This document shows positions 1-64,000 of a stretch of 64,000 nucleotides of DNA, in pieces. A program made the translations under genes and the position numbers. A model generated the notes under the pieces. It worked only from the letters and a program-made list of their open reading frames with translations. It did not search any database and was not told the DNA's origin. Location of the stretch: NCBI GenBank assembly GCA_014871385.1, contig CM026433.1, positions 16,372,644-16,436,643 of the forward strand. The letters are read 5' to 3'. Each line of letters begins with the position of its first letter. Positions within the stretch are counted from its first letter, which is position 1. This stretch comes from Ceratodon purpureus. Its lineage: Eukaryota; Streptophyta; Bryopsida; Pseudoditrichales; Ditrichaceae.

Positions 1-254
1 CTATCGACATTCGGGTACTCTTGGCTTGGAAAAACCAGCTGCAATTATCTTCGACACAAAGTTGCTGTATTAGAGAACTGACTTCTGTCATCACATGGAG
101 AAGAGCGTAAGCATCTGAAACCATAATCAGCGCTGTTACAAGAGTTTTTCAAGGTCGACAGTGCATTCCGGCATGACTTTGTTATTGATCAATTACTGAG
201 ATAGCTGGTTGAGATTCGATTGCAGGTTAAGAAAAACGTCAGTGCTGTCTTCGT
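1..254. repeat. left-edge copy of the region upstream of a composite
   Basis: This stretch is closely similar to 30,781-30,950, which sits just upstream of composite copy 5. Both hold the same phrases (a tract starting CTATCGACATT, then TTGGCTTGGAAAAACCAGCT and GACACAAAGTTGCTGTA). No coding frame is supported. The shared upstream sequence means the repeated unit extends beyond the arrays, and copy 1 is entered part-way at the window edge. Confidence 0.7.
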
Positions 255-2111
255 TGCATGGCGTGAAGGCTAAATTGCTTGGGGTTTTGGTTTAGGGTCG
301 AATTCATTTGGAGTCTGAGATGCGACTTTGGGTGTGGGGTTTGCTCATTTGAATTTTTGGGCTTTAGAGTATATGATCCTCGGTGTAAGGTACTTCACAC
401 CGGCGCCCTTCAAATAGCAACAACACCGTCTTCTAAGCCCACACTCCCTTCCGTCTCACCCCTCCTACACCGGGGGTCACACTAGTGTAAGTGACTCCAC
501 ATACACCCGGGTCACACCAGTGTAAGTGTGTCCACCTACACCGGGTCACACCGGTGTTACCTTACCGAGATGAGGTGTGAGTGTGCCCGCCTACACCCAT
601 ATCACACTGGTGTAACCTCAAGGGGATGAGGTGTAAGCTTAAACCACGTACACCCGGGGTCACACGGGTGTAACTCTAGGGAGATGAGGTGTGAGTGTAT
701 ATGCCGACACCCGGGGTAGAACTGAGGTGTAAGTGTATCGGCCTACACCTAGGTCACACTGGTGTCACCTTCGTTATATATGGTGTGAGCTGTGTGTCCG
801 CTTACACCGAGGGTCACACTGGTGTATCCTCATGGAGAAGAGGTGTGCGTGTGTCCGCCTACACCTAGCGCCACATTGTCCCCCTTCTCCTGACGTCACA
901 CTGTCTGCCTACACCCGAGGTCACACCAGTGTGATCCTTAGACGATAACTTGGTGTGAGTGTGTCAGCCTATACCTAAGGTCACAGCAGTGCAACCCCGC
1001 ATGTAGGAGGTGTGAGTGTATCTGCGTACACCCGGAGTCACACCGGTGTAACCCTTGTGATATTTGGTGTGAGTGCGTCCTCTTCGGAGCAAACGCCACG
1101 CATCCTTATTTGTCTTCATTGAAACATCGATTTCAATAGCACAATGCTTGCATGGCCGCGAAACTCTCAAAACTGAAAGTAGCGTGAAACAACACCCAGC
1201 ATGAAATCAATGAAAACAAACATGTAGAGGTGATGACAATTAAACAAAACACATACGAAAACAAAGGGGTCACACCAGGGGGGTTACAACACAGTGTAGC
1301 TAATGGCTAAGAGGGACACAGTTACACCTCTTTGCAAATGGGTACACCACGGGGTTACACCGGTGTAGCAAAGGGCTGTGGGGAACACCATCACACCTCG
1401 TCTGCAAACAGGTTACAGGACATGACGACGGGGGTTACACCGGTGTATCAAAGGACTCGCAGGGACACCATGACACCTTGTTTGCAAAGGGGTCACACCA
1501 AGGGTCACACTAGCGTAGCGAAGGGCTGAGGTGAACAACGTCACACCTTCTTTAAAAACGGGAAGTTGCACCTTGGGCGTTACACCAGTGCAGCAAGGGC
1601 TCTTCCGCCGATGCCCTCCCTTGTGTCCGCGCCCCCTCATCCGCCCGCGTGCACTCCTCTGTCCGCGCTCGTCCGCCCGCACCCCCACCATCCGCCCGCG
1701 TACGCTTGTCCGCCGGCGCCATCCCTCGTGTCCGCGTGTCTGTGCTCTTCCGCCCACGCCCCCTCATGCGGATGTGCACTCTCCTCCATCCGCACCCCCT
1801 CTTCCGCATGCGCCCTGTCTTCCCTCTTCGCCCTCCCTTCGGCCCGCGCAAGAATTTTAAGCCCAAAGAGATTTAAACTGTAACATAGCAACCACAGATG
1901 GAATAGCAATGGAGAATAAACAAATGTAAATGGATTATACGGCTGCAACAACTGCGGTGGAAAAAGCTTCCAAGACTCTTCCAGTCCTCAATAACGCGGA
2001 TACAATTCACTCGGCTAAGGAGTGCTACTCGTGAGCATTTAGGAGATCACCTAAATTATTCCCTGTCAATACATACTGGATTATATTGTCGCTACCTGGA
2101 ACATATATGTT
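255..2111 (+). repeat. composite satellite element, copy 1
   Basis: Blocks in order: unique flank 269-470 (contains TTTAGGGTCGAATTC), array A 470-1,063, unique A-B linker 1,064-1,268, array B 1,268-1,596, a CpG-rich C/T block 1,597-1,860 (CCGCCCGCG-like), and a unique tail 1,876-2,111. The tail holds GCATTTAGGAGATCACCTAA. Array A monomers carry the palindrome ACACCGGTGT followed by a CCTCA...TGAGG hairpin. Short open frames here are by-products of low-complexity repeats and are not genes. The tail abuts an ARM-like gene remnant directly, so the right junction lies near 2,104-2,111. Confidence 0.85.
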
Positions 2112-2922
2112 TGGAGCTGAAGCAAACCTTGCATTAATGCTTCTCATTGCTGTTGTCACAAACCCCGCCTCTAGAACATACTGACAACTCTTGGTATTTT
2201 TAATAAGCTCCAGTAAACATTGAGCAGCTTTCTCCCTCAAATCAATGCTAATTTCTTGACGAGATGCTAAAAGAAACAAATCGCCATCGGCTATTATTAT
2301 TGCTTCGTGCATGAAGAAAATAAATGACAAATATTAATACCTTCATCTGAGGATTGGTAGAGATGGAAGTTGTTTTTCAAGGATCTTGGAGAACATCCTA
2401 AGGTTGAGTGTCTTAAATGCACCACCTTAAGTGATATGAGCTATTTTTAGCATGAGCAAATTCGAAATAAAAATATGAGCACATTCGAAATAGGTATTCA
2501 CGAAGATTGCAAAAATTTGCAGCATGTAATTCGCATTTCTGAATTTTACAGAAAATTCCAAAGTACTAAGCAAGATTTAAACTGTTCTTGATCCATGATT
2601 CGTAGCAATAGCAAACATCATGAATCCAGTAACTACTGCTGTGAGTATCGAAAAAATAACCTTGAGCCTCTACAAAAGTGTGCCTGCTTGAACAATAAAG
2701 CGAAGCTTTGAGAATTGATAAACCGAGGAGCCCTTAAATTTAGAATGGGTCACACGATGTTGCAAAAGCGCTCTGCAAAATTTACAAAAGTGCTCTGCAA
2801 ATGTGGTATTTTTGCTCCCACACATGTAGCTTTAGCAATATCAAGCTGACCCCAAACCGATTTACCAGGAACTCATAATGGCGCCCCATGCAATCTAAAA
2901 CTGGCCCTCACTCAACTCAATC

Positions 2923-3581
2923 ATGCCCATGATCCCTGCAGTATGGAATTATGTCTACCAGATGGTGCTTCTGGAGCAATTTTGGCTGGTGCTTTTAGGG
3001 GGGGGGGGGGGGGGGGGGGGCGCTTATAGGTCAGTCGACCTTAGTCTTAAAATTCCTCAGAAAATATTTTTTTTGGATTCTGCGATTGACAGAAAAAATG
3101 CCAGATCCTGGAAACATGTCGTTGTCTGGAACTTACTAAGAGGAATTAGCCTCTGGATCATCTGGTTAAGCAGGAACAACAAAGTCTTCCATGGAAGTCC
3201 CTGGCACATTCAGCAAATCAGGCAAGCCGTGTGGGATGCTATTCTTGATTATGGCAGAGTTGCGTGGAAGAAAACACTCAAAAACATTAACAGGAGCAAT
3301 AGCGATGCTATGGTGCACAGTAACTTAGCAGCTTTCGACTCTGTGTGGTTAGAAAGAGAACTGTTCGCTACTAGGTCTGACCTCAAAGTGAGATGGAACC
3401 TTGTTCCACCTAACGGCATCATTCCAAATTGGCTCTGATTAGTTGATAGAGTCACTACTTGTTAAGTCCAGAAGTCCGTCCCTTCAGCCCTGGACCTTGG
3501 TCCGATGTGGGTTGTTTTGTTTTTCCTTTCCCTTGCAATGAAGTTCCGTTCATTTGCTTCAAAAAAAAAATAAAAAAAATA
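2923..3581 (+). mobile_element. 5'-truncated LINE (non-LTR retrotransposon) 3' end
   Basis: The plus-strand frame 2,923-3,438 resembles the C-terminal zinc-binding region that follows reverse transcriptase in plant LINEs: a W-x-LLRG segment, then LWIIWLSRNNKVFHG and a tryptophan-rich tail ending in IIPNWL. A roughly 120-bp 3' UTR follows and ends in an A-rich tail at 3,561-3,580, the hallmark of target-primed reverse transcription. No reverse transcriptase or endonuclease domain is present, so the copy is dead on arrival. A poly-G run interrupts its 5' part. It sits inside the ARM-like remnant in the opposite orientation. The domain call rests on pattern only. Confidence 0.65.
2998..3020 (+). 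repeat. poly-G homopolymer, 23 bp
   Basis: An uninterrupted run of 23 guanines inside the LINE remnant, encoding a glycine run in the plus frame. It could form a G-quadruplex or be an assembly length error. Confidence 0.9.
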
Positions 3582-4186
3582 TGTCGTTGTCTGCATGGAA
3601 TCCTCTCTTTCAATGTCAAATAAAAGCTGATCTATAACTTCCAAAAAGGTAAAGAGTAGTAACGTGGCAGGTTTCCCTACTTGTGCAGAGCAGAACTATC
3701 ATATCAATCAACACCTCCTTGAACTTGTTTCTTTTCTGATGGCTTATGGTCTTGACCATTTTAAGTAGTCCAGAAATAAGCCTTAGACCAAAGAGACCAT
3801 CAGGGATTTCGAATAGCAAATTCAGCTTAGCCCTCAATGCTTCATTTCTATTGATAAAGATGTCGGTACAAACTGCTTCATCATTTACCATCAAGCCAAG
3901 AAGTCCAGCGGCTGCATTTCTCACGTGTATTGGCCACATTTCACTAAGAAATTTGAGAACAATTTGAAGTGGCAACTGATCAACAAGGATAGCAATTTCA
4001 GGAGGCAAAGAGTGCAAGGCCACCAATACAACTTTTTGGCCATTTTGATCCAAATCTTCCAAGAAAGCCTGCAACAAAAGAATGAATTTCTTCAGTCAGG
4101 ATCACAATAAGGTTTGACACATAAGTTAAAATTTCATTTCCAGACACAATAATAATGTATAAATGTAAATTTCCACATTTATACAT

Positions 4187-4383
4187 CAGCCAAAGATCGT
4201 AAATTTAAAGTGCATGCAACAGGTAGCATGACAAATTTTGTAATCAACATTCTAAAAAAGAGAATGGCATCGACGTGAAGCAAACTTGAAATGTTTCTAG
4301 TGTTGAAACAACGACTCCAAATCCTGACATTGTGTGTTCATTCATAAAGTCAGTTGGAAGGTTAGATGCTAAAACACAATTTA
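4187..4383. other. decayed stretch between ARM-like and kinase remnants
   Basis: On the minus strand, traces of kinase homology persist (SGFGVVV near 4,310-4,335, similar to the SFGVVxLE segment of receptor kinases), but no frame is open. Probably the degenerated C-lobe of the kinase upstream. Confidence 0.35.
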
Positions 4384-5012
4384 CTGAGTGCCGAAGCAAT
4401 GTTGTAGTTGCTGCATTTCACTTCCATCCTTTGAGACCAGCAAAGCATATCGGAAACGAGTAATCTTTGGCTCTAGAGTGTGGTCCAACAAAATATTGCT
4501 TGCATTTCTGTTTCGATGGATAACTTTTGGTACAGCTACAGAGTGCAAGTACTGGATGCCATTAGCAACTCCTAGGCAAATGTTCTCTGTAAAGGCCAGT
4601 TCTTGTTGGCTTTCCCAGCATCCTCTACAAGAATCACGCAATATATCATTAGAACGCCTATCAAAAACGAATCCTCCCCACCATACCCAAAGCAGTAACA
4701 AATAAGTACCGAGTCAACAAACAAGCACTAGTATATCCTGATTCAATAAGTAGGTTTACACAAAAAATCTTCAGCTCAACCTCACCAGAAAGCCATTTAT
4801 CCAGCGAACCATTTGGCATGTACTCAAACACATGTATTGTCTTGTGTTTAGCATAACAAAATCCAACATACCCCACCAAATTGTGATGGTGAAGGCCTGA
4901 GAAGGACTCCACTTGAGTATTGAACTCGCCAAGATCTTGGACATACTTTTCAAATATCCTTTGCACTGCAACCTCCTCGCTAGTATCAATCATTACACCC
5001 TTGTATACCTGC
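4384..5012 (-). pseudogene. receptor-like protein kinase remnant lacking catalytic residues
   Basis: Two exon-like blocks on the minus strand. Block 1 (about 5,012-4,780) has VYKGVMID, then VAVQRIF where kinases have VAVK, then GLHHHNLVGYVGFCY and FEYMPNGSLDKWL, the normal N-lobe of plant receptor-like kinases. Block 2 (about 4,640-4,384) has LGVANGIQYLHS, then VIHRNRNASNILLDH where HRDLKxxN is expected, then ITRFRYAL in place of the DFG segment. The ATP-binding Lys, the catalytic Asp with its neighbouring Lys, and DFG are therefore all altered. No C-lobe is preserved. It could derive from a genuine pseudokinase, but its truncation and decayed surroundings favour a pseudogene. Confidence 0.75.
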
Positions 5013-5059
5013 TCGAGCCAAAACATCATAACACAAGCTGCCGTCAAAATGTTCACATT

Positions 5060-5555
5060 CGAACAGGTTAAGAATGATCAAAAAAAATTCACAGTTTTCT
5101 AATGCACAGTCAGCTGAATAGAAAAGCAATTGTACAATTCAATTGAAATCCGCTAATCCTCATTCCAAGAAGTCCTGAACTATGCCAAAGCTTTATCACT
5201 CCAATTTACCACAAGCAAGAAACCCATAATCACGATTTTTGAACATACTTCACCAGTTTCAAACATCTGAGTACTACAACATGATACAAGGCATAAAAGT
5301 AGGTTTTGTGCACCATAGTGTGTGCTTCCCAGCTTAGCATATTTTCCTCGCTGAAATTCTTTGTCATTCTTATCACCTTATCCAAACTGAAGCAACGAGG
5401 AGCTTTGGAACATGCAGCTGCATATCAACTAAACCACCACTCATAGTGTCACTTTTGAAGCTGGTAAGGAAAGTCAGTTAGACAAAACAAATAAAAGCAT
5501 CTAGTTTAGGTTTACATTTAAAGACTGCTACCACTGCTCAAAGTAGACACTAGCC
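5060..5555. other. no gene seen
   Basis: About 500 bases between two kinase remnants, AT-rich with no supportable frame. Probably intron or intergenic sequence. Confidence 0.5.
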
Positions 5556-5559
5556 ATGT

Positions 5560-7045
5560 TCATACAGGGAAAAAACCATTACATTCCATAAAAAGTTCAC
5601 ATTTCAGATGTCTCAATCCCGCACAAATGTCATCAAATCGTGGGCGCCTGCTAGGTTTTGAACTCCAGCATGCCTCGATCAAGGCCTTCAACCTCTCCGG
5701 ACATCCATCTCGTAATTGTGGACGAACACCACCGAGTACCTTCGTCTTCACTTCTTTGAGACCAATCATTGAAAAGGGGACGTTCCGAGTTAGAATTTAT
5801 AACACACCGTTCCAAAGCTGTAAACGTCGCTTTTGAACGGATACTTCAATTGCACCTTACTGTCTACATCACTCCTTCACCGTCATCGTTATCAACTCTG
5901 ATCATTTCTGGCGGCATCCATCTTGTAGTACCCATGTTTAAAGTCTGGATGGAAGCTGTCATGCTTCTCTCCTTCGTTCTAGACAATCGAAAATCTGTCA
6001 CCTTGACATGCAAAAACTTAACATCCACTTTTGCTGATTTCACACGCCTCACCACAATGTTCTTCAATTTCAGATCTCTATGCACAATTCTATTTCCATG
6101 GAGGAAAAGCCTCCCTTCCACCACTTGCAGTATGATATGGACTGCCTCTGGAATGGAGAATGGAGGATCACCAAATTCACAATTTTCCAACCTTTGATGG
6201 ATCAGAGCATAAAAGTTCCATCCATCAACTCCATGATGATGTAACATTTGCGCTCATCCGTTGTTTACCAAAGCAAGGATACAATATTTGGATGGCATAA
6301 TCCATCTAAGATTGATACCTCCTTCCAGAAATTTGGATCACTGAGTCCATGGAAAGCCTTCTTGGCAATGTATATATTGTCATTCACACCAAACGTAGTC
6401 CCCCGTAGGGATTCATCAGGTTTGAATTCAACTACGTCGCCTAGAGTACGACTACTCTAATTGAAGGAGGCATGTTCATCCCACCTAGCTCATTCTCTAC
6501 TCCGGGCGTATGCGTCTTGTTTTCTTCCTATGAGTAGACAGCATGTGTTGATTTTCACACCGCTTTGTTGTTGAGACAAGCATTTAGGAGATCACCTAAA
6601 ACGTGACGCCTATAAACTCTACCTCACCAGAGTAGACTTTAATTCATCGACCCCCTCCATTCCGTGTGGTACCTTGCGTGGGAGAAAAACTATATTTCTT
6701 TGTTCCACCTCACTCCACGGTGTCGACCTCGGTAGACTTTGTAATCTCCACCTTCCTCTTCTCGCTTTCATCCTCGTTGCTTTCTGTTGTCTCTCCACTA
6801 TGAGATGATATCACTTGAGTTTTTGAGCCCTTTATTGTTATACCTGCAAGGTGACCTGCCGAGGAATTTCGGACAAGGGAAGGCCCCACAAATTTGTGAT
6901 GAGATGATGTTGTTGTGGTAGGGGGAAATGGAGGCGATTGCATCCGCATATCATGATCAGCAGAGATGTTGACGTCGCGGATTCTGATCGGTGGAGAAAT
7001 TCCACAAGGATTGGAATCCTTATCGCTCTTCACATTCTCCTCCAT
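5560..7045 (-). pseudogene. plant TKL protein kinase (DUF1221-kinase-like), copy I, multiply broken
   Basis: From the 5' end on the minus strand: an N-terminal region 7,045-6,712 rich in Ser/Thr/acidic residues (IRIRDVNISADHDMRMQSPP), then a kinase domain 6,440-5,563. The domain shows DNIYIAKKAFHGLSDP, HPNIVSLLW, CYIIMELMDG, IVHRDLKLKNIVV, VTDFRLSRTK (DFR instead of DFG), GTTRWMPPEM, KSDVYSFG and RRPRFDDICAGLRHLK, the last typical of plant DUF1221-type kinases. Breaks: an in-frame TAA after HPNIVSLLW (near 6,270), a one-base loss at MELMDG/NFYALIH (near 6,215), a frameshift before DSKVQLKYPFKSD (near 5,862) and another at CY/ILTRNVPF (near 5,795). Composite copy 2 replaces the extreme N-terminus. 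Three further 5' fragments exist at 12.8-14.0, 38.4-38.8 and 39.7-40.9 kb. Confidence 0.8.
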
Positions 7046-8785
7046 GGAGTCTGAGATGCGACCTATGGTGCCGGGTTTGCTCAATTGAGTTTTTTGGCTT
7101 AAGAGTGTATGATCTTCGGTGCAAGGCACATCTCACCAACGCTCTTCAACATAACACTGTCTTCCAAGTGCACACTCTCTTCCGTCTCACCCCTCCTACA
7201 CCGTGGGTCACACCATGGACCTACACCCGGGTAACACCACTCGAAGTGTGTCCACCTACACCCCGGTCACACCAGTGAAAGTGTACCCGCCTACACCCGG
7301 GGCCACACCGTCCGCCTACACTCGGGGCGACACCGATGTAACCTCGCCGAGACGAGGTGTGAGTGTACCCGCCTACACCCGGCGCCACACCGTCCGCCCA
7401 CACCCGATGTCACACTGGTCTAAACTCACGGAGACGAGGTCTGAGTGTGCCCGCCTTCACCCGGGCTATGGTGTAAGCTCATGGAATTGATGTGTAAGTG
7501 TATCGGCCTACACCCGGGTCACACCGGTGTGAGTGTGTCCGCCCACACCAAAGGTCACACTAGTGTATCGTCATGGAGAAGAGGTGTACGTGTGTCCCCC
7601 TACACCCGGCGCTACACTCTCCCCTTCCCCCGACGTCACACCGTCCGCCTACACCCGGGTCCCGGGGTCACACCGGTGTGGCACAGGGATGTGGGGAACA
7701 CCACTTCGCAAATGGGTACACCAGGGGTGTAGCAAAGGGCTGTCGGGAACACCGTCACACCTTTTTTGCAAAGGAAGTTACACCATTGGGTCACACGACT
7801 ATAGCGAAAGGTTGTGGGGAACATCGTCACACCTCGTCTGCAGACGGGTCACACGACGGGGTTCACACCGGTGTATCAAAGGACTCGCAGGAACACCATC
7901 ACACCTTCTTTGCAGAGGGGTCACACCAAGGGGTCACACCAGTGTAGCGAAGGGCTAGGGGGACACCGTCACACCTCGAGGGTCACACCGGTGAAGCCAA
8001 GGGCTCTTCCGTTGGCCGCCTCCCTTGTGTGCGCGCCCTCTCATCCGCCCCCGTGCACTCCTCCGTCCTCTCTCGTCCGCCCGCTCCCCCCTCATCCACC
8101 CTGCGGACGCTCATCCGCCCGCGCCCTCCCTCGTGTACGCGCACTCTCCCCTGTCCGCACCCTCCTTCCGTCGGCGCCCCCTCATCCGCATGCGCACGCT
8201 GCTACGTCCGCACCCCCTCTTCCTCATGCGCACGCTGCTTCGTCGGCACCCCCTCTTCCGCCCACGCCCCCTCATCTGCATGGGCACGCTGCTCCGTCCG
8301 CACCCCCTCTTCCACCCGCGCCCTGTCTTCCCTCTTCGCCCTCCCTTCGGCCCGCGCACGCGCTTCCGTCAGCGGTTCAAAACTGTAACATTACAACTAC
8401 GGATGGAATAGCAATGTAGAATAAACAAATGTGAATGGATTATACGGCTGCAACAACTGCGGTGGAAAAAGCTTCCAAGACCCGTCCGGTCTTCTCTCGG
8501 CTAAGGAGTGCTGCTCGTCAACATTTAGGAGATCACCTAAATCATCCCATGACAATACACGTGGGATTATATTGTTGCCACCCAGAACATATGGACAGTC
8601 CGCTGTGTGTCTATCTATTAAAGTCTATTATCACGGGGCCTTGGAAGTCTTAGAGTTTGGTTTCTTTTTGGTTAAGTATGTATATGAGAAACATGGAGAG
8701 AGTTTAGATTTACTGGCTCTCCGCATGGTTGATTTGCTTACTTGGATTTTTGATGTTAATTCAGTTCAGCAGCATGGCTGTCAAA
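7046..8785 (+). repeat. composite satellite element, copy 2
   Basis: Flank 7,046-7,195 (starts at GGAGTCTGAGATGCGAC, the first part missing), array A 7,196-7,680, array B 7,680-8,000 joined directly to A because the linker is absent, CpG-rich block 8,002-8,375, tail 8,378-8,785. The tail runs further than in copy 1 and includes a plus-frame segment (YEKHGESLDLLALRMVDLLT) that is also present in copy 4. The junction with the kinase remnant shares the bases TGGAG. Confidence 0.85.
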
Positions 8786-9205
8786 CCATGTATTTTGACA
8801 TATTTGAAGCTTCTCATAAGTGGGCTTAGAATGTTGGGAGAAGAGTTTCGATGTGGAGATGGGGTTTTCTTTTGTGTTGGTACAAGGATTATGTGTCTTT
8901 TTGAAGAGGATGTGAGTAAGTGGGGTTGTAAGGTGGGATGGAGTGTTTGGAGTTTTGGTGTAGGTTCCGGGATTGTACTAGATTGTGTTTTGTGGGGGGA
9001 TTCTCTAGTTTGAGTTGGGTTTGACGACGTTTTGGTTTGTTTTTTTTTTTGGGGGTGAGATGAGCAAGGATTAGGTTGTGAATTGGATCTCGGTGGTTTG
9101 GAAGTTGGTTTGGTATTGAATTGGAAGATAGGTGGCGTAAGCTTTTAGAATTTGTGTCGAATTCCTTGGTGTTGAGGGATGGGATTTTCTTTTCTGTGAA
9201 TGCAG
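8786..9205. other. no gene seen; G/T-rich strand
   Basis: Plus strand rich in G and T, with a 13-T run near 9,040. It probably holds the lost first exon and intron of the FMN/FHY copy downstream, but no aspartate-rich HAD motif can be read. Confidence 0.4.
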
Positions 9206-11578
9206 AGTCGCTGGTGGACGCGTCCATGAAGATAGTAGTCACACGCCGTGGGAAGAATTGGGATGGAAGAGGCGCTCAGAAGCCGCTGCGTCTGTCATCG
9301 AGGACTATGATCTATCTTGTACTCCTTTTGATATTAACGCGGAGGTTCTAGCCCTGCTTCAAGAGAGGTTCGATTTGGCCCAAAAATGATATTATGTTTC
9401 GTTGCGTTTTTGTTCCGACTGAAGTTCATGTAAAGGTGCTGCTCACGGGCAACTGTGATTTATTGGGCGCCTCTAATGCTGGTCTTGTTAAATATGTAGA
9501 TGGATGCACGTGAGGGCATTGCTAGGGGCCATTCGATTAGTGCAGCATCTGCACAACCACAATGTTCCTATCGCCATTGCTTCGAGCTCTCTTCAAAGAA
9601 ATATCCAAAAAAAAAGCTCTCGCATCAATCAGGTCTACTTCCGGCCTTCGTTCAGACTTATTTATTTAGGGTTGAATTGTGAGTTGGACATGCTGTTGTT
9701 CATATTCCAGTCTCGAACACTATTGGAGAATAATGAAGTCACTACATGTAGAAGATTGCTATCAAATATTTGGAGGACGATGATATGTCAGGAGTATTGA
9801 ATATGGAGGTTTGATTTTCCAATTCAGGTTGGACAGATTACTTTCTAGTGATCGTTGCTGGGGACATGGTCAAGAATGGGAAACCTGCACGTGATATGTG
9901 AGGCTCTTGTGAACTTTTTTTCTGTTTTCTTGATTTGGTACATATGGTTGATACTATTTTACTTTATTTTAGTGAAATGAGGAGCCGTATATACATAATG
10001 CTAAGTGCGAGTTCTGATGCCTTGCAGATTTATAGAAGCAGCAAGACTACTCAATGCAGACCCAAGCAAGTGCCTTGTAATTGAAGATGCTCTGTAAGCT
10101 CAACTTCTCAATGTGCCCTTAATGAGTTTTGCTAAAGAACTCGACTTCATAAGTTGCTTATTTCATAAGTGTATCAATTGTTAAGTAGGGATCCAGTTTT
10201 CAGCTTTAGCATCGCATGAATTGTTAAAGCTTATTGTTTTCTTCATCGATTTTATAGCTTGCCTTTATGAAATACCTTTGGTTGAAACATACTGCAGTGC
10301 TTCCAATTTACTGACTAAAATGGTGTGGCTGCTCAGGGCTGGTGTATTGGCTGGCAAGGCTGCAGGGATGCAAGTAGTGGTTGTTCCTTCGATGCCGTCT
10401 AAGGATGCCCTAAACCATTGTACTCTTCAGCTGACGTGATATTATCTTCTCTTCTGGATTTTCAACCTGAAGTCTGGGGCTTGCCTCCTCTTAATGACAG
10501 TAATTCCCTGACTTCACTAAATCAGTAGACAGTTGTCTGTTGTTTTTTTTATGTCTTTCATCTCTGCCGAGACCTGAGCATTTGTGGCTCCTGTTCCAGG
10601 AATTGGTGGCGCACTACCTATGCAACCGTGGTATATTGGCGGGCCAGTTATCAAAGGGTTTGGTCGTGGGTCAAAAGTTCTTGGAATTCCCATAGGTAGG
10701 TCTCTATTATTTTCCACCGTACATGTCTAATATTTGATTTGATCGTTGGTTATTCGACGATGATGAAATCTAGTATTGGAAACAGGTGCCTCTATTTACA
10801 ACATCATTTTGAAAATCGAATAGTAATGGATGACTACTGTCACAATATTGAGCATAAGGTCTGTCAATGTTGGTTTGTGCAGCTAATCTACCGACTAGTG
10901 CCTTTTCAAGCCAGTTAGCAGACCACGTCTGTGGGATCTACATTGGCTGGGCTGGGCTGGGCTGTCCAATAGAGGTATCAACAAGATGGTCATGAGTGTT
11001 GGATGGAATCCCTACTTCAACAATAGTGAGAAGACAGTGGTGAGTAGCATTTATCTATTGCTTCCCAGCACATCTCTATTTTAAGTTTTAGAGTACATGT
11101 TTGCGGTGGCTAATGAACCCTCATGATAATTTGGCGATCTACATGAGCCCTGGATACTTCATGACTTTTCAGAGGACTTCTATGGCGAGGAACTCCGGCT
11201 TATTGTCGTTGGCTACATCCGTCCTGAGGTAAGTACACATTAACCAACTTATTAATTCAAAAGCGTCAAGATATCTTCCTAGGAGGCCTATATCTAAACT
11301 AGAAATTTTTGTCTAATTCCTTGATCATGAATTGTAATAGATCATACTATAGCGTCATCTCTGCTACTCAGGTCGTGCCACATCAATTGAGCTCCACTCA
11401 GGTTTATTCTTGTTCTTTTCTGATTCAGGCAAATTTTACCACACTAGAGGATTTAGTGGAGAAGATTCATGAAGATGGAAGAATCGCAAAGGCTGCTCTT
11501 GAGATGAAACCATTTTCAGACTATGCTGAAGACAGCTACTTAACCACTCCGCTTCCTGTAAATGTTTCCTCGAATTAG
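9206..11578 (+). pseudogene. FHY: bifunctional FMN hydrolase / riboflavin kinase, frameshifted copy
   Basis: Nine exons follow plant FMN/FHY, in which an N-terminal HAD phosphatase hydrolyses FMN and a C-terminal riboflavin kinase makes it. Exons: about 9,206-9,389 (SLVDASMK, KNWDGR, IEDYDL); 9,500-9,632 (VPIAIASSS); 9,828-9,897 (VIVAGDMVKNGKPA); 10,028-10,093 (CLVIEDAL); 10,337-10,499 (AGVLAGKAAGMQVVVVPSMP); 10,600-10,695 (GPVIKGFGRGSKVLGIP); 10,883-11,039 (GIYIGWAGL); about 11,145-11,228 (DFYGEELRLIVVGYIRPE); 11,429-11,578 (C-terminus, TAG stop). Breaks: frame change within exon 1; a one-base shift near 10,419; a fourth GGCTG copy at 10,954-10,973 shifting frame by 5; no clear AG acceptor before 11,145. 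The first exon with the DxD nucleophile is not seen. Most likely a pseudogene, unless these are assembly errors. Confidence 0.88.
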
Positions 11579-11874
11579 AGCTCCTCTTCCGAGATTGAAG
11601 TCATCTCTCACAGATACTCTGTTACAACATTGAACCCATTCTGATTCCACTACTAGCATAATTGTTGAAATGTACTCTTGGTGGTGCCAATTTGATTCGA
11701 AATTACGTTTTAATAAAGTGCGAGAAGACAACTGTTGTAGGATCCGATTCCAGGTCTTCCTAAACGTCTATATCCCATCAATGTTACTATTATGGAACGT
11801 TTTGATCAACCATGTGAAAGTCTAGTAAAAAGCCACAAAAATTTGCTCCGCTTCCGGTATCAGAGGCAAAATCA
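11579..11874. other. 3' flank of the FMN/FHY copy
   Basis: Directly follows the TAG stop. AATAAAG-like signals occur near 11,712, which could be the old polyadenylation region. No other gene is seen. Confidence 0.4.
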
Positions 11875-12840
11875 TCACATCCAACAACTCAGTCTATAAG
11901 TCCTCCGGGGGCTCCAAGTACTTCGCGGAGTCAAACGGACGAAGGTTGTACAATGGCCCGGACGTGCAAGAGGCGTAGGCCATTGGCGCTGCAATGAAGC
12001 ATCACGATGCTCAACAAGGCTGCAGCGGGGCTGGGAAATCAAGCTCGATGTCGACCTCCAACCGCAAGTGATGGACTCCGTGATAAGTACGGCGAGGAGC
12101 ATGCCGTAGTAATGCTCTAATGTTTGTGTACATAGGCCAACCTTAGTTCCAGGATGTAGACCGAAACGCATGTAGACCTAAACCTCAGGAGGTAAAAGAA
12201 GCTAGAAGCCTCGATGTTTATGAGCCTACTCACGCAATGCATCCGGTGCTTCTTTGCAGTCGATGACCATTTCTCCCATAACGAGATAGCAATAACTTTG
12301 ATAAAGGATACTTGTACAGCTTATCGGCGATGCGTATCAAGCCTTGCCCCCCATTAACAATACCTTTATACACAAATGCAGTCAATATGTCTTACTTCGG
12401 TATCAAAAGGTTACATCAATTTTTGACTTGCGCAAAGGTTCACACTTGGGAAACAACTATAAGGAGATTCCTACGTACGGGGCAAAAACAGAAACCAAGG
12501 GAACAGACCCACGCACATTCTTCCAATACATATATGAGAAAGTATGCATGTGAGCGGCTCTTATTTGTAGTATTGAAAACGTGGGATTGCAGGCTCTCCA
12601 CATGTAAAAGGACGTCGGGGTGGATCTCACACCAAACTCATACATGGTGATCAACAATGAGATGTCCTGGTTGCAAGATTAAATTTTGTGCTGCATCCCC
12701 AAACATGCAAGTAACTACACAAGATACGGACTTCCTAGAAAATTCCAGAATTGAAGCATGCCCCGAAAACTTCAAACTTGCACCTGAATGTACTCCTAAC
12801 TGGTTCAACGCAACATTTCGCGAAGGGATTCATGAGATTT
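11875..12840. repeat. R1 block, copy a
   Basis: Conserved block also found at 25,098-25,500, 33,066-34,060 and 38,833-39,650. The part 12,025-12,800 is almost base-identical to 38,832-39,600; 112-residue frames at 12,312 and 39,112 translate identically. Two frames look formerly coding: plus SSGGSKYFAESNGRRLYN near 11,905, and minus HASILEFSRKSVSCVVTCMF near 12,760-12,690. I do not recognise either. A deletion of about 120 bp near 12,825, relative to 39,629-39,749, joins it to the kinase remnant. Confidence 0.75.
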
Positions 12841-13979
12841 GAATTGAACAACGTCGCCTAGAGTACGAATACTCTCAAAGGAGGCATGGTCATCCCACCT
12901 AGCCCATTCCCTACTCCGGGCCTATGCGTCCTATTTTCTTCCTGTGAGCAGACACCAGGGGTTGATTTTGTCACCGTCTTGCCGCTGAGACAAGCATTTA
13001 GGAGATCACCTAAAACGTGACGTCTATAAACTCTACCTCACCATGGTAAACTTGTATTCATCGAACCTGTGGTACCTCGCGAGGGAGGAAAAGTATATCT
13101 CTTTGTTCCACCTCACTCCACGGTGTCGACCTCGGTAGACTTCGTAATCTCCACCGTCCTCTCCTGGCTTTCATCCTCGTTGCTTTCTGTTGTCTCTCCA
13201 CTATCATATGATATCACTTGAGTTTTTGAGCCCTTTATTGTTACACTTGCAAGGTGACCTGCCGAGGAATTTTGGACGAGGGACGGCCTCACAAATTCGT
13301 GATAAGATGATGTTGTTGCGGCAGGAGGGTTTGGAGGCGATTGCATCCGCATATCATAATCACCAGAGATGTTGACATTGCAGATTCTGATCGGTAGAGA
13401 AATTCCACAAGGATCGGAATCCTTATCGCTCTTGACATCCTCCTCCATGGTATCCCCCTCCGCGTCTCCACCTCGATCCACAAACCTCCACCTTGACAGC
13501 TGGCCTCGCCATCAACGTTGTGTTCTTCTAATACCTTATTCTCAATCGACGATGGTCCGCTCGTGTCCGGAGTTGAGTGTCCGCTCGAATCCTTCTCATC
13601 TAGGAAAAGATGAGGCATCAGCTCCCACATCTTGTGCACTATGTACAGGGTCAGGGGAAGCCATCCCTGGGTACGGTGGAGCTACCACATCCACAATCGT
13701 CCGTGAGTCTGGAGGGCTCATTCTTCTACTTCCGAGAGGTGAGCCACTGGGGGCCGTCTCTACAGTCTGCAATCTGCATGAGTAAGTGCGATGGATAAGT
13801 GGGTCGAGAGGTGAAGCTGCAAAGTCAATTGGCGAGTCTGAGAGAAGGAAACCGATCGTGAGAGGAGGGAACGAATTGAAATCGTTGACATTGTTGTGGG
13901 TAGAGGCGGTTGGGTCTTGGCACCGTTCGGAAATCAATGTTGTAATTGCGAATGGCACAGCCCGAACAATTTCGCACAT
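12841..13979 (-). pseudogene. TKL kinase 5' fragment, copy II
   Basis: The minus strand holds the N-terminal part of the same kinase gene as 5,560-7,045. It begins MCEIVRAVPFAITTL at 13,979, runs through a Pro/Ser-rich region (PPYPGMASPDPVHSAQD), shifts frame near 13,600 into LDEKDSSGHSTPDTSG, and shifts again near 13,480 into DKDSDPCGISLPIRI. It ends with TESNEDESQERTVEITKSTE and a stop at 13,113. Downstream only the short 12,850-13,030 piece homologous to the pre-kinase region is left. No catalytic domain is present. Nearly identical to copy IV at 39.7-40.9 kb. Confidence 0.7.
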
Positions 13980-14470
13980 TGAAGCTCTGTCTTGTCAGAG
14001 TATTCTAGAAAGCATGTGCAAGTGGGCTGTGTTCCATCGGCACTATTGAGAGAGGGGCTTGTTTAACAGCATTGCAACATAGCTAGCAGCTAATCATCGG
14101 CGACATCCAGGGCGCTCTATCACCAATGCGGGCAGATCAAGGATGAAATGAGAATTGGCAGGTTGAGGTTTTAGGGTCGAATTCATTTGGAGTCTGAGAT
14201 GTGACTTTAGATGTGGGGTTTGCTCTATCGAGTTTTTGGGCTTTAGAGTATATGATCCTCGGTGTAGCGTACTTCACACTAGCGCCCTTCAAACAGCAAC
14301 AACACCGTCTTCCTAGCGCACACTCTCCCCCGTCATCGCCCCTCCTACAGTGGGCCGGGTCACACCAGTATAAGTGTATCCATCTACACCCGGGTCACAC
14401 CAGTGTAGCTCCGAGGAAATGGGGGTGTGAGCGCATCGGCCCACACCTGGGGTCACACCGATGTACCCTC

Positions 14471-15010
14471 ACAGAGATGAGGTGTGAGTGTGCCATCCTA
14501 CACCCAAGTCATACAGTCCGCCTACAGTCGGGTCACACCGGTGTAACCTCACGCTGAGAAGGTGTGTATGACTATCTACACCCGGGGTCACACAGGTGTA
14601 CCCTCACAGAGATGAGGTGTGAGTGTGCCATCCTACACCCAAGTCATACAGTCCGCCTACAGTCGGGTCACACCGGTGTAACCTCACGCTGAGAAGGTGT
14701 GTGTGACTATCTACACCCGGGGTCACACAGGTGTACCCTCACAGAGATGAGGTGTGAGTGTGCCATCCTACACCCAAGTCATACAGTCCGCCTACAGTCG
14801 GGTCACACCGGTGTAACCTCACGCTGAGAAGGTGTGTGTGACTATCTACACCCGGGGTCACACAGGTGTACCCTCACAGAGATGAGGTGTGGGTGTGCCA
14901 TCCTACACCCAAGTCATACAGTCCGCCTACAGTCGGGTCACACCGGTGTAACCTCACGCTGAGAAGGTGTGTGTATCTATCTACACCCGGGTCACACCGG
15001 TGTAGCGTCA
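14471..15010 (+). repeat. 135-bp higher-order repeat in array A
   Basis: The phrase ACAGAGATGAGGTGTGAGTG recurs starting at 14,471, 14,606, 14,741 and 14,876, exactly 135 bp apart each time, with almost no sequence change between units. This indicates recent local amplification. Confidence 0.9.
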
Positions 15011-15145
15011 CGGAGATGAGGTGTGAGTGCATCGGCCCACACCCGGGGTCACACCGGTGTACACTCACGGAGATGGGGTGTGAGTGTGCCACCTACACCC
15101 AAGTCACACTCTCTACCTACACCCGAGTCACACCGGTGTAATTTT

Positions 15146-15556
15146 ACAGAGATGAGGTGTGAGTGTATCGGCCCACACCCGGGGTCACACCGGTGTACAT
15201 TCACGGAGATGGGGTGTGAGTGTGCCAGCGTACACCCAAGTCACACTGTCTCCCTACACTCGGGTCACACTGGTGTAATTTTACAGAGATGAGGTGTGAG
15301 TGTATCGGCCCACACCCGGGGTCACACCGGTGTACATTCACGGAGATGGGGTGTGAGTGTGCCAGCGTACACCCAAGTCACACTGTCTGCCTACACTCGG
15401 GTCACACTGGTGTAATTTTACAGAGATGAGGTGTGAGTGTATCGGCCCACACCCGGGGTCACACCGGTGTACACTCACGGAGATGGGGTTTGAGTGTGCC
15501 AGCCTACACCAAGCGGCACACTGTCCGCCTACACTCGGGGTCACACCGGTGTAACT
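15146..15556 (+). repeat. 137-bp higher-order repeat in array A
   Basis: ACAGAGATGAGGTGTGAGTG starts at 15,146, 15,283 and 15,420, 137 bp apart. Each unit holds two full monomers (spacing of ACACCGGTG-type cores 57 and 80 bp), the longer one containing a degenerate half-core. Confidence 0.9.
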
Positions 15557-16448
15557 CCAAGGAGATAAGGTGTGAGTGCATCGGCCTACACCTCGGGTCA
15601 CACCGGTGTAAGTGTGTCTAAATACACCTGAGGTGTGATGTAAGCTCACGGAATTGAGGTGTGAGCGCATCAGCCCACACCTCGGGTCACACCGGTGTAC
15701 CCTCGCGGAGATGAGGTGTGAGTGCATCGGCTCACACCCAGGGTCACACCGGTGTACCCTCACGGAGATGGGGTGTGAGTGTGCCATCCTACATCCAAGT
15801 CACACTGTCCGCCTACACCCGGGATCACACCGGTGTACACTCATGGAGATGGGGTTTGAGTGTGCCCGCCTCCCCCTACACTCGCGGTCACACCGGTGTA
15901 ACCTCACGCTGAGAAGGTGTGTGTGACTACCTACACTCAGGTCACACCGGTGTAACTCCAAGGAGATGAGGTGTCGGTGCATTGGCCTACACCCGGGGTC
16001 ACACCGGTGTGAGTGTATCTAAGTACACCTGAGGTGTGGTGTAAGCTCACGGAATTGAGGTGTGAGCGCATCGGCCCACACCTCGAGTCACACCGGTGTA
16101 CCCTCGCGGAGATGAGGTGTAGGTGCATCGGCCCACACCCGGGGTCACACCGGTGTACTCTCACGGAGATGGGGTTTGAGTGTGCCCGCCTCCGCCTACA
16201 CTCGGGGTCACACTGATGTAACCTCACGTTGAGAAGGTGTGTGTGACTACCTACACCTGGGTCACACCGGTGTAACTCGAAGGAGATAAGGTGTGAGTGC
16301 ATCAGCCTACACCCGGGGTCACACCGGTGTGAGTGTGTCTAAGTACACCTCGGGTGTGGTGTAAGCTTACGGAATTCAAGTGTGAGCGCATCGGCCCACA
16401 CCCGGGGTCACACCGGTGTACCCTCGCGGAGATGGGGTGTGAGTGTAC

Positions 16449-16682
16449 GAGCCCGACCCCTCGCGATCCCCTCTCCCTCTCTGCTGTTTGCCCTCCTCTG
16501 TCTCTGCGGCGGAGCCACACTAATTCCCTACGTCGGAACGTCGTCTTAGGGTTGATGAATCCTTTGTCGAAAATTCTCCATCCTCTTTGGATTGATGACA
16601 TGTTTTGGTTAGTATCTTGGCGGGCAAAAGGGCCTCTTGGGCAGCCTCCACACTCCCCCAAAGTGGGGAGCCCTTAGTCGCG
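16449..16682. other. non-array insert within array A
   Basis: About 235 bp unlike the array interrupt it, including a C/T-rich stretch and TTAGGGTTGATGAATCC. The array resumes at about 16,683 with CGAATGTGCCCGCCTAC. No matching piece was found in copy 6. No terminal repeats were recognised. Confidence 0.6.
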
Positions 16683-18022
16683 AATGTGCCCGCCTACATC
16701 CGGCGTCACACTGTCAGCCTACACTCGGGGTCTCACCGGTGTAACCTCACGCTGAGAAGGTGTGTGTGATTGCCTACACCCGGGTCACACCGGTGTAACT
16801 CCAAGGAGATGAGGTGTGAGTGCATCGGCCTACACCGGGGTCACACCGGTGTATCCTCACGGAGCTGAGGTGTGAGTGTGCCAGCCTATACCCGGGCTGT
16901 GGTGTAAGCTCATGGAATTGAGGTGTAAGTGTATCGGTCTATATACCCGGGTCACACCGGTGTCGCCCTTGTTATATATGGTGTGAGTGTGTTCGCTCAC
17001 ACCGTGGATCACACTACTGTGACCTCACGGAGAAGAGGTGTGCGTGTCTCCGCCTACACCCGACGTCACACTGTCTCCCTTCAACCCCCAACGTCACACT
17101 GTCCGCCTATACCCATGGTCACACCGGTGTAATCCTTGTGATATTTGGTGTGAATGCGTCCTCTTCTGTAGGAAACGCCATGCATCCTCTCTTGTCTTCG
17201 TTGAAACATCTGGTTCAGTTGTAATATGCTCATTGCTTGCAAGGCCAAACTCTTGAAACTAAAAGTAGCGTCCAGACACTCTAACAACACCTAGTATGAA
17301 AACAATGAAAACAAATATATAGAGGTGAAGACAATTAAACAAAACACAAATAAAAACAAAGAGTTACACTGCGATATACATGGGTGTAGGTAAGGGGTGG
17401 AGGGGAACACCACTTTGCAAATGGGTTACACCACGGGGTTACACGAGTGTAGTGAAGGGCGGGGGGAACACCACTTGGCAAAGGGGCTACACCAAGGGAT
17501 TACACTAGGGAGTTGCACAGGTGTAGAGGAGCCTCGCTGATGGGAACGCTTTCACGCCTGGGTTGCCAAGGAGTGAGAGGACTGCTTATCACTGTATCAG
17601 CGTGTAAGATTGAATGAAAAATACAATTTCAAGCAATGCACTATTTCCTTTAAAGGGGAAATCAAGATAAGAAATAAAATAATGAATCAAGCATAAAATC
17701 AAGTTTTATATATATTCTATTTAATCCTCGTAAAAGTGAATAAGTATCATAAAGCAAATCCATCGAGCAGAGCGAGAAGGGTTTGACTAAGGGCAATGGA
17801 TCCGGTAGGACCCATTGCCCGTTACGTCTTAAGGTTATCTCAAAACAACGGATGCGGAGTAGCTAGGGGTGATCTCATTGAATTTTAGGTTTTATAGCCC
17901 CTATATTCATCCGGATGATGTTAAAAAATAAATATGACTCAAGCTTATCAAATCAAAAGGGTTAGGGTGCAAAAATACACGTGTACAAAAATCATTTATC
18001 TAAACATATGCACTCGATCCAA

Positions 18023-18880
18023 TTAACCCCTAAACGGCCATTGCCCTAGAATGGGCGTTTTTGAAATTTGGGCAAGTTCCTAAAAATTCAAATTTACTTG
18101 AAATTTTTTGAAATTTATTGTGGAAAAAGGTTTTTTCAAGAAGTTTATGGGGATAATTTTTTAATTTTTTTTGGATGAAGTGAGAAAAATTTATGCTCCT
18201 CTGAGCATAAAATGCCCTCCCACGGGCAGGCTCTCAGCCACTGTGAATAAAACTATTTCTGCCCAAAACTACCCAAGTCTGCCCAAATTTGCCTTAAGAC
18301 GAGACTTGGAAATTCCACCAAAAATTAAGATTTTGATATTTTTCAAAAATAAAAATTTTCATGTATAAAGAAAGTAGTAGATCATGTTCCCACCGTTCGG
18401 ATTTTTAATCCGAAATTTTTTCATATGCTATTTTTATTGTCAAAAAATGGCCTTTGTTTGTGAATTTCAGTATACCCCCTAGCAGAAAATGATATTTTTG
18501 GCAACCTTCCACAACTTTTTTGAATATAATTTTTCTTAACATAATTAGCTAACTTAGTCTTCTATGACGTGCATCAATACCTCCAAAATCTATAAAGCAA
18601 AAAAATGGTCTTTTGGGCCTTCAAAACTCTGCTGATCTCTTTTTGCGCAGGGAAAATAAATGTCTTTTTCAACTTTGAACGTTACGATCTTGCATTTGGT
18701 AACTTGGTAAGGAATGAGTTTGTAAGATTTAGTAGACATTTAGAAAGAGAAGTTAACTACAAGATCTTACGGTTAGATGTACTAATTAAGACCCCAACTT
18801 TGCAAAATCCACCTTGCTTTGAAGAGGGGCTGTTTTCATGCAGTTTTGATGAAAAACACCCTTGGCCGTTTAGGGGTTAA
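18023..18880. mobile_element. 850-bp non-autonomous DNA transposon (TTAA or TA target site)
   Basis: Element 18,027-18,876 begins CCCCTAAACGGCCA and ends with its exact reverse complement TGGCCGTTTAGGGG, a 14-bp perfect terminal inverted repeat. It is flanked on both sides by TTAA (18,023-18,026 and 18,877-18,880). The paralogous position in composite copy 6 (43,592-43,595) has a single TTAA and no element, giving a filled/empty site pair. The interior is AT-rich without a transposase. TTAA duplication suggests the piggyBac type; if the TIR is read as ACCCC...GGGGT, a TA duplication (Tc1/mariner type) fits equally well. Confidence 0.85.
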
Positions 18881-19948
18881 TCTATTAGCTATTTATTTGT
18901 AGAAAAATCACGAATGTATCAACTACATTTTTGAAAAGTTAACTTGGGATGTTTTGAATCATAAAATCAAATAAGTAAATTATCTTAGCTTCAGCACATA
19001 GTCACGCTATTTTCCTACAGAATCTGCTATGTGCACCTCAAAATATGCACTCTTGAAACACTACCTCTAAGGACTAACACCAGGGGTTATACAGTCACAC
19101 CTTGTTTGCAAAGGTATTGCACCACTAATCGGGTTACACCAGGGATCAGGTTACACAAGTGTGTCACCGGACTAAGAGGAATCCCGTCACACCTTCTTTG
19201 CAAAGGAGTTACACCAAGGGGTTACACCGGTGTAGCAAAGGGCTGTGGGGAACACCGTCACATCTTCTTTACAAATGGATTACACCTCGGGTGTTACACC
19301 GGTGCAGCAAAGGGCTCTTCCGCTGGCGCCCTCTTGTATCCGTGTACACTCCCCCGTCCGCGCTCGTCCGGCCCCGCCCTCTCATCCGCCCGCGTACGCT
19401 TGTCCGCCCGCGCCCTCTCTTGTCTCTGCACCCTCTCATCCGCCTGCGTTCACTCCTCCGTCCGCGCTCGTCCGTCCGCACGGTGCACCCCCTCTTCCCC
19501 CTACGCCATGTCTTCCCTCTTCGCCCTCCCTTCGGCCCGCGCACTCTCTTTCGTCAATGCCCGTCCGCCCGTGTCCTCCTAGCCCGTATGCCCTCCAGCG
19601 TCAAGTCCGTGCCCCATGGCATGTGTTGAATCAAATTCGGACTTGTGTACTTGTTCATTTTATATACAGCTGAGTACTCCGGTTGCCCTGGTAAAACCCA
19701 CGCAATCGAGTTGATCTTTTGAGCACTTCTCCACTGCTCCGGGCCTCTAAAAATCAGTGTATTGCTTCGAAGTGGTTCTCCAAGAAGTAGGCACTTGAAA
19801 TAGAAAGAATCTCTATTGTTTTATTGATGTTATTCTTCAACATGATGAACTAATTAATCTGAGGTAGACTCAAGTGCTCGTCTCGGGGAATGATAAAATG
19901 TGTGGCTTCTAAATTCAAAATCAGGATCTAAGGGATGACCTCATCAAA

Positions 19949-20269
19949 GTGCTTAACCACGTATTCAACAAGCTTGGCAAGTTGGCAACAAGGTGTTTCC
20001 TAGGAGCAGAATTGCGGACGCTCCTTCAACAATCCCTGGAGTACGGGGGCATAGAGCACAACAACACACATGGCCATGACTACTTTTGTAATGTACCATA
20101 TGCTGGCACTAAGGGATTAGATCAACCGGCTATGTATATCGAATATTCGGGAAAAACATCGAGAGACTCGATCAGTGAGAAAGAAGATTTTTCATGTGGC
20201 CAAAGAAAGGAGAAAAAAACGAATGTACAGGATTTTTGTTGCGTTCGTTGGATTCAGGTGATCACCTAA
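19949..20269 (+). other. open frame shared by composite copies 3 and 6
   Basis: The frame (RCFLGAELRTLLQQSLEY ... DQPAMYIEYSGKTSRDSI ... CVRWIQVIT, stop) has a counterpart at 44,678-45,025. Both stay open from LATRC to the same stop, although the surrounding duplicates have diverged by several percent. The only length difference there is 21 nt, in frame. An 8-nt difference upstream means the N-termini do not correspond. No family is recognised. It may be a coding remnant carried by the repeat or chance. Confidence 0.35.
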
Positions 20270-20275
20270 ATCCTA
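20248..20275. repeat. near-perfect palindrome at the end of the shared frame
   Basis: Around 20,250-20,275 GGATTCAGGTGATC is followed by GATCACCTAAATCC, with a perfect AGGTGATCACCT core and one mismatch in the arms. The equivalent site near 45,005-45,030 has one further change. Confidence 0.75.
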
Positions 20276-20909
20276 GCAACCCCCTGCGACACCGTGACTT
20301 TCCATAACTTGTATTTCAATATGACTTAACAAGTTCACGAGGTGGATAAACATCTTCCACGGATCCACGCAAGTTACTACACAGAAACTAAAGGTCTATA
20401 ACGGAGAGCTAGGTAGCGTTCAAGATGTATACCATGCAAGGTTTGAACAGTGTTTTATTTACAAGCACTTATATAGGCTCGAGAGTCGACCGGAATTGCC
20501 TCGGAAAAGTTCAGAAGCAGTTTAGGCGAGGACTAGAACGCAAGAAATATAAGGCCAAAGAGAGCAAAACTGTAATATTGCAACCATAGATCAAATAGCA
20601 ATGGAGAATAAACAAATGTGAATGAATTATACAGTAGCAACAACCGTGGAGGCAAAAGCTTCCAAAACTCTTCAAGTCCTCAATAACGCACAAATAATTC
20701 ACTAGGCTAAGAAGTGCTACAAGTCAGCATTATGCAGATCATCTAATTTATTCCCTAACAATACCGCCAGGATTATGATTTGGCTACCTAAAACACATGA
20801 CCAGCTATCACACATCACAACCTAACCAATCAGTCACAAAACTACTCTCACCATTCCGGGCCCAGGGTTGCCCACGCCACGCAACAGAGACTAAAAATGA
20901 CATTCTGGT

Positions 20910-23045
20910 TCACCAACTAACCTTCTTGTTTCTATACATCGCTTCATAATTTGCTGCAGTGATGAAGGAGCGTATGTCCTCATGTGTGGTTCCTGCATGA
21001 AGCGTCAGACTAAAGAATTCGACGCCACAGTACCTGGCCAGAATCCTGAGAAGGCTTGTTTTTCCACAACCAGTTTCTCCCATTATGAGAACAGGGACTT
21101 GTGCTGCCACCCGAAGGGCTATCAATGCCATTTTCAAGAAATTGTCCGCTGTGACGACATAAGATGGTTCAAAGGATGGTGCACTTCTTCGCAAGATCGG
21201 CCACATATTTGACCATAACTCATGCGAAGACATTGCTGCATAATCTGGCATCTTTTTTGGATCTGTTCTCAGTCTCTGGCTGCTAACGAGCTGAGTTATG
21301 GATTCTGGTAGAAGATTCGCGTTTCTATAGAGAAATGAGATGGGCCCTTCACTCTGGAAAAAAATCATTGAATGGTTACTGTGTACGCAGCACGTCCTGC
21401 ACATGGCAACATCAACAGTAAGTTTATTGTCCAGCTCTGAAACTGGAATATGGTGGTTTGATACAAATTTTACAATTCTCAACAAATGTTATGCCCCCGC
21501 CAGAATTTGTTCACCAACTATATTCAAGCCCACAATCTTTCATGACATGGGTAGGACGAGCATGGTTCCCATTTTGTTCAATGGATGACCTCTAACAGTA
21601 AGACGTCGACAAAATGTTTGCAAGGAAGAATTTTGACACCTCTAGGATACCAAAATGAATAAGGAAATTTTGCATTACCGTTTAATGAAGATGATACTCC
21701 ACACAAATGATTGAAACTAAACATGTATTTCCATTTCAGTGCACAAATTCAAGAATTTTATATTTTAGGAAGCGGAATCAACCAGGTTTAGAAATTACGG
21801 ACTAGGAAGAAGCACATTACATACCTTTGTCATATTATGAACCTTTCTTGTCTTTCCGAGACCGGGAAACTCTGAGGTAATCACCCGCATGTTTGAGCAC
21901 TCAACAGAAAGCTGCTTGCAAACCTCGGCCGAATTCAAAGTTCCCATGTGGCAGACCTGGACATTCAAGTGATGAGAAACTGCAAGTAGGGCCTCGCTCT
22001 TCGAGCAACATACCAAAGCAAGCCGTTTACAATCTTCTCCGTTCTTTGAAACCCGCTGATTACTTTCTTCCCATTCATGAACCTTTTCTTGGAGATCAGC
22101 CAAAAACTGAGTCTAACACTCCACCCTAAATTTTTCAATGTATGCAATGCAAAAGAGTCCCACTTCTTGCTTAGTTCTCTGGAAGCAGCGGTTTAGGAGG
22201 AGCTGAATCTATTCCCTAGTAGTCGATGAGCTGTACAATAGCACATTCCTTGGGACGTCCCTCAAGCTGAGTCCCCTTTTGTGAAACCAACTCACCACAG
22301 CTTCATGTTCTATCTGGGACTCTTCAACAAGAGCCAACACAAGGGATGTGTTATGTTTCCTCGGACTGCTTCCGTTGATAGACCTCGACTTGATTAATCT
22401 ACAAAATGAGGCCGAACCCATTTGAGTTTCGAAGAGTGGATTAAGAGATTCGGCAATCAACATTAGATTTACAGTCAAGGAGGACGGCTCATCTTTTCAG
22501 AGGAGGACAAAATTCCTTCTGGCATTCTCCAGCGCCGCTGTCGGATTCTTAATGCCAGCCCACTGTAGAAGCTCAACACACATACCCTCTTCCTCGTTGT
22601 CTTCTGACTGTAAACACTGATCGTTGAGGACCTGAAGAATCAGTCGCAATTCAATAGAACGGAAATAGTTGAGACAATAATGAGTGCACTGCGGACCTCC
22701 TTCACAGTTGCATACCACTCTTTGAGTTCTCTGTCGACGTTGCAAACAAGCGCCTGCAACTCTTGCAGTCCGGACACTGCCTGGTCAAATTGCGCATATT
22801 GGAAATGCCCTGAAGAACAAAGCTCTGAGATTGAAGCAACGAGTCTTTCAACAATGTCCACTTGTTCGATGAAGATCCCCGTGTCCTTCTCGGTCTCGGC
22901 ATTAGAGCGATCTGCAATTCAAAGCTCATGGTCCGACTTGTTTAGAATTCAACTCAAATTTCTCTAATGACACTGAATCATTGAAAACCATGTCTAGCAC
23001 ATCTCTGCATAGCACACGAATGTCTCCGAAATCCACATTTGTCAA
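20910..23045 (-). pseudogene. RNF213-like giant AAA+ ATPase fragment
   Basis: Reading the minus strand from 23,045: NVDFGDIRVLCRDVLDMVF; an exon from about 22,915 (FIEQVDIVERLVASISELC, GLQELQALVCNVDRELKEWY); then, after a one-base frameshift near 22,690, LNYFRSIELRLILQVLNDQC; 22,478-22,209 (LVLALVEESQIEHEAVVSWF); 22,100-21,850 with a P-loop ITSEFPGLGKTRK; and 21,380-20,915 with a second P-loop VPVLIMGETGCGKTSLLRIL followed by VEFFSLTLHAGTTHEDIRSF. Two P-loops spaced this way with ELNYF-type and DVHAG-like motifs match the AAA3/AAA4 region of RNF213-type proteins, whose full length exceeds 4,000 residues. Only a few hundred remain. Array A of copy 4 cuts into it at about 23,045. The RING domain is absent. 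Confidence 0.72.
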
Positions 23046-25097
23046 ACAGGTACACACCATCCACCCACACCCGACGCCACACCGTCCACCCACACCCGAG
23101 GCCACACCGGTGTAACCTCGCGGAGACGAGGTGTGAGTGTGCCCGCCTACACCCGGCGCCACACCATCCGTCCACACCCAAGGCCACACTGGTGTAACCT
23201 CACAGAGACGAGGTGTGAGTGACTGCCTACACGTGGGTCACACCGTTCGCCTACACCCGACGCCACACCATCCACCCACATCCAACGCCACACCGTCCAC
23301 CCACACCCGGGGCCACACCGTCCACCCACACCCGGGGCCACACCGATGTAACCTCACGGAGACGAGGTGTGGGTGTGCCCGCCTACACGCAAGTCACCCT
23401 GGTGTAACCTCATGGTGAGCTGAAACCACGTACACCCAGGGTCACGTAGGTGTAATTCTACGGACATGAGGTGTGAGTGTATCGGCCTACACCCGGGTCT
23501 CACTGTTGAGGCTAAATTGCTTGGGGTTTTGGTTTAGGGTCGAATTCATTTGGAGTCTGACATGCCACCTTGGGTGCGGGGTTTGCTCATTGAAGTTTTT
23601 GGGCTTTAGTGTGTATGACCCTCTATTTTTTGTACTGCACGTCGACGCTTTACAAACAGTGACAACATCCTCTCCGAAACGCACACTCTCCTCCGTCACA
23701 CCCCTCCTACACCGCGGGTCACACAAGTGTCAGTGTGTCGGCCTACACCGCGGGTCACACCAGTGTAAGTGTGCCCGCCCACACCCGGGTCGACACACCG
23801 TCCGCCTACACCCCGGGCCACACCGATGTAACCTCGCGGAGACATGGTGTGAGTGTGCGTGCCTACACCCGGCGCCACACCGTCCGCCCACACCCGATGT
23901 CACACTGGTGTAACCTTACGGAGACGAGGTGTGAGTGTGCCCACCTACACCCGGGCTGTGGTGTGAGCTCACGGAATTGATGTGTAAGTATATTGGCCTA
24001 CACCCGGGTCACACCAGTGTGAGTGTGTCCGCCCACACCAAAGGTACACTGGTGTATTGTCATGGAGAAGAGGTGTGCGTGTGTCCGCCTACACCCGGCG
24101 CTACACTCTCCCCTTCCCCCGACGTCACACTGTCCGCCTACACCCGGGGTCACACTGGTGTGGCACAGGGATGTGGGGAACACCACTTCGCAAATGGGTA
24201 CACCAGGGGTGTAGCAAAGGGCTGTGGGGAACACCGTCACACCTTTCTTGCAAAGGAAGTTACACCATTGGGTCAGACGACTATAGCGAAAGGCTGAGGG
24301 GAACATTGTCACACCTCGTCTGCAGACGGGTCACACGACGGGTGTCACACCGGTGTATCAAAGGACTCACAGGAACACCATCACACCTTTGCAGAGGGGT
24401 CACACCAACGGGTCACACCACTATAGCGAAGGGCTGGGGGGACACTGTCACACCTCGAGGGTCACACCGGTGCAGCCAAGGGCTCTTCCGCTGGCAGCCT
24501 CCCTTGTGTCCGCGCTCGCCCATCCGCCCGCGTGCACTCCTCCGTCCTCTCTCGTCCGCCCGCTCCCCCCTCATCCACCCTCCGGACGCTCATCCGCGTG
24601 CGCCCTCCTCTGTCCGCACCCCCTCTTCCGCCCGCGCCCTGTCTTCCCTCTTCGCCTTCCCTTTGGCCCGTGCACTCCCTTCCGTGAGGAGTTCAAAACT
24701 GTAACATTACAACCACGGATGGAATAGCAATGTAGAATAAACAAATGTGAATGGATTATACGGCTGCAACAACCGCGGTGGAAAAAGCTTCCAAGACCGG
24801 TCCGGTCTTCTCTCGGCTAAGGAGTGCTGCTCGTCAACATTTAGGAGATCACCTAAATCATTCCATGATGGGATTATATTGTCGCCACCCAGAACATATG
24901 GACAGTCCTCTCTGTGTCTATCTATTAATGTCTAGTATCACGAGACCTTGGAAGTCTTCTAGTTTGGACTCTTTTTGGTTAAGTATGTGTATGAGAAACA
25001 GGGAGAGAGTTTAGATTTACTGGCGCTCCGCAAGGTTGGTTTGCTAACTTGGATTTTTGATTTTGATTCAGTTCAGCAACATGGCTGTCAAACCACC
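23045..25097 (+). repeat. composite satellite element, copy 4
   Basis: Array A sequence precedes the flank here: array A' 23,045-23,505, flank 23,508-23,700, array A 23,701-24,160, array B 24,160-24,475 with no linker, CpG-rich block 24,476-24,690, tail 24,695-25,097. Having array on both sides of the flank suggests two units collapsed together or an unequal exchange. Confidence 0.85.
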
Positions 25098-25500
25098 CAT
25101 CCAACAACTCAGTCTATAAGTCCTCCGGGGGCTCCAAGAACTTCGCGGACTCTAACGGAGGAAGGTCGTACAATGACCCGGACGTGCAAGAGGCGTAGGC
25201 GATTGGCGTTGCAATGAAGCATCATGATGCTCAACAAGGCTGGAGCGGGGCTGGGAAATCAAGCTCGAAGTTGACCTCCAATCGCAAGTGATGGATTCCG
25301 TGATAAATACGACGAGGAGCATGCCGTAGTTATGCTCTCATGTTTGTGTACATAGGCCAATCTTAATTCCAGCATGTAGACTGGAACGTATCTTGTATTT
25401 TTTGTGTCAAAAATGAATTCCCCCTCAGGAGGTAAAAGAAGATGGAAGCCTCAATGTTTTTGAGCCTACTCACGCAATGCAACGGGTGCTTCTTTGCAAT
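25098..25500. repeat. R1 block, copy b (partial)
   Basis: Begins CATCCAACAACTCAGTCTAT, exactly where the composite tail ends (after GCTGTCAAACCA). Equivalent to 11,880-12,275 and 33,066-33,470. It breaks off near 25,505 at the inverted tail fragment. Confidence 0.75.
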
Positions 25501-25504
25501 TGAT

Positions 25505-25675
25505 AACCATATAAGGTCCCGTGGTACTAGACTAATAGATAGACACAGAGCGGACTATTCAAGGTGGCGACAATATAATCCAGCAAGTATTGTCAGGGAA
25601 TAATTTAGGTCTTCTAAATGCTAACGAGTAGCACTCCTTAGCTGAGTGAATTGTTTCTGCGTTATTGAGGGAAGT
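25505..25675 (-). repeat. inverted copy of the composite tail
   Basis: The reverse complement reads as the composite tail (CTCAGCTAAGGAGTGCTACTC, then a GCATTTAGaagACCTAAAT variant, then TGTCGCCACCTTGAATAGTC). It best matches the tail of copy 5 near 32,795-32,935. Together with the plus-strand tail of copy 4 it forms an inverted repeat with a spacer of about 550 bp. It is the only reversed composite piece seen. Confidence 0.8.
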
Positions 25676-26000
25676 GGATCAAATAGAGGTAATAGTGGCC
25701 TTGATTTGGAGCCTCCTCGAAGATCAGCTGATGGGATCAGAGTGGATGCAAGGACAACGTCGAATAGACCAGGCAGGAGTGGTGAATCAAGCAGGCCTCT
25801 TGACATATTGGAAGCAATAAGGTATATTGTTAAAGATCCAAGTTCAATAATTTCTTTCATCACGAAATTGTTGCAGATTACATGGTGCGGAAGTAATTAT
25901 TACATTCCTATGGTTGCGGAGATGATTTCACACCTTGAACGTATCTCAAAGTTGGTCTGTTGCAAATAGTACGCATCTAGGAAGAGTTTAGTTGACAGGA
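25676..26000 (+). other. open stretch of unknown origin upstream of UPL7
   Basis: A plus frame reads SGLDLEPPRRSADGIRVDAR and then IISFITKLLQITWCGSNYY, ending at about 25,969. The second half looks helical. It does not match the UPL7 N-terminus and may be a fragment of another gene. Function unknown. Confidence 0.3.
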
Positions 26001-26047
26001 TGGTGTTCGCTACAGGTTTTCCTAACATCCTTTTGCTTATCAATAAA

Positions 26048-29000
26048 ATGAATCAGGTGTCGCTAAGAGGCGCGAGTGCAAAGGAGCAAACTCGAGATGA
26101 GTTGTTTGATCGGGTGGCAAAAGAAAGAGCAATTTGCTCTCTTGCCAGACAGGGTGCTTCGTCCGCCTTAGTTATCCAGGTACTGCATACATCGCTGCTA
26201 CAGTTGAAACGTCACTTGTTTATATTAAGAGGAGAATTAAGGTCGTTGTATCTGGATTGCAGAGGATATGGAAGGGTTGCTCTGTTGCTAGAAAAGTTGC
26301 TGCTCAAGCACGTGCAGAATGGGACGAGCAGTTTATCGCACGGCATGGTGAAAACCACCCACGAGTTACCGCAGACGCAATTTTTAATCAAATGTTGCGT
26401 CCTCTCTTTATGATTCTAAGGCATTCCAGCTGTTTTAATCTGCATCAGACTCAAGCAAGTGTTGACGATGCGGGTCGACTAGCGACCTGTTTTAAACTGC
26501 TTTTACAGAGCATTCACGATCCAGATATGTGTAGGTTACCCTTACCAGCGTAATTAGGCTACGCTGGAATGCACTCTTTATGTTCAGACTGGCAGCACAT
26601 TCTTTCTTGTTTTTCATTTATGGTATCATATATGAAATCATGGTGTTCGTTTTTTTCTGTTGGATACTTTATGGATAAGGCATTTTGTGAACGTAGGTGT
26701 GTAGGAAATGTTCACACTTTGTTACCATAATTAGCTCCTTCAGTTGTGGTGGTAGAATAGTTCCGCGAAGTATATGCCACTCATTCGTGCTGATCATTAT
26801 AAACGTGTATTTTCAGATATTCGATATAATTACTGCGATTTATCTGTTGGTTTTGTTGATAAAATGTCCAAGTGGGTGCATCAAGTTAGACAAATTTTAA
26901 GGCTAGCTTGTGGTGCCCTAGAAAAGGAAGGACGGAGACTTCGTGAAGTAGAGCAGAGTGGGACGGACAATAACACTATGGCACTGGATGGCTCCAATTT
27001 GGCAGGATTAGCAATGCGAGTAATGGTAGCATTAACGGACAGTAGTACATGGAAGTGCTTTGATGAGCAAGGGCAGGAAGTCAAGAAGCGGAAGGCGAAT
27101 TTTGTTGTGCTGAGTCTGCTAGAGTGGCTGGCAAGTGGAAGTTCTGGCTTGTATTTGGCTGTTCGGTCGTATATATTGACAAATTTCCCCGTACCAGGCA
27201 TGAAGGATGAGCAAGCTCAACCCCGTGGGAAGAGAGAGAAATTCATAATTACAGCGAGTATAATTACGGTCACCTTGAGACCCTTGCTTGTTCTATCTGC
27301 AGAGTGTAATAAAGATGCAGATGTTGAAGACATTCAGAATGATAGCAACGACTACAGTTTTGCAGCAAAAAGAGCAGCTGCACAATTTTCTGCGCACATT
27401 CTTACTATCCCTTTCCTTCCACAGCATTTACCTCAACCGCTATTGCCAGCATTGCAACACCCTACAGCTTTATCTCCGTGTTTGAAATCTTTTGGGGTGC
27501 GTTCACGGGACCCTGAATCTGTATTTTTGGCAATGCTTAGAGCTTTACCGCGTGGAATTTTCTTCCTCCGATTCAGTGTTGTATATCTGGTTGTCTCCGT
27601 TGTAATCTCCATACTTCTTGGCACTGTGTCTTGAAGGATGGCAATGTTGACCCAGCTCTTTTGACAAATGCCACCTACTTATAGAAGCATATCTGACCTT
27701 GCCACACATTGGATGAAGTGGTTCTTATAAATTATTCTAGTATCATCATAATCTCCATGGTTATCACTTCGTATTTGAAAGACTCACGGTTCTCATCAAA
27801 CATCATCTAATGGTGTATCTTTTGGGGCGTGTCTGATCTCCTTAAAAATCTCACATGCAGGTGCCCATCAGGAGTTTGCTCCGAGTAGCGACGTCTACGT
27901 CTGCGATACCTTCACAACCCTCTCGACAAGGGAAAGTCGATTCCCAGTTAGTTGATGTGCCACTCTCAGCATGGGCTTTGTCCAATCTAGTGTGCCTTGC
28001 TTCGCAAACTGTCAAAGACAATGCTCATTTCGTGAACGGATTAGTTATCCAAGACTATATTCAAGCCTTGAATTGCCTCTTAGAGGACCTGAATTCATGG
28101 ATCGAAGCTACTCGAAAACGCACGAAAGATAAGAAGATTGCAATTGAGAACGAAGATGACAAGGATGTTGAAGATACGAAGTCTGTTGGGATTGGGTGAG
28201 TTGTTTATAAGTCTGTTGGACATTGCACATGGCAGCTGATAACGCTCTTAGTTTCATCTCCTACATTCAGAACTTGTAGTGTGCATCTTGTTTTGAATTG
28301 TACAGCATGACGGGCGACTCTTTGTATCATTCATATCTATGTCACATGGAATTTCTCTAGGCATAGCGCATTCTTTAGCAGTCGTGTGTAATCCTTTCAT
28401 GGACGAGATTGGAAAAGCTCGTGAGACGGTCATCTTTCAGTTGCTCGTGGAAAGCATAAGACCCCTGCACCAGAATTGGCATCTTCTTCAACTTATGAAC
28501 GAAGCAGCACTGAATGATTCTTCTCCTATGATATTTATTGCTGCCGGGTACACAATTGCTGCCGGGTACTCAATACAATTTATGAGAAGAGGCTATAATG
28601 AGAATAGTCGGTCTATCAAAATGTTCTGGGAGGTGAGCATTTATGTGTCTTGCCAATAATTCCTTTGTCGCACTTGAATGGATTATGTTTCATTTTACCG
28701 TCTTTACTGCGGATGAGGACCGTGTTTGTGTTACTCAGGTGGTCAGAGGGCTCGAAGGCGAGGAAAGATGCGCTCTTTTGAAGTTCGTAACAAGCTGAAC
28801 ATTCACGGGCTCCTCTTCTAGGCTTTAAGCATCTGCAGCCTGCCTTCACTATACATAAGGTACATGGTCGGTCTCTATATTGGCATTCTTAGTGGCTCGC
28901 AGTATTCTTAGCTGTACATGTCCGTCGAATTTTTAGCGAAGTAGACAACTCATACACTTCGGAGCTGGTCCTTTTTTTTTCTTCATGGTCCTAGCTTTTA

Positions 29001-29392
29001 AGAACTTTCAACATGATATTTGTTCTGGTATAACTGAAATGAAGAGCTTATTTGCAGGTAGCCTGTGAGGCGTCGGTTTGGGCTGTGATTGGTGGACAAG
29101 ATGTGGATTGTTTACAATCTGCTTCTACTTGTTACAACACCTTGAAGGTACGTACGCTGTGGGTTAACATTTCCGCCCAGAAGTTCCGCAGAAGATGATT
29201 TCCTGGTCTAGGATTTATGTGACAGTACTCTCAGTTGTGATACTCACTTTGGTTGTTACTCATCGTCTCTAGTCTTGTGCTTACTTCTGCTTTCTGACAT
29301 ATGTCTTCAGCTTCCTACTTATAAGAGAACAAGTACTCTGAGAGAAAAGTTGCGGCATGCCATTAAATTGAACACAGGCTTTGAACTCTCTT
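26048..29392 (+). pseudogene. UPL7: HECT E3 ubiquitin ligase UPL7-like, internally deleted
   Basis: Exons: 26,048-26,179 starts MNQVSLRGASAKEQTRDELF, the family's typical N-terminus; 26,263-26,534 (KVAAQARAEWDEQF, IQ-like); about 26,816-27,560 (WVHQVRQILRLACGALEKEG, FIITASIITVTLRPLLVLSA, LPQPLLPALQH); 27,861-28,195 (LSAWALSNLVCLASQTV); 28,361-28,632 (IRPLHQNWHLLQLM running into YNENSRSIKMFWE); 28,739-28,859 (GEERCALLKFVTS); 29,058-29,147 (AAIGGQDV-like, ASTCYNTLK with the HECT catalytic Cys); 29,311-29,392 (LPTYKRTSTLREKLRHAIKL, stop). The middle of the protein and the whole HECT N-lobe (several hundred residues) are missing inside the 28,361 exon, where an 18-nt duplication (ATTGCTGCCGGGTACnCAAT) lies. 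A 4-nt AACA insertion at 28,798-28,801 shifts the C-lobe frame. It could not bind E2, so non-functional. Confidence 0.9.
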
Positions 29393-30735
29393 GACTTCAT
29401 TACAATGATAGTGGACAGTTGAACCTGGAGGTTTTCTAACGTACGATTGGAAGGTAGAGAGCTTATCACCAGGTAATGGTAGTATGCACAGTATTTAATG
29501 CTTGTGTAGATCTCTAGCTCTGCACTCATGAGAAGCAATACTTTGCACACTGTAAGCATTGTGGTTCCAGGGGTGTAATATTCTCTGCCCTTTTACCTGT
29601 GATGGACATTTGTGCAGCATCAGCATGCAATTCTTATAGGAGAAAATATATATCATCAAAATAGGCAATCACCAGTTTAGTCTAGTTCCGAGCTTAGCTT
29701 AGTTGGGGATTAGGTCCTCTTTATCCGTATGAAATGAAAAGGAAGATTGGGACATCTTAGTTGCATGCTCTCTCATTTCCAACGCTTCAGGATAGGTAGG
29801 TCAGTGAGCTCTTCTATCGACTCTCTGGACATCAACTTTGTACATATGTTTTGTTTGATCATTTCACTGACGTTTTTTCAAGAATGATACCAAATGATAC
29901 TAAAGGACAACATCTAAGGTTCTTCCATGTAAGGTTTTAGGGTATGTAGATACATAATTTGCTATGTAATGTCTTGTGACGTTGCGCTTGAAGGCTTACA
30001 ATAGACATCCATATATAGCAATGGCCCTATGTGGAGCTCTTGCATGAAAGACATGGTCTGCCCTATTCATCATGAGAGTCTTGAGAGTTTGGAACCTTGT
30101 CTATTGTGAATGTGTTTAATTTGAAATCCAAATGTATATGAGTTGGTGAAGTTAGGGATTGTTATGATATGATAGCATTTGAAGTACTTGAAGTTGTCAT
30201 AAGTGACCTAACTCTTAATGCTCAAGCCCAAGCCCCTTGGAGGCACTCAAAGGCACTAGAGAACCTGCTTTCACAAGATTGATAATTTGAAAAATTATTG
30301 CACAATTTTGATTAAAGGTTTTGAAGGCAACTTATTGATTCTTGGAATTACATGGTTGGTTTACACACAGTAAATGTATCTTGAAACTAATGAGTAATAG
30401 AGATTGATACTAAAAAGAAAACTAATACATTTTCCATATTTTAGAAGTCACCGACTCAATGATAGGTCAAAAGGACAAACCATTTCAATACAAGTTTCTT
30501 TTCGGCGTATATATCATAAGAGGTTCTTACAAATTTTCCCCATGAAGCAGCTCCTAACTCCTTCCCATGAAGCGGCGTGTCACTGAACTCGGGAGTGCAC
30601 CTTGTAACATTGAACTTGAAGGGCGGTGGATAGGGCAGTGTAATTCTGTTTGAAAGAGAGTCCTTGATGACAGATTTTTCTGAATGGTAGAAATAAAACA
30701 ACGAGGTCATTGCCAGCATCCACCTCAAGCTACCT
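29393..30735. other. no gene seen
   Basis: About 1.3 kb after the UPL7 stop. AT-rich intergenic sequence without supportable frames or obvious repeats; it ends where similarity to the window's left edge begins. Confidence 0.5.
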
Positions 30736-30739
30736 ATTC

Positions 30740-33065
30740 AACGTTGTGTTTGCCATCGAAAGGCAAGCAATCCATTTCAGACTTGAAAACTATCGACATT
30801 TGAGTAGTCTTGGCTTGGAAAAACCAGCTACAATCATGTTCGACACAAAGTTGCTGTACTAGAGAAGTGGCTTCTATCATCACATGGAGAAGAACACGTG
30901 CAGCTAAAACCATAATCTGCAATGCCTCCGTCGTTGCATGCCGTGAAGGGTGAAGCTTGGGATTAAGGTTTAGGGTCGAATTCTTTTGGAGTCTGAGATG
31001 TGACTTGAGGTGTGGGGTTTGCTCAATTGGGTTTTTGGGCTTTAGAGTGTATGATCCTCTATGTTTTGTACTTCACACCGACGCTCTACAAACAGCAACA
31101 ACACTGTCTTCCAAGCGCACTCTCTCTCTCTTCATTGCCCTCCTACACCGGGGGTCACACCATAGAAGGGTGTCGACCTACATGTGGGTCACACCAGTGT
31201 AACTCCAAGGAGATGAGGTGTGAGTGTGCCTGCCTACACCCGGGTCACACTGTCCGCCTACACCCGGGGCCACACCGGTGTAACCTCACGGAGATGAGGT
31301 GTGATTGCTGGCCTACACCCGGGTCATACAGGTGTAACCTCAAGGTGATGAGGTGTGAGCTGAAACCACGTACACCCGAGGTCACATGGGTCTAACTCTA
31401 CGGACATGAGGTGTGAGTGTGTCTGCCTACATATGGGCTCTAGTGTAAGCTCATGGAATTGATGTGTAAGTGTATCGGCCTACACCCGGGTTACATCAGT
31501 GTCACCCTTATAATATATGATGTGAGTGTGACGGCTTACACCGAGGGTCACAGTGGTGTATCCTCATGGAGAAGAGGTGTGCGTGTGTATGCCTACACTA
31601 GGCGCCACACTAACCGCCTACACCCGGGGTTACACCGGTGTGATCCTTGGACGATGAGGTGTGAGTGTGTCAGCCTACACCCATCGCTACATCGGTGCAA
31701 CACTGGGCGCAGGAGGTGTGAGCGTATCCGCGTACATTCGGGGTCACATCGGTGTGACCCTTGTAATATTTGGTGTGACTACGTCCTCTTTGGAGCAAGC
31801 GCCATGTGCATCCTTGTTTGTCTTTGTTGAAACATCCGGTTCAGTAGTACAATGCTTGCGAAGCAAAACTCTCAAAAATGAAAGTAGCGTGAAACAATAC
31901 CCAACATGAAAACAATGAAAAAAAACATATAGAAGTGATGACAATTAAACAAAATACATACGAAAACAAAGGGGTCACACCAGGGCGTTACAACACGATG
32001 TAGCTAATGGCTAAGAGGGACACATTTACACCTCTTTGCAAAGGGGTTATACGACGAGGTTACGCGGGTGTAGGTAAGGGCTAGGAGGGAACACCACTTC
32101 GCAAATGGGTACACCACGGGGTTACACCGGTGTAGCAAAGGGCTGTGGGGAGCACCGTCACACGATTTCTGCAAAGGGGGTTACACCAAGAGGGCACACG
32201 GCTGTAGTCAAAGTCTGAGGGGAACACCGTCACACCTCGTCTGCAAACGGGTTACACGACGGGGTTACACTGGTGTATCAGAAGACCCGCAGTAATACCA
32301 TCACACCTTTGCATAGGGGTCACACCAGCGTAGCAAAGGGCTGAGGTGAACACCGTCACACCTTCTTTACAAACGGGAAGTTACACCTTGGGGGATACAC
32401 CGGTGCAGCCAAGGGCTCTTCCGACGGCCGCCTCCCTTGTGTCCGCGCCCTCTCATCCGCCCGCGCCTCCCTCATCCGCCCGCGCCTCCTTCATCCGCCC
32501 GCGTACGCTCGTCTGCCCGCGCCCCCTCATCCGCATGCGCACTCTCCTACATCCGTGTCCCCTCTTCCGCCTATGCCCTGTCTTCCCTCTTCGCCCTTCC
32601 TTCAGCCCGCGCACTGTCTTTCGTCAGCACTTCAAAAGAAATGTAAGCCCAAAGAGATCAAAACTGTAACATTACAACCACGGATGGAATAGCAATGTAG
32701 AATAAACAAAAGTGAATGGATTATACAGCTGCAACAACCGCGGTGGAAAGAGCTTCCAATACTCTTCTAGTCCTCAATAACGCAGAAACAATTTACTCGG
32801 CTAAGGAGTGCTACTCGTCAGCATTTAGGAGATCACCTAAATTATTCCCTCACAATACACGCTGGATTTTATTGTCGCCACCTTGAATAGTCCGCTCTGT
32901 GTCTATCTATTGAAGTCTAGTACCACGGGACCTTGGAAGTCTGTGTATAGGAAACATGGACGGAGTTTAGATAACCTAGGAGTCTAGACGCTCTGCAAGG
33001 TTGATTTTCTAACTTCATTTTTGTTATCATGTAATATTGATTCCGTTTGGCAACATGGCTTTCAA
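30740..33065 (+). repeat. composite satellite element, copy 5
   Basis: Upstream region 30,740-30,955 matches 1-254. Flank 30,960-31,145, array A 31,146-31,768, linker 31,769-31,971, array B 31,972-32,410, CpG-rich block 32,411-32,640, tail 32,655-33,065. All blocks are present in canonical order, so this copy is the best reference for the element. Confidence 0.87.
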
Positions 33066-34060
33066 ACCAGCCATCCAAAAACTCAATCTATAAGTCCTCC
33101 GGGGGCTCCAAGAAGTTCACGGAGTCTTATAGAGGAAGGTTATACAATTACTCGGACGTGCAAGAAGCAAAGGCAATTGGCGCTGCAATGAAGAATTTCG
33201 ATGCTCAATAAGGCTGCAACGGGGCTGGAAAATCAAGCTCGAAGTCAACCTCCAACCGCAAGTGATGGATTCCGTGATAAATACGTCCAGAAGTATGCAG
33301 TAGTAATGCTCTAATGTTTAGGGTACACAAGCCAACCTTAGTTTGAGGATGTAGACCGAAACGCATCTTTTATCTTTTTGTGTCGAAAATGAATACCCCC
33401 TCAGGGGATAAAAGAAGCTAGAAGCATCAATGTTTATGAGCCTACTCACGTAATGCAATGGATGCTTCTTAGCAATCAATGACCATTTCTCCCATAACGA
33501 GATACCAATAACTTTGATAAAGGATACTTGTACAATTATCAGGCAATGCTTATCGGCGATGCTTATCAAGCATTGCCCCCTATTAACAATAGCTATATAC
33601 ACAAATGCAGTCAATATGTCCTACTTTGGTAACAAAAGGATTCATCAATTTTTGACTTGCGCAAAAATTCACAATCGAGAATCAACTATAAAGAGATTTC
33701 CATAGAGCTAAGACGGGAACCAAGGTTACAGACAAACACACATTCTTCCAATATATATATGAGAAAGTGTGCATTTGAGCGGCTCTTATTTGTAGTATTG
33801 AAAATGTGGGATTTCAGTGCAAGCTCTCTACATGCCAAAGGACGTCATGGTGGATCTCACACCAAACTCATACATGGTGATCAACAATGAGCTGTCCCGG
33901 TTGCAAGATTAGTTTACGTGCTGCATCCCCAAACATGCAAGTAACTGCACAAGCTATGGACTTCTTAGAAAATTCTAGAATACAAGCATGCCGCGAAAAA
34001 TTCTAACTTGGTGAATGTACTTCTAATTGGTTCAACGCAACATTTCGCCAATCACCTAGG
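33066..34060. repeat. R1 block, copy c
   Basis: Follows the copy 5 tail without a gap. The plus frame SGGSKKFTESYRGRLYNYSD then QEAKAIGAAMKNFDAQ is open here, whereas copies a and b carry a stop after QEA. The minus frame ACILEFSKKSIACAVTCMFG near 33,990-33,930 matches copies a and d. The block breaks off near 34,060, where the LRR kinase remnant begins. Confidence 0.75.
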
Positions 34061-34186
34061 CTCAAACCAGACTTCTAGAAAATTACTACAGATTTTGTAG
34101 CTCGAGCGTTAGCGCTGCTAGAAGATTCGTCTTTCCTAGCTCACTATGTATCTCGGATATATATCTAACGTTTCCTGTGATAAAAC

Positions 34187-37130
34187 GTGTGTGGTTACAG
34201 GCCTGATCATGCAATGCTGAAGGTAAGCGATATCCTGAGGCTCAGAGTAGAGGAAAAGGCGAGAGAGAAGAGCTTTCGGCACCGTCGCTCACAAGTTGAT
34301 TCAACTATGAGAAACGGGATCATACATAGCACATTTATATTGCTTGTATTCTTCTTCCTTTTGGCATCCTCGACCGTTGCATTATCAGCTGACGGTATGC
34401 TTCAACCGTATGCTTTGACGACATTTGAGTCATTAGACGGTCTTTTAAAGCTTGTCAAACTAATACGCTCTGTGTTCAAGTGTGGCATTGATATCGTTCA
34501 AAGCACTTCTAAGCGATCCGAAGGAGTATCTTGCGAACTGGAACGAAGCGGAAGCCGACCCTTGCAGATGGACTGGAGTTAGGTGCTTGCCTGAAACACG
34601 CCGCGTGCACATGCTGTAAGTAGCCCTTCTTTGCAAAACCTCATTGGTTTGCTCATCAAGTGCTCAGAGCTATGATCAAGCAAAAATTTGGTTACAGAAG
34701 TCTCTTTAATGAAAGTTGTTGCTTCATTTTGCCTACGTTTATCTTCAAAAAAATTAGGCTCGCCAAAATCTTGTGATATTGGACTTGAGATGAAGGACAT
34801 GAAATTATATCAATCCGTGAATTTTCCAAGGTAATGGCCTCTAAACGGTTGCGAGGATCTATATCACCAGCCATTGGCAAGCTTGGGCAGCTCCGTAGAG
34901 TGTTTGGCCTTGATCCAATAAACCTATAAGCCCAATCTCTAATATGGTTTAGTAATCTATTTGGTTTGAAGGCCTCAATGCTGCAAATATCATCTCGGTA
35001 CTGCTTGTGTCCTAAACATTGAAGGAGATTGAAGGCTGTCAATTCTCTTTGGGTTCAGGCGATATCTTGTGCACATACCGTGCCATGTTAGTCCAAGAAA
35101 TTGTCCTCTCAATATTTCTTTAAAGTGATGTTATTGCACCCGCAAGTAGTTGCAGAATTTGTCTCGCTTATTTCTAAACCGTGATTTTGTGCGTGTTACA
35201 GGAACTTGCATGCAAACCAGCTCTATGGACCAATTCCAAAAGAACCTGGCGACTGCAGTTTGAATTGAGATATTTGTAAGTTCTTTTTTAATGTTCCGAG
35301 GAAGTTTTGGTCAAGGCCATGACGTTCCCAATCAGGCAGTCCCACAGCTATCAATATGAAAAGAAATCAGTCCATTCAGTTCTATTATTTGAACCAAATG
35401 ATGTCCTTTTTTAATTTGTGAAACCCCACAAATCTTTTGACCATAACGTTACCTTTCATGTTCTGACCGCTGTGTATAATTAATTGGCTTGGATATTTCT
35501 GCAGATATCTACAGAAGAACTATCTCATTGGGAACATACCAACAGAGCTTGGAAAGCTCAGTCTTCTCAAAGCTTTGTAAGTGAGATCATCATACAAAAT
35601 CAATGTGGCAGCATTTGACGATTTATGTTGTACAAGGTTTGAAGTTCTAAAATCTTACAAAGTGAGTTTTGACCCGAGAGAATTTACTCATAATATGCAC
35701 TCTAAACTTGCAGGAACTTCTATAGTTCGAAACTTGCAGTAAACTTCCATATTTCTCTTGATTAGTGCTGTATGCATCGCCCTACTAATTGTTCTAGTGT
35801 GCTTTTGGTGCTGGTTCTTACGAACCGAGTATGGAACCCAGGAGAATGGTTTTGCCAAGGATGCTGAAGGTGCTTACCCCTGCTCTATCCTGTCAGTTTA
35901 AAATGTTCATCTTAATATATGTATAGTAGGAAGTGATTCTGAGGGGAGTGACTGGGATTGCGATATCCAGCTTTTCTTTGAGAGAATGATCTTACTTGAG
36001 TTTTGATTTTTTCGTGACCATGCTTAGTAGTGTTACTGTTCAAATCATCAAAATCATAAGTTGTTTTTCTCTGACCATGCAGCATACCACGGAGCGAAGG
36101 TGGTCAAATTCCATGGCGACTTGACTTACACATCCATGGATATCCTCAAGAGAACAAAACCGCTCGACGAGAGAGATATGATTGGCTCTGGGAGATTCGG
36201 CACTGTGTACCGCCTAGTTATGGAAGATGGCAACAGCTTTACTGGGAAGCGGATTGGGGTATTGGAATTATCATCTGATGCTGTCTTTGAAAGGGAGTTG
36301 AAGATCTTGGGTTTAGGGTCAAGCATGGAAACCTTGTGAACCTCCGTGGATACTGCATTTCCCCAGTTGCCAAGTTTCTGATATATGACTATCTACCTCG
36401 CGGAAATCTAGAAGAATCTCTACACGGTGTGTTTCTGACTCCTCTGTTCCCCTTTTGTGAATTTTTCAGCTGGATTGATCTAACGCTATTATGAACCTGG
36501 CTAAGAAAACTTGTTCCTAGATCAATATATTCCATTATATAGAATGTTGTCCTTGAAGTCACTGAGATTTCTCTGAGGATTTTCCCTAAGTAAAGCCTTT
36601 CACAGCCATCTTGTTTACACATGCATGTCGTCACCAACTTGGGTCTCACATCGTCAATTTCCGCATCTTCCAGCAGACACAGAATGTTTATTGGACAATT
36701 GAATAATCGTCAATGATTCATGCGAAGTAACTTACAATCAATTGCTACTTGTCCATCAGATAGAGAGCTGCAAGCGGTAGTACTGAACTGAGCAGTGCGA
36801 ATGAGGATAGCCATTGGAACTGGCCAGGGGATTGCACACTTGGACCAAGGGTGCTTCCCTCCCATCGTCCACAGTGATATTAAGTCGAGCAATGTTCTGC
36901 TAGATGAGAATCTGGATCCAGTGCCAGAGGAGCGTCCTACAATGCACCGAGTGGTGCAATTACTGGAGACCATCCCCCACTTCCCCGGTCCCAGCGAGCT
37001 CACGAACTCCCACAGATCACCTCATTCTGTCAAGGAAGCCCGAGGCCGGTAGACAATTCCAAATTTTCCATAGGACAAGAAATGCCATAACACCAGCTCA
37101 AGGAGGTCTTAAGATCGTACCATAGAGATT
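34187..37130 (+). pseudogene. FEI-like LRR receptor kinase, deleted and frameshifted
   Basis: Order matches FEI-type LRR kinases (plasma membrane, few LRRs). Signal peptide from Met 34,307 (HSTFILLVFFFLLASSTVAL); LRRNT part to 34,615 (SDPKEYLANWNEAEADPCRW), in another frame; LRR exons 35,202-35,275 (NLHANQLYGPIP) and 35,505-35,575 (YLQKNYLIGNIPTELGKLS) with a frameshift at about 35,262; membrane segment about 35,760-35,870 (VCIALLIVLVCFWCWFL). Kinase exon 36,083-36,426 has IGSGRFGTVY and the lysine in FTGKRIG, with a frameshift near 36,318 before NLVNLRGYC. The last exon, about 36,796-37,052, has IVHSDIKSSNVLLDENLDP (HSD for HRD) joined directly to PEERPTMHRVVQLLE, so DFG through subdomain X is deleted. 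About five LRRs are expected; two are seen. Confidence 0.88.
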
Positions 37131-38385
37131 AATATGTACGACATCAGTTCTTCGGTTACATGGTGGCTTGTATCTGAGGATCCAAGTACATTTGCCACTC
37201 TCCAGTTTTATTTTCTAAAACTGCTGCAAAGACGGTCAGGCTGGACCATAATGGTATACTGGCCCAGATTAACATCAAAGAATTGACCTCCACAAAATAT
37301 GCAAAATATCCAAGGATCAACAGATGCCATTCTCCTTAGGTTTGCATCCCCAAGGTGACGGGTGGTGTTTGTATGAACTCCTAGGCCAAGGATGTAAGCC
37401 AGCCTTCCATTTCTTGTACATTATACATCTGAATAATCAACGCTCGGAAAGCACTATTAGAGCTAAATGCGCTTTGATTACTTCCTCTTTGGACACAGGA
37501 TCTGGATCATCTCTAAAAAAGATGACCGGAATGAAACGATTGGAGCCTCTTGGAATGAAATGTCACAACCATACCTGCCAAATGCAAGGGCATGAAGTTG
37601 ATACCAGCCATTCATATTCGAATCATGTGGGAGGGTTCATAAGTAAAAAAATTCAAGATACTTATTACATGTTTTATGTTTTAGAGCTGATGTGTGGGGA
37701 TCTTATCAAGTGAATTTCTCTTCTTCCTTGTGCAGAACCTTGGATAGTTTTAGAATCTGAGTTGACCGCATTAACTCACAACCCCGATCAGCTACTTCTG
37801 GATTTCATATCTCTTCAGTCTTAGCACTGAGCATTTTTGATGGCTCCACAGATTGTTGATTAGCAAGTTTCTCAACGGCCCTCTGTCTAATCTATGCAAA
37901 GTTTTAGGATCATCCTTCCTCCCTTACACCACAGACACTTTGCTTCTCTGGCTGTAAAAGTTCTTACAAGTGTGTCAAATGGGGAGAATGTATTCGTTAG
38001 ATCTGTTAATCTATCATGAGCATCACGTTTTCCAAATAACCGCACAAAGCTTGCATGTGCGATTTGAAGAAATATGACGATTAAATATAATGATTACAAT
38101 CCTTTTGAAATGAAGTAAATTTAATTATAATTATTCAATGCTCATAAATTTTGTTTTAAATAAAAGTAGAGATCTCAAACTTATAGCATGTTGTTAAATA
38201 ATTTAAAAGAAATCAATGTAATTTATTTCAATATTGTTATTAAAATTTTACTTAAAAACTCTCTAAATTTATCTCAATTCTTTAATTGGAAAATAAGTCA
38301 TTAAAATATTTGCATTCTCTATGAAAACTAACTTCCAATTCAAAGGCAGTTTACACTATAGACCATACAAATTGACTCTAGTCTT
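37131..38385. other. no gene seen; AT-rich
   Basis: Intergenic sequence after the LRR kinase remnant. 38,040-38,340 is very AT-rich. No supportable frame or repeat. Confidence 0.5.
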
Positions 38386-38832
38386 CAAAGCTCGCATTCA
38401 GAGTGAAAAATGCAACGTCATCGTATATATTGTCATTCACATCAAACGTAGTCCCCCGTAGGGGTTCATCAGATTTGAATTCAACTACGTCGCCTAGAGT
38501 ACGACTACTCTCGAAGGAGGCATGTTCATCTCACCCGGCTCATTCTCTACTCCGAGCCTATGCGCCCTGTTTTCTTCCTGTGAGGAGACAGCATGTGTTG
38601 ATTTTGTCACCGCCTTGCTGCGGAGACAAGCATTTAGGAGATCACCTAAAACGTGATGTCTATAAACTCGAATCCTTCTCATCTGAAAAGAGATAAGGCA
38701 TCAGCTTCCACATCTCAGACACTATTCATAGGGTCAGAGGAAGCCATCCCAGGGTACGGTCGGGCTGCCACATCCACAATCGTCAGTGACTCTGGATGGC
38801 TCATTCTTCTACTTTCGAGAGATGAGCCCCCC
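38386..38832 (-). pseudogene. TKL kinase 5' fragment, copy III (short)
   Basis: On the minus strand it carries part of the Pro/Ser region (PYPGMASSDPMNSV) and the HHVLGDLLNACLRSKAVTKS stretch preceding the kinase domain, plus the start of the N-lobe (PDESLRG-like near 38,465). The middle of the N-terminal region is deleted. It is joined at about 38,832 to R1 copy d through the shared phrase GGGAAATCAAGCTCG. Confidence 0.65.
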
Positions 38833-39650
38833 GGGAAATCAAGCTCGATGTCGACCTCCAACCGCAAGTGATGGACTCCGTGATAAGTACGGCGAGGAGC
38901 ATGCCGTAGTAATGCTCTAATGTTTGTGTACATAGGCCAACCTTAGTTCCAGGATGTAGACCGAAACGCATGTAGACCTAAACCTCAGGAGGTAAAAGAA
39001 GCTGGAAGCCTCGATGTTTATGAGCCTACTCACGCAATGCATCCGGTGCTTCTTTGCAGTCGATGACCATTTCTCCCATAACGAGATAGCAATAACTTTG
39101 ATAAAGGATACTTGTACAGCTTATCGGCGATGCGTATCAAGCCTTGCCCCCCATTAACAATACCTTTATACACAAATGCAGTCAATATGTCTTACTTCGG
39201 TATCAAAAGGTTACATCAATTTTTGACTTGCGCAAAGGTTCACACTTGGGAAACAACTATAAGGAGATTCCTACGTACGGGGCAAAAACAGAAACCAAGG
39301 GAACAGACCCACGCACATTCTTCCAATACATATATGAGAAAGTATGCATGTGAGCGGCTCTTATTTGTAGTATTGAAAACGTGGGATTGCAGGCTCTCCA
39401 CATGTAAAAGGACGTCGGGGTGGATCTCACACCAAACTCATACATGGTGATCAACAATGAGATGTCCTGGTTGCAAGATTAAATTTTGTGCTGCATCCCC
39501 AAACACGCAAGTAACTACACAAGCTACGGACTTCCTAGAAAATTCCAGAATTGAAGCATGCCCCGAAAACTTCAAACTTGCACCTGAATGTACTCCTAAC
39601 TAGTTCAACGCAACATTTCGCGAATCACCTACGCTTAGACCAGAGTTCCA
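38833..39650. repeat. R1 block, copy d
   Basis: Near-identical to copy a over about 770 bp (12,025-12,800), 26.8 kb apart in direct orientation. It retains the about 120 bp that copy a lost next to the kinase fragment. Confidence 0.85.
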
Positions 39651-40906
39651 GGAAATTACGACAGACTCATACTCAAACCTCGCATTCAGAGTGAAAAATG
39701 CAACGTCATCGTCTATATTGTCATTCACACCAAACGTAATCCCCCGTAGGGATTCATCATATTTGAATTGAACTACGTCGCCTAGAGTACGAATACTCTC
39801 GACGGAGGCATGTTCATTCCACCTAGCCCATTCTCAACTCCGGGCCTATGCGTCCTGTTTTCTTCGAGTGAGCAGACACCAGGGGTTGATTTTGTCACCG
39901 TCTTGCCGCTGAGACAAGCATTTAGGAGATCACCTAAAACGTGACGTCTATAAACTCTACCTGAACATGGTAAACTTGTATTCATCAAACCCCTCCATTC
40001 CGCATGGTACCTTGCAAGGGAGGAAAACTAAATCTCTTTGTTCCACCTCACTCTACGGTGTCGACCTCGGTAGACTTTGTAATCTCCACCCTCCTCTCCT
40101 GGCTTTCATCCTCGTTGCTTTCTGTTGTCTCTCCACTATCATATGAAATCACTTAAGTTTTTGAGCCCTTTATTGTTACAGTTGCAAGGTGACCTGCCGA
40201 GAATATCGGACGAGGGACGGCCTCACAAATTCGTGATGAGATGATGTTGTTGCGACAGGAGGGTTTAGAGGCGATTGCATCCGCATATCATGATCACCAG
40301 AGATGTTGACGTCCCGGATTCTAACCGGTGGAGAAATTCCACAAGGATCGAAATCCTTATTGCTGTTGACATCCTCCACCATGGTATACCCCTCAACGTC
40401 TCCACCTCGATCCACAAACCTCCACCTTGACATGCCTCGCCATCAACGTTGTGTTCTTCTAATACCTTATTCTCAATCGACGATGGTCCGCTCGTGTCCT
40501 GAGTAGAGTGACTGCCACGTCGGGTTGCTCGCTCGAATCCTTCTCATCTAGGAAAAGATGAGGCATCAGCTCCCACATCTTGTGCACTATGTACAGGGTC
40601 AGGGGAAGCCATCCCTGGGTACGGTGGAGCTACCACATCCACAATCGTCCGTGAGTCTGGAGGGCTCATTCTTCTACTTCCGAGAGGTGAGCCACTGGGG
40701 GCCGTCTCTACAGTCTGCAATCTGCATGAGTAAGTGCGATGGATAAGTGGGTCGAGAGGTGAAGCTGCAAAGTCAATTGGCGAGTCTGAGAGAAGGAAAC
40801 CGATCGTGAGAGGAGGGAACGAATTGAAATCGTGGACATCGTTGTGGGTAGAGGCGGTTGGGTCTTGGCACCGTTCGGAAATCAATGTTGTAATTGCGAA
40901 TGGCAC
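39651..40906 (-). pseudogene. TKL kinase 5' fragment, copy IV
   Basis: The minus strand begins at 40,906 (MPFAITTLISERCQDPTAST), with the same Pro/Ser region, acidic tail (TESNEDES-like) and RRHVLGDLLNACLSGKTVTK stretch as copy I. It ends near 39,690 at the point where copy I continues into its kinase N-lobe; here the frame continues instead as DDVAFFTLNARFEYESVVIS. Frameshifts near 40,550 and 40,430. Nearly identical to copy II. Confidence 0.7.
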
Positions 40907-41104
40907 GGCCCGAACAATTTCGCACTTTGAAGCTCTGTCTTGTCAGAGAACTCTAGAAAGCATGTGCAAGTGGGCTGTGTTCCATCGGCACTATTGAGAG
41001 AGGGGCTCGTTGAGGAGCATTGCAACACAGCCAGCAGCCAATCGTCGGCGACATCCACGGCGCTCTATCACCAGTGACGGGTAGATCAAGGATAAATTAG
41101 AATT

Positions 41105-44100
41105 GGGAGGTTGAGGTTTTAGGGTCGAATTCATTTGGAGTCTGAGATGTGACTTTGGATGTTGGGTTTGCTCAATAGAGTTTTGGGGCTTCAGGGTATA
41201 TGATCCTTGGTGTAGCGTACTTCACACCGGCGCCCTTCAAACAGCAACAACACCGTCTTCCTAGCGCACACTCTCCCCCGTCATCGCCCTTCTACACCGG
41301 TGGTCACACTAGTGTAATTGTGTCCACCTACACTCGGGTCACACTAGTGTAACTCCAAGGAGATGAGGTGTGAGTGCATCGGCCTATACCCGGGGTTACA
41401 CCGGTGTGATCCTTGGAGGACGAGGTGTGAGTGTGTCCAAGTACACCCGGGGTGTGGTGTATGCTCACGGAATTGAGGTGTGAGCGCATCGGCCCACACC
41501 TCGGGTCACACCAGTGTACCGTCACGGAGATGGGGTGTGAGTGTGCCATCCTACACCCAAGTCACATTGTCCGCCTACACCCGGGTCACACCGGTGTAAT
41601 TTCACAGAGATAAGGTATAGGTGTGACCGCCTACACCCAAGTCACACTCTCTGCGTACACTCAAGGTCACACCCGTGTAACCTCACGCTGAGGAGGTGTG
41701 TATGACTGCCTACACCCGAGTCACACCGGTGTAACTTTAAGGACATGAGGTGTAAGTGCATCGGCCTACACCCGGGGTCACACCGGTGTGAGTGTGTCTA
41801 AGTACACCTAGGGTGTGGTGTAAGCTCAAGGAATTCAGGTGTGAGCGCATCGGCCCACACCCAGGGTCACACCGGTGTACCCTCACGGAGACGGGGTGTG
41901 AGTGTGCCAGCCTACACCCATCGTGCCAGTGTCCGCCTACATTCGGGGTCAGACCGGTGTAACCTCACGCAGAGAAGGTGTGTGTGACTGCCTACACCCG
42001 GGTCACACCAGTCTAACTCCAAGGAAATGAGGTGTAAGTGCATCGGCCTACAACCAGGGTCACACCGGTGTGAGTATCTAAGTACACCTGGGGTGTGGTG
42101 TACGCTCACGGAATTCAGGTGTGATCGCATCGGCCTACACCTGGAGCCATAGTAGTGTCACCTCACGGAGACGAGGTGTGAGTGTGCCCGCCTACAGCGG
42201 AGGTCACACCGGAGGTCATAGGAGGGGTCACACTGTCCGTCTACCCCCGGGTCACAACGGTGTAACCTCGCGGACATGAGGTGTGAGTGTACCAGCCTAC
42301 ACCCGGCGTCACACTGATGTAACTCTACGGGATGAGGTGTGAGCTGAAACCACGTATAGCCCGGGTCACACGGGTGTAACTCTACTTGCATCAGGTGTGA
42401 GTGTATGCTTACACCCGGGCTGTGGTGTTAGCTCATAAAATTGAGGTGTAAGTGTATCGACCTACACCCAAGTCACACCAGTGTCGCGTTTGTTATATAT
42501 GGTGTGACTGTGTCCGCTCACACCGAGGGTCACACTAGTGTGACTTCACGGAGAAGAGGTGTGCGTGTGTCCGTCTACACCTGACGTCACACTGTCACCC
42601 TTAACCCCCAACGTCACACTGTCCGTCTACACCTGGGGTCACACCGGTGTGACCCCTGTTATGTATGGTGTGGGTGTGTCCGCCTACACCTGGGGTTATA
42701 CCAGTGTGATCCTTGTGATATTTGGTGTGAGTGCATCCTCTTCTGTAGCAAACGCCATGCATCCTCTTTTCTCTTCGTTGAAACATCCGGTTCAGTAGCA
42801 CAATGCTTGCAAGACGAAACTCTTGAAACTGAAAGTAGCGTCCAGACACTCTAACAACACCCAGCATGAAAACAATGAAAACAAATATATAGAGGTGAAG
42901 ACAACTAACAAAACACAAATAAAAACAAAGGACTACACCAGGGGGGTTACACGGTGTAGCTAATGGGTAAGAGGGACACAGTTACACCCCTTTGCAAAGG
43001 GGTGACACCACGGGGTTACACGGGTGTAGGTAAGGGCTGGGGGGGAACACCACTTCGCAAAGGGGCTACACCAAGGGTTTACACCAGGGAGTTACACGGG
43101 TGTAGAGGAGCTTGGCTCATGGGAACACTATCACGCCTTGGTTGCAAAGGAGTGAGCGGACTGCTTATCAGCGTGTGAGATTGAATGAAACACAGTTTCA
43201 GGCAATGCACTATTTCCTTTGAAGGGGAAATCAAGATAAGAAATAAAATAATGAATCCAGCATAAAATCAAGTTTCATAAATATTATATTTTATCCTCGT
43301 AAAAGTGAATGAGTATCATAAAGCAAACCCATCGAGCGGAGCGAGAAGGGTTTGACTAAGGGCAATGGGTCCGGTAGGACCCATTGCCCGTTACGTCTTA
43401 GGGTTATCTCAAAACAATGGATGTGGAGTAGCTGGGGTTGATCTCATTGAATTTTAGGTTTTATAGCCCCCATATTCATCCGGGTTATGTTAAAAAATAA
43501 ATATGACCCAAGCTTACCATATCAAAAGGGTTTAGGGTGCAAGAAACACGTGTACAAAAATCATTTATCTCAACATATGCACTCGATCTAATTAATCAGA
43601 TTAGTTATTTATTTGTAAGAAAATCACGAATGTAACAACTACATTTTTGAAAAGTTAACTTGGGATGCTTTGAATCATAAAATCAAATAAGTAAATCATC
43701 CTAGCTTCAGCACATAGTCACGTTATTTTCCTATAGAATCCGCTATGTGTACCTCAAAATATAGACTCTCAAAAGACTACCTCCAAGGAAAAACACCGAG
43801 GGGTTATACAGTCACACCTTATTTGCAAAAGAATTACACCAGTGATCGGGCTACATCAATGCGTCAATGGACTAGGAGGAATCCCGTAACACCTTCTTTG
43901 CAAAGAAGTTACATCAAGGGGTTACACTGGTGTAGCTACTAGCAAAGGGCTGTGGGGAAGACCGTCACACCTTGTTTGCAAACGGATTACACGACGGGGG
44001 TTACACTAGTGTATCAAAGGACTCGTACAAACACCATTACACCTTCTTCGCAAAGGGTTCACACCAGCGTAGCGAAGGGCTTAGGTGAACACCGTCACAT

Positions 44101-45560
44101 CTTCTTTACAAACGGATTACACCACAGGGGTTACACCGGTGCAGCTAAAGGCTCTTCCGCCCGCGCTCTCTCTTGTGTCTGCGTACACTCCCCCATCCGC
44201 GCTCGTCCGCCCGCGCCCCCTCATCCGCCTGCGTACGCTCGTTCGCCCGCGCCCCTTCTTCCGCCTGCGCCATGTCTTCCCTCTGCGCCCTCCCTTCGGC
44301 CTGCGCACTCTCTTTTGTCAGCGCTCGTGCGCCAGCATCCTCCTAGCCCATACGCCCTCTAGCGTCAAGTCCGCGCCCTATGGCATCTGTTGAATCAAAG
44401 CCGGACTTATTGACTTGTTCATTTTATACGATGCCGAGTATTCCGGTTGCCCCGATAAAATCCACGCAATTTAGTTGATCTTTTGAGCACTTCTCTGAGT
44501 CTTTAAAAATCGTTGTATTGTTTTGAAGTGATTCTCTTAGAAGTAGGTACTTGCGGTAGAAATAATTTCTATCGTTTTATTGATGTTACTCTTGAACATG
44601 ATGAACTAATTAATCTGGCGTAGATTCAAGTGGTGGTCTCGAAGATGACTTTTGAGTTCACAATCAGGATCTAAGGGATGACCACACCGAAGTGCATAAC
44701 CACGTATTCAACAAACTTGGCAACGAGGTGTTTCCTGGGAGCAACATTGCGGACGCTCCTCCAACAATCTCTGGAGTATAAGGGCACAGAGCACAACAAC
44801 ACACAAGGCCATGACTACTTTTGTAATGTACCATATGTTGGCACGAAGGCATCACCAGTGCGTCCACAAAGATCAGATCAACCAGCTATGTATATCAAAT
44901 ATTTAGGAAAAACTTCGAGAGACTCAATCAATGAGAAACAAGATGTGTCATGTGGGCAAGAAAAGGAGAAAAAAATGAGTGTACATGATTATTCTTGTGT
45001 TCGTTGGATTCAGGTGATCACGTAAATCCTAGCAACCCCCTGCGACACCGTGACATTACATAACTTGAATTTCGACATGAATTAACAAGATCACGAGGTG
45101 GATACACATCTTCCTCGCATGTTACTACATAGAAACTAAAGTCTGTAACGAAGAGCTATAGAGCGTTCAAGATGTATACCATGCATGATTTGAACTCAGT
45201 ATTTTCCTTCCAAGCATTCATATAAGCTAGATGGAAATTGCCTCCGAAAAGTTCAGAAGTAGTTTGGGCGAGGAATAGAACGAATGAAATATAAGCCCAA
45301 AGAGGGTAAAACTCTTACATAACAACCAATAATGGAATAGTAATGTAGAATAAACACATAAGAATGGATTATACAACGACAACAACCGTACCGGCAAAAG
45401 CTTCCAAGTCACAACCAATCCTCGGACCTCAATACCGCAAAAACAATTCACTCAACTATGGAAAAGTGCTCAGCACCATTAACGAGGTCACCTAAAATAA
45501 TCCCTAAGAATACACGCTCCCTTATAATTTCGCCACCCCAAACATATGAACAAGTATCAC
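41105..45560 (+). repeat. composite satellite element, copy 6
   Basis: Flank 41,105-41,290; array A 41,291-42,717; linker 42,718-42,932; array B segment 42,933-43,180; AT-rich segment 43,180-43,790 with an empty TTAA site at 43,592; array B segment 43,791-44,150; CpG-rich block 44,150-44,375; extra segment 44,376-45,290; diverged tail 45,291-45,560. At 42,640-42,657 an array monomer contains the perfect 18-bp palindrome GGTCACACCGGTGTGACC. The tail runs straight into the 375-bp satellite. Confidence 0.85.
44678..45025 (+). other. open frame shared with composite copy 3
   Basis: Counterpart of 19,949-20,269. From LATRCFLGATLRTLLQQSLE to VRWIQVIT and stop, the two copies align with amino acid changes and one 21-nt in-frame difference (GTKASPVRPQRSDQ against GTKGLDQ). 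No known family is recognised. Confidence 0.35.
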
Positions 45561-45577
45561 ACAGCATGATCCTACCA

Positions 45578-47395
45578 ATTTGTCCCCGAACTAGCCTTAC
45601 CGTTCGCCCCCGCGTGCAACCCACCACGCAACGCCTAGCGACGCGTTCGCCGTGCGAAAGGCTCGGTCCATACGCCGAGAGGAGTCCATGACTCGGTGCC
45701 ACCCGTCTCACCGTGGTCCACGATGCATCACAAGCACAACCGCACCGGGTGCGGACGAGATATGAACTGCACCGAGGAACCCCCGGGGAACCCCAAGCAT
45801 GCCAAGGGCACATGCACGGTCTTCCCAAGGGGCCCACGCTTACCGCGGGATCAACGTCGTCAACCCGACGCCCCCCCCGCTCGGGACCTCACCCTCAACA
45901 CACGTGCCCGAACAGTGTCACGGGCGTCACGCAGCAGTACACCCAACCCCAAGCGTCCCCGAACTAGCCCCACCGTCCGCCGGCCCGCGTGCAACCCACC
46001 ACGCAACGCCCAGCGATGCGTTCGCCGTGCGAAAGGCTCGGTCCATACGCCGAGAGGAGTCCATGACTCGGTGCCACCCGTCTCACCGTGGTCCACGATG
46101 CATCACAAGCACAACCGCACCGGGTGCGGACGAGATATGAACTGCACCGAGGAACCCCCGGAGAACCCCAAGCATGCTAAGGGCACATGCACGGTCTTCC
46201 CAAGGGGCCCACGCTTACCGCGGGATCAACGTCGTCAACCCGACGCCCCCCCCGCTCGGGACCTCACCCTCAACACACGTGCCCGAACAGTGTCACGGGC
46301 GTCACGCAGCAGTACACCCAACCCCAAGCGTCCCCGAACTAGCCCCACCGTCCGCCGGCCCGCGTGCAACCCACCACGCAACGCCCAGCGATGCGTTCGC
46401 CGTGCGAAAGGCTCGGTCCATACGCCGAGAGGAGTCCATGACTCGGTGCCACCCGTCTCACCGTGGTCCACGATGCATCACAAGCACAACCGCACCGGGT
46501 GCGGACGAGATATGAACTGCACCGAGGAACCCCCGGAGAACCCCAAGCATGCCAAGGGCACATGCACGGTCTTCCCAAGGGGCCCACGCTTACCGCGGGA
46601 TCAACGTCGTCAACCCGACGCCCCCCCCGCTCGGGACCTCACCCTCAACACACGTGCCCGAACAGTGTCACGGGCGTCACGCAACAGTACACCCAACCCC
46701 AAGCGTCCCCGAACTAGCCCCACCGTCCGCCGGCCCGCGTGCAACCCACCACGCAACGCCCAGCGATGCGTTCGCCGTGCAAGAGGCCCGGTCCATACGC
46801 CAGGAGGAGTCCATGACTCGGTGCCACCCGTCTCACCGTGGTCCACGATGCATCACAAGCACAACCGCACCGGGTGCGGACGAGATATGAACTGCACCGA
46901 GGAACCCCCGGGGAACCCCAAGCATGCCAAGGGCACATGCACGGTCTTCCCAAGGGGCCCACGCTTACCGCGGGATCAACGTCGTCAACCCGACGCCCCC
47001 CTCGCTCGGGACCTCACCCTCAACACACGTGCCCGAACAGTGTCACGGGCGTCACGCAGCAGTACACCCAACCCCAAGCGTCCCCGAACTAGCCCCACCG
47101 TCCGCCGGCCCGCGTGCAACCCACCACGCAACGCCCAGCGATGCGTTCGCCGTGCAAGAGGCCCGGTCCATACGCCAGGAGGAGTCCATGACTCGGTGCC
47201 ACCCGTCTCACCGTGGTCCACGATGCATCACAAGCACAACCGCACCGGGTGCGGACGAGATATGAACTGCACCGAGGAACCCCCGGGGAACCCCAAGCAT
47301 GCCAAGGGCACATGCACGGTCTTCCCAAGGGGCCCACGCTTAACGCGGGATCAACGTCGTCAACCCGACGCCCCCCCCCGCTCGGGACCTCACCC
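45578..47395 (+). repeat. 375-bp tandem satellite, about 4.8 units
   Basis: Units recur at exactly 375 bp (the same frame restarts at 45,799, 46,174, 46,549 and 46,924). The sequence is GC- and CpG-rich. Because 375 is divisible by three, frames stay open across units on both strands; the longest plus frame (45,696-47,423, 575 codons) is just five repeats of a 125-residue translation. Units differ at a few positions, such as GTGCGAAAGGC against GTGCAAGAGGC. I read it as a satellite, not a gene. Confidence 0.92.
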
Positions 47396-47455
47396 TCAAG
47401 CCAATGCGAAAGACAATCACTAGACTCCTCAGTGAATGAGCCAACACACCTAGGA

Positions 47456-48090
47456 TTGTGAAATTGCAATCCTCTACCCAACACCCTTGGACAACACTGG
47501 AGAAGATTATCTGGGAATTGGACTACAACGGCACACAGGGAAGGAGCGTCTCCCTCCCCGAGCCCGGTGCTGCTTATCCCCTCAAATCCACAACATCATG
47601 TCCTCGAGTGCCGGTGAGTGGTTCGCATTCTTACATTCCCTGGATCTCAAAGTATTGTGTGCACACGTCCGGGAGGCTAATTTGCAACCCACAACCCAAC
47701 ACCTTCGGACCACGCCGGAATGGATCGTCAGGGAGTTGGCACGACAACGGCACACAGGGAAGGAGCGTCTCCCTCCCCGAGCCCGGTGCAGCCTATCCCC
47801 TCAAATCGACAACCCCGTCATGTCCTCGGGTGCCGGTGAGTGGGCCGCATTCCAACATTCCCTGGATCTCAAAGTACTGTGTGCACACGTCCGAGAGGCT
47901 AACTTGCAATCCACAACCCAACACCTTCGGACCACGCCGGAATGGATCGTCAGGGAGTTGGCACGACAACGGCACACAGAGAAGGAGCGTCTCCCTCCCC
48001 GAGCCCGGTGCAGCCTATCCCCTCAAATCGACAACCCCGTCATGTCCTCGGGTGCCGGTGAGTGGGCCGCATTCCAGCATTCCCCCCTCA
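47456..48090 (+). repeat. 222-bp tandem satellite
   Basis: TGGATCGTCAGGGAGTTGGC recurs at 47,721 and 47,943, 222 bp apart, with a diverged first unit from about 47,456. The length is again divisible by three, so plus frames stay open. Contains GCACACAGGGAAGGAGCGTC and CCGAGCCCGGTGCAGCC. It does not resemble plant 5S rRNA. Confidence 0.88.
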
Positions 48091-48139
48091 TGGCGACACC
48101 CGGCAATGTGCTTGCCGTGAGGGGGCCGGGTCCCATCCA

Positions 48140-48420
48140 AGGCACGAATAGATGACTCAATATCACCCGGCTCACCGTGGGCCTCGGCACATCACCACAC
48201 AACCACACGACATGTGGACACGCCATGAACTGCACCGAGGACCCCCGAGGAACAACAAACATGTAGGCCACATGCACGCAGTTCCACGGGGGACCACGCT
48301 TACCGCGGGTTCCACCTCGTCAACCAAACATCCCCGGGACGGTCCTCATCCTCCCATCGATGCCAAACACAATGACCGGCGTCGCCATGAGAGCTATCCC
48401 ACGTAACACGGATCCGCCCC
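48140..48420 (+). repeat. diverged unit of the 375-bp satellite
   Basis: Shares ATGAACTGCACCGAGGA, GGCCACATGCACG and CCACGCTTACCGCGGG with the 375-bp unit but differs at many positions. It sits between two blocks of the 222-bp satellite, so the two families are interleaved. Confidence 0.75.
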
Positions 48421-48424
48421 ACTT

Positions 48425-48610
48425 GCCATTCACAGCCCAACACCCTCAGACTACGCCGGAATGGATCGTCGGGGAGTTGGCACGACAACGGCACACAGGG
48501 AAGGAGCGTCTCCCTCCCCGAGCCCGGTGCAGCCTATCCCCTCAAATCGACAACCCCGTCATGTCCTCGGGTGCCGGTGAGTGGGCCGCATTGCAGCATT
48601 CCCTGGAACT
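48425..48610 (+). repeat. further 222-bp satellite unit, truncated
   Basis: TGGATCGTCGGGGAGTTGGC at 48,472 onward repeats the 47,721 unit and ends near 48,605 at GCAGCATTCCCTGGA. A C/A-rich stretch follows (CCCACTCCCACACCCAC, 48,612-48,785) with no gene. Confidence 0.8.
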
Positions 48611-48785
48611 CACCCACCCACCCACTCCCACACCCACTCCCACATCCAAACGCAAATCACACCTTCCCCACCACCCCCTCGAAGGCACCAACGTCACTCG
48701 TCACCCCCTACCACTAACATCTGGTGGTACCCCATCATCTAGCTCTCCGCTAGCTGTAGACGGCCCCCACACTCTCTCTCTCCTA

Positions 48786-48975
48786 CTACGCGATCAGCTC
48801 GTGCATGGACTGCGTCACATCCTCCAGCTTCCGCTGCAGACTCTCGATTAGGCTCCCCTGCTTACTCTTGTCCACCTTCTTCTTCTCCAGGTCCTCTTGA
48901 TCTTCTAAGAGATTCGGGTCATCTCCTCTCGAAGCTTCAGCAGCTCCGATTCTGGCTGCACATAGTTTCCTGACA
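48786..48975 (-). pseudogene. coiled-coil protein fragment
   Basis: The minus strand reads SELLKLREEMTRIS, then after a one-base frame change EDQEDLEKKKVDKSKQGS and ESLQRKLEDVTQSMHELIA with a stop. Heptad-like, charged; the family is not recognised. It follows GCN1 pieces on the same strand without linkage to them. Confidence 0.45.
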
Positions 48976-49114
48976 TGGCACACATTGTTTCCTGACAGCC
49001 AAAATCAATTTTGTAAGGTATAAAATTAATGTGTCAAACTCTACAACAATTTTTCATTGGCGTAAGAAGAGCAAATCTTAATCCAAAAGCAGAAACAGAG
49101 GTTTAAAGAGTTAC

Positions 49115-52100
49115 CTGCAAAAGAAGGTCGAGAGATGGTTTTGTGTGCTCATTCGGGTCTGCAATAGATATCAGTAAGGTAGGCACCAAAGCAGCTATCT
49201 CAGGGTTCCTAATAACGCTTCCAATCTGACACATCAAACAATTGAGAAAGTTAGCTTTTAACAGAAAGGTTCCAATTTCTAGTCAAATACCACATGTGAA
49301 GCATTTATGTACAATCTGAAACGCAATGAGCAACTGCAAAATCAACTCCAAAAACAAAATCCAGTCAAATAAGATGAATCAAACAGATTAACCATTTACT
49401 ATCATATATATCCAGTACCTGCTGCAAAGCAGTTTGTGCAGCTGATTGAACTTTGGGATGTGTATCCGTAAGAACCTGTTTGCATATGAAGAGGCCCCAC
49501 AGAAATCAATGCTGATGTTAAAAACCATCACGATGCTCAGCCCACGACCTTCATCATAGTTATTATTAGAACTCACACACAAATTAGGACAAACTTCAGT
49601 CAAACTCTTCTGTACCTCGCTTAGTTTGGGAACAACAGTGGGCAAACATTGAGAAAGCTGGCGTGGAGCACAGAATACCATGGCACCGAGAACTTGCACA
49701 CTTCCTTGCTTTGTGCGCCATGCTTTATCTTCTAGACCCTGTAAACACAGTATTCGTTGGGCTTACATGTGGCACAGACTCAGAACCAGAATCAAGAGTT
49801 CTGTGTTGAATCAGTTGATAAACTTGCAATAGGTTCATCAAAAACAAAAAGATAACAATCACTGGTCAAAAACAAGAGGGTACGAGGTCGGCAACGACCT
49901 TCATCAAGGCGGGAAGAACAAGCTTAACGCCAGGTCCACTGAGTTGAGACATAATCGCACGGGCAGCAGCATCTGTTGCATCTCGAACAGCAACAACAGG
50001 ATCTGAAAAGCAGATCAAGAGGACTGGCAAGACGTGGATCACATACCTGCACGTAAAAATGTGTAGTTGTTATCATGTTCATAGAATCAAATAATCTGAG
50101 CTAGACTTCTGACACGAAAGAGATGACTTTGACACACACATGTCCTCTAGTTATGAAGCACCCTAACAAATGCACATTCATTCAATAACTCAAAAACCTG
50201 AACGACAATAACGAAATTCTGACGCTTACCACTTTTGGCAAATCAGTCATTAAAAAAAAGAGTGTAAAGAGAAGACTCACGGTTCAAATAGGCGGCCCAA
50301 CTTCTCACACAAACACTCAAAACCGAGCAGTGCGCCTTCTCTTGTTTTTGCGGAAGCCCTGAACAAAGCATGAAGTACGAATAAACATGAAGCATAAGGC
50401 TCTAAACGTCAGAAACAAGTCTCTCAGAGATAGTAAGTTCTTATTTATCATCAACGCCTGCTCGCAAAGCTTCCATGATTCTGAAACGTTTTATACTTGG
50501 AAGACCAAAACCCTTGACTACGCCAGCCAAACCAAAGGCAGCTCCCCTACGCTCTCCGTACTTGTCTGAGACCTTCAGTCTATGCAAGAGATTGGCGACC
50601 AATACTGCTGCATTATCCTGCAGATAATCAAGAGGATTTCAGACAAATGCATTGGAAGTTCTCAGATACGCCACACCAGTAGGCAAACTTACAGCAAGCA
50701 TTTATATTTAACTAGGATTTGAGTGTGCTGCTCCTTCAAGATGTTAATACAACATAGAACAAAAGTAACTGAAATGAGAAGCAATATCACCACGTCTAAA
50801 AACATCCGGCGAACAGACTCATAGCATCAATGGAACATGAATCCTCATAACTTGTAGGGATCTTCCATAAACTCATATGATTAGACCGCAAAGGCTGATT
50901 AAAATCCAGTGTTCCAATAGAAAACAAATGCTCAGTACAGATTGCACGTTCTTAGAAGAGGGTGCTTATATTGCCTTTTGGGATGGCATCAAAGGGGGCA
51001 AGCAGTCTGATACAGCACGCTGCACTGCTTCTGATGGTGTGTTCAAAACTTCCAGCAATCTCTCTAAAATAATTGATCCTTTTGAAGCATCCTGCGAAAT
51101 GACCAACACAATTTACAGAAGCATACCTTGTCATCAACTCGTGCCATTATATTGCCAATTACCATATTCAAAATTTTATGATTTATAAGAGTCAGTTCAC
51201 TGAAAAATAATATCATCAGATGGTAGCTTGGAAAGAAAGACCGGACCAGCGAAAGATGTTTCGCAAGAGCCCCCATAAAGATGACGACTCCTTCCCGCAC
51301 CAGATCATAGCGTTCTTCATCGGCCGCCTGAAAAGACAACACAGTTTTCAGCGTTATTTCCAAATTCTAGTTACAGGTAACCAAACCACAAACTGCTCAA
51401 AAATTGTCCAAATACTGTAACCGTCTTGCTTTAGTGTGATACGCACCCTCACAAAGTTGGGAATATCACAGAAAGATGAAGTAGGTGAAAAAGACAAAAA
51501 AGCTCGACTGGGCTTGTCGCTACCCATGTACTTTAAGACACTTATGAAGAGTTCGTAGCATAAATCTACTGATCAATGATTTCGAAATACTACAGCTAGT
51601 CATTAATGACTTATAGAAAGTAATAACCAAGAAAAATGACATGCATGTATTTCGTCACAATCGACAAAATAAGAAGAGAAGACAAAATATGAAGTAGCAG
51701 CAAGTGAAAGAACCATACACTAGCAGCAAGTGAAAGAACCATACACTAGCAGGATGAGAAAGAATACCAAACCTTCTTATCGAGATAGTTCTCAAGGATT
51801 GGGAGCAGAAGACCAACATTTTCGCTGCCTTGTTTGTCAATAATAGCCACTCCAGCCTCCACCATCTTTGACCTCACTACTTGGTTGGTATCCGCCTGTA
51901 CGAATTGCAGAAAATATCATAACAATACGAACATAATTTCAATTATGATTGCAGAGTCGACTAGAATCGCCCAATAATGTCAGTCATAATATAAATCGTA
52001 TCACATACCAGTGCTCGAGATATGAGGAAGGTTATGACCACAGGCAGATCTTTTTGTGTAAGAACATCCGCAGAGGCGTGCAGTAATAGTCCCACGCCAT

Positions 52101-53262
52101 GTCTCCCATACCAAGTATTATCAACTTCACTGCGAATGATGGGCAGCTCGTTGATGTACAAGGAAAACGCCAAATTTAAGGATTCCTGCCACAACCAACT
52201 ATCCACTGATCATGCAGAAACTTAACAAATCCACACACCGCGCAGTATAAAAAGAAATAAAAATATCAGCCAGTAGGGGTAGAAACGACAACAGCGATGA
52301 GAAACCTACCGCAACAGTTGCTGGAAACTCATACATTCCTGCAGCAATAGCTTCGGCTGCTGCCAGGCGCACATTGCTATTGACATGCGCAAGCGCAACC
52401 ATAAGCCCTTTGGCATAGTCTGTTTGCAAGCTCTCTGGCATAGTCTCATCGTAACCAGAGAAGTCCCAGACTTCATCGGCAACCTCTGCAACAGACTATC
52501 ACCACACCACAATCCTCATGGTAAGAAAATACTATATACGAAGATTGGACGCAAGCATCCCATAATCCAAACCTAGAAATACACAAATATGTAAAGCATT
52601 CTCTATAAAAGATAGCTTCTTGATTTACCTTGTCTGGATCATGCAATGCCATCCAAAGTAAAGTCGTAACTGTAGACTTATCCCCAGTAACCTTCCGTCC
52701 AAGAGAAGGTACGTGTTTAACAGCATTTAAACATGCAATACGCACGACCACAAACTCCGAGTACAAACCATTGAGGGCCTGATAATCAATACAACAGTGA
52801 TGAAGCATGTGAGTACAACTCTAATACTAACAATAGCAAACCTGGAAAAGATTAATCCTGAGTCAATGGATATAAAGCATCACAAATGTAATACCTCAGC
52901 TAAATTCTCCGGTTCCAATCCTTCACAAAGTTCGTTCAGCAAAGGCACAATTCTCGAATGATATGAAGGAACACAGCCTAGGACATGGTAAAGAACCTGC
53001 AAGAGCAAGACAGGAGGGTTTGAGGTAAGGTGTCACATTCATTTTCTTACAACAATAAACAGGCATTCAGTTCCATGCATGTACGGGAATTCGAACAGAA
53101 ACAGCCACAATATGAGACTGAAATACTGAACAAAACACGAATATAATAAGAACCTGCAACATTGTTGATATTGAAGGAGATGGCTCCGATAGCAGTTAAG
53201 TAACTTACAGAGAGCATTTGTGTCCGAGGTAGTGGAATTCGAGGCGATGTATGTAGGGCCAC
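49115..53262 (-). pseudogene. GCN1: GCN1 (ILITHYIA) HEAT-repeat segment, middle region
   Basis: GCN1 is the large HEAT-repeat ribosome partner that activates GCN2. Fourteen exons on the minus strand follow its central region in order, among them 52,996-52,895 (VLYHVLGCVPSYHSRI), 52,778-52,629 (VRIACLNAVKHVPSLG), 52,485-52,310 (NSNVRLAAAEAIAAGMYEFP), 52,185-52,009 (DVLTQKDLPVVITFLISRAL), 51,895-51,773 (GLLLPILENYLDKK), 51,327-51,240 (YDLVREGVVIFMGALAKHL), about 51,090-50,960 (VLNTPSEAVQRAVSDCLPPL), 50,617-50,450 (SDKYGERRGAAFGLAGVVKG), 50,358-50,281, 50,046-49,899, 49,738-49,616 ([16 protein letters not shown]), 49,475-49,419 and 49,225-49,115. An in-frame stop follows PPLMPSQKAI near 50,965. 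It ends mid-protein at DLLLQ; the C-terminal half including the GCN2-binding part is absent. Confidence 0.92.
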
Positions 53263-56200
53263 CTGAACAAGTGCGACGGAATGGAGAAAACCTTCCCCAG
53301 AAATGACTGATGAACTGGTTCATGCACAACTTGCGGAGTACAAAGGGACTCGTAGCTGTGCTTCATGTGTGGTGCAACCACCCGCTCCTGTTGAACAAAA
53401 ATATCAACATCGTCACAAGTCAGCCTGTGAAGTAAACACACACACCAAAGAATACTGTGCAGATGATCAAGTAGAAGGTTTCTCTTTACTAGAGCTGAAT
53501 GTAAGTTTTAAAAATTATCCAGACACTATAACTCAACAAGTAGGCTACAGATGTAATCATTACCTTGAACGTCTCAATTGGGCAGAAATAAGTGCCATTG
53601 CATGCCTGCACCCACAACACACAAGCATCTTAATCTTGAAGTCTGCTAAAAATCAACTTTGAAAGGAATTACACGAATCTCTACCACATGCAATATTTTT
53701 ACGCTAAACTGAAAGAGAAGATGAATGACAGTTTACCTCTACCATCGACCCAAAATATGCATCATAAGCCAAAAATTGATAGAACTAAGTTAGGAGCTAT
53801 GATTTCAAAGAATGCCAGAATAGAAGAGTAATCTTTAAAGAGATGATTATTTACCGGCATGATCACAGGCTTCTCATTATGCAGAGCCTGCACCAAGTAT
53901 TTCACTCCAGCCCCATCATCAGCAGGACACTTGTGAAGAACCAGGGCCGTGTTTGCTGCAAAGGGAGCCACAAGGGCGGCACGCCACAGACGATGGTGGG
54001 GAGGCATAATAGGAGCCTCCAGAGCTTTCTCGCTTTGAACCTCCTTAAAATCTGCAGCACAAAATAACATTCTCATATTGCTACATATACATGTTCACGT
54101 TTCTCATCGTTAACAGAGTCTGCTACATCAAGTGCCTCATTTGCTGTGCTGCGGGTTTGGGATATTCTGTGATCGACAACAATTATGCAGAAGGCAGTTG
54201 TAATCTACACTTAGCTTTTCAAGATGGTCAATTGTGACTAACAAATATGAAAGATTAACAATACTCTGGCCACTCCTAGTTGCAGTGGTCCACAATATAT
54301 GCTGCTCACAGTACAACATTATAACTGAGTGACATAATGATTGACATGCAAAGCAAGAAAGTATAGATAACATCGAAGCAAGTACTTACCATTGCCTTCT
54401 AGAAACAGTCCAAGGAGACAAGAGAATGGAATGATAGTCTCTGCATGTGCAAATCGCAACCTAGCTTTCTCCACGACCTTATTGGATTCTGCAAAAAAAA
54501 GTCAGAAAACCTGGTTGTTAACATCTCTTCCTTATTTCCAAGGCCAATTTGAAGTTATTCAGATTGAACTCTTGTGATAAATGAGTTCTTTCGATCAACT
54601 GTTCAAAATGTGAACGATTTTGTCCAAGAAACTTACGTTCAGCTGCCATAGCACGATCCATTTTGGACACGGGAGCACAAGAGGCAATGTGGTGATGCCC
54701 TCTAGCCACCGAAACTCACCAGAGTCAATCTCCCCTCGACCTCTAATCGCACTCTTCACACGTTGGCAAATCCCCAACTACCCCAGACCGAAACCACAAA
54801 CTCAAAACTCAATCTCCCCAACCCGAACGATCCATCCAAATCCCCCCTCGAAGCTGAACAAAAATCCAACAACGCTACTACTGCTCACGCTGCCACAGTA
54901 CTACTACGTACGCACTCCTCCTGACTCACGTAATCGTGTCAACCACATCACCCAGCAATGGGACACCCATTCGGTAATTGAGGCTTTCTCCATAACCTTT
55001 CAAGTAATGCATTTCAAGATCATCCGCCCATTCAAGCAACTCTACCTGCAAAAATATACCAAAATGCAATTTAGATGCAACTAACCCAGCAAGGATGATG
55101 AGCGAGGATTAACTGAAGCATTAGAGAAGCAAGCTCCAGGCAGGCGTCAACTGAACCATTGCGTTAGAGTGAAATAGACGAGTAACAAATAAAGAATCTG
55201 AATTGCGGTATTGTTACAATCAAAGGTCCAGTACACTATACCTCCTCAGGTGTAAAAAAGTCACACGCTTGATCAACCACATCTAGAAGAGAAGCCTCCT
55301 GTTGAGAACCAGAAAGAGCATCAAATCAAAGATAGCAACAAAGAGACTTGGAAGAATGAGTTACTGGCTTAACCCTTTCCGTTAAGAAAACGCTTTGTGG
55401 ATGTGATGAGCAGCAACTCTCGATTACGGTTCAAGGTCATCAATTGAATCAAAACAATATCTTGAATATCGACAAAGTGCATATCAAGGAAGGAAATTAT
55501 GTACATTTTTGCATAGCAACCATAGGGAGGTCACGTCATCAATAGTGACTGCCATCCCATAGCGACCCTTCACTCGCTCCGCAACAGTGTCATACACATG
55601 CTTTTGCCAACCAGCTACTTTGGGCTTCCGCAATTTCTTCGATTCCTACACGCAGCAGAATCATTTCGTGAATTATTTTTTACGAAAGCTTCTGTGGTTA
55701 AATATGTTCTTTGACATTTCATTCAAATTCAACAGAAACATGAATACGAGCTACACGTACAAAGACTCCACTCACATCATTCCATTAAACCAAAAACATC
55801 TGAAAAAGTAATCACATGATTGAGTTATGCTCTCACATTCCCGATTACTACGAATAATACTTCAGCAATAAACTAAAAACTTGTCACATAGCAATCTCGT
55901 AATCCGAACCTTGTAAGCGATACAGGTGTCGTGGAATCGAAGGTGAATATCATGTCCCTTACTGTCGGTGATAACAGAGAAAGCACGTTGCTTCGCAGGG
56001 CCTAAGGTTCCTTGGCCAGCGAACATCCCCATTCCGAAAGCCACAGAACTAGCCGCAGATCTGCCAACCTGCAATACCAAACCACATAAACAACCGTATC
56101 CAAGCTCTGTTCACTTCGTAAATGTAAACCTCAGAAGATAAAATGTCATTCCAATTGTTCGATTATTCAATCACATGAAGAATAAATCAAACCTATGCAT

Positions 56201-57062
56201 TCCTAGGTTTTGTTGCTCACACAAGATCCTTGGGGCTATATTATGTAAGTTAACCCTTTCTAAGGGTTCAAAATGTTTAGCAAATTCAAAGGGTAGAGAC
56301 TGCATTTGGTGATTGCTTCAAAGCAAAGAAAGGAAGTTTTGAAGAAGCTCAAAGACTTCGGGTGATTACTGCACCTGAGTAGCAATTATGGGATACACAT
56401 CGGGATGGTACTCCTCCGAGAAGATCTCTGGATACTTGATCTTGTAACGCTGTGCCAAGTCGTAATGCTCCTCTTCACCCTTCGGAAGTAGTTCTCCTCC
56501 GATCTGCTTGTCCGACCATGGGGACTTCCAGTCGCTGATCCAAGCAGGTGGTGAGATGGTGGACTCGTTCTGTGCCTCTGCAGCCCCCTTGGCCAAAACA
56601 CGAAGCCTCTCCGCAAACTTTTCCAGCTCCGCAATCCGCTTCTTCGTTGGTCTGCGTGACCCATGTCTTGCCTGGAAAGAAAACAAAAACAAAATAATGA
56701 ACGTAAATAAGTGTGAACATCGAACCCTAACTGAGAGTAGAGCCTCTGATTGCACAAATGAACAACACCAATTCCTGATAATCTGTGAGAAGTTCACTGA
56801 TTCATTGTTCGAGAAATATAATGTGATGTAATTACAGAATCAAACACAAGTAAGAATCAAATTTTCAAGCAGAGTCCACAAACGTAGTTCACATTTAAGG
56901 GAAAAAAAATATGGCAAGAGCAAGGCAGGGAAGTTTAGAAACCAAAAAAATTAGAGGTGAGGTTTAGAACTAACCACGAGATTTATGTGAACAGGGACGC
57001 AACCTTCCGGTGTGCTCTCGACCGTCTCATCACCATACCTGATACTATTCCCAGCTGCGTAG
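53263..57062 (-). pseudogene. multiple inositol polyphosphate phosphatase (MINPP, histidine phosphatase)
   Basis: A secreted or ER phytase-type enzyme that removes phosphates from inositol phosphates. Ten matching exons in correct phase: 57,062-56,975 (GCVPVHINLV); 56,671-56,375 (RHGSRRPTKKRIAELEKF, the RHGxRxP active site); 56,068-55,910 (SSVAFGMGMFAGQGTLGPAK); 55,645-55,505; 55,298-55,242 (LLDVVDQACDFFTPEE); 55,045-54,929 (LEMHYLKGYGESLNYRMG); 54,488-54,390 (EKARLRFAHAETIIPFSCLL, with the catalytic HAE); 54,051-53,855 (FAANTALVLHKCP, VKYLVQALHNEKPVIMP); 53,605-53,564 (CNGTYFCPIETF); 53,387 to about 53,265. A needed micro-exon (about 54,664-54,637, KMDRAMAAE) has a good donor but no AG acceptor in the 40 bases before it. 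The signal-peptide exon is not found. The 3' end runs into GCN1 sequence. About 430 residues remain of roughly 480-520. Confidence 0.88.
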
Positions 57063-57779
57063 CTGCAAATCCACAACAGCAACCAAAACAATCTTAAATA
57101 AATAAATCACATCAACCAGCAACACTGACATCCTCACTCCCACGTCTCAACAATTTTACAGCAAATGACCTAATCCTGCAAAAAGAATTACCTCTTCTCC
57201 TCAACATCCAAAAAACTAAATCCACACAAAAAAGAATCCATCAACAAGCCCTACAACCAAATCCAAAAATACAAAAACAAACTGAATTGCAAACCAAAAG
57301 AGCAAATCCAAAACCCAGTTCAAATCTCAAACCTTGTAGCTAATCCATTGAATCACTAAACTAGGATTAAAAAAAACCATACTTCCAGTCTCTCATCACA
57401 AAGATCTAAACTAAATTCAAAATCCTTCTACTGATGCACCTAGTATGCACAAAATGAAACAACAAAACTCAAACCTTGGAAAGCAAAACCACCAAAACCC
57501 AGTTCACTGATCCCAATCCAAATCCCAACCATGTCACTCTTCCATCCAATTCAACCAAACAAACCTAGCAAAGAAACCAACACACCCACCTCCTAATCAC
57601 AAAAAAACCAAACTTTTGTACAAAAATTGGTAAAATCCATCATCTGCGCATAATCGCATCATGCATGATAGGCAAGTCAGTATCCATCGGGTACTGTATT
57701 TTTAAACTCATGAATCAATAAACTACAATCAAGTCCAATTTAGTCATCTATTCGCCGAAGAAGGGTACAAACCTCAGTC
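57063..57779. other. A/C-rich interval between MINPP and the early GCN1 segment
   Basis: About 700 bases, A/C-rich on the plus strand. The first MINPP exon would be expected here on the minus strand, but no signal peptide or start can be read. Probably intron. Confidence 0.45.
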
Positions 57780-58611
57780 AAGATATCACTATTTTGAAAT
57801 GCCAGTCTAAGACATCGTAGATGTGCTCAGCGGAGGGTATCCTTCTCTTTCAGACCAAGCGAGAAAAATTTGACGCATTCTGCAGGGCTGCTGGATGCGA
57901 CTCTTGAAAGCCAAGCACCAAGTGCAGCTAAAATAGCAACCCGCACCTCTTCATTACCTGAAACACAATTAGCAAAGGTTATATGTAGAAGATTACTCTC
58001 TGGGATTATATCGCAGTGCAGGTCGAGGATTCCAAAGCACAACAATATTACATCTACCTGCATTAAAAAAACTTAATCTGGTTCCAAGAATACAGCTTAT
58101 AGGAATTTCCTTCTATTGCAACGAAAGTTAACTTTCGATAAAACCGCAACTTCTGCAGAATCAGATGCAAGTGATGAAACTGTCTTCCCTGCATTAACAG
58201 ATGACAAAATTTGGAGTATGTTAACCATTGCCACTCTTTGGTATGCTTGAACGAGTTTCGCTTCCGCACCTAAAAGGGTAGCAGGTCTTAAAACACTGTC
58301 AAGGAGAAAATAATCTCAAAAAGAAAACTCTCGATCAACCTCAAAGGAACTCTTACGTTCGACAAAGGATTTCTGTAGGAGTATAATCAGTCCTACAATT
58401 CGATACCTTGTTCTTCCACGCTTTCAAAACTACAAAGAACCATGCTAATAGATCATTTACGAGGAGAGAGTAAGGCCAAAACCCAACCTGCTAGTAGAGA
58501 TTTAACAGATTGAAACATGGTTGAAATGGCGTCTAAGTCACTGGAATGAACTACCACTTGAGTTGCTAGTTGTAGAGATTCCCTGCGTCGAGCCTCATCA
58601 CTATGACGGAT
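57780..58611 (-). pseudogene. GCN1: GCN1 segment, early region
   Basis: Three minus-strand exons match the N-terminal part of plant GCN1: 58,611-58,488 (SDEARRRESLQLATQVVVHS, FQSVKSLLAG), 58,269 to about 58,137 (KLVQAYQRVAMVNILQILSS) and 57,957 onward (GNEEVRVAILAALGAWLSR, FFSLGLKEKDTLR). In the third, a TGA at 57,827-57,829 replaces an Arg/Gly codon, and homology carries on past it (AHLRCLRLAFQNSDILTE), so it is a nonsense mutation. The several hundred GCN1 residues normally lying between this segment and the 49-53 kb segment are absent; a MINPP gene occupies that place. Confidence 0.88.
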
Positions 58612-58636
58612 CTGATTGTACACGGACAGAGCACTT

Positions 58637-59285
58637 ACTGATGCATGGTATCTCGGATCATGCGCTCCAGGCACAATCGATATGAAGATTGGGTTTCAGC
58701 CCACCTCCTCTGCTTCTCGACTTTTTGTTTATGTTTCGATAAGTCACCCTCGAGCTCTAAAATAGCCTTTCTCTCCTTCTCATTCTGAGATTTCAATGTT
58801 CGAACTGTCTCTTCGAGTTGAGCGACCTCTTGTTCTTTTTCTCTCTTGCCATCTTCCCTCATCTTTTTTAGTCGCAATTCCTAGACCAATCAGATTCAAG
58901 CTTTCAGTGCAATATTCATGGGACATCATCTACTCGCAGATCCTAAAGCACAATTCTTCAGATATCATATGGTTTTTCTATGATCTCTCAAAGGTCGTGG
59001 TAACCGTGGACATATCAAAACTCTTACATGCGAAGAATAGAGCAGCAGTGTCATTAAATCACCATTGTATCACGACAGATGGCTCAACCTGAAGCTTATA
59101 CTTAAAATAATATGATAGTTGTAGCATAACAACTGATACCTTCTGCATGGTATTTGAGACGACTGAATGCCTGTCGTAATCACTCCGACCAGCGGCAACG
59201 GAGGCATTTGCGTTGTTCTCTTTCCCGAATTCTCTCATGACTCGATACTGTTCACAGATCAACATAACATCGGCTTTAGTGTAAA
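58637..59285 (-). pseudogene. coiled-coil gene fragment, two exons
   Basis: Minus-strand exons about 59,285-59,153 (CEQYRVMREFGKENNANASV, SNTMQK) and 58,878-58,637 (LKKMREDGKREKEQEVAQLE, ERKAILELEGDLSKHKQKVE, CLERMIRDTMHQ) form a long charged coiled coil. The donor GTAAGTG after MHQ is followed only 27 bases later by the acceptor of the early GCN1 exon. Family not identified; possibly a cytoskeletal or kinesin-stalk-like protein. Confidence 0.5.
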
Positions 59286-59504
59286 TCAAAGAAGACTCGC
59301 TCAGGTCACTCTGAGGCATAACAGTACTTGAAATAAGAATCATCCTCGAGTCACATGATTCAGCATCCACAACGTTACGTCATTGCGGCACGGTCTCACT
59401 GCAAGATTCAAAACGGCTAACAATTCAGCGTAGATGAGGTGGTTGATCCAAACCATGCTGGCGAGGAGCACGCCAAATTTTCGTGTCAGAGTTCATTATG
59501 TCCA

Positions 59505-61054
59505 TTATGTTCTGGTTCCCGATAAAAGGACTCGAGAATGTTGTGATGGTTGGCACCGACATCTTGCCATTTTCCAACGGGTTCAGGGACGATCTGTATA
59601 CAACACCCAGAGTCAGACATACAGTAATAGCAAAACCAACATTTGATTCTCGATAAAAGTGAGGTAACTTAAGAAGTGTAAATAGCATGTAACTCTGTAT
59701 ACAAGCTAGCACGTATAAATAGTAAGTGAAGCTCAAAAAGGCAATTCAGCAATTATAGAAGAGGGAAGGAATATACCTCCACAAGGTCTTGCAACTCAAG
59801 AGTCTCGCTTGCGATTCTCTGCAAGAATGTAGACTTGCCAACGCTGATATTACCTTCAACACAGAATGTCAAGCGTTTTCTCTGGCGAGTTCCTTCGTCT
59901 TTGGGAGCCATCTCAGCCTCTACCTTGTCTCTGATGTAGTTGGTGATGCTGGCTGCATGGTGCTTATGAAGACCTACTGAACCCCGCAGGTACTCAACCA
60001 TCTTCTCACAGCCATTATCCCGAAACTTCAAGCATATTTGAAAGCCAGCAAAAGAAAGTTCAGAACGTCTCTTTAAAATCAAACAATACCTTACCCAGAT
60101 TTACAGCAAAATGGACAGACGACCCGAACCAAAACTTAACCACGTTCAGCAAACTCCTGAGGGGTACCAATGCACACCGCACATCCTAACAAAGCGATCA
60201 ACATCACTTCATGAAAAATTCTAACAAAGACCAGTACGATACTAGCAATGTAACAAGGACTGTACACCTACCTTATCACGATACAGCTGCTTAAGCTCAT
60301 CCAATTTCGCAATTCCTTTCAAAACCAACTTCTCCATGTTGCGAGGTCCAATTCCTGGAACAGTCAGCAGATCAGGAAGAGGCTCCTGCGCCTGTCGAGC
60401 AACACCTGCACCCAATGACCTTCTTCTCCGTTCTCGCACCCTTCCTGCCACCCACAGATAAGCCTCCAGTTCAGCAAGCAGCTCCAAAACTCCACAACCA
60501 AAAACCCTTCAAAATACAACCACACACAAACTACTCAGGGTTTAACAATTACCAGCAAGATCCACCTCCGCAACAACCACATCCACTTCTCCACCCACAC
60601 TCGCACCACCACTCCCACTCTCTCCAGCCTCAACCTCCAGAACCGCAGCTCCATCACCGTCAACCCGATCGCCAGCAAAGCTCTCTTCCAAAAGCTCCTT
60701 AAGTCCCACACTCTCACCAACACTCTCGCCAAAAACTCTCGAAGTACTAACCCCCCGCGCAAGGCTCCCATAATGCGACCAGAACCCCGTCCTCCACGAA
60801 CCACCATCCCAGCGCTTCACCAAGGCCTCCCCACCAGCATTGCAAACCCTAAACCCCAAAGCAGCCCTCCCGACCGCAACAACCCGTCTCTCAGACAGCA
60901 AATCCTTCCCTCCGTGCACCATCTCCACCCCCTCCAACCCCCTCCCCGCAACAAACCCCCTCGCCTGCACCATCGTCGACGCCATGGCGCCCCCACACAC
61001 CCACCTATGCACAAAAAACCTCCCCGACACAGTTTGCATCCTCGCAATCCTCAA
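59505..61054 (-). pseudogene. plant deoxyribonucleoside kinase, N-terminal two thirds only
   Basis: Matches plant dNK-type P-loop kinases that phosphorylate deoxyribonucleosides for salvage, often organellar. Exon 1, about 60,985-60,546, is an Arg/Ala/Ser-rich presequence (MASTMVQARGFVAGRGLEG). Exon 2, about 60,490-60,272, has LLTVPGIGPRNMEKLVLKGI and DELKQLYRDK. Exon 3, about 60,028-59,777, has EKMVEYLRGSVGLHKHH and LTFCVEGNISVGKSTFLQRI, an intact Walker A. Exon 4, from 59,593, has IVPEPVGKWQDVGANHHNIL and then loses homology at FYREPEH, about 59,507. The lid, the DRS/ERS motif and the rest of the kinase are missing, so it cannot be active. The link between exons 1 and 2 is uncertain. Confidence 0.85.
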
Positions 61055-63320
61055 TCAACCATCCTCCACCCAAATGATCCAATTCTCCTCAAATTTGATG
61101 ATCCTTGAAGCTCTTGAAGCTCCAGAAACCTCCAGCAAAATCCTCACAACAAAATACTCTCCTCCGCGACGCTCCGTGACTCGATTCCCACACCTCCTCG
61201 CTTAAATCCTTAAACCCTACCAAACCCTAGCAATCCTTATAATCCATGGCACATGGGGAATATCCCTAACAAGGTGCAGAAACTCTTGTTGCCACCCGAG
61301 ATTGCGCCCTCGGAGGCTTCCAGAGCATCCATTGGGAAGAGGACACAACGTTGAGCTCACATTCTCGTCATCGCCATCGCTCTCTCTCTCTCTCTGCGAA
61401 TTTTTGTGTCTGTGTGTGTGTCTGAGTGATGGTTTTTGCTGGTTTTCTGCAAGGTTTTGGGTTTGGGTTTTGGATTAAGAAAGATCTTCGAATTTTGTAG
61501 AATTGGGGTACTGCGGGAGGAGATTTGGAATTTATCTAGGTTGTAGGTGTTTTCTTTTGGTAGATTTGGGGTTTAGAAACGGCGGCCGCGGATGATCTTG
61601 AAGGTGTCATGTCTAGGGTTTGTGTGGGTGAGTCATCTTTGTAGAAATGAGGTTTGGAGATTTGGTTGATCTAGTCGTAATTTAATGCATGGATCATTCG
61701 GATCTTCTCTTTCGAGTGCAACTGTTCGGCTACAAAGGCTCATGAATAAGGTGATTGTTTGTATTTCGGATATGTTTTTTGGTTTTCATGCACAATTACA
61801 GGATTCAGACAATTGGTGTTGATTTTTGAGTTTCTTCTCATGAGATTAGTGTGGTGAAATAAGTCAGTTTCTTCACTCCCCACAAGATGGATTGGGTTGC
61901 TGAGTAACCATCGAGTCATTTGAATCCTGTGATGCTTCCCAATCATGACATGTTTGTTTTGATAGAGGATTTCATGTCATCATCTAACCTAGTCATGTGC
62001 GTTGTACATTCAAGTGTCTACGATGGAAACAGGCTGAGAATTCAATTGCTCGTCAATGATTTGTAATATTGCGGTTGTGAATTGATCAGACATGAAGTTT
62101 GTTAATCATCACACAATCAGGAATTGGTCATGCTAAGTTTGTGGATCATTACACAAGCCCGGTCGGTGATTGCACCGTGGGCTCTACAAGCTAGCTCATC
62201 CCACAAACCCACTATGAAACTCTAAGTTCCACTTCACTGAATTGATCTTCGGGGTCTTGGGACGCTCTTCCGATTCCGTCCATCAGCACCAAAACGTCTG
62301 TGAAGTGTACAATTCAAGTCCTGGCAGACATTGTAACATCGTGATCAAAACTCAGTCCATGCGTGAAGCTGGTGTAGCTATGAAATTCTACAGCTTACGA
62401 TTGTCACTTGCAAAAAATGTACCACTGCAGATGCAGTCATAATTTGGAGAAAGGGACCTTCATAATTGCAGATATCGATCACCTTCTCCTCGACATGAGT
62501 GATTCTAACTGTGTCATATGAAGTGCATTCAATTAAGGTGTAGGCCTTCTCGAAACAGAAGTCGGGTTGCAGAACATTTGACGTTTCTACATTTCAGCAG
62601 GGAAAAAAATTATCAAGTTTTTGATCTTTCAAGGTATCTCGACGACACATGAATTGTCCCCGAGAAATATCAACTTCTGAAATAGTCCCCGAGACATACT
62701 AGAATGATGTTTTCTTACTCACAATCTTCTTTGATGGTTGAATTTCAGACATTAGTGATGAAGACAGAATCCACCGAAGCCACAAACCTGCTGGACGACG
62801 CACCCAAACGGCAGCCCTGCTTGCGCTGTAACTCGACACCTTTGATGAAAATTGCATGCAGTTGCTGTGGCAACAAGGTTTAGGTTGGCTCAGTTCCACC
62901 ATTTAATGGAACCAACAACCAACTCTGCACCAACAAACTCAAAGATTACTGCCCACATCTGAATCGTGACGCACTAAAATTTTGTGCTGAAGAGCAACGT
63001 TGAAGCATTTTTGAAGCCATTCTCGCAGACCACAAAGCAGTTGATACAGCATCTCTTGTACACATAAAAAAAAGATTATCACTAGCATACACGTTGAACA
63101 TGAAGAGCCTCCTGCATTTACAAATTGAAAATTCAATTCTGGTAAACACAAATGCATACATGATGGTTACATGATCGACTTGAAGCAGTTCACCAATAAC
63201 TAGAGCACAAGTTGCTCCTACAATGTATCTAAAATTTTCATGTTTATCTGTACTTAACTGGGTCAAGGAAACCCACAGAATGGACCTAGCTCTGTTATGC
63301 AGGAGATCGAGGTTTTGGGC
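61055..63320. other. upstream region of the dNK copy and intergenic sequence
   Basis: Contains a (CT)n then (GT)n stretch at about 61,377-61,425, which is common in plant promoters and 5' UTRs; it may be the old dNK promoter. The remaining 2 kb show no supportable gene or known repeat on either strand. Confidence 0.45.
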
Positions 63321-63800
63321 CTAAGGACTCATGTCAAAACTGGGAGTGTACGCCGAAGGTAACAGGTCGTAGTGCTTCTCATCCAAGAGTTCCTCATTCT
63401 CGGTGGAAAATGAATGAGTGGATCGGTAACCATCCTTCCAAACGTTGGAGACAACATCATACTGCAGCAAATGATTGTCCGCATATGCTAACCAGATAAC
63501 ACCGGACTTAGCTGTGCAACAGAAGTTCTGAATTCCTTTCCCAAGGAGGTAACGATAACTTTTGTATCCACGGAGCCTCCCCTCAGTAAGATACTGAACA
63601 TGTAGAGGGCATTTCCTGCTTCCCTCCTGGAACTTGAAGATGTGAAATTCCCACCTCATCATCACCTCTTGATCATGGCGATCAATGCCGCAAGGCGATA
63701 TTGCAGAATCTTTGAATCCACAGGCAACGATGTATATGCCACCCATACATTCCACTAGCTGGGGTATCCTAGAAATTTCAAATCTACGGTTCCAGGTTCA
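63321..63800 (-). CDS. F-box/kelch-like C-terminal exon (tentative)
   Basis: A minus frame open from about 63,800 to a TAG at 63,321 contains FEISRIPQLVECMGGIYIVA, WEFHIFKFQEGSRKC, and GVIWLAYADNHLLQYDVVSN before a charged tail. The VECMGG...WxF...LxxYDV arrangement is reminiscent of the C-terminal part of plant F-box/kelch proteins. An exon-like start is suggested because the frame is closed just upstream. No F-box is in view. Alternative: an unrelated beta-propeller protein. Confidence 0.4.
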
Positions 63801-63869
63801 TTTCCTCAGTGCATATAAATAGATATTTGCAGAGTGCTTTGAAATGTGCTTCAGTGCACCTTTTCTTTG

Positions 63870-63996
63870 ATTTGAGCTGCTGACCGGTTGATCAGTGCTG
63901 GTTCATGTTCTTTGATCTCCTTCCAGCTGCCTGGTCCATACTTTTCAATCCGTCCTCTTCTTCAGGGCTCCACCGTTGTCGGTTCGATGATTCTAA
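63870..63996 (-). pseudogene. Myb/SANT (telobox-type) domain fragment
   Basis: The minus strand at the right edge reads RWSPEEEDGL, then in a shifted frame KYGPGSWKEIKEHEPALINR and SAAQIKEKVH followed by a stop. This is the pattern of telobox Myb domains of plant telomere-binding-like proteins (consensus VDLKDKWRN, here AQIKEKVH). One base is missing between GL and KYG. The gene continues outside the window or is truncated. Confidence 0.55.
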
Positions 63997-64000
63997 TCAT

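Follow-up and report, generated by a model that had tools for sequence, protein, structure and literature searches.

Does a run of satellite-bearing composites with unrelated gene remnants between its copies record a mobile element that inserted repeatedly, or a macrosatellite-like cluster that took up gene copies? A stretch of Ceratodon purpureus DNA raises this question (assembly GCA_014871385.1, CM026433.1, positions 16,372,644 to 16,436,643, forward strand); all 64,000 nt of it are called the window here. Repeats were detected by self-BLAST (E ≤ 1e-8, pieces of at least 120 bp) and arrays by TRF. The window holds six related composites of 1.39–6.66 kb, far above chance in self-BLAST and all on the plus strand, with the module order flank, array A, linker, array B, CpG-rich block and tail. 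Their core extents, with left edges accurate to about 15 bases, are listed below with two associated features:

about 263–2106, plus strand: U1, from self-BLAST, module alignments and edges (flank 263–465; array A about 466–1077; linker 1078–1262; array B about 1262–1594; CpG-rich block 1594–1850; tail 1850–2106)
7047–8592, plus strand: U2, truncated on the left by a deletion with a 3-bp overlap; no linker found
about 14144–20798, plus strand: U3, long form with expanded array A (135-bp unit, 4.4 copies, 14443–15029, TRF)
18023–18880: 858-bp insert in U3 that U6 lacks, flanked by TTAA and ending in the inverted pair CCCCTAAACGGCCA/TGGCCGTTTAGGGG
23053–23506, plus strand: extra array-A piece before U4
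about 23507–24899, plus strand: U4, linker not found
about 30942–32887, plus strand: U5
about 41092–45547, plus strand: U6, long form

Local identity between the copies is 78–94% in the flank and 77–93% in the tail (module alignments), their spacing is irregular at about 7–10 kb, and the palindrome ACACCGGTGT occurs 47 times in the window. The preliminary description had reported six same-orientation composites with a constant module order; the six copies, the order and the strand stand, but the linker is present in only four of them (U1, U3, U5, U6), the U1 linker being found neither by alignment in U2 (7600–7760) or U4 (24080–24260) nor in the self-BLAST rows. Two of the starts it had given also move: 23,045 marks the stray array-A piece, the U4 flank beginning at about 23,507, and 30,740 is too early, the U5 flank beginning at about 30,942, after the left module P1. 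The long forms U3 and U6 carry an extra block within array B (1621 and 913 bp, respectively, relative to U1) and an additional block of about 0.9–1.0 kb between the CpG-rich block and the tail; the frame 19913–20269 in the U3 long-form block has no Pfam match. Hairpins as a strong feature of the arrays we set aside as weak: DNA-fold z-scores of three array-A stretches (−0.96, −2.88, −1.83) and two array-B stretches (−0.17, +1.65) are not clearly distinct from those of the comparison stretches (CpG-rich block −0.31, tail +0.53, right-hand module Q −2.12).

The composite edges are sharp in three different contexts on each side within the window, and the composite is therefore a real unit. The modules that adjoin it are nevertheless shared between copies, as is clear from the following:

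1–131: P1 left of U1, truncated where the window begins, 86% identical to 30790–30920
30790–30941: P1 left of U5, reaching at least as far left as 30790, where the comparison with the truncated U1 copy begins
6370–7046, minus strand: P2 left of U2, by eye the 5′ part of a kinase-type gene, 89.5% identical to P2 of U3 and 88.3% to P2 of U6
12821–14143, minus strand: P2 and preflank left of U3, matching those of U6 at 93.1% and 96.6% identity
39673–41091, minus strand: P2 and preflank left of U6
8593–8788, plus strand: tail extension (ext) of U2
11878–12824: Q after U2, 88.2% identical to Q of U5
24900–25510, plus strand: ext and truncated Q after U4
32888–34092, plus strand: ext and Q after U5
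38385–39665: U5b, a reduced unit without a composite, with a P2/preflank remnant (a piece of each) at 38,385–38,828 and Q at 38,833–39,665

Left modules are common to five of the six copies, P1 in two and P2 in three, in the same order; right modules are likewise common to five, ext/Q in three and X in two, X being the weakest (U3 versus U6 windows 0.50–0.77). Tail plus ext of U2 and U4 are 92.8% identical, with windows past the composite edge at 0.87–0.90, and the Q part 12033–12824 is 99.5% identical to 38833–39624. P2 comes next after Q at 39665/39673, and also at 12824, there with a deletion. The preliminary description had noted only unrelated gene remnants in the intervals between the composites; the P1, P2/preflank and ext/Q modules are common to several of these intervals.

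The first explanation to be weighed makes the composite a non-autonomous transposable element, Helitron- or Helentron-like for instance, with repeated insertion followed by duplication and recombination; we consider it rather unlikely. Common sharp edges in three contexts on either side speak for it, as does a near-palindrome, ATTTAGGAGATCACCTAAAT, that lies 41–50 bp from the right edge in U1, U2, U4 and U5, although it is absent in U3 and U6. Independent insertions alone, however, are insufficient to explain flanks that are common to the copies and reshuffled between them, and all six composites have one orientation. Subterminal inverted repeats (subTIRs), for which 11–13 bp would be expected in a Helentron, were sought between the first 120 and the last 150 bp of five copies (U2 left out): the longest inverted matches are 6–8 bp exact or 9–10 bp with one mismatch, no better than shuffles, at least 73 of 200 of which are equal. 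Helitron-type 3′ ends (hairpin plus CTRR) are not in excess, with two sites in the window versus 0–7 in five shuffles, and none is at a composite edge. A scan of 1–49000 for exact TIRs of at least 12 bp with a repeat of at least 3 bp, which shorter or inexact TIRs escape and which missed the TTAA insert in U3, returned two pairs (0–1 in ten shuffles), both away from the composite edges. One of them, 40696–48769 with a 3-bp repeat, spans U6 and begins inside its preflank. No transposase domain was found by Pfam in 27 distinct protein pieces, which represent part of the frames of the window. An LTR reading of TG…CA edges was rejected, as the bases flanking U1, U3 and U4 mismatch by eye between the two sides and no primer site was recognised.

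The element explanation gains from comparison with the oyster Crassostrea gigas, and the plan of two arrays with unique blocks, which the preliminary description had matched to no described element, is not, in general, without precedent. Cg_HINE elements, in the excerpts of their description used here (PMC7492417), are non-autonomous Helentrons with the same plan, flanks around one or, exceptionally, two consecutive satellite-like arrays; they lack a TSD, have subTIRs of normally 11–12 bp, carry a microsatellite in the left flank and a palindrome on the 3′ side, and are dispersed in both orientations. The composite resembles this account in its unique flank modules around satellite-like arrays without a TSD, and departs from it in that no subTIRs were found, the palindrome is in four of six copies, and the copies seen form one cluster in one orientation. 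CACTA transposons, as portrayed in part of another source (PMC8978399), carry captured host gene fragments, satDNA arrays and subterminal direct and inverted repeats; on that portrayal the likeness extends to all of these, whereas the composite edges have no TIR plus TSD and the protein pieces searched have no transposase domain. A search of open-licence papers gave, among the matches listed, no description of this composite.

The stretches between the modules are occupied by gene copies and remnants of several kinds:

2107–6370, minus strand: ARM-like pieces and two kinase-domain remnants, continuing into P2
8789–11877, plus strand: FMN/FHY-type gene, a broken copy that includes introns and separates ext from Q
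20860–23050, minus strand: AAA-ATPase remnant, midasin/RNF213 type
25671–30780, plus strand: open frames of a UPL7-like gene remnant and unassigned sequence
34093–38375, plus strand: FEI-like LRR receptor kinase gene, a broken copy that lies between Q and P2

The kinase remnants (4661–5077 and 5864–6253) match PK_Tyr_Ser-Thr/Pkinase in Pfam. The pieces beside them, interrupted by a LINE-like insert at about 3116–3593, gave no Pfam match above the cut-off, and their ARM label, taken from the first description, is presumptive; likewise the UPL7-like label, from the same description, is presumptive, the frames of 25671–30780 having no Pfam match above the cut-off and no PDB match. In the AAA-ATPase remnant, the frame 20910–21488 matches AAA_5 in Pfam (E = 3.2e-6), with midasin as the best PDB match (E = 2.4e-25) and RNF213 from E = 1.1e-8. 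The exon peptides of the other two copies, joined by hand, match Flavokinase (PF01687, E = 9.8e-31) in the FMN/FHY-type gene, and LRRNT_2 (E = 1e-8) and Pkinase (E = 2.5e-15) in the FEI-like gene.

Minus-strand P2 beside a kinase remnant brings up a different origin, in which the composite would be the intergenic spacer (upstream region) in a now degenerate tandem row of kinase genes on the minus strand, P1 and P2 being gene 5′ ends and the genes having since been lost and replaced. P2 left of U2 is, by eye, continuous with the kinase remnant, and P1 or P2/preflank with open minus-strand frames lies directly left of five of the six composites. Such continuity was, however, seen in a single interval, none of the tested frames of preflank, P2 and P1 matches Pfam, and differences between the copies of P1, P2, Q and preflank show no clear third-codon-position excess. 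The P1, P2 and Q copies thus evolve as non-coding sequence, so that we rejected a kinase gene cluster under selection; the degenerate version we consider improbable.

Two of the gene copies can be compared with joints that lack them. The FMN/FHY-type copy separates ext from Q after U2, and the same joint is unoccupied in U4 (25095/25098) and U5 (33069/33072); with U2 and U4 being sisters in the tail (97.6%), a single insertion in U2 is the more economical account. For the FEI-like copy, the sole comparator is the Q/P2 joint without cargo before U6 (39665/39673). Neither has a duplication of more than 2 bp at its ends (by eye for the FMN/FHY-type copy, which also has no TIR), although 2-bp repeats, CA and GA, respectively, are possible. 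The genes would on this basis have been inserted between composite copies, not carried by the composite.

The copies are also mosaic. U2 and U4 are 77% identical in the flank, climb to 98% where array A ends, and from there do not fall below 90% until ext runs out. The quartet groupings U2U4|U1U5, U2U1|U4U5 and U2U5|U4U1 are supported by 11, 1 and 0 sites in the tail versus 2, 7 and 2 in the flank, and the trees group U2 with U4 in the tail (support 0.997) and U1 with U2 in the flank (0.71). U2 and U4 probably have a recent right half in common, and not the left half. Other flank quartets also join U2 with U4 (13, 1, 0 against U3/U6; 5, 2, 1 against U1/U6), and the U4 flank is the most divergent (72–81% to the others), so part of the left–right contrast may reflect uneven rates. 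Four deletion joints were examined: overlaps of 3, 4 and 3 bp occur at three, and the fourth contains 4 extra bases. At 25513–25670, minus strand, a 158-bp inverted tail piece lies between Q and the next cargo; it is 92.0% identical to the U5 tail (32772–32934), compared with 76.2% to the U4 tail and 77.5% to the U2 tail, and resembles a templated filler.

Misassembly is a common hazard in satellite-rich sequence, and we worked from the assembled sequence alone, so a chimeric join of repeat-bearing reads has to be considered. Apart from the one Q pair at 99.5%, however, modules differ by 2–29% between copies, which duplicated reads would not, and occupied and unoccupied joints align within a few bases; we regard such an artefact as very improbable.

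Macrosatellites and complex tandem repeats are built of multi-kb head-to-tail units with internal arrays and recombine between copies. The present locus resembles them in these respects, with P1, P2/preflank and ext/Q shared and Q adjacent to P2, and differs in that its units, seen in one window, are strongly decayed, irregular in length and parted by inserted gene copies. Filler or patch insertion during break repair in plants leaves genic inserts without clear TSD or TIR, and microhomology at deletions. Genic inserts of this sort, a filler-like piece and microhomology at deletions are present here too, with the difference that several events are concentrated in one repeat cluster.

We therefore favor, with a probability of roughly 0.55, a decaying macrosatellite-like cluster in the nuclear genome, in which recombination multiplied and reshuffled the copies and break repair patched in gene copies; of the two options first proposed, a non-autonomous element and a macrosatellite taking in cargo, the latter fits better, the element having its sharp edges in its favor and, against it, the reshuffled flanks and the failure of the scans above to find transposon hallmarks. 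Segmental duplication in one orientation would multiply the repeat-rich module along with P1, P2/preflank and ext/Q; copies would swap halves within array A by non-allelic recombination or gene conversion; microhomology-type deletion would remove pieces of copies; and double-strand break repair would paste unrelated gene copies, introns included, into the module joints. The sequence itself shows the modules and how they are shared, the mosaic copies, the filled and empty joints and the overlaps at deletions. In which direction and by which mechanism each event ran, and that the cargo came in through break repair, we infer; that the cargo was copied from elsewhere we assume. The base for break-repair insertion is small, two inserts and one filler. 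The same edges in three unrelated contexts on each side also count against the cluster, since random-break duplication does not predict constant edges, and would suit an element with defined ends. The irregular spacing of the composites is a further point against it. A fixed-end, possibly once mobile unit whose palindromic arrays make breaks, and which traps whole gene copies beside itself and shuffles them by recombination in array A, in effect a eukaryotic gene-cassette cluster, is a further reading, to which we give little credence.

At the right end of the array, a 375-bp satellite is followed by a 222-bp satellite:

45582–47399, plus strand: 375-bp satellite, 4.9 copies, 98% matches (TRF)
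47464–48084, plus strand: 222-bp satellite, 2.8 copies (TRF)

Homology of 20821–21000, beside U3, to the 375-bp unit was not accepted (score 37, shuffle mean 25, maximum 43). Neither Rfam families nor tRNAs turned up in scans covering all of the window, and exact patterns from one array and one flank had no match in viral and prokaryote collections, from which host records are possibly absent.

If the favored history is right, this 45-kb stretch records a repeat cluster growing, recombining within its arrays and gaining gene copies at breaks, and its filled and empty joints, standing side by side, would permit a direct test of gene movement by break repair. Should the composite instead recur at unrelated loci, it would represent a new family of satellite-bearing elements in a plant.

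Self-comparison of the window gives six plus-strand composites (U1–U6) with a common module order of flank, array A, linker, array B, CpG-rich block and tail, much as the preliminary description had it, except that self-comparison and module alignment showed no linker in U2 and U4. The composites, whose left edges are precise to about 15 bases, and one reduced unit, placed by self-comparison and module alignments, are:

263–2106, plus strand: U1, core of 1844 bp
7047–8592, plus strand: U2, core of 1546 bp
14144–20798, plus strand: U3, core of 6655 bp, long form (extra blocks)
23507–24899, plus strand: U4, core of 1393 bp
30942–32887, plus strand: U5, core of 1946 bp
41092–45547, plus strand: U6, core of 4456 bp, long form
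38,385–39,665: U5b, pieces of P2 and of preflank plus Q, but no composite

Pairwise local identity between composites is 78–94% in the flank, 85–94% in the linker (four copies) and 77–93% in the tail, and modules, one Q pair apart, differ by 2–29% between copies. Beyond the modules first reported there are further neighbours: P1 adjoins U1 and U5 on the left (copies 86% identical), P2 lies to the left of U2, U3 and U6 (88–93%) and is continued in U3 and U6 by the preflank (96.6%), while a tail extension (ext) and then Q follow to the right of U2, U4 and U5. Q at 12,033–12,824 and at 38,833–39,624 forms the closest of all module pairs (99.5%). The P2 left of U2 is, by eye, continuous with a kinase remnant, whose kinase matches come from Pfam. 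Copies of P1, P2 and Q do not look constrained as genes: P2 differences at codon positions 1, 2 and 3 number 16, 6, 7 (U2–U3), 16, 9, 10 (U2–U6) and 8, 8, 7 (U3–U6), and there is no clear third-position excess in P1 (4, 10, 4 in the open frame) or in Q (38, 31, 42 by phase). The near-palindrome core GGAGATCACCTAAA, perhaps a conserved binding site or a small insert, has eight plus-strand sites (starts 2042, 6587, 8528, 13001, 24844, 32828, 38637 and 39925) and none on the minus strand. Tails account for four of them; the other four are in P2 modules, which have no other relation to the tail.

Three of the four deletion joints sampled, a set that lies apart from the linker deletion, overlap, and the fourth (U5b preflank/Q) carries 4 extra bases. 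The overlapping joints are:

7045–7047: P2/flank joint of U2, 3-bp overlap
12821–12824: Q/P2 joint before U3, 4-bp overlap
38667–38669: P2/preflank joint of U5b, 3-bp overlap

Gene remnants lie between the composites. The FMN/FHY-type cargo (8789–11877; Flavokinase, E=9.8e-31, exon peptides joined by hand) separates ext from Q, which are joined in U4 (25095/25098) and U5 (33069/33072); because U2 and U4 are sisters in that part, a single insertion in U2 would be a simpler account than a pair of matching deletions. The FEI-like cargo (34093–38375; LRRNT_2, E=1e-8; Pkinase, E=2.5e-15) lies between Q and P2, for which the sole comparator is 39665/39673, with Q and P2 7 bases apart. Inspected by eye, the two inserts show no TIRs, and any direct repeat at their ends is at most 2 bp (CA for the FMN/FHY-type, GA for the FEI-like cargo). 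Between Q and the UPL7-like cargo sits a 158-bp tail piece in inverted orientation, which matches the U5 tail at 92% identity. Searches support kinase, LRR, flavokinase and AAA assignments for the cargo, the AAA remnant matching midasin best (E=2.4e-25) and RNF213 more weakly (E=1.1e-8), and gave no support for ARM, UPL7 and FEI, names that come from the preliminary description. The kinds of gene present suggest that the host is a plant. Within the ARM-like cargo, 3116–3593 has an A-rich tail and is bounded by two copies of a 13-bp direct repeat (ATGTCGTTGTCTG, 3116 and 3581); it is presumably a LINE-like 3′ end and has no Pfam match.

U2 and U4 agree at 77% over the first 100 aligned columns. 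Through array A their identity climbs by way of 82, 87, 92, 94 and 96 to 98%, and it is never below 90% from there to the end of ext. For the flank, quartet sites (U2U4|U1U5, U2U1|U4U5 and U2U5|U4U1, in that order) number 2, 7, 2; for the tail, 11, 1, 0; and for the CpG block, 5, 0, 0. With U3/U6 or U1/U6 as flank partners, U2 again groups with U4 (13, 1, 0 and 5, 2, 1), and the U4 flank is the most divergent (72–81% to the others), so that the flank/tail conflict rests on the U1+U5 quartet and the steep U2–U4 gradient; uneven rates may contribute. U3–U6 windows stay at 79–100% as far as the tail and end at 77, 79 and 69%, a drop that may reflect exchange or faster change. One left context meets differing right ones, as P1 does (ARM-like cargo in U1, ext/Q in U5), and one right context differing left ones, as ext/Q does (P1, P2 or an array piece); the pattern is that expected from exchange between copies.

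Left windows were placed 60 bp outside the TTTAGGGTCGAATTC anchor (background 95% point 0.63, 99% point 0.70), leaving aside U2, whose flank is cut by a deletion. Eight pairs of unlike context score 0.50–0.67, and U3–U6, of common context, 0.87; U1–U5 scores 0.60 despite the common P1, probably because the windows carry no indel correction. On the right, leaving aside U5 with its deletion at the edge, eight pairs of unlike context drop to 0.50–0.60 immediately past ...ACATAT, U2–U4 remains at 0.87–0.90, and U3–U6 runs 0.77, 0.70, 0.63, 0.73, 0.50. The composite is therefore a sharp-edged unit, in three contexts on the left (P1, preflank, array piece) and three on the right (ARM-like cargo, ext/Q and X, the right context of U3 and U6).

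Because of these edges, the composite may be an element by origin; scans for transposon hallmarks, however, do not make it demonstrable as a transposon. A scan of 1–49,000 for exact TIRs of at least 12 bp accompanied by a direct repeat yielded two pairs (0–1 in 10 shuffles), 33977–34352 and 40696–48769, the latter spanning U6 from a start about 400 bp outside it, within the preflank; the scan is limited enough to miss a TTAA-flanked insert that U3 carries. Helitron-type 3′ ends number two in the window versus 0–7 across five shuffles. Subterminal inverted repeats are not above shuffles in five copies (all but U2), a near-palindrome lies 41–50 bp from the right edge in 4/6 copies, and a Pfam search of 27 distinct protein pieces from part of the window's frames turned up no transposase domain. 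The U3 insert itself (18023–18880, 858 bp including the TTAA flanks, inverted ends CCCCTAAACGGCCA/TGGCCGTTTAGGGG) is missing at the matching place in U6, and we take it to resemble a piggyBac- or Harbinger-type non-autonomous element.

The window contains 47 copies of the 10-bp palindrome ACACCGGTGT. TRF gives array A periods of about 25, 35, 57, 82, 135 and 270 bp, array B periods of 71–72, and the CpG block periods of 18–19, 36–37 and 54. In the CpG block, CpG observed/expected in 250-bp windows is 1.08–1.25 in U1–U4 and 0.87 in U5, no U6 window being above the GC limit used. Folded as ssDNA, one of three array A stretches clearly beats its own shuffles (z −2.88; others −1.83 and −0.96), and neither of two from array B does; a Q stretch taken for comparison gives −2.12. 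A hairpin, GGGCAATGGGTCC-GGTA-GGACCCATTGCCC, was seen by eye in the long-form block at 17791–17820 (U3, one mismatch) and 43360–43389 (U6). At the right end of the array lie a 375-bp GC-rich satellite (45582–47399), 64 bp on a 222-bp satellite (47464–48084), and another related stretch (48559–48603); past the array come multi-exon gene-like frames (48786–61000), presumably GCN1-like and nucleoside-kinase-like.

In overall plan, Cg_HINE elements and those CACTA elements that contain satellites and gene fragments are published relatives; gene capture by plant TEs is reviewed in PMC13317346, and DINE-1/Helentron structure is covered in PMC4067079. The best reading, at a probability slightly above one half (about 0.55), is a macrosatellite-like cluster, duplicated, recombined, decayed and patched: it would have grown by segmental duplication, its copies would have recombined within array A, decay would have run through microhomology-type deletion, and gene copies would have been patched in at the breaks.
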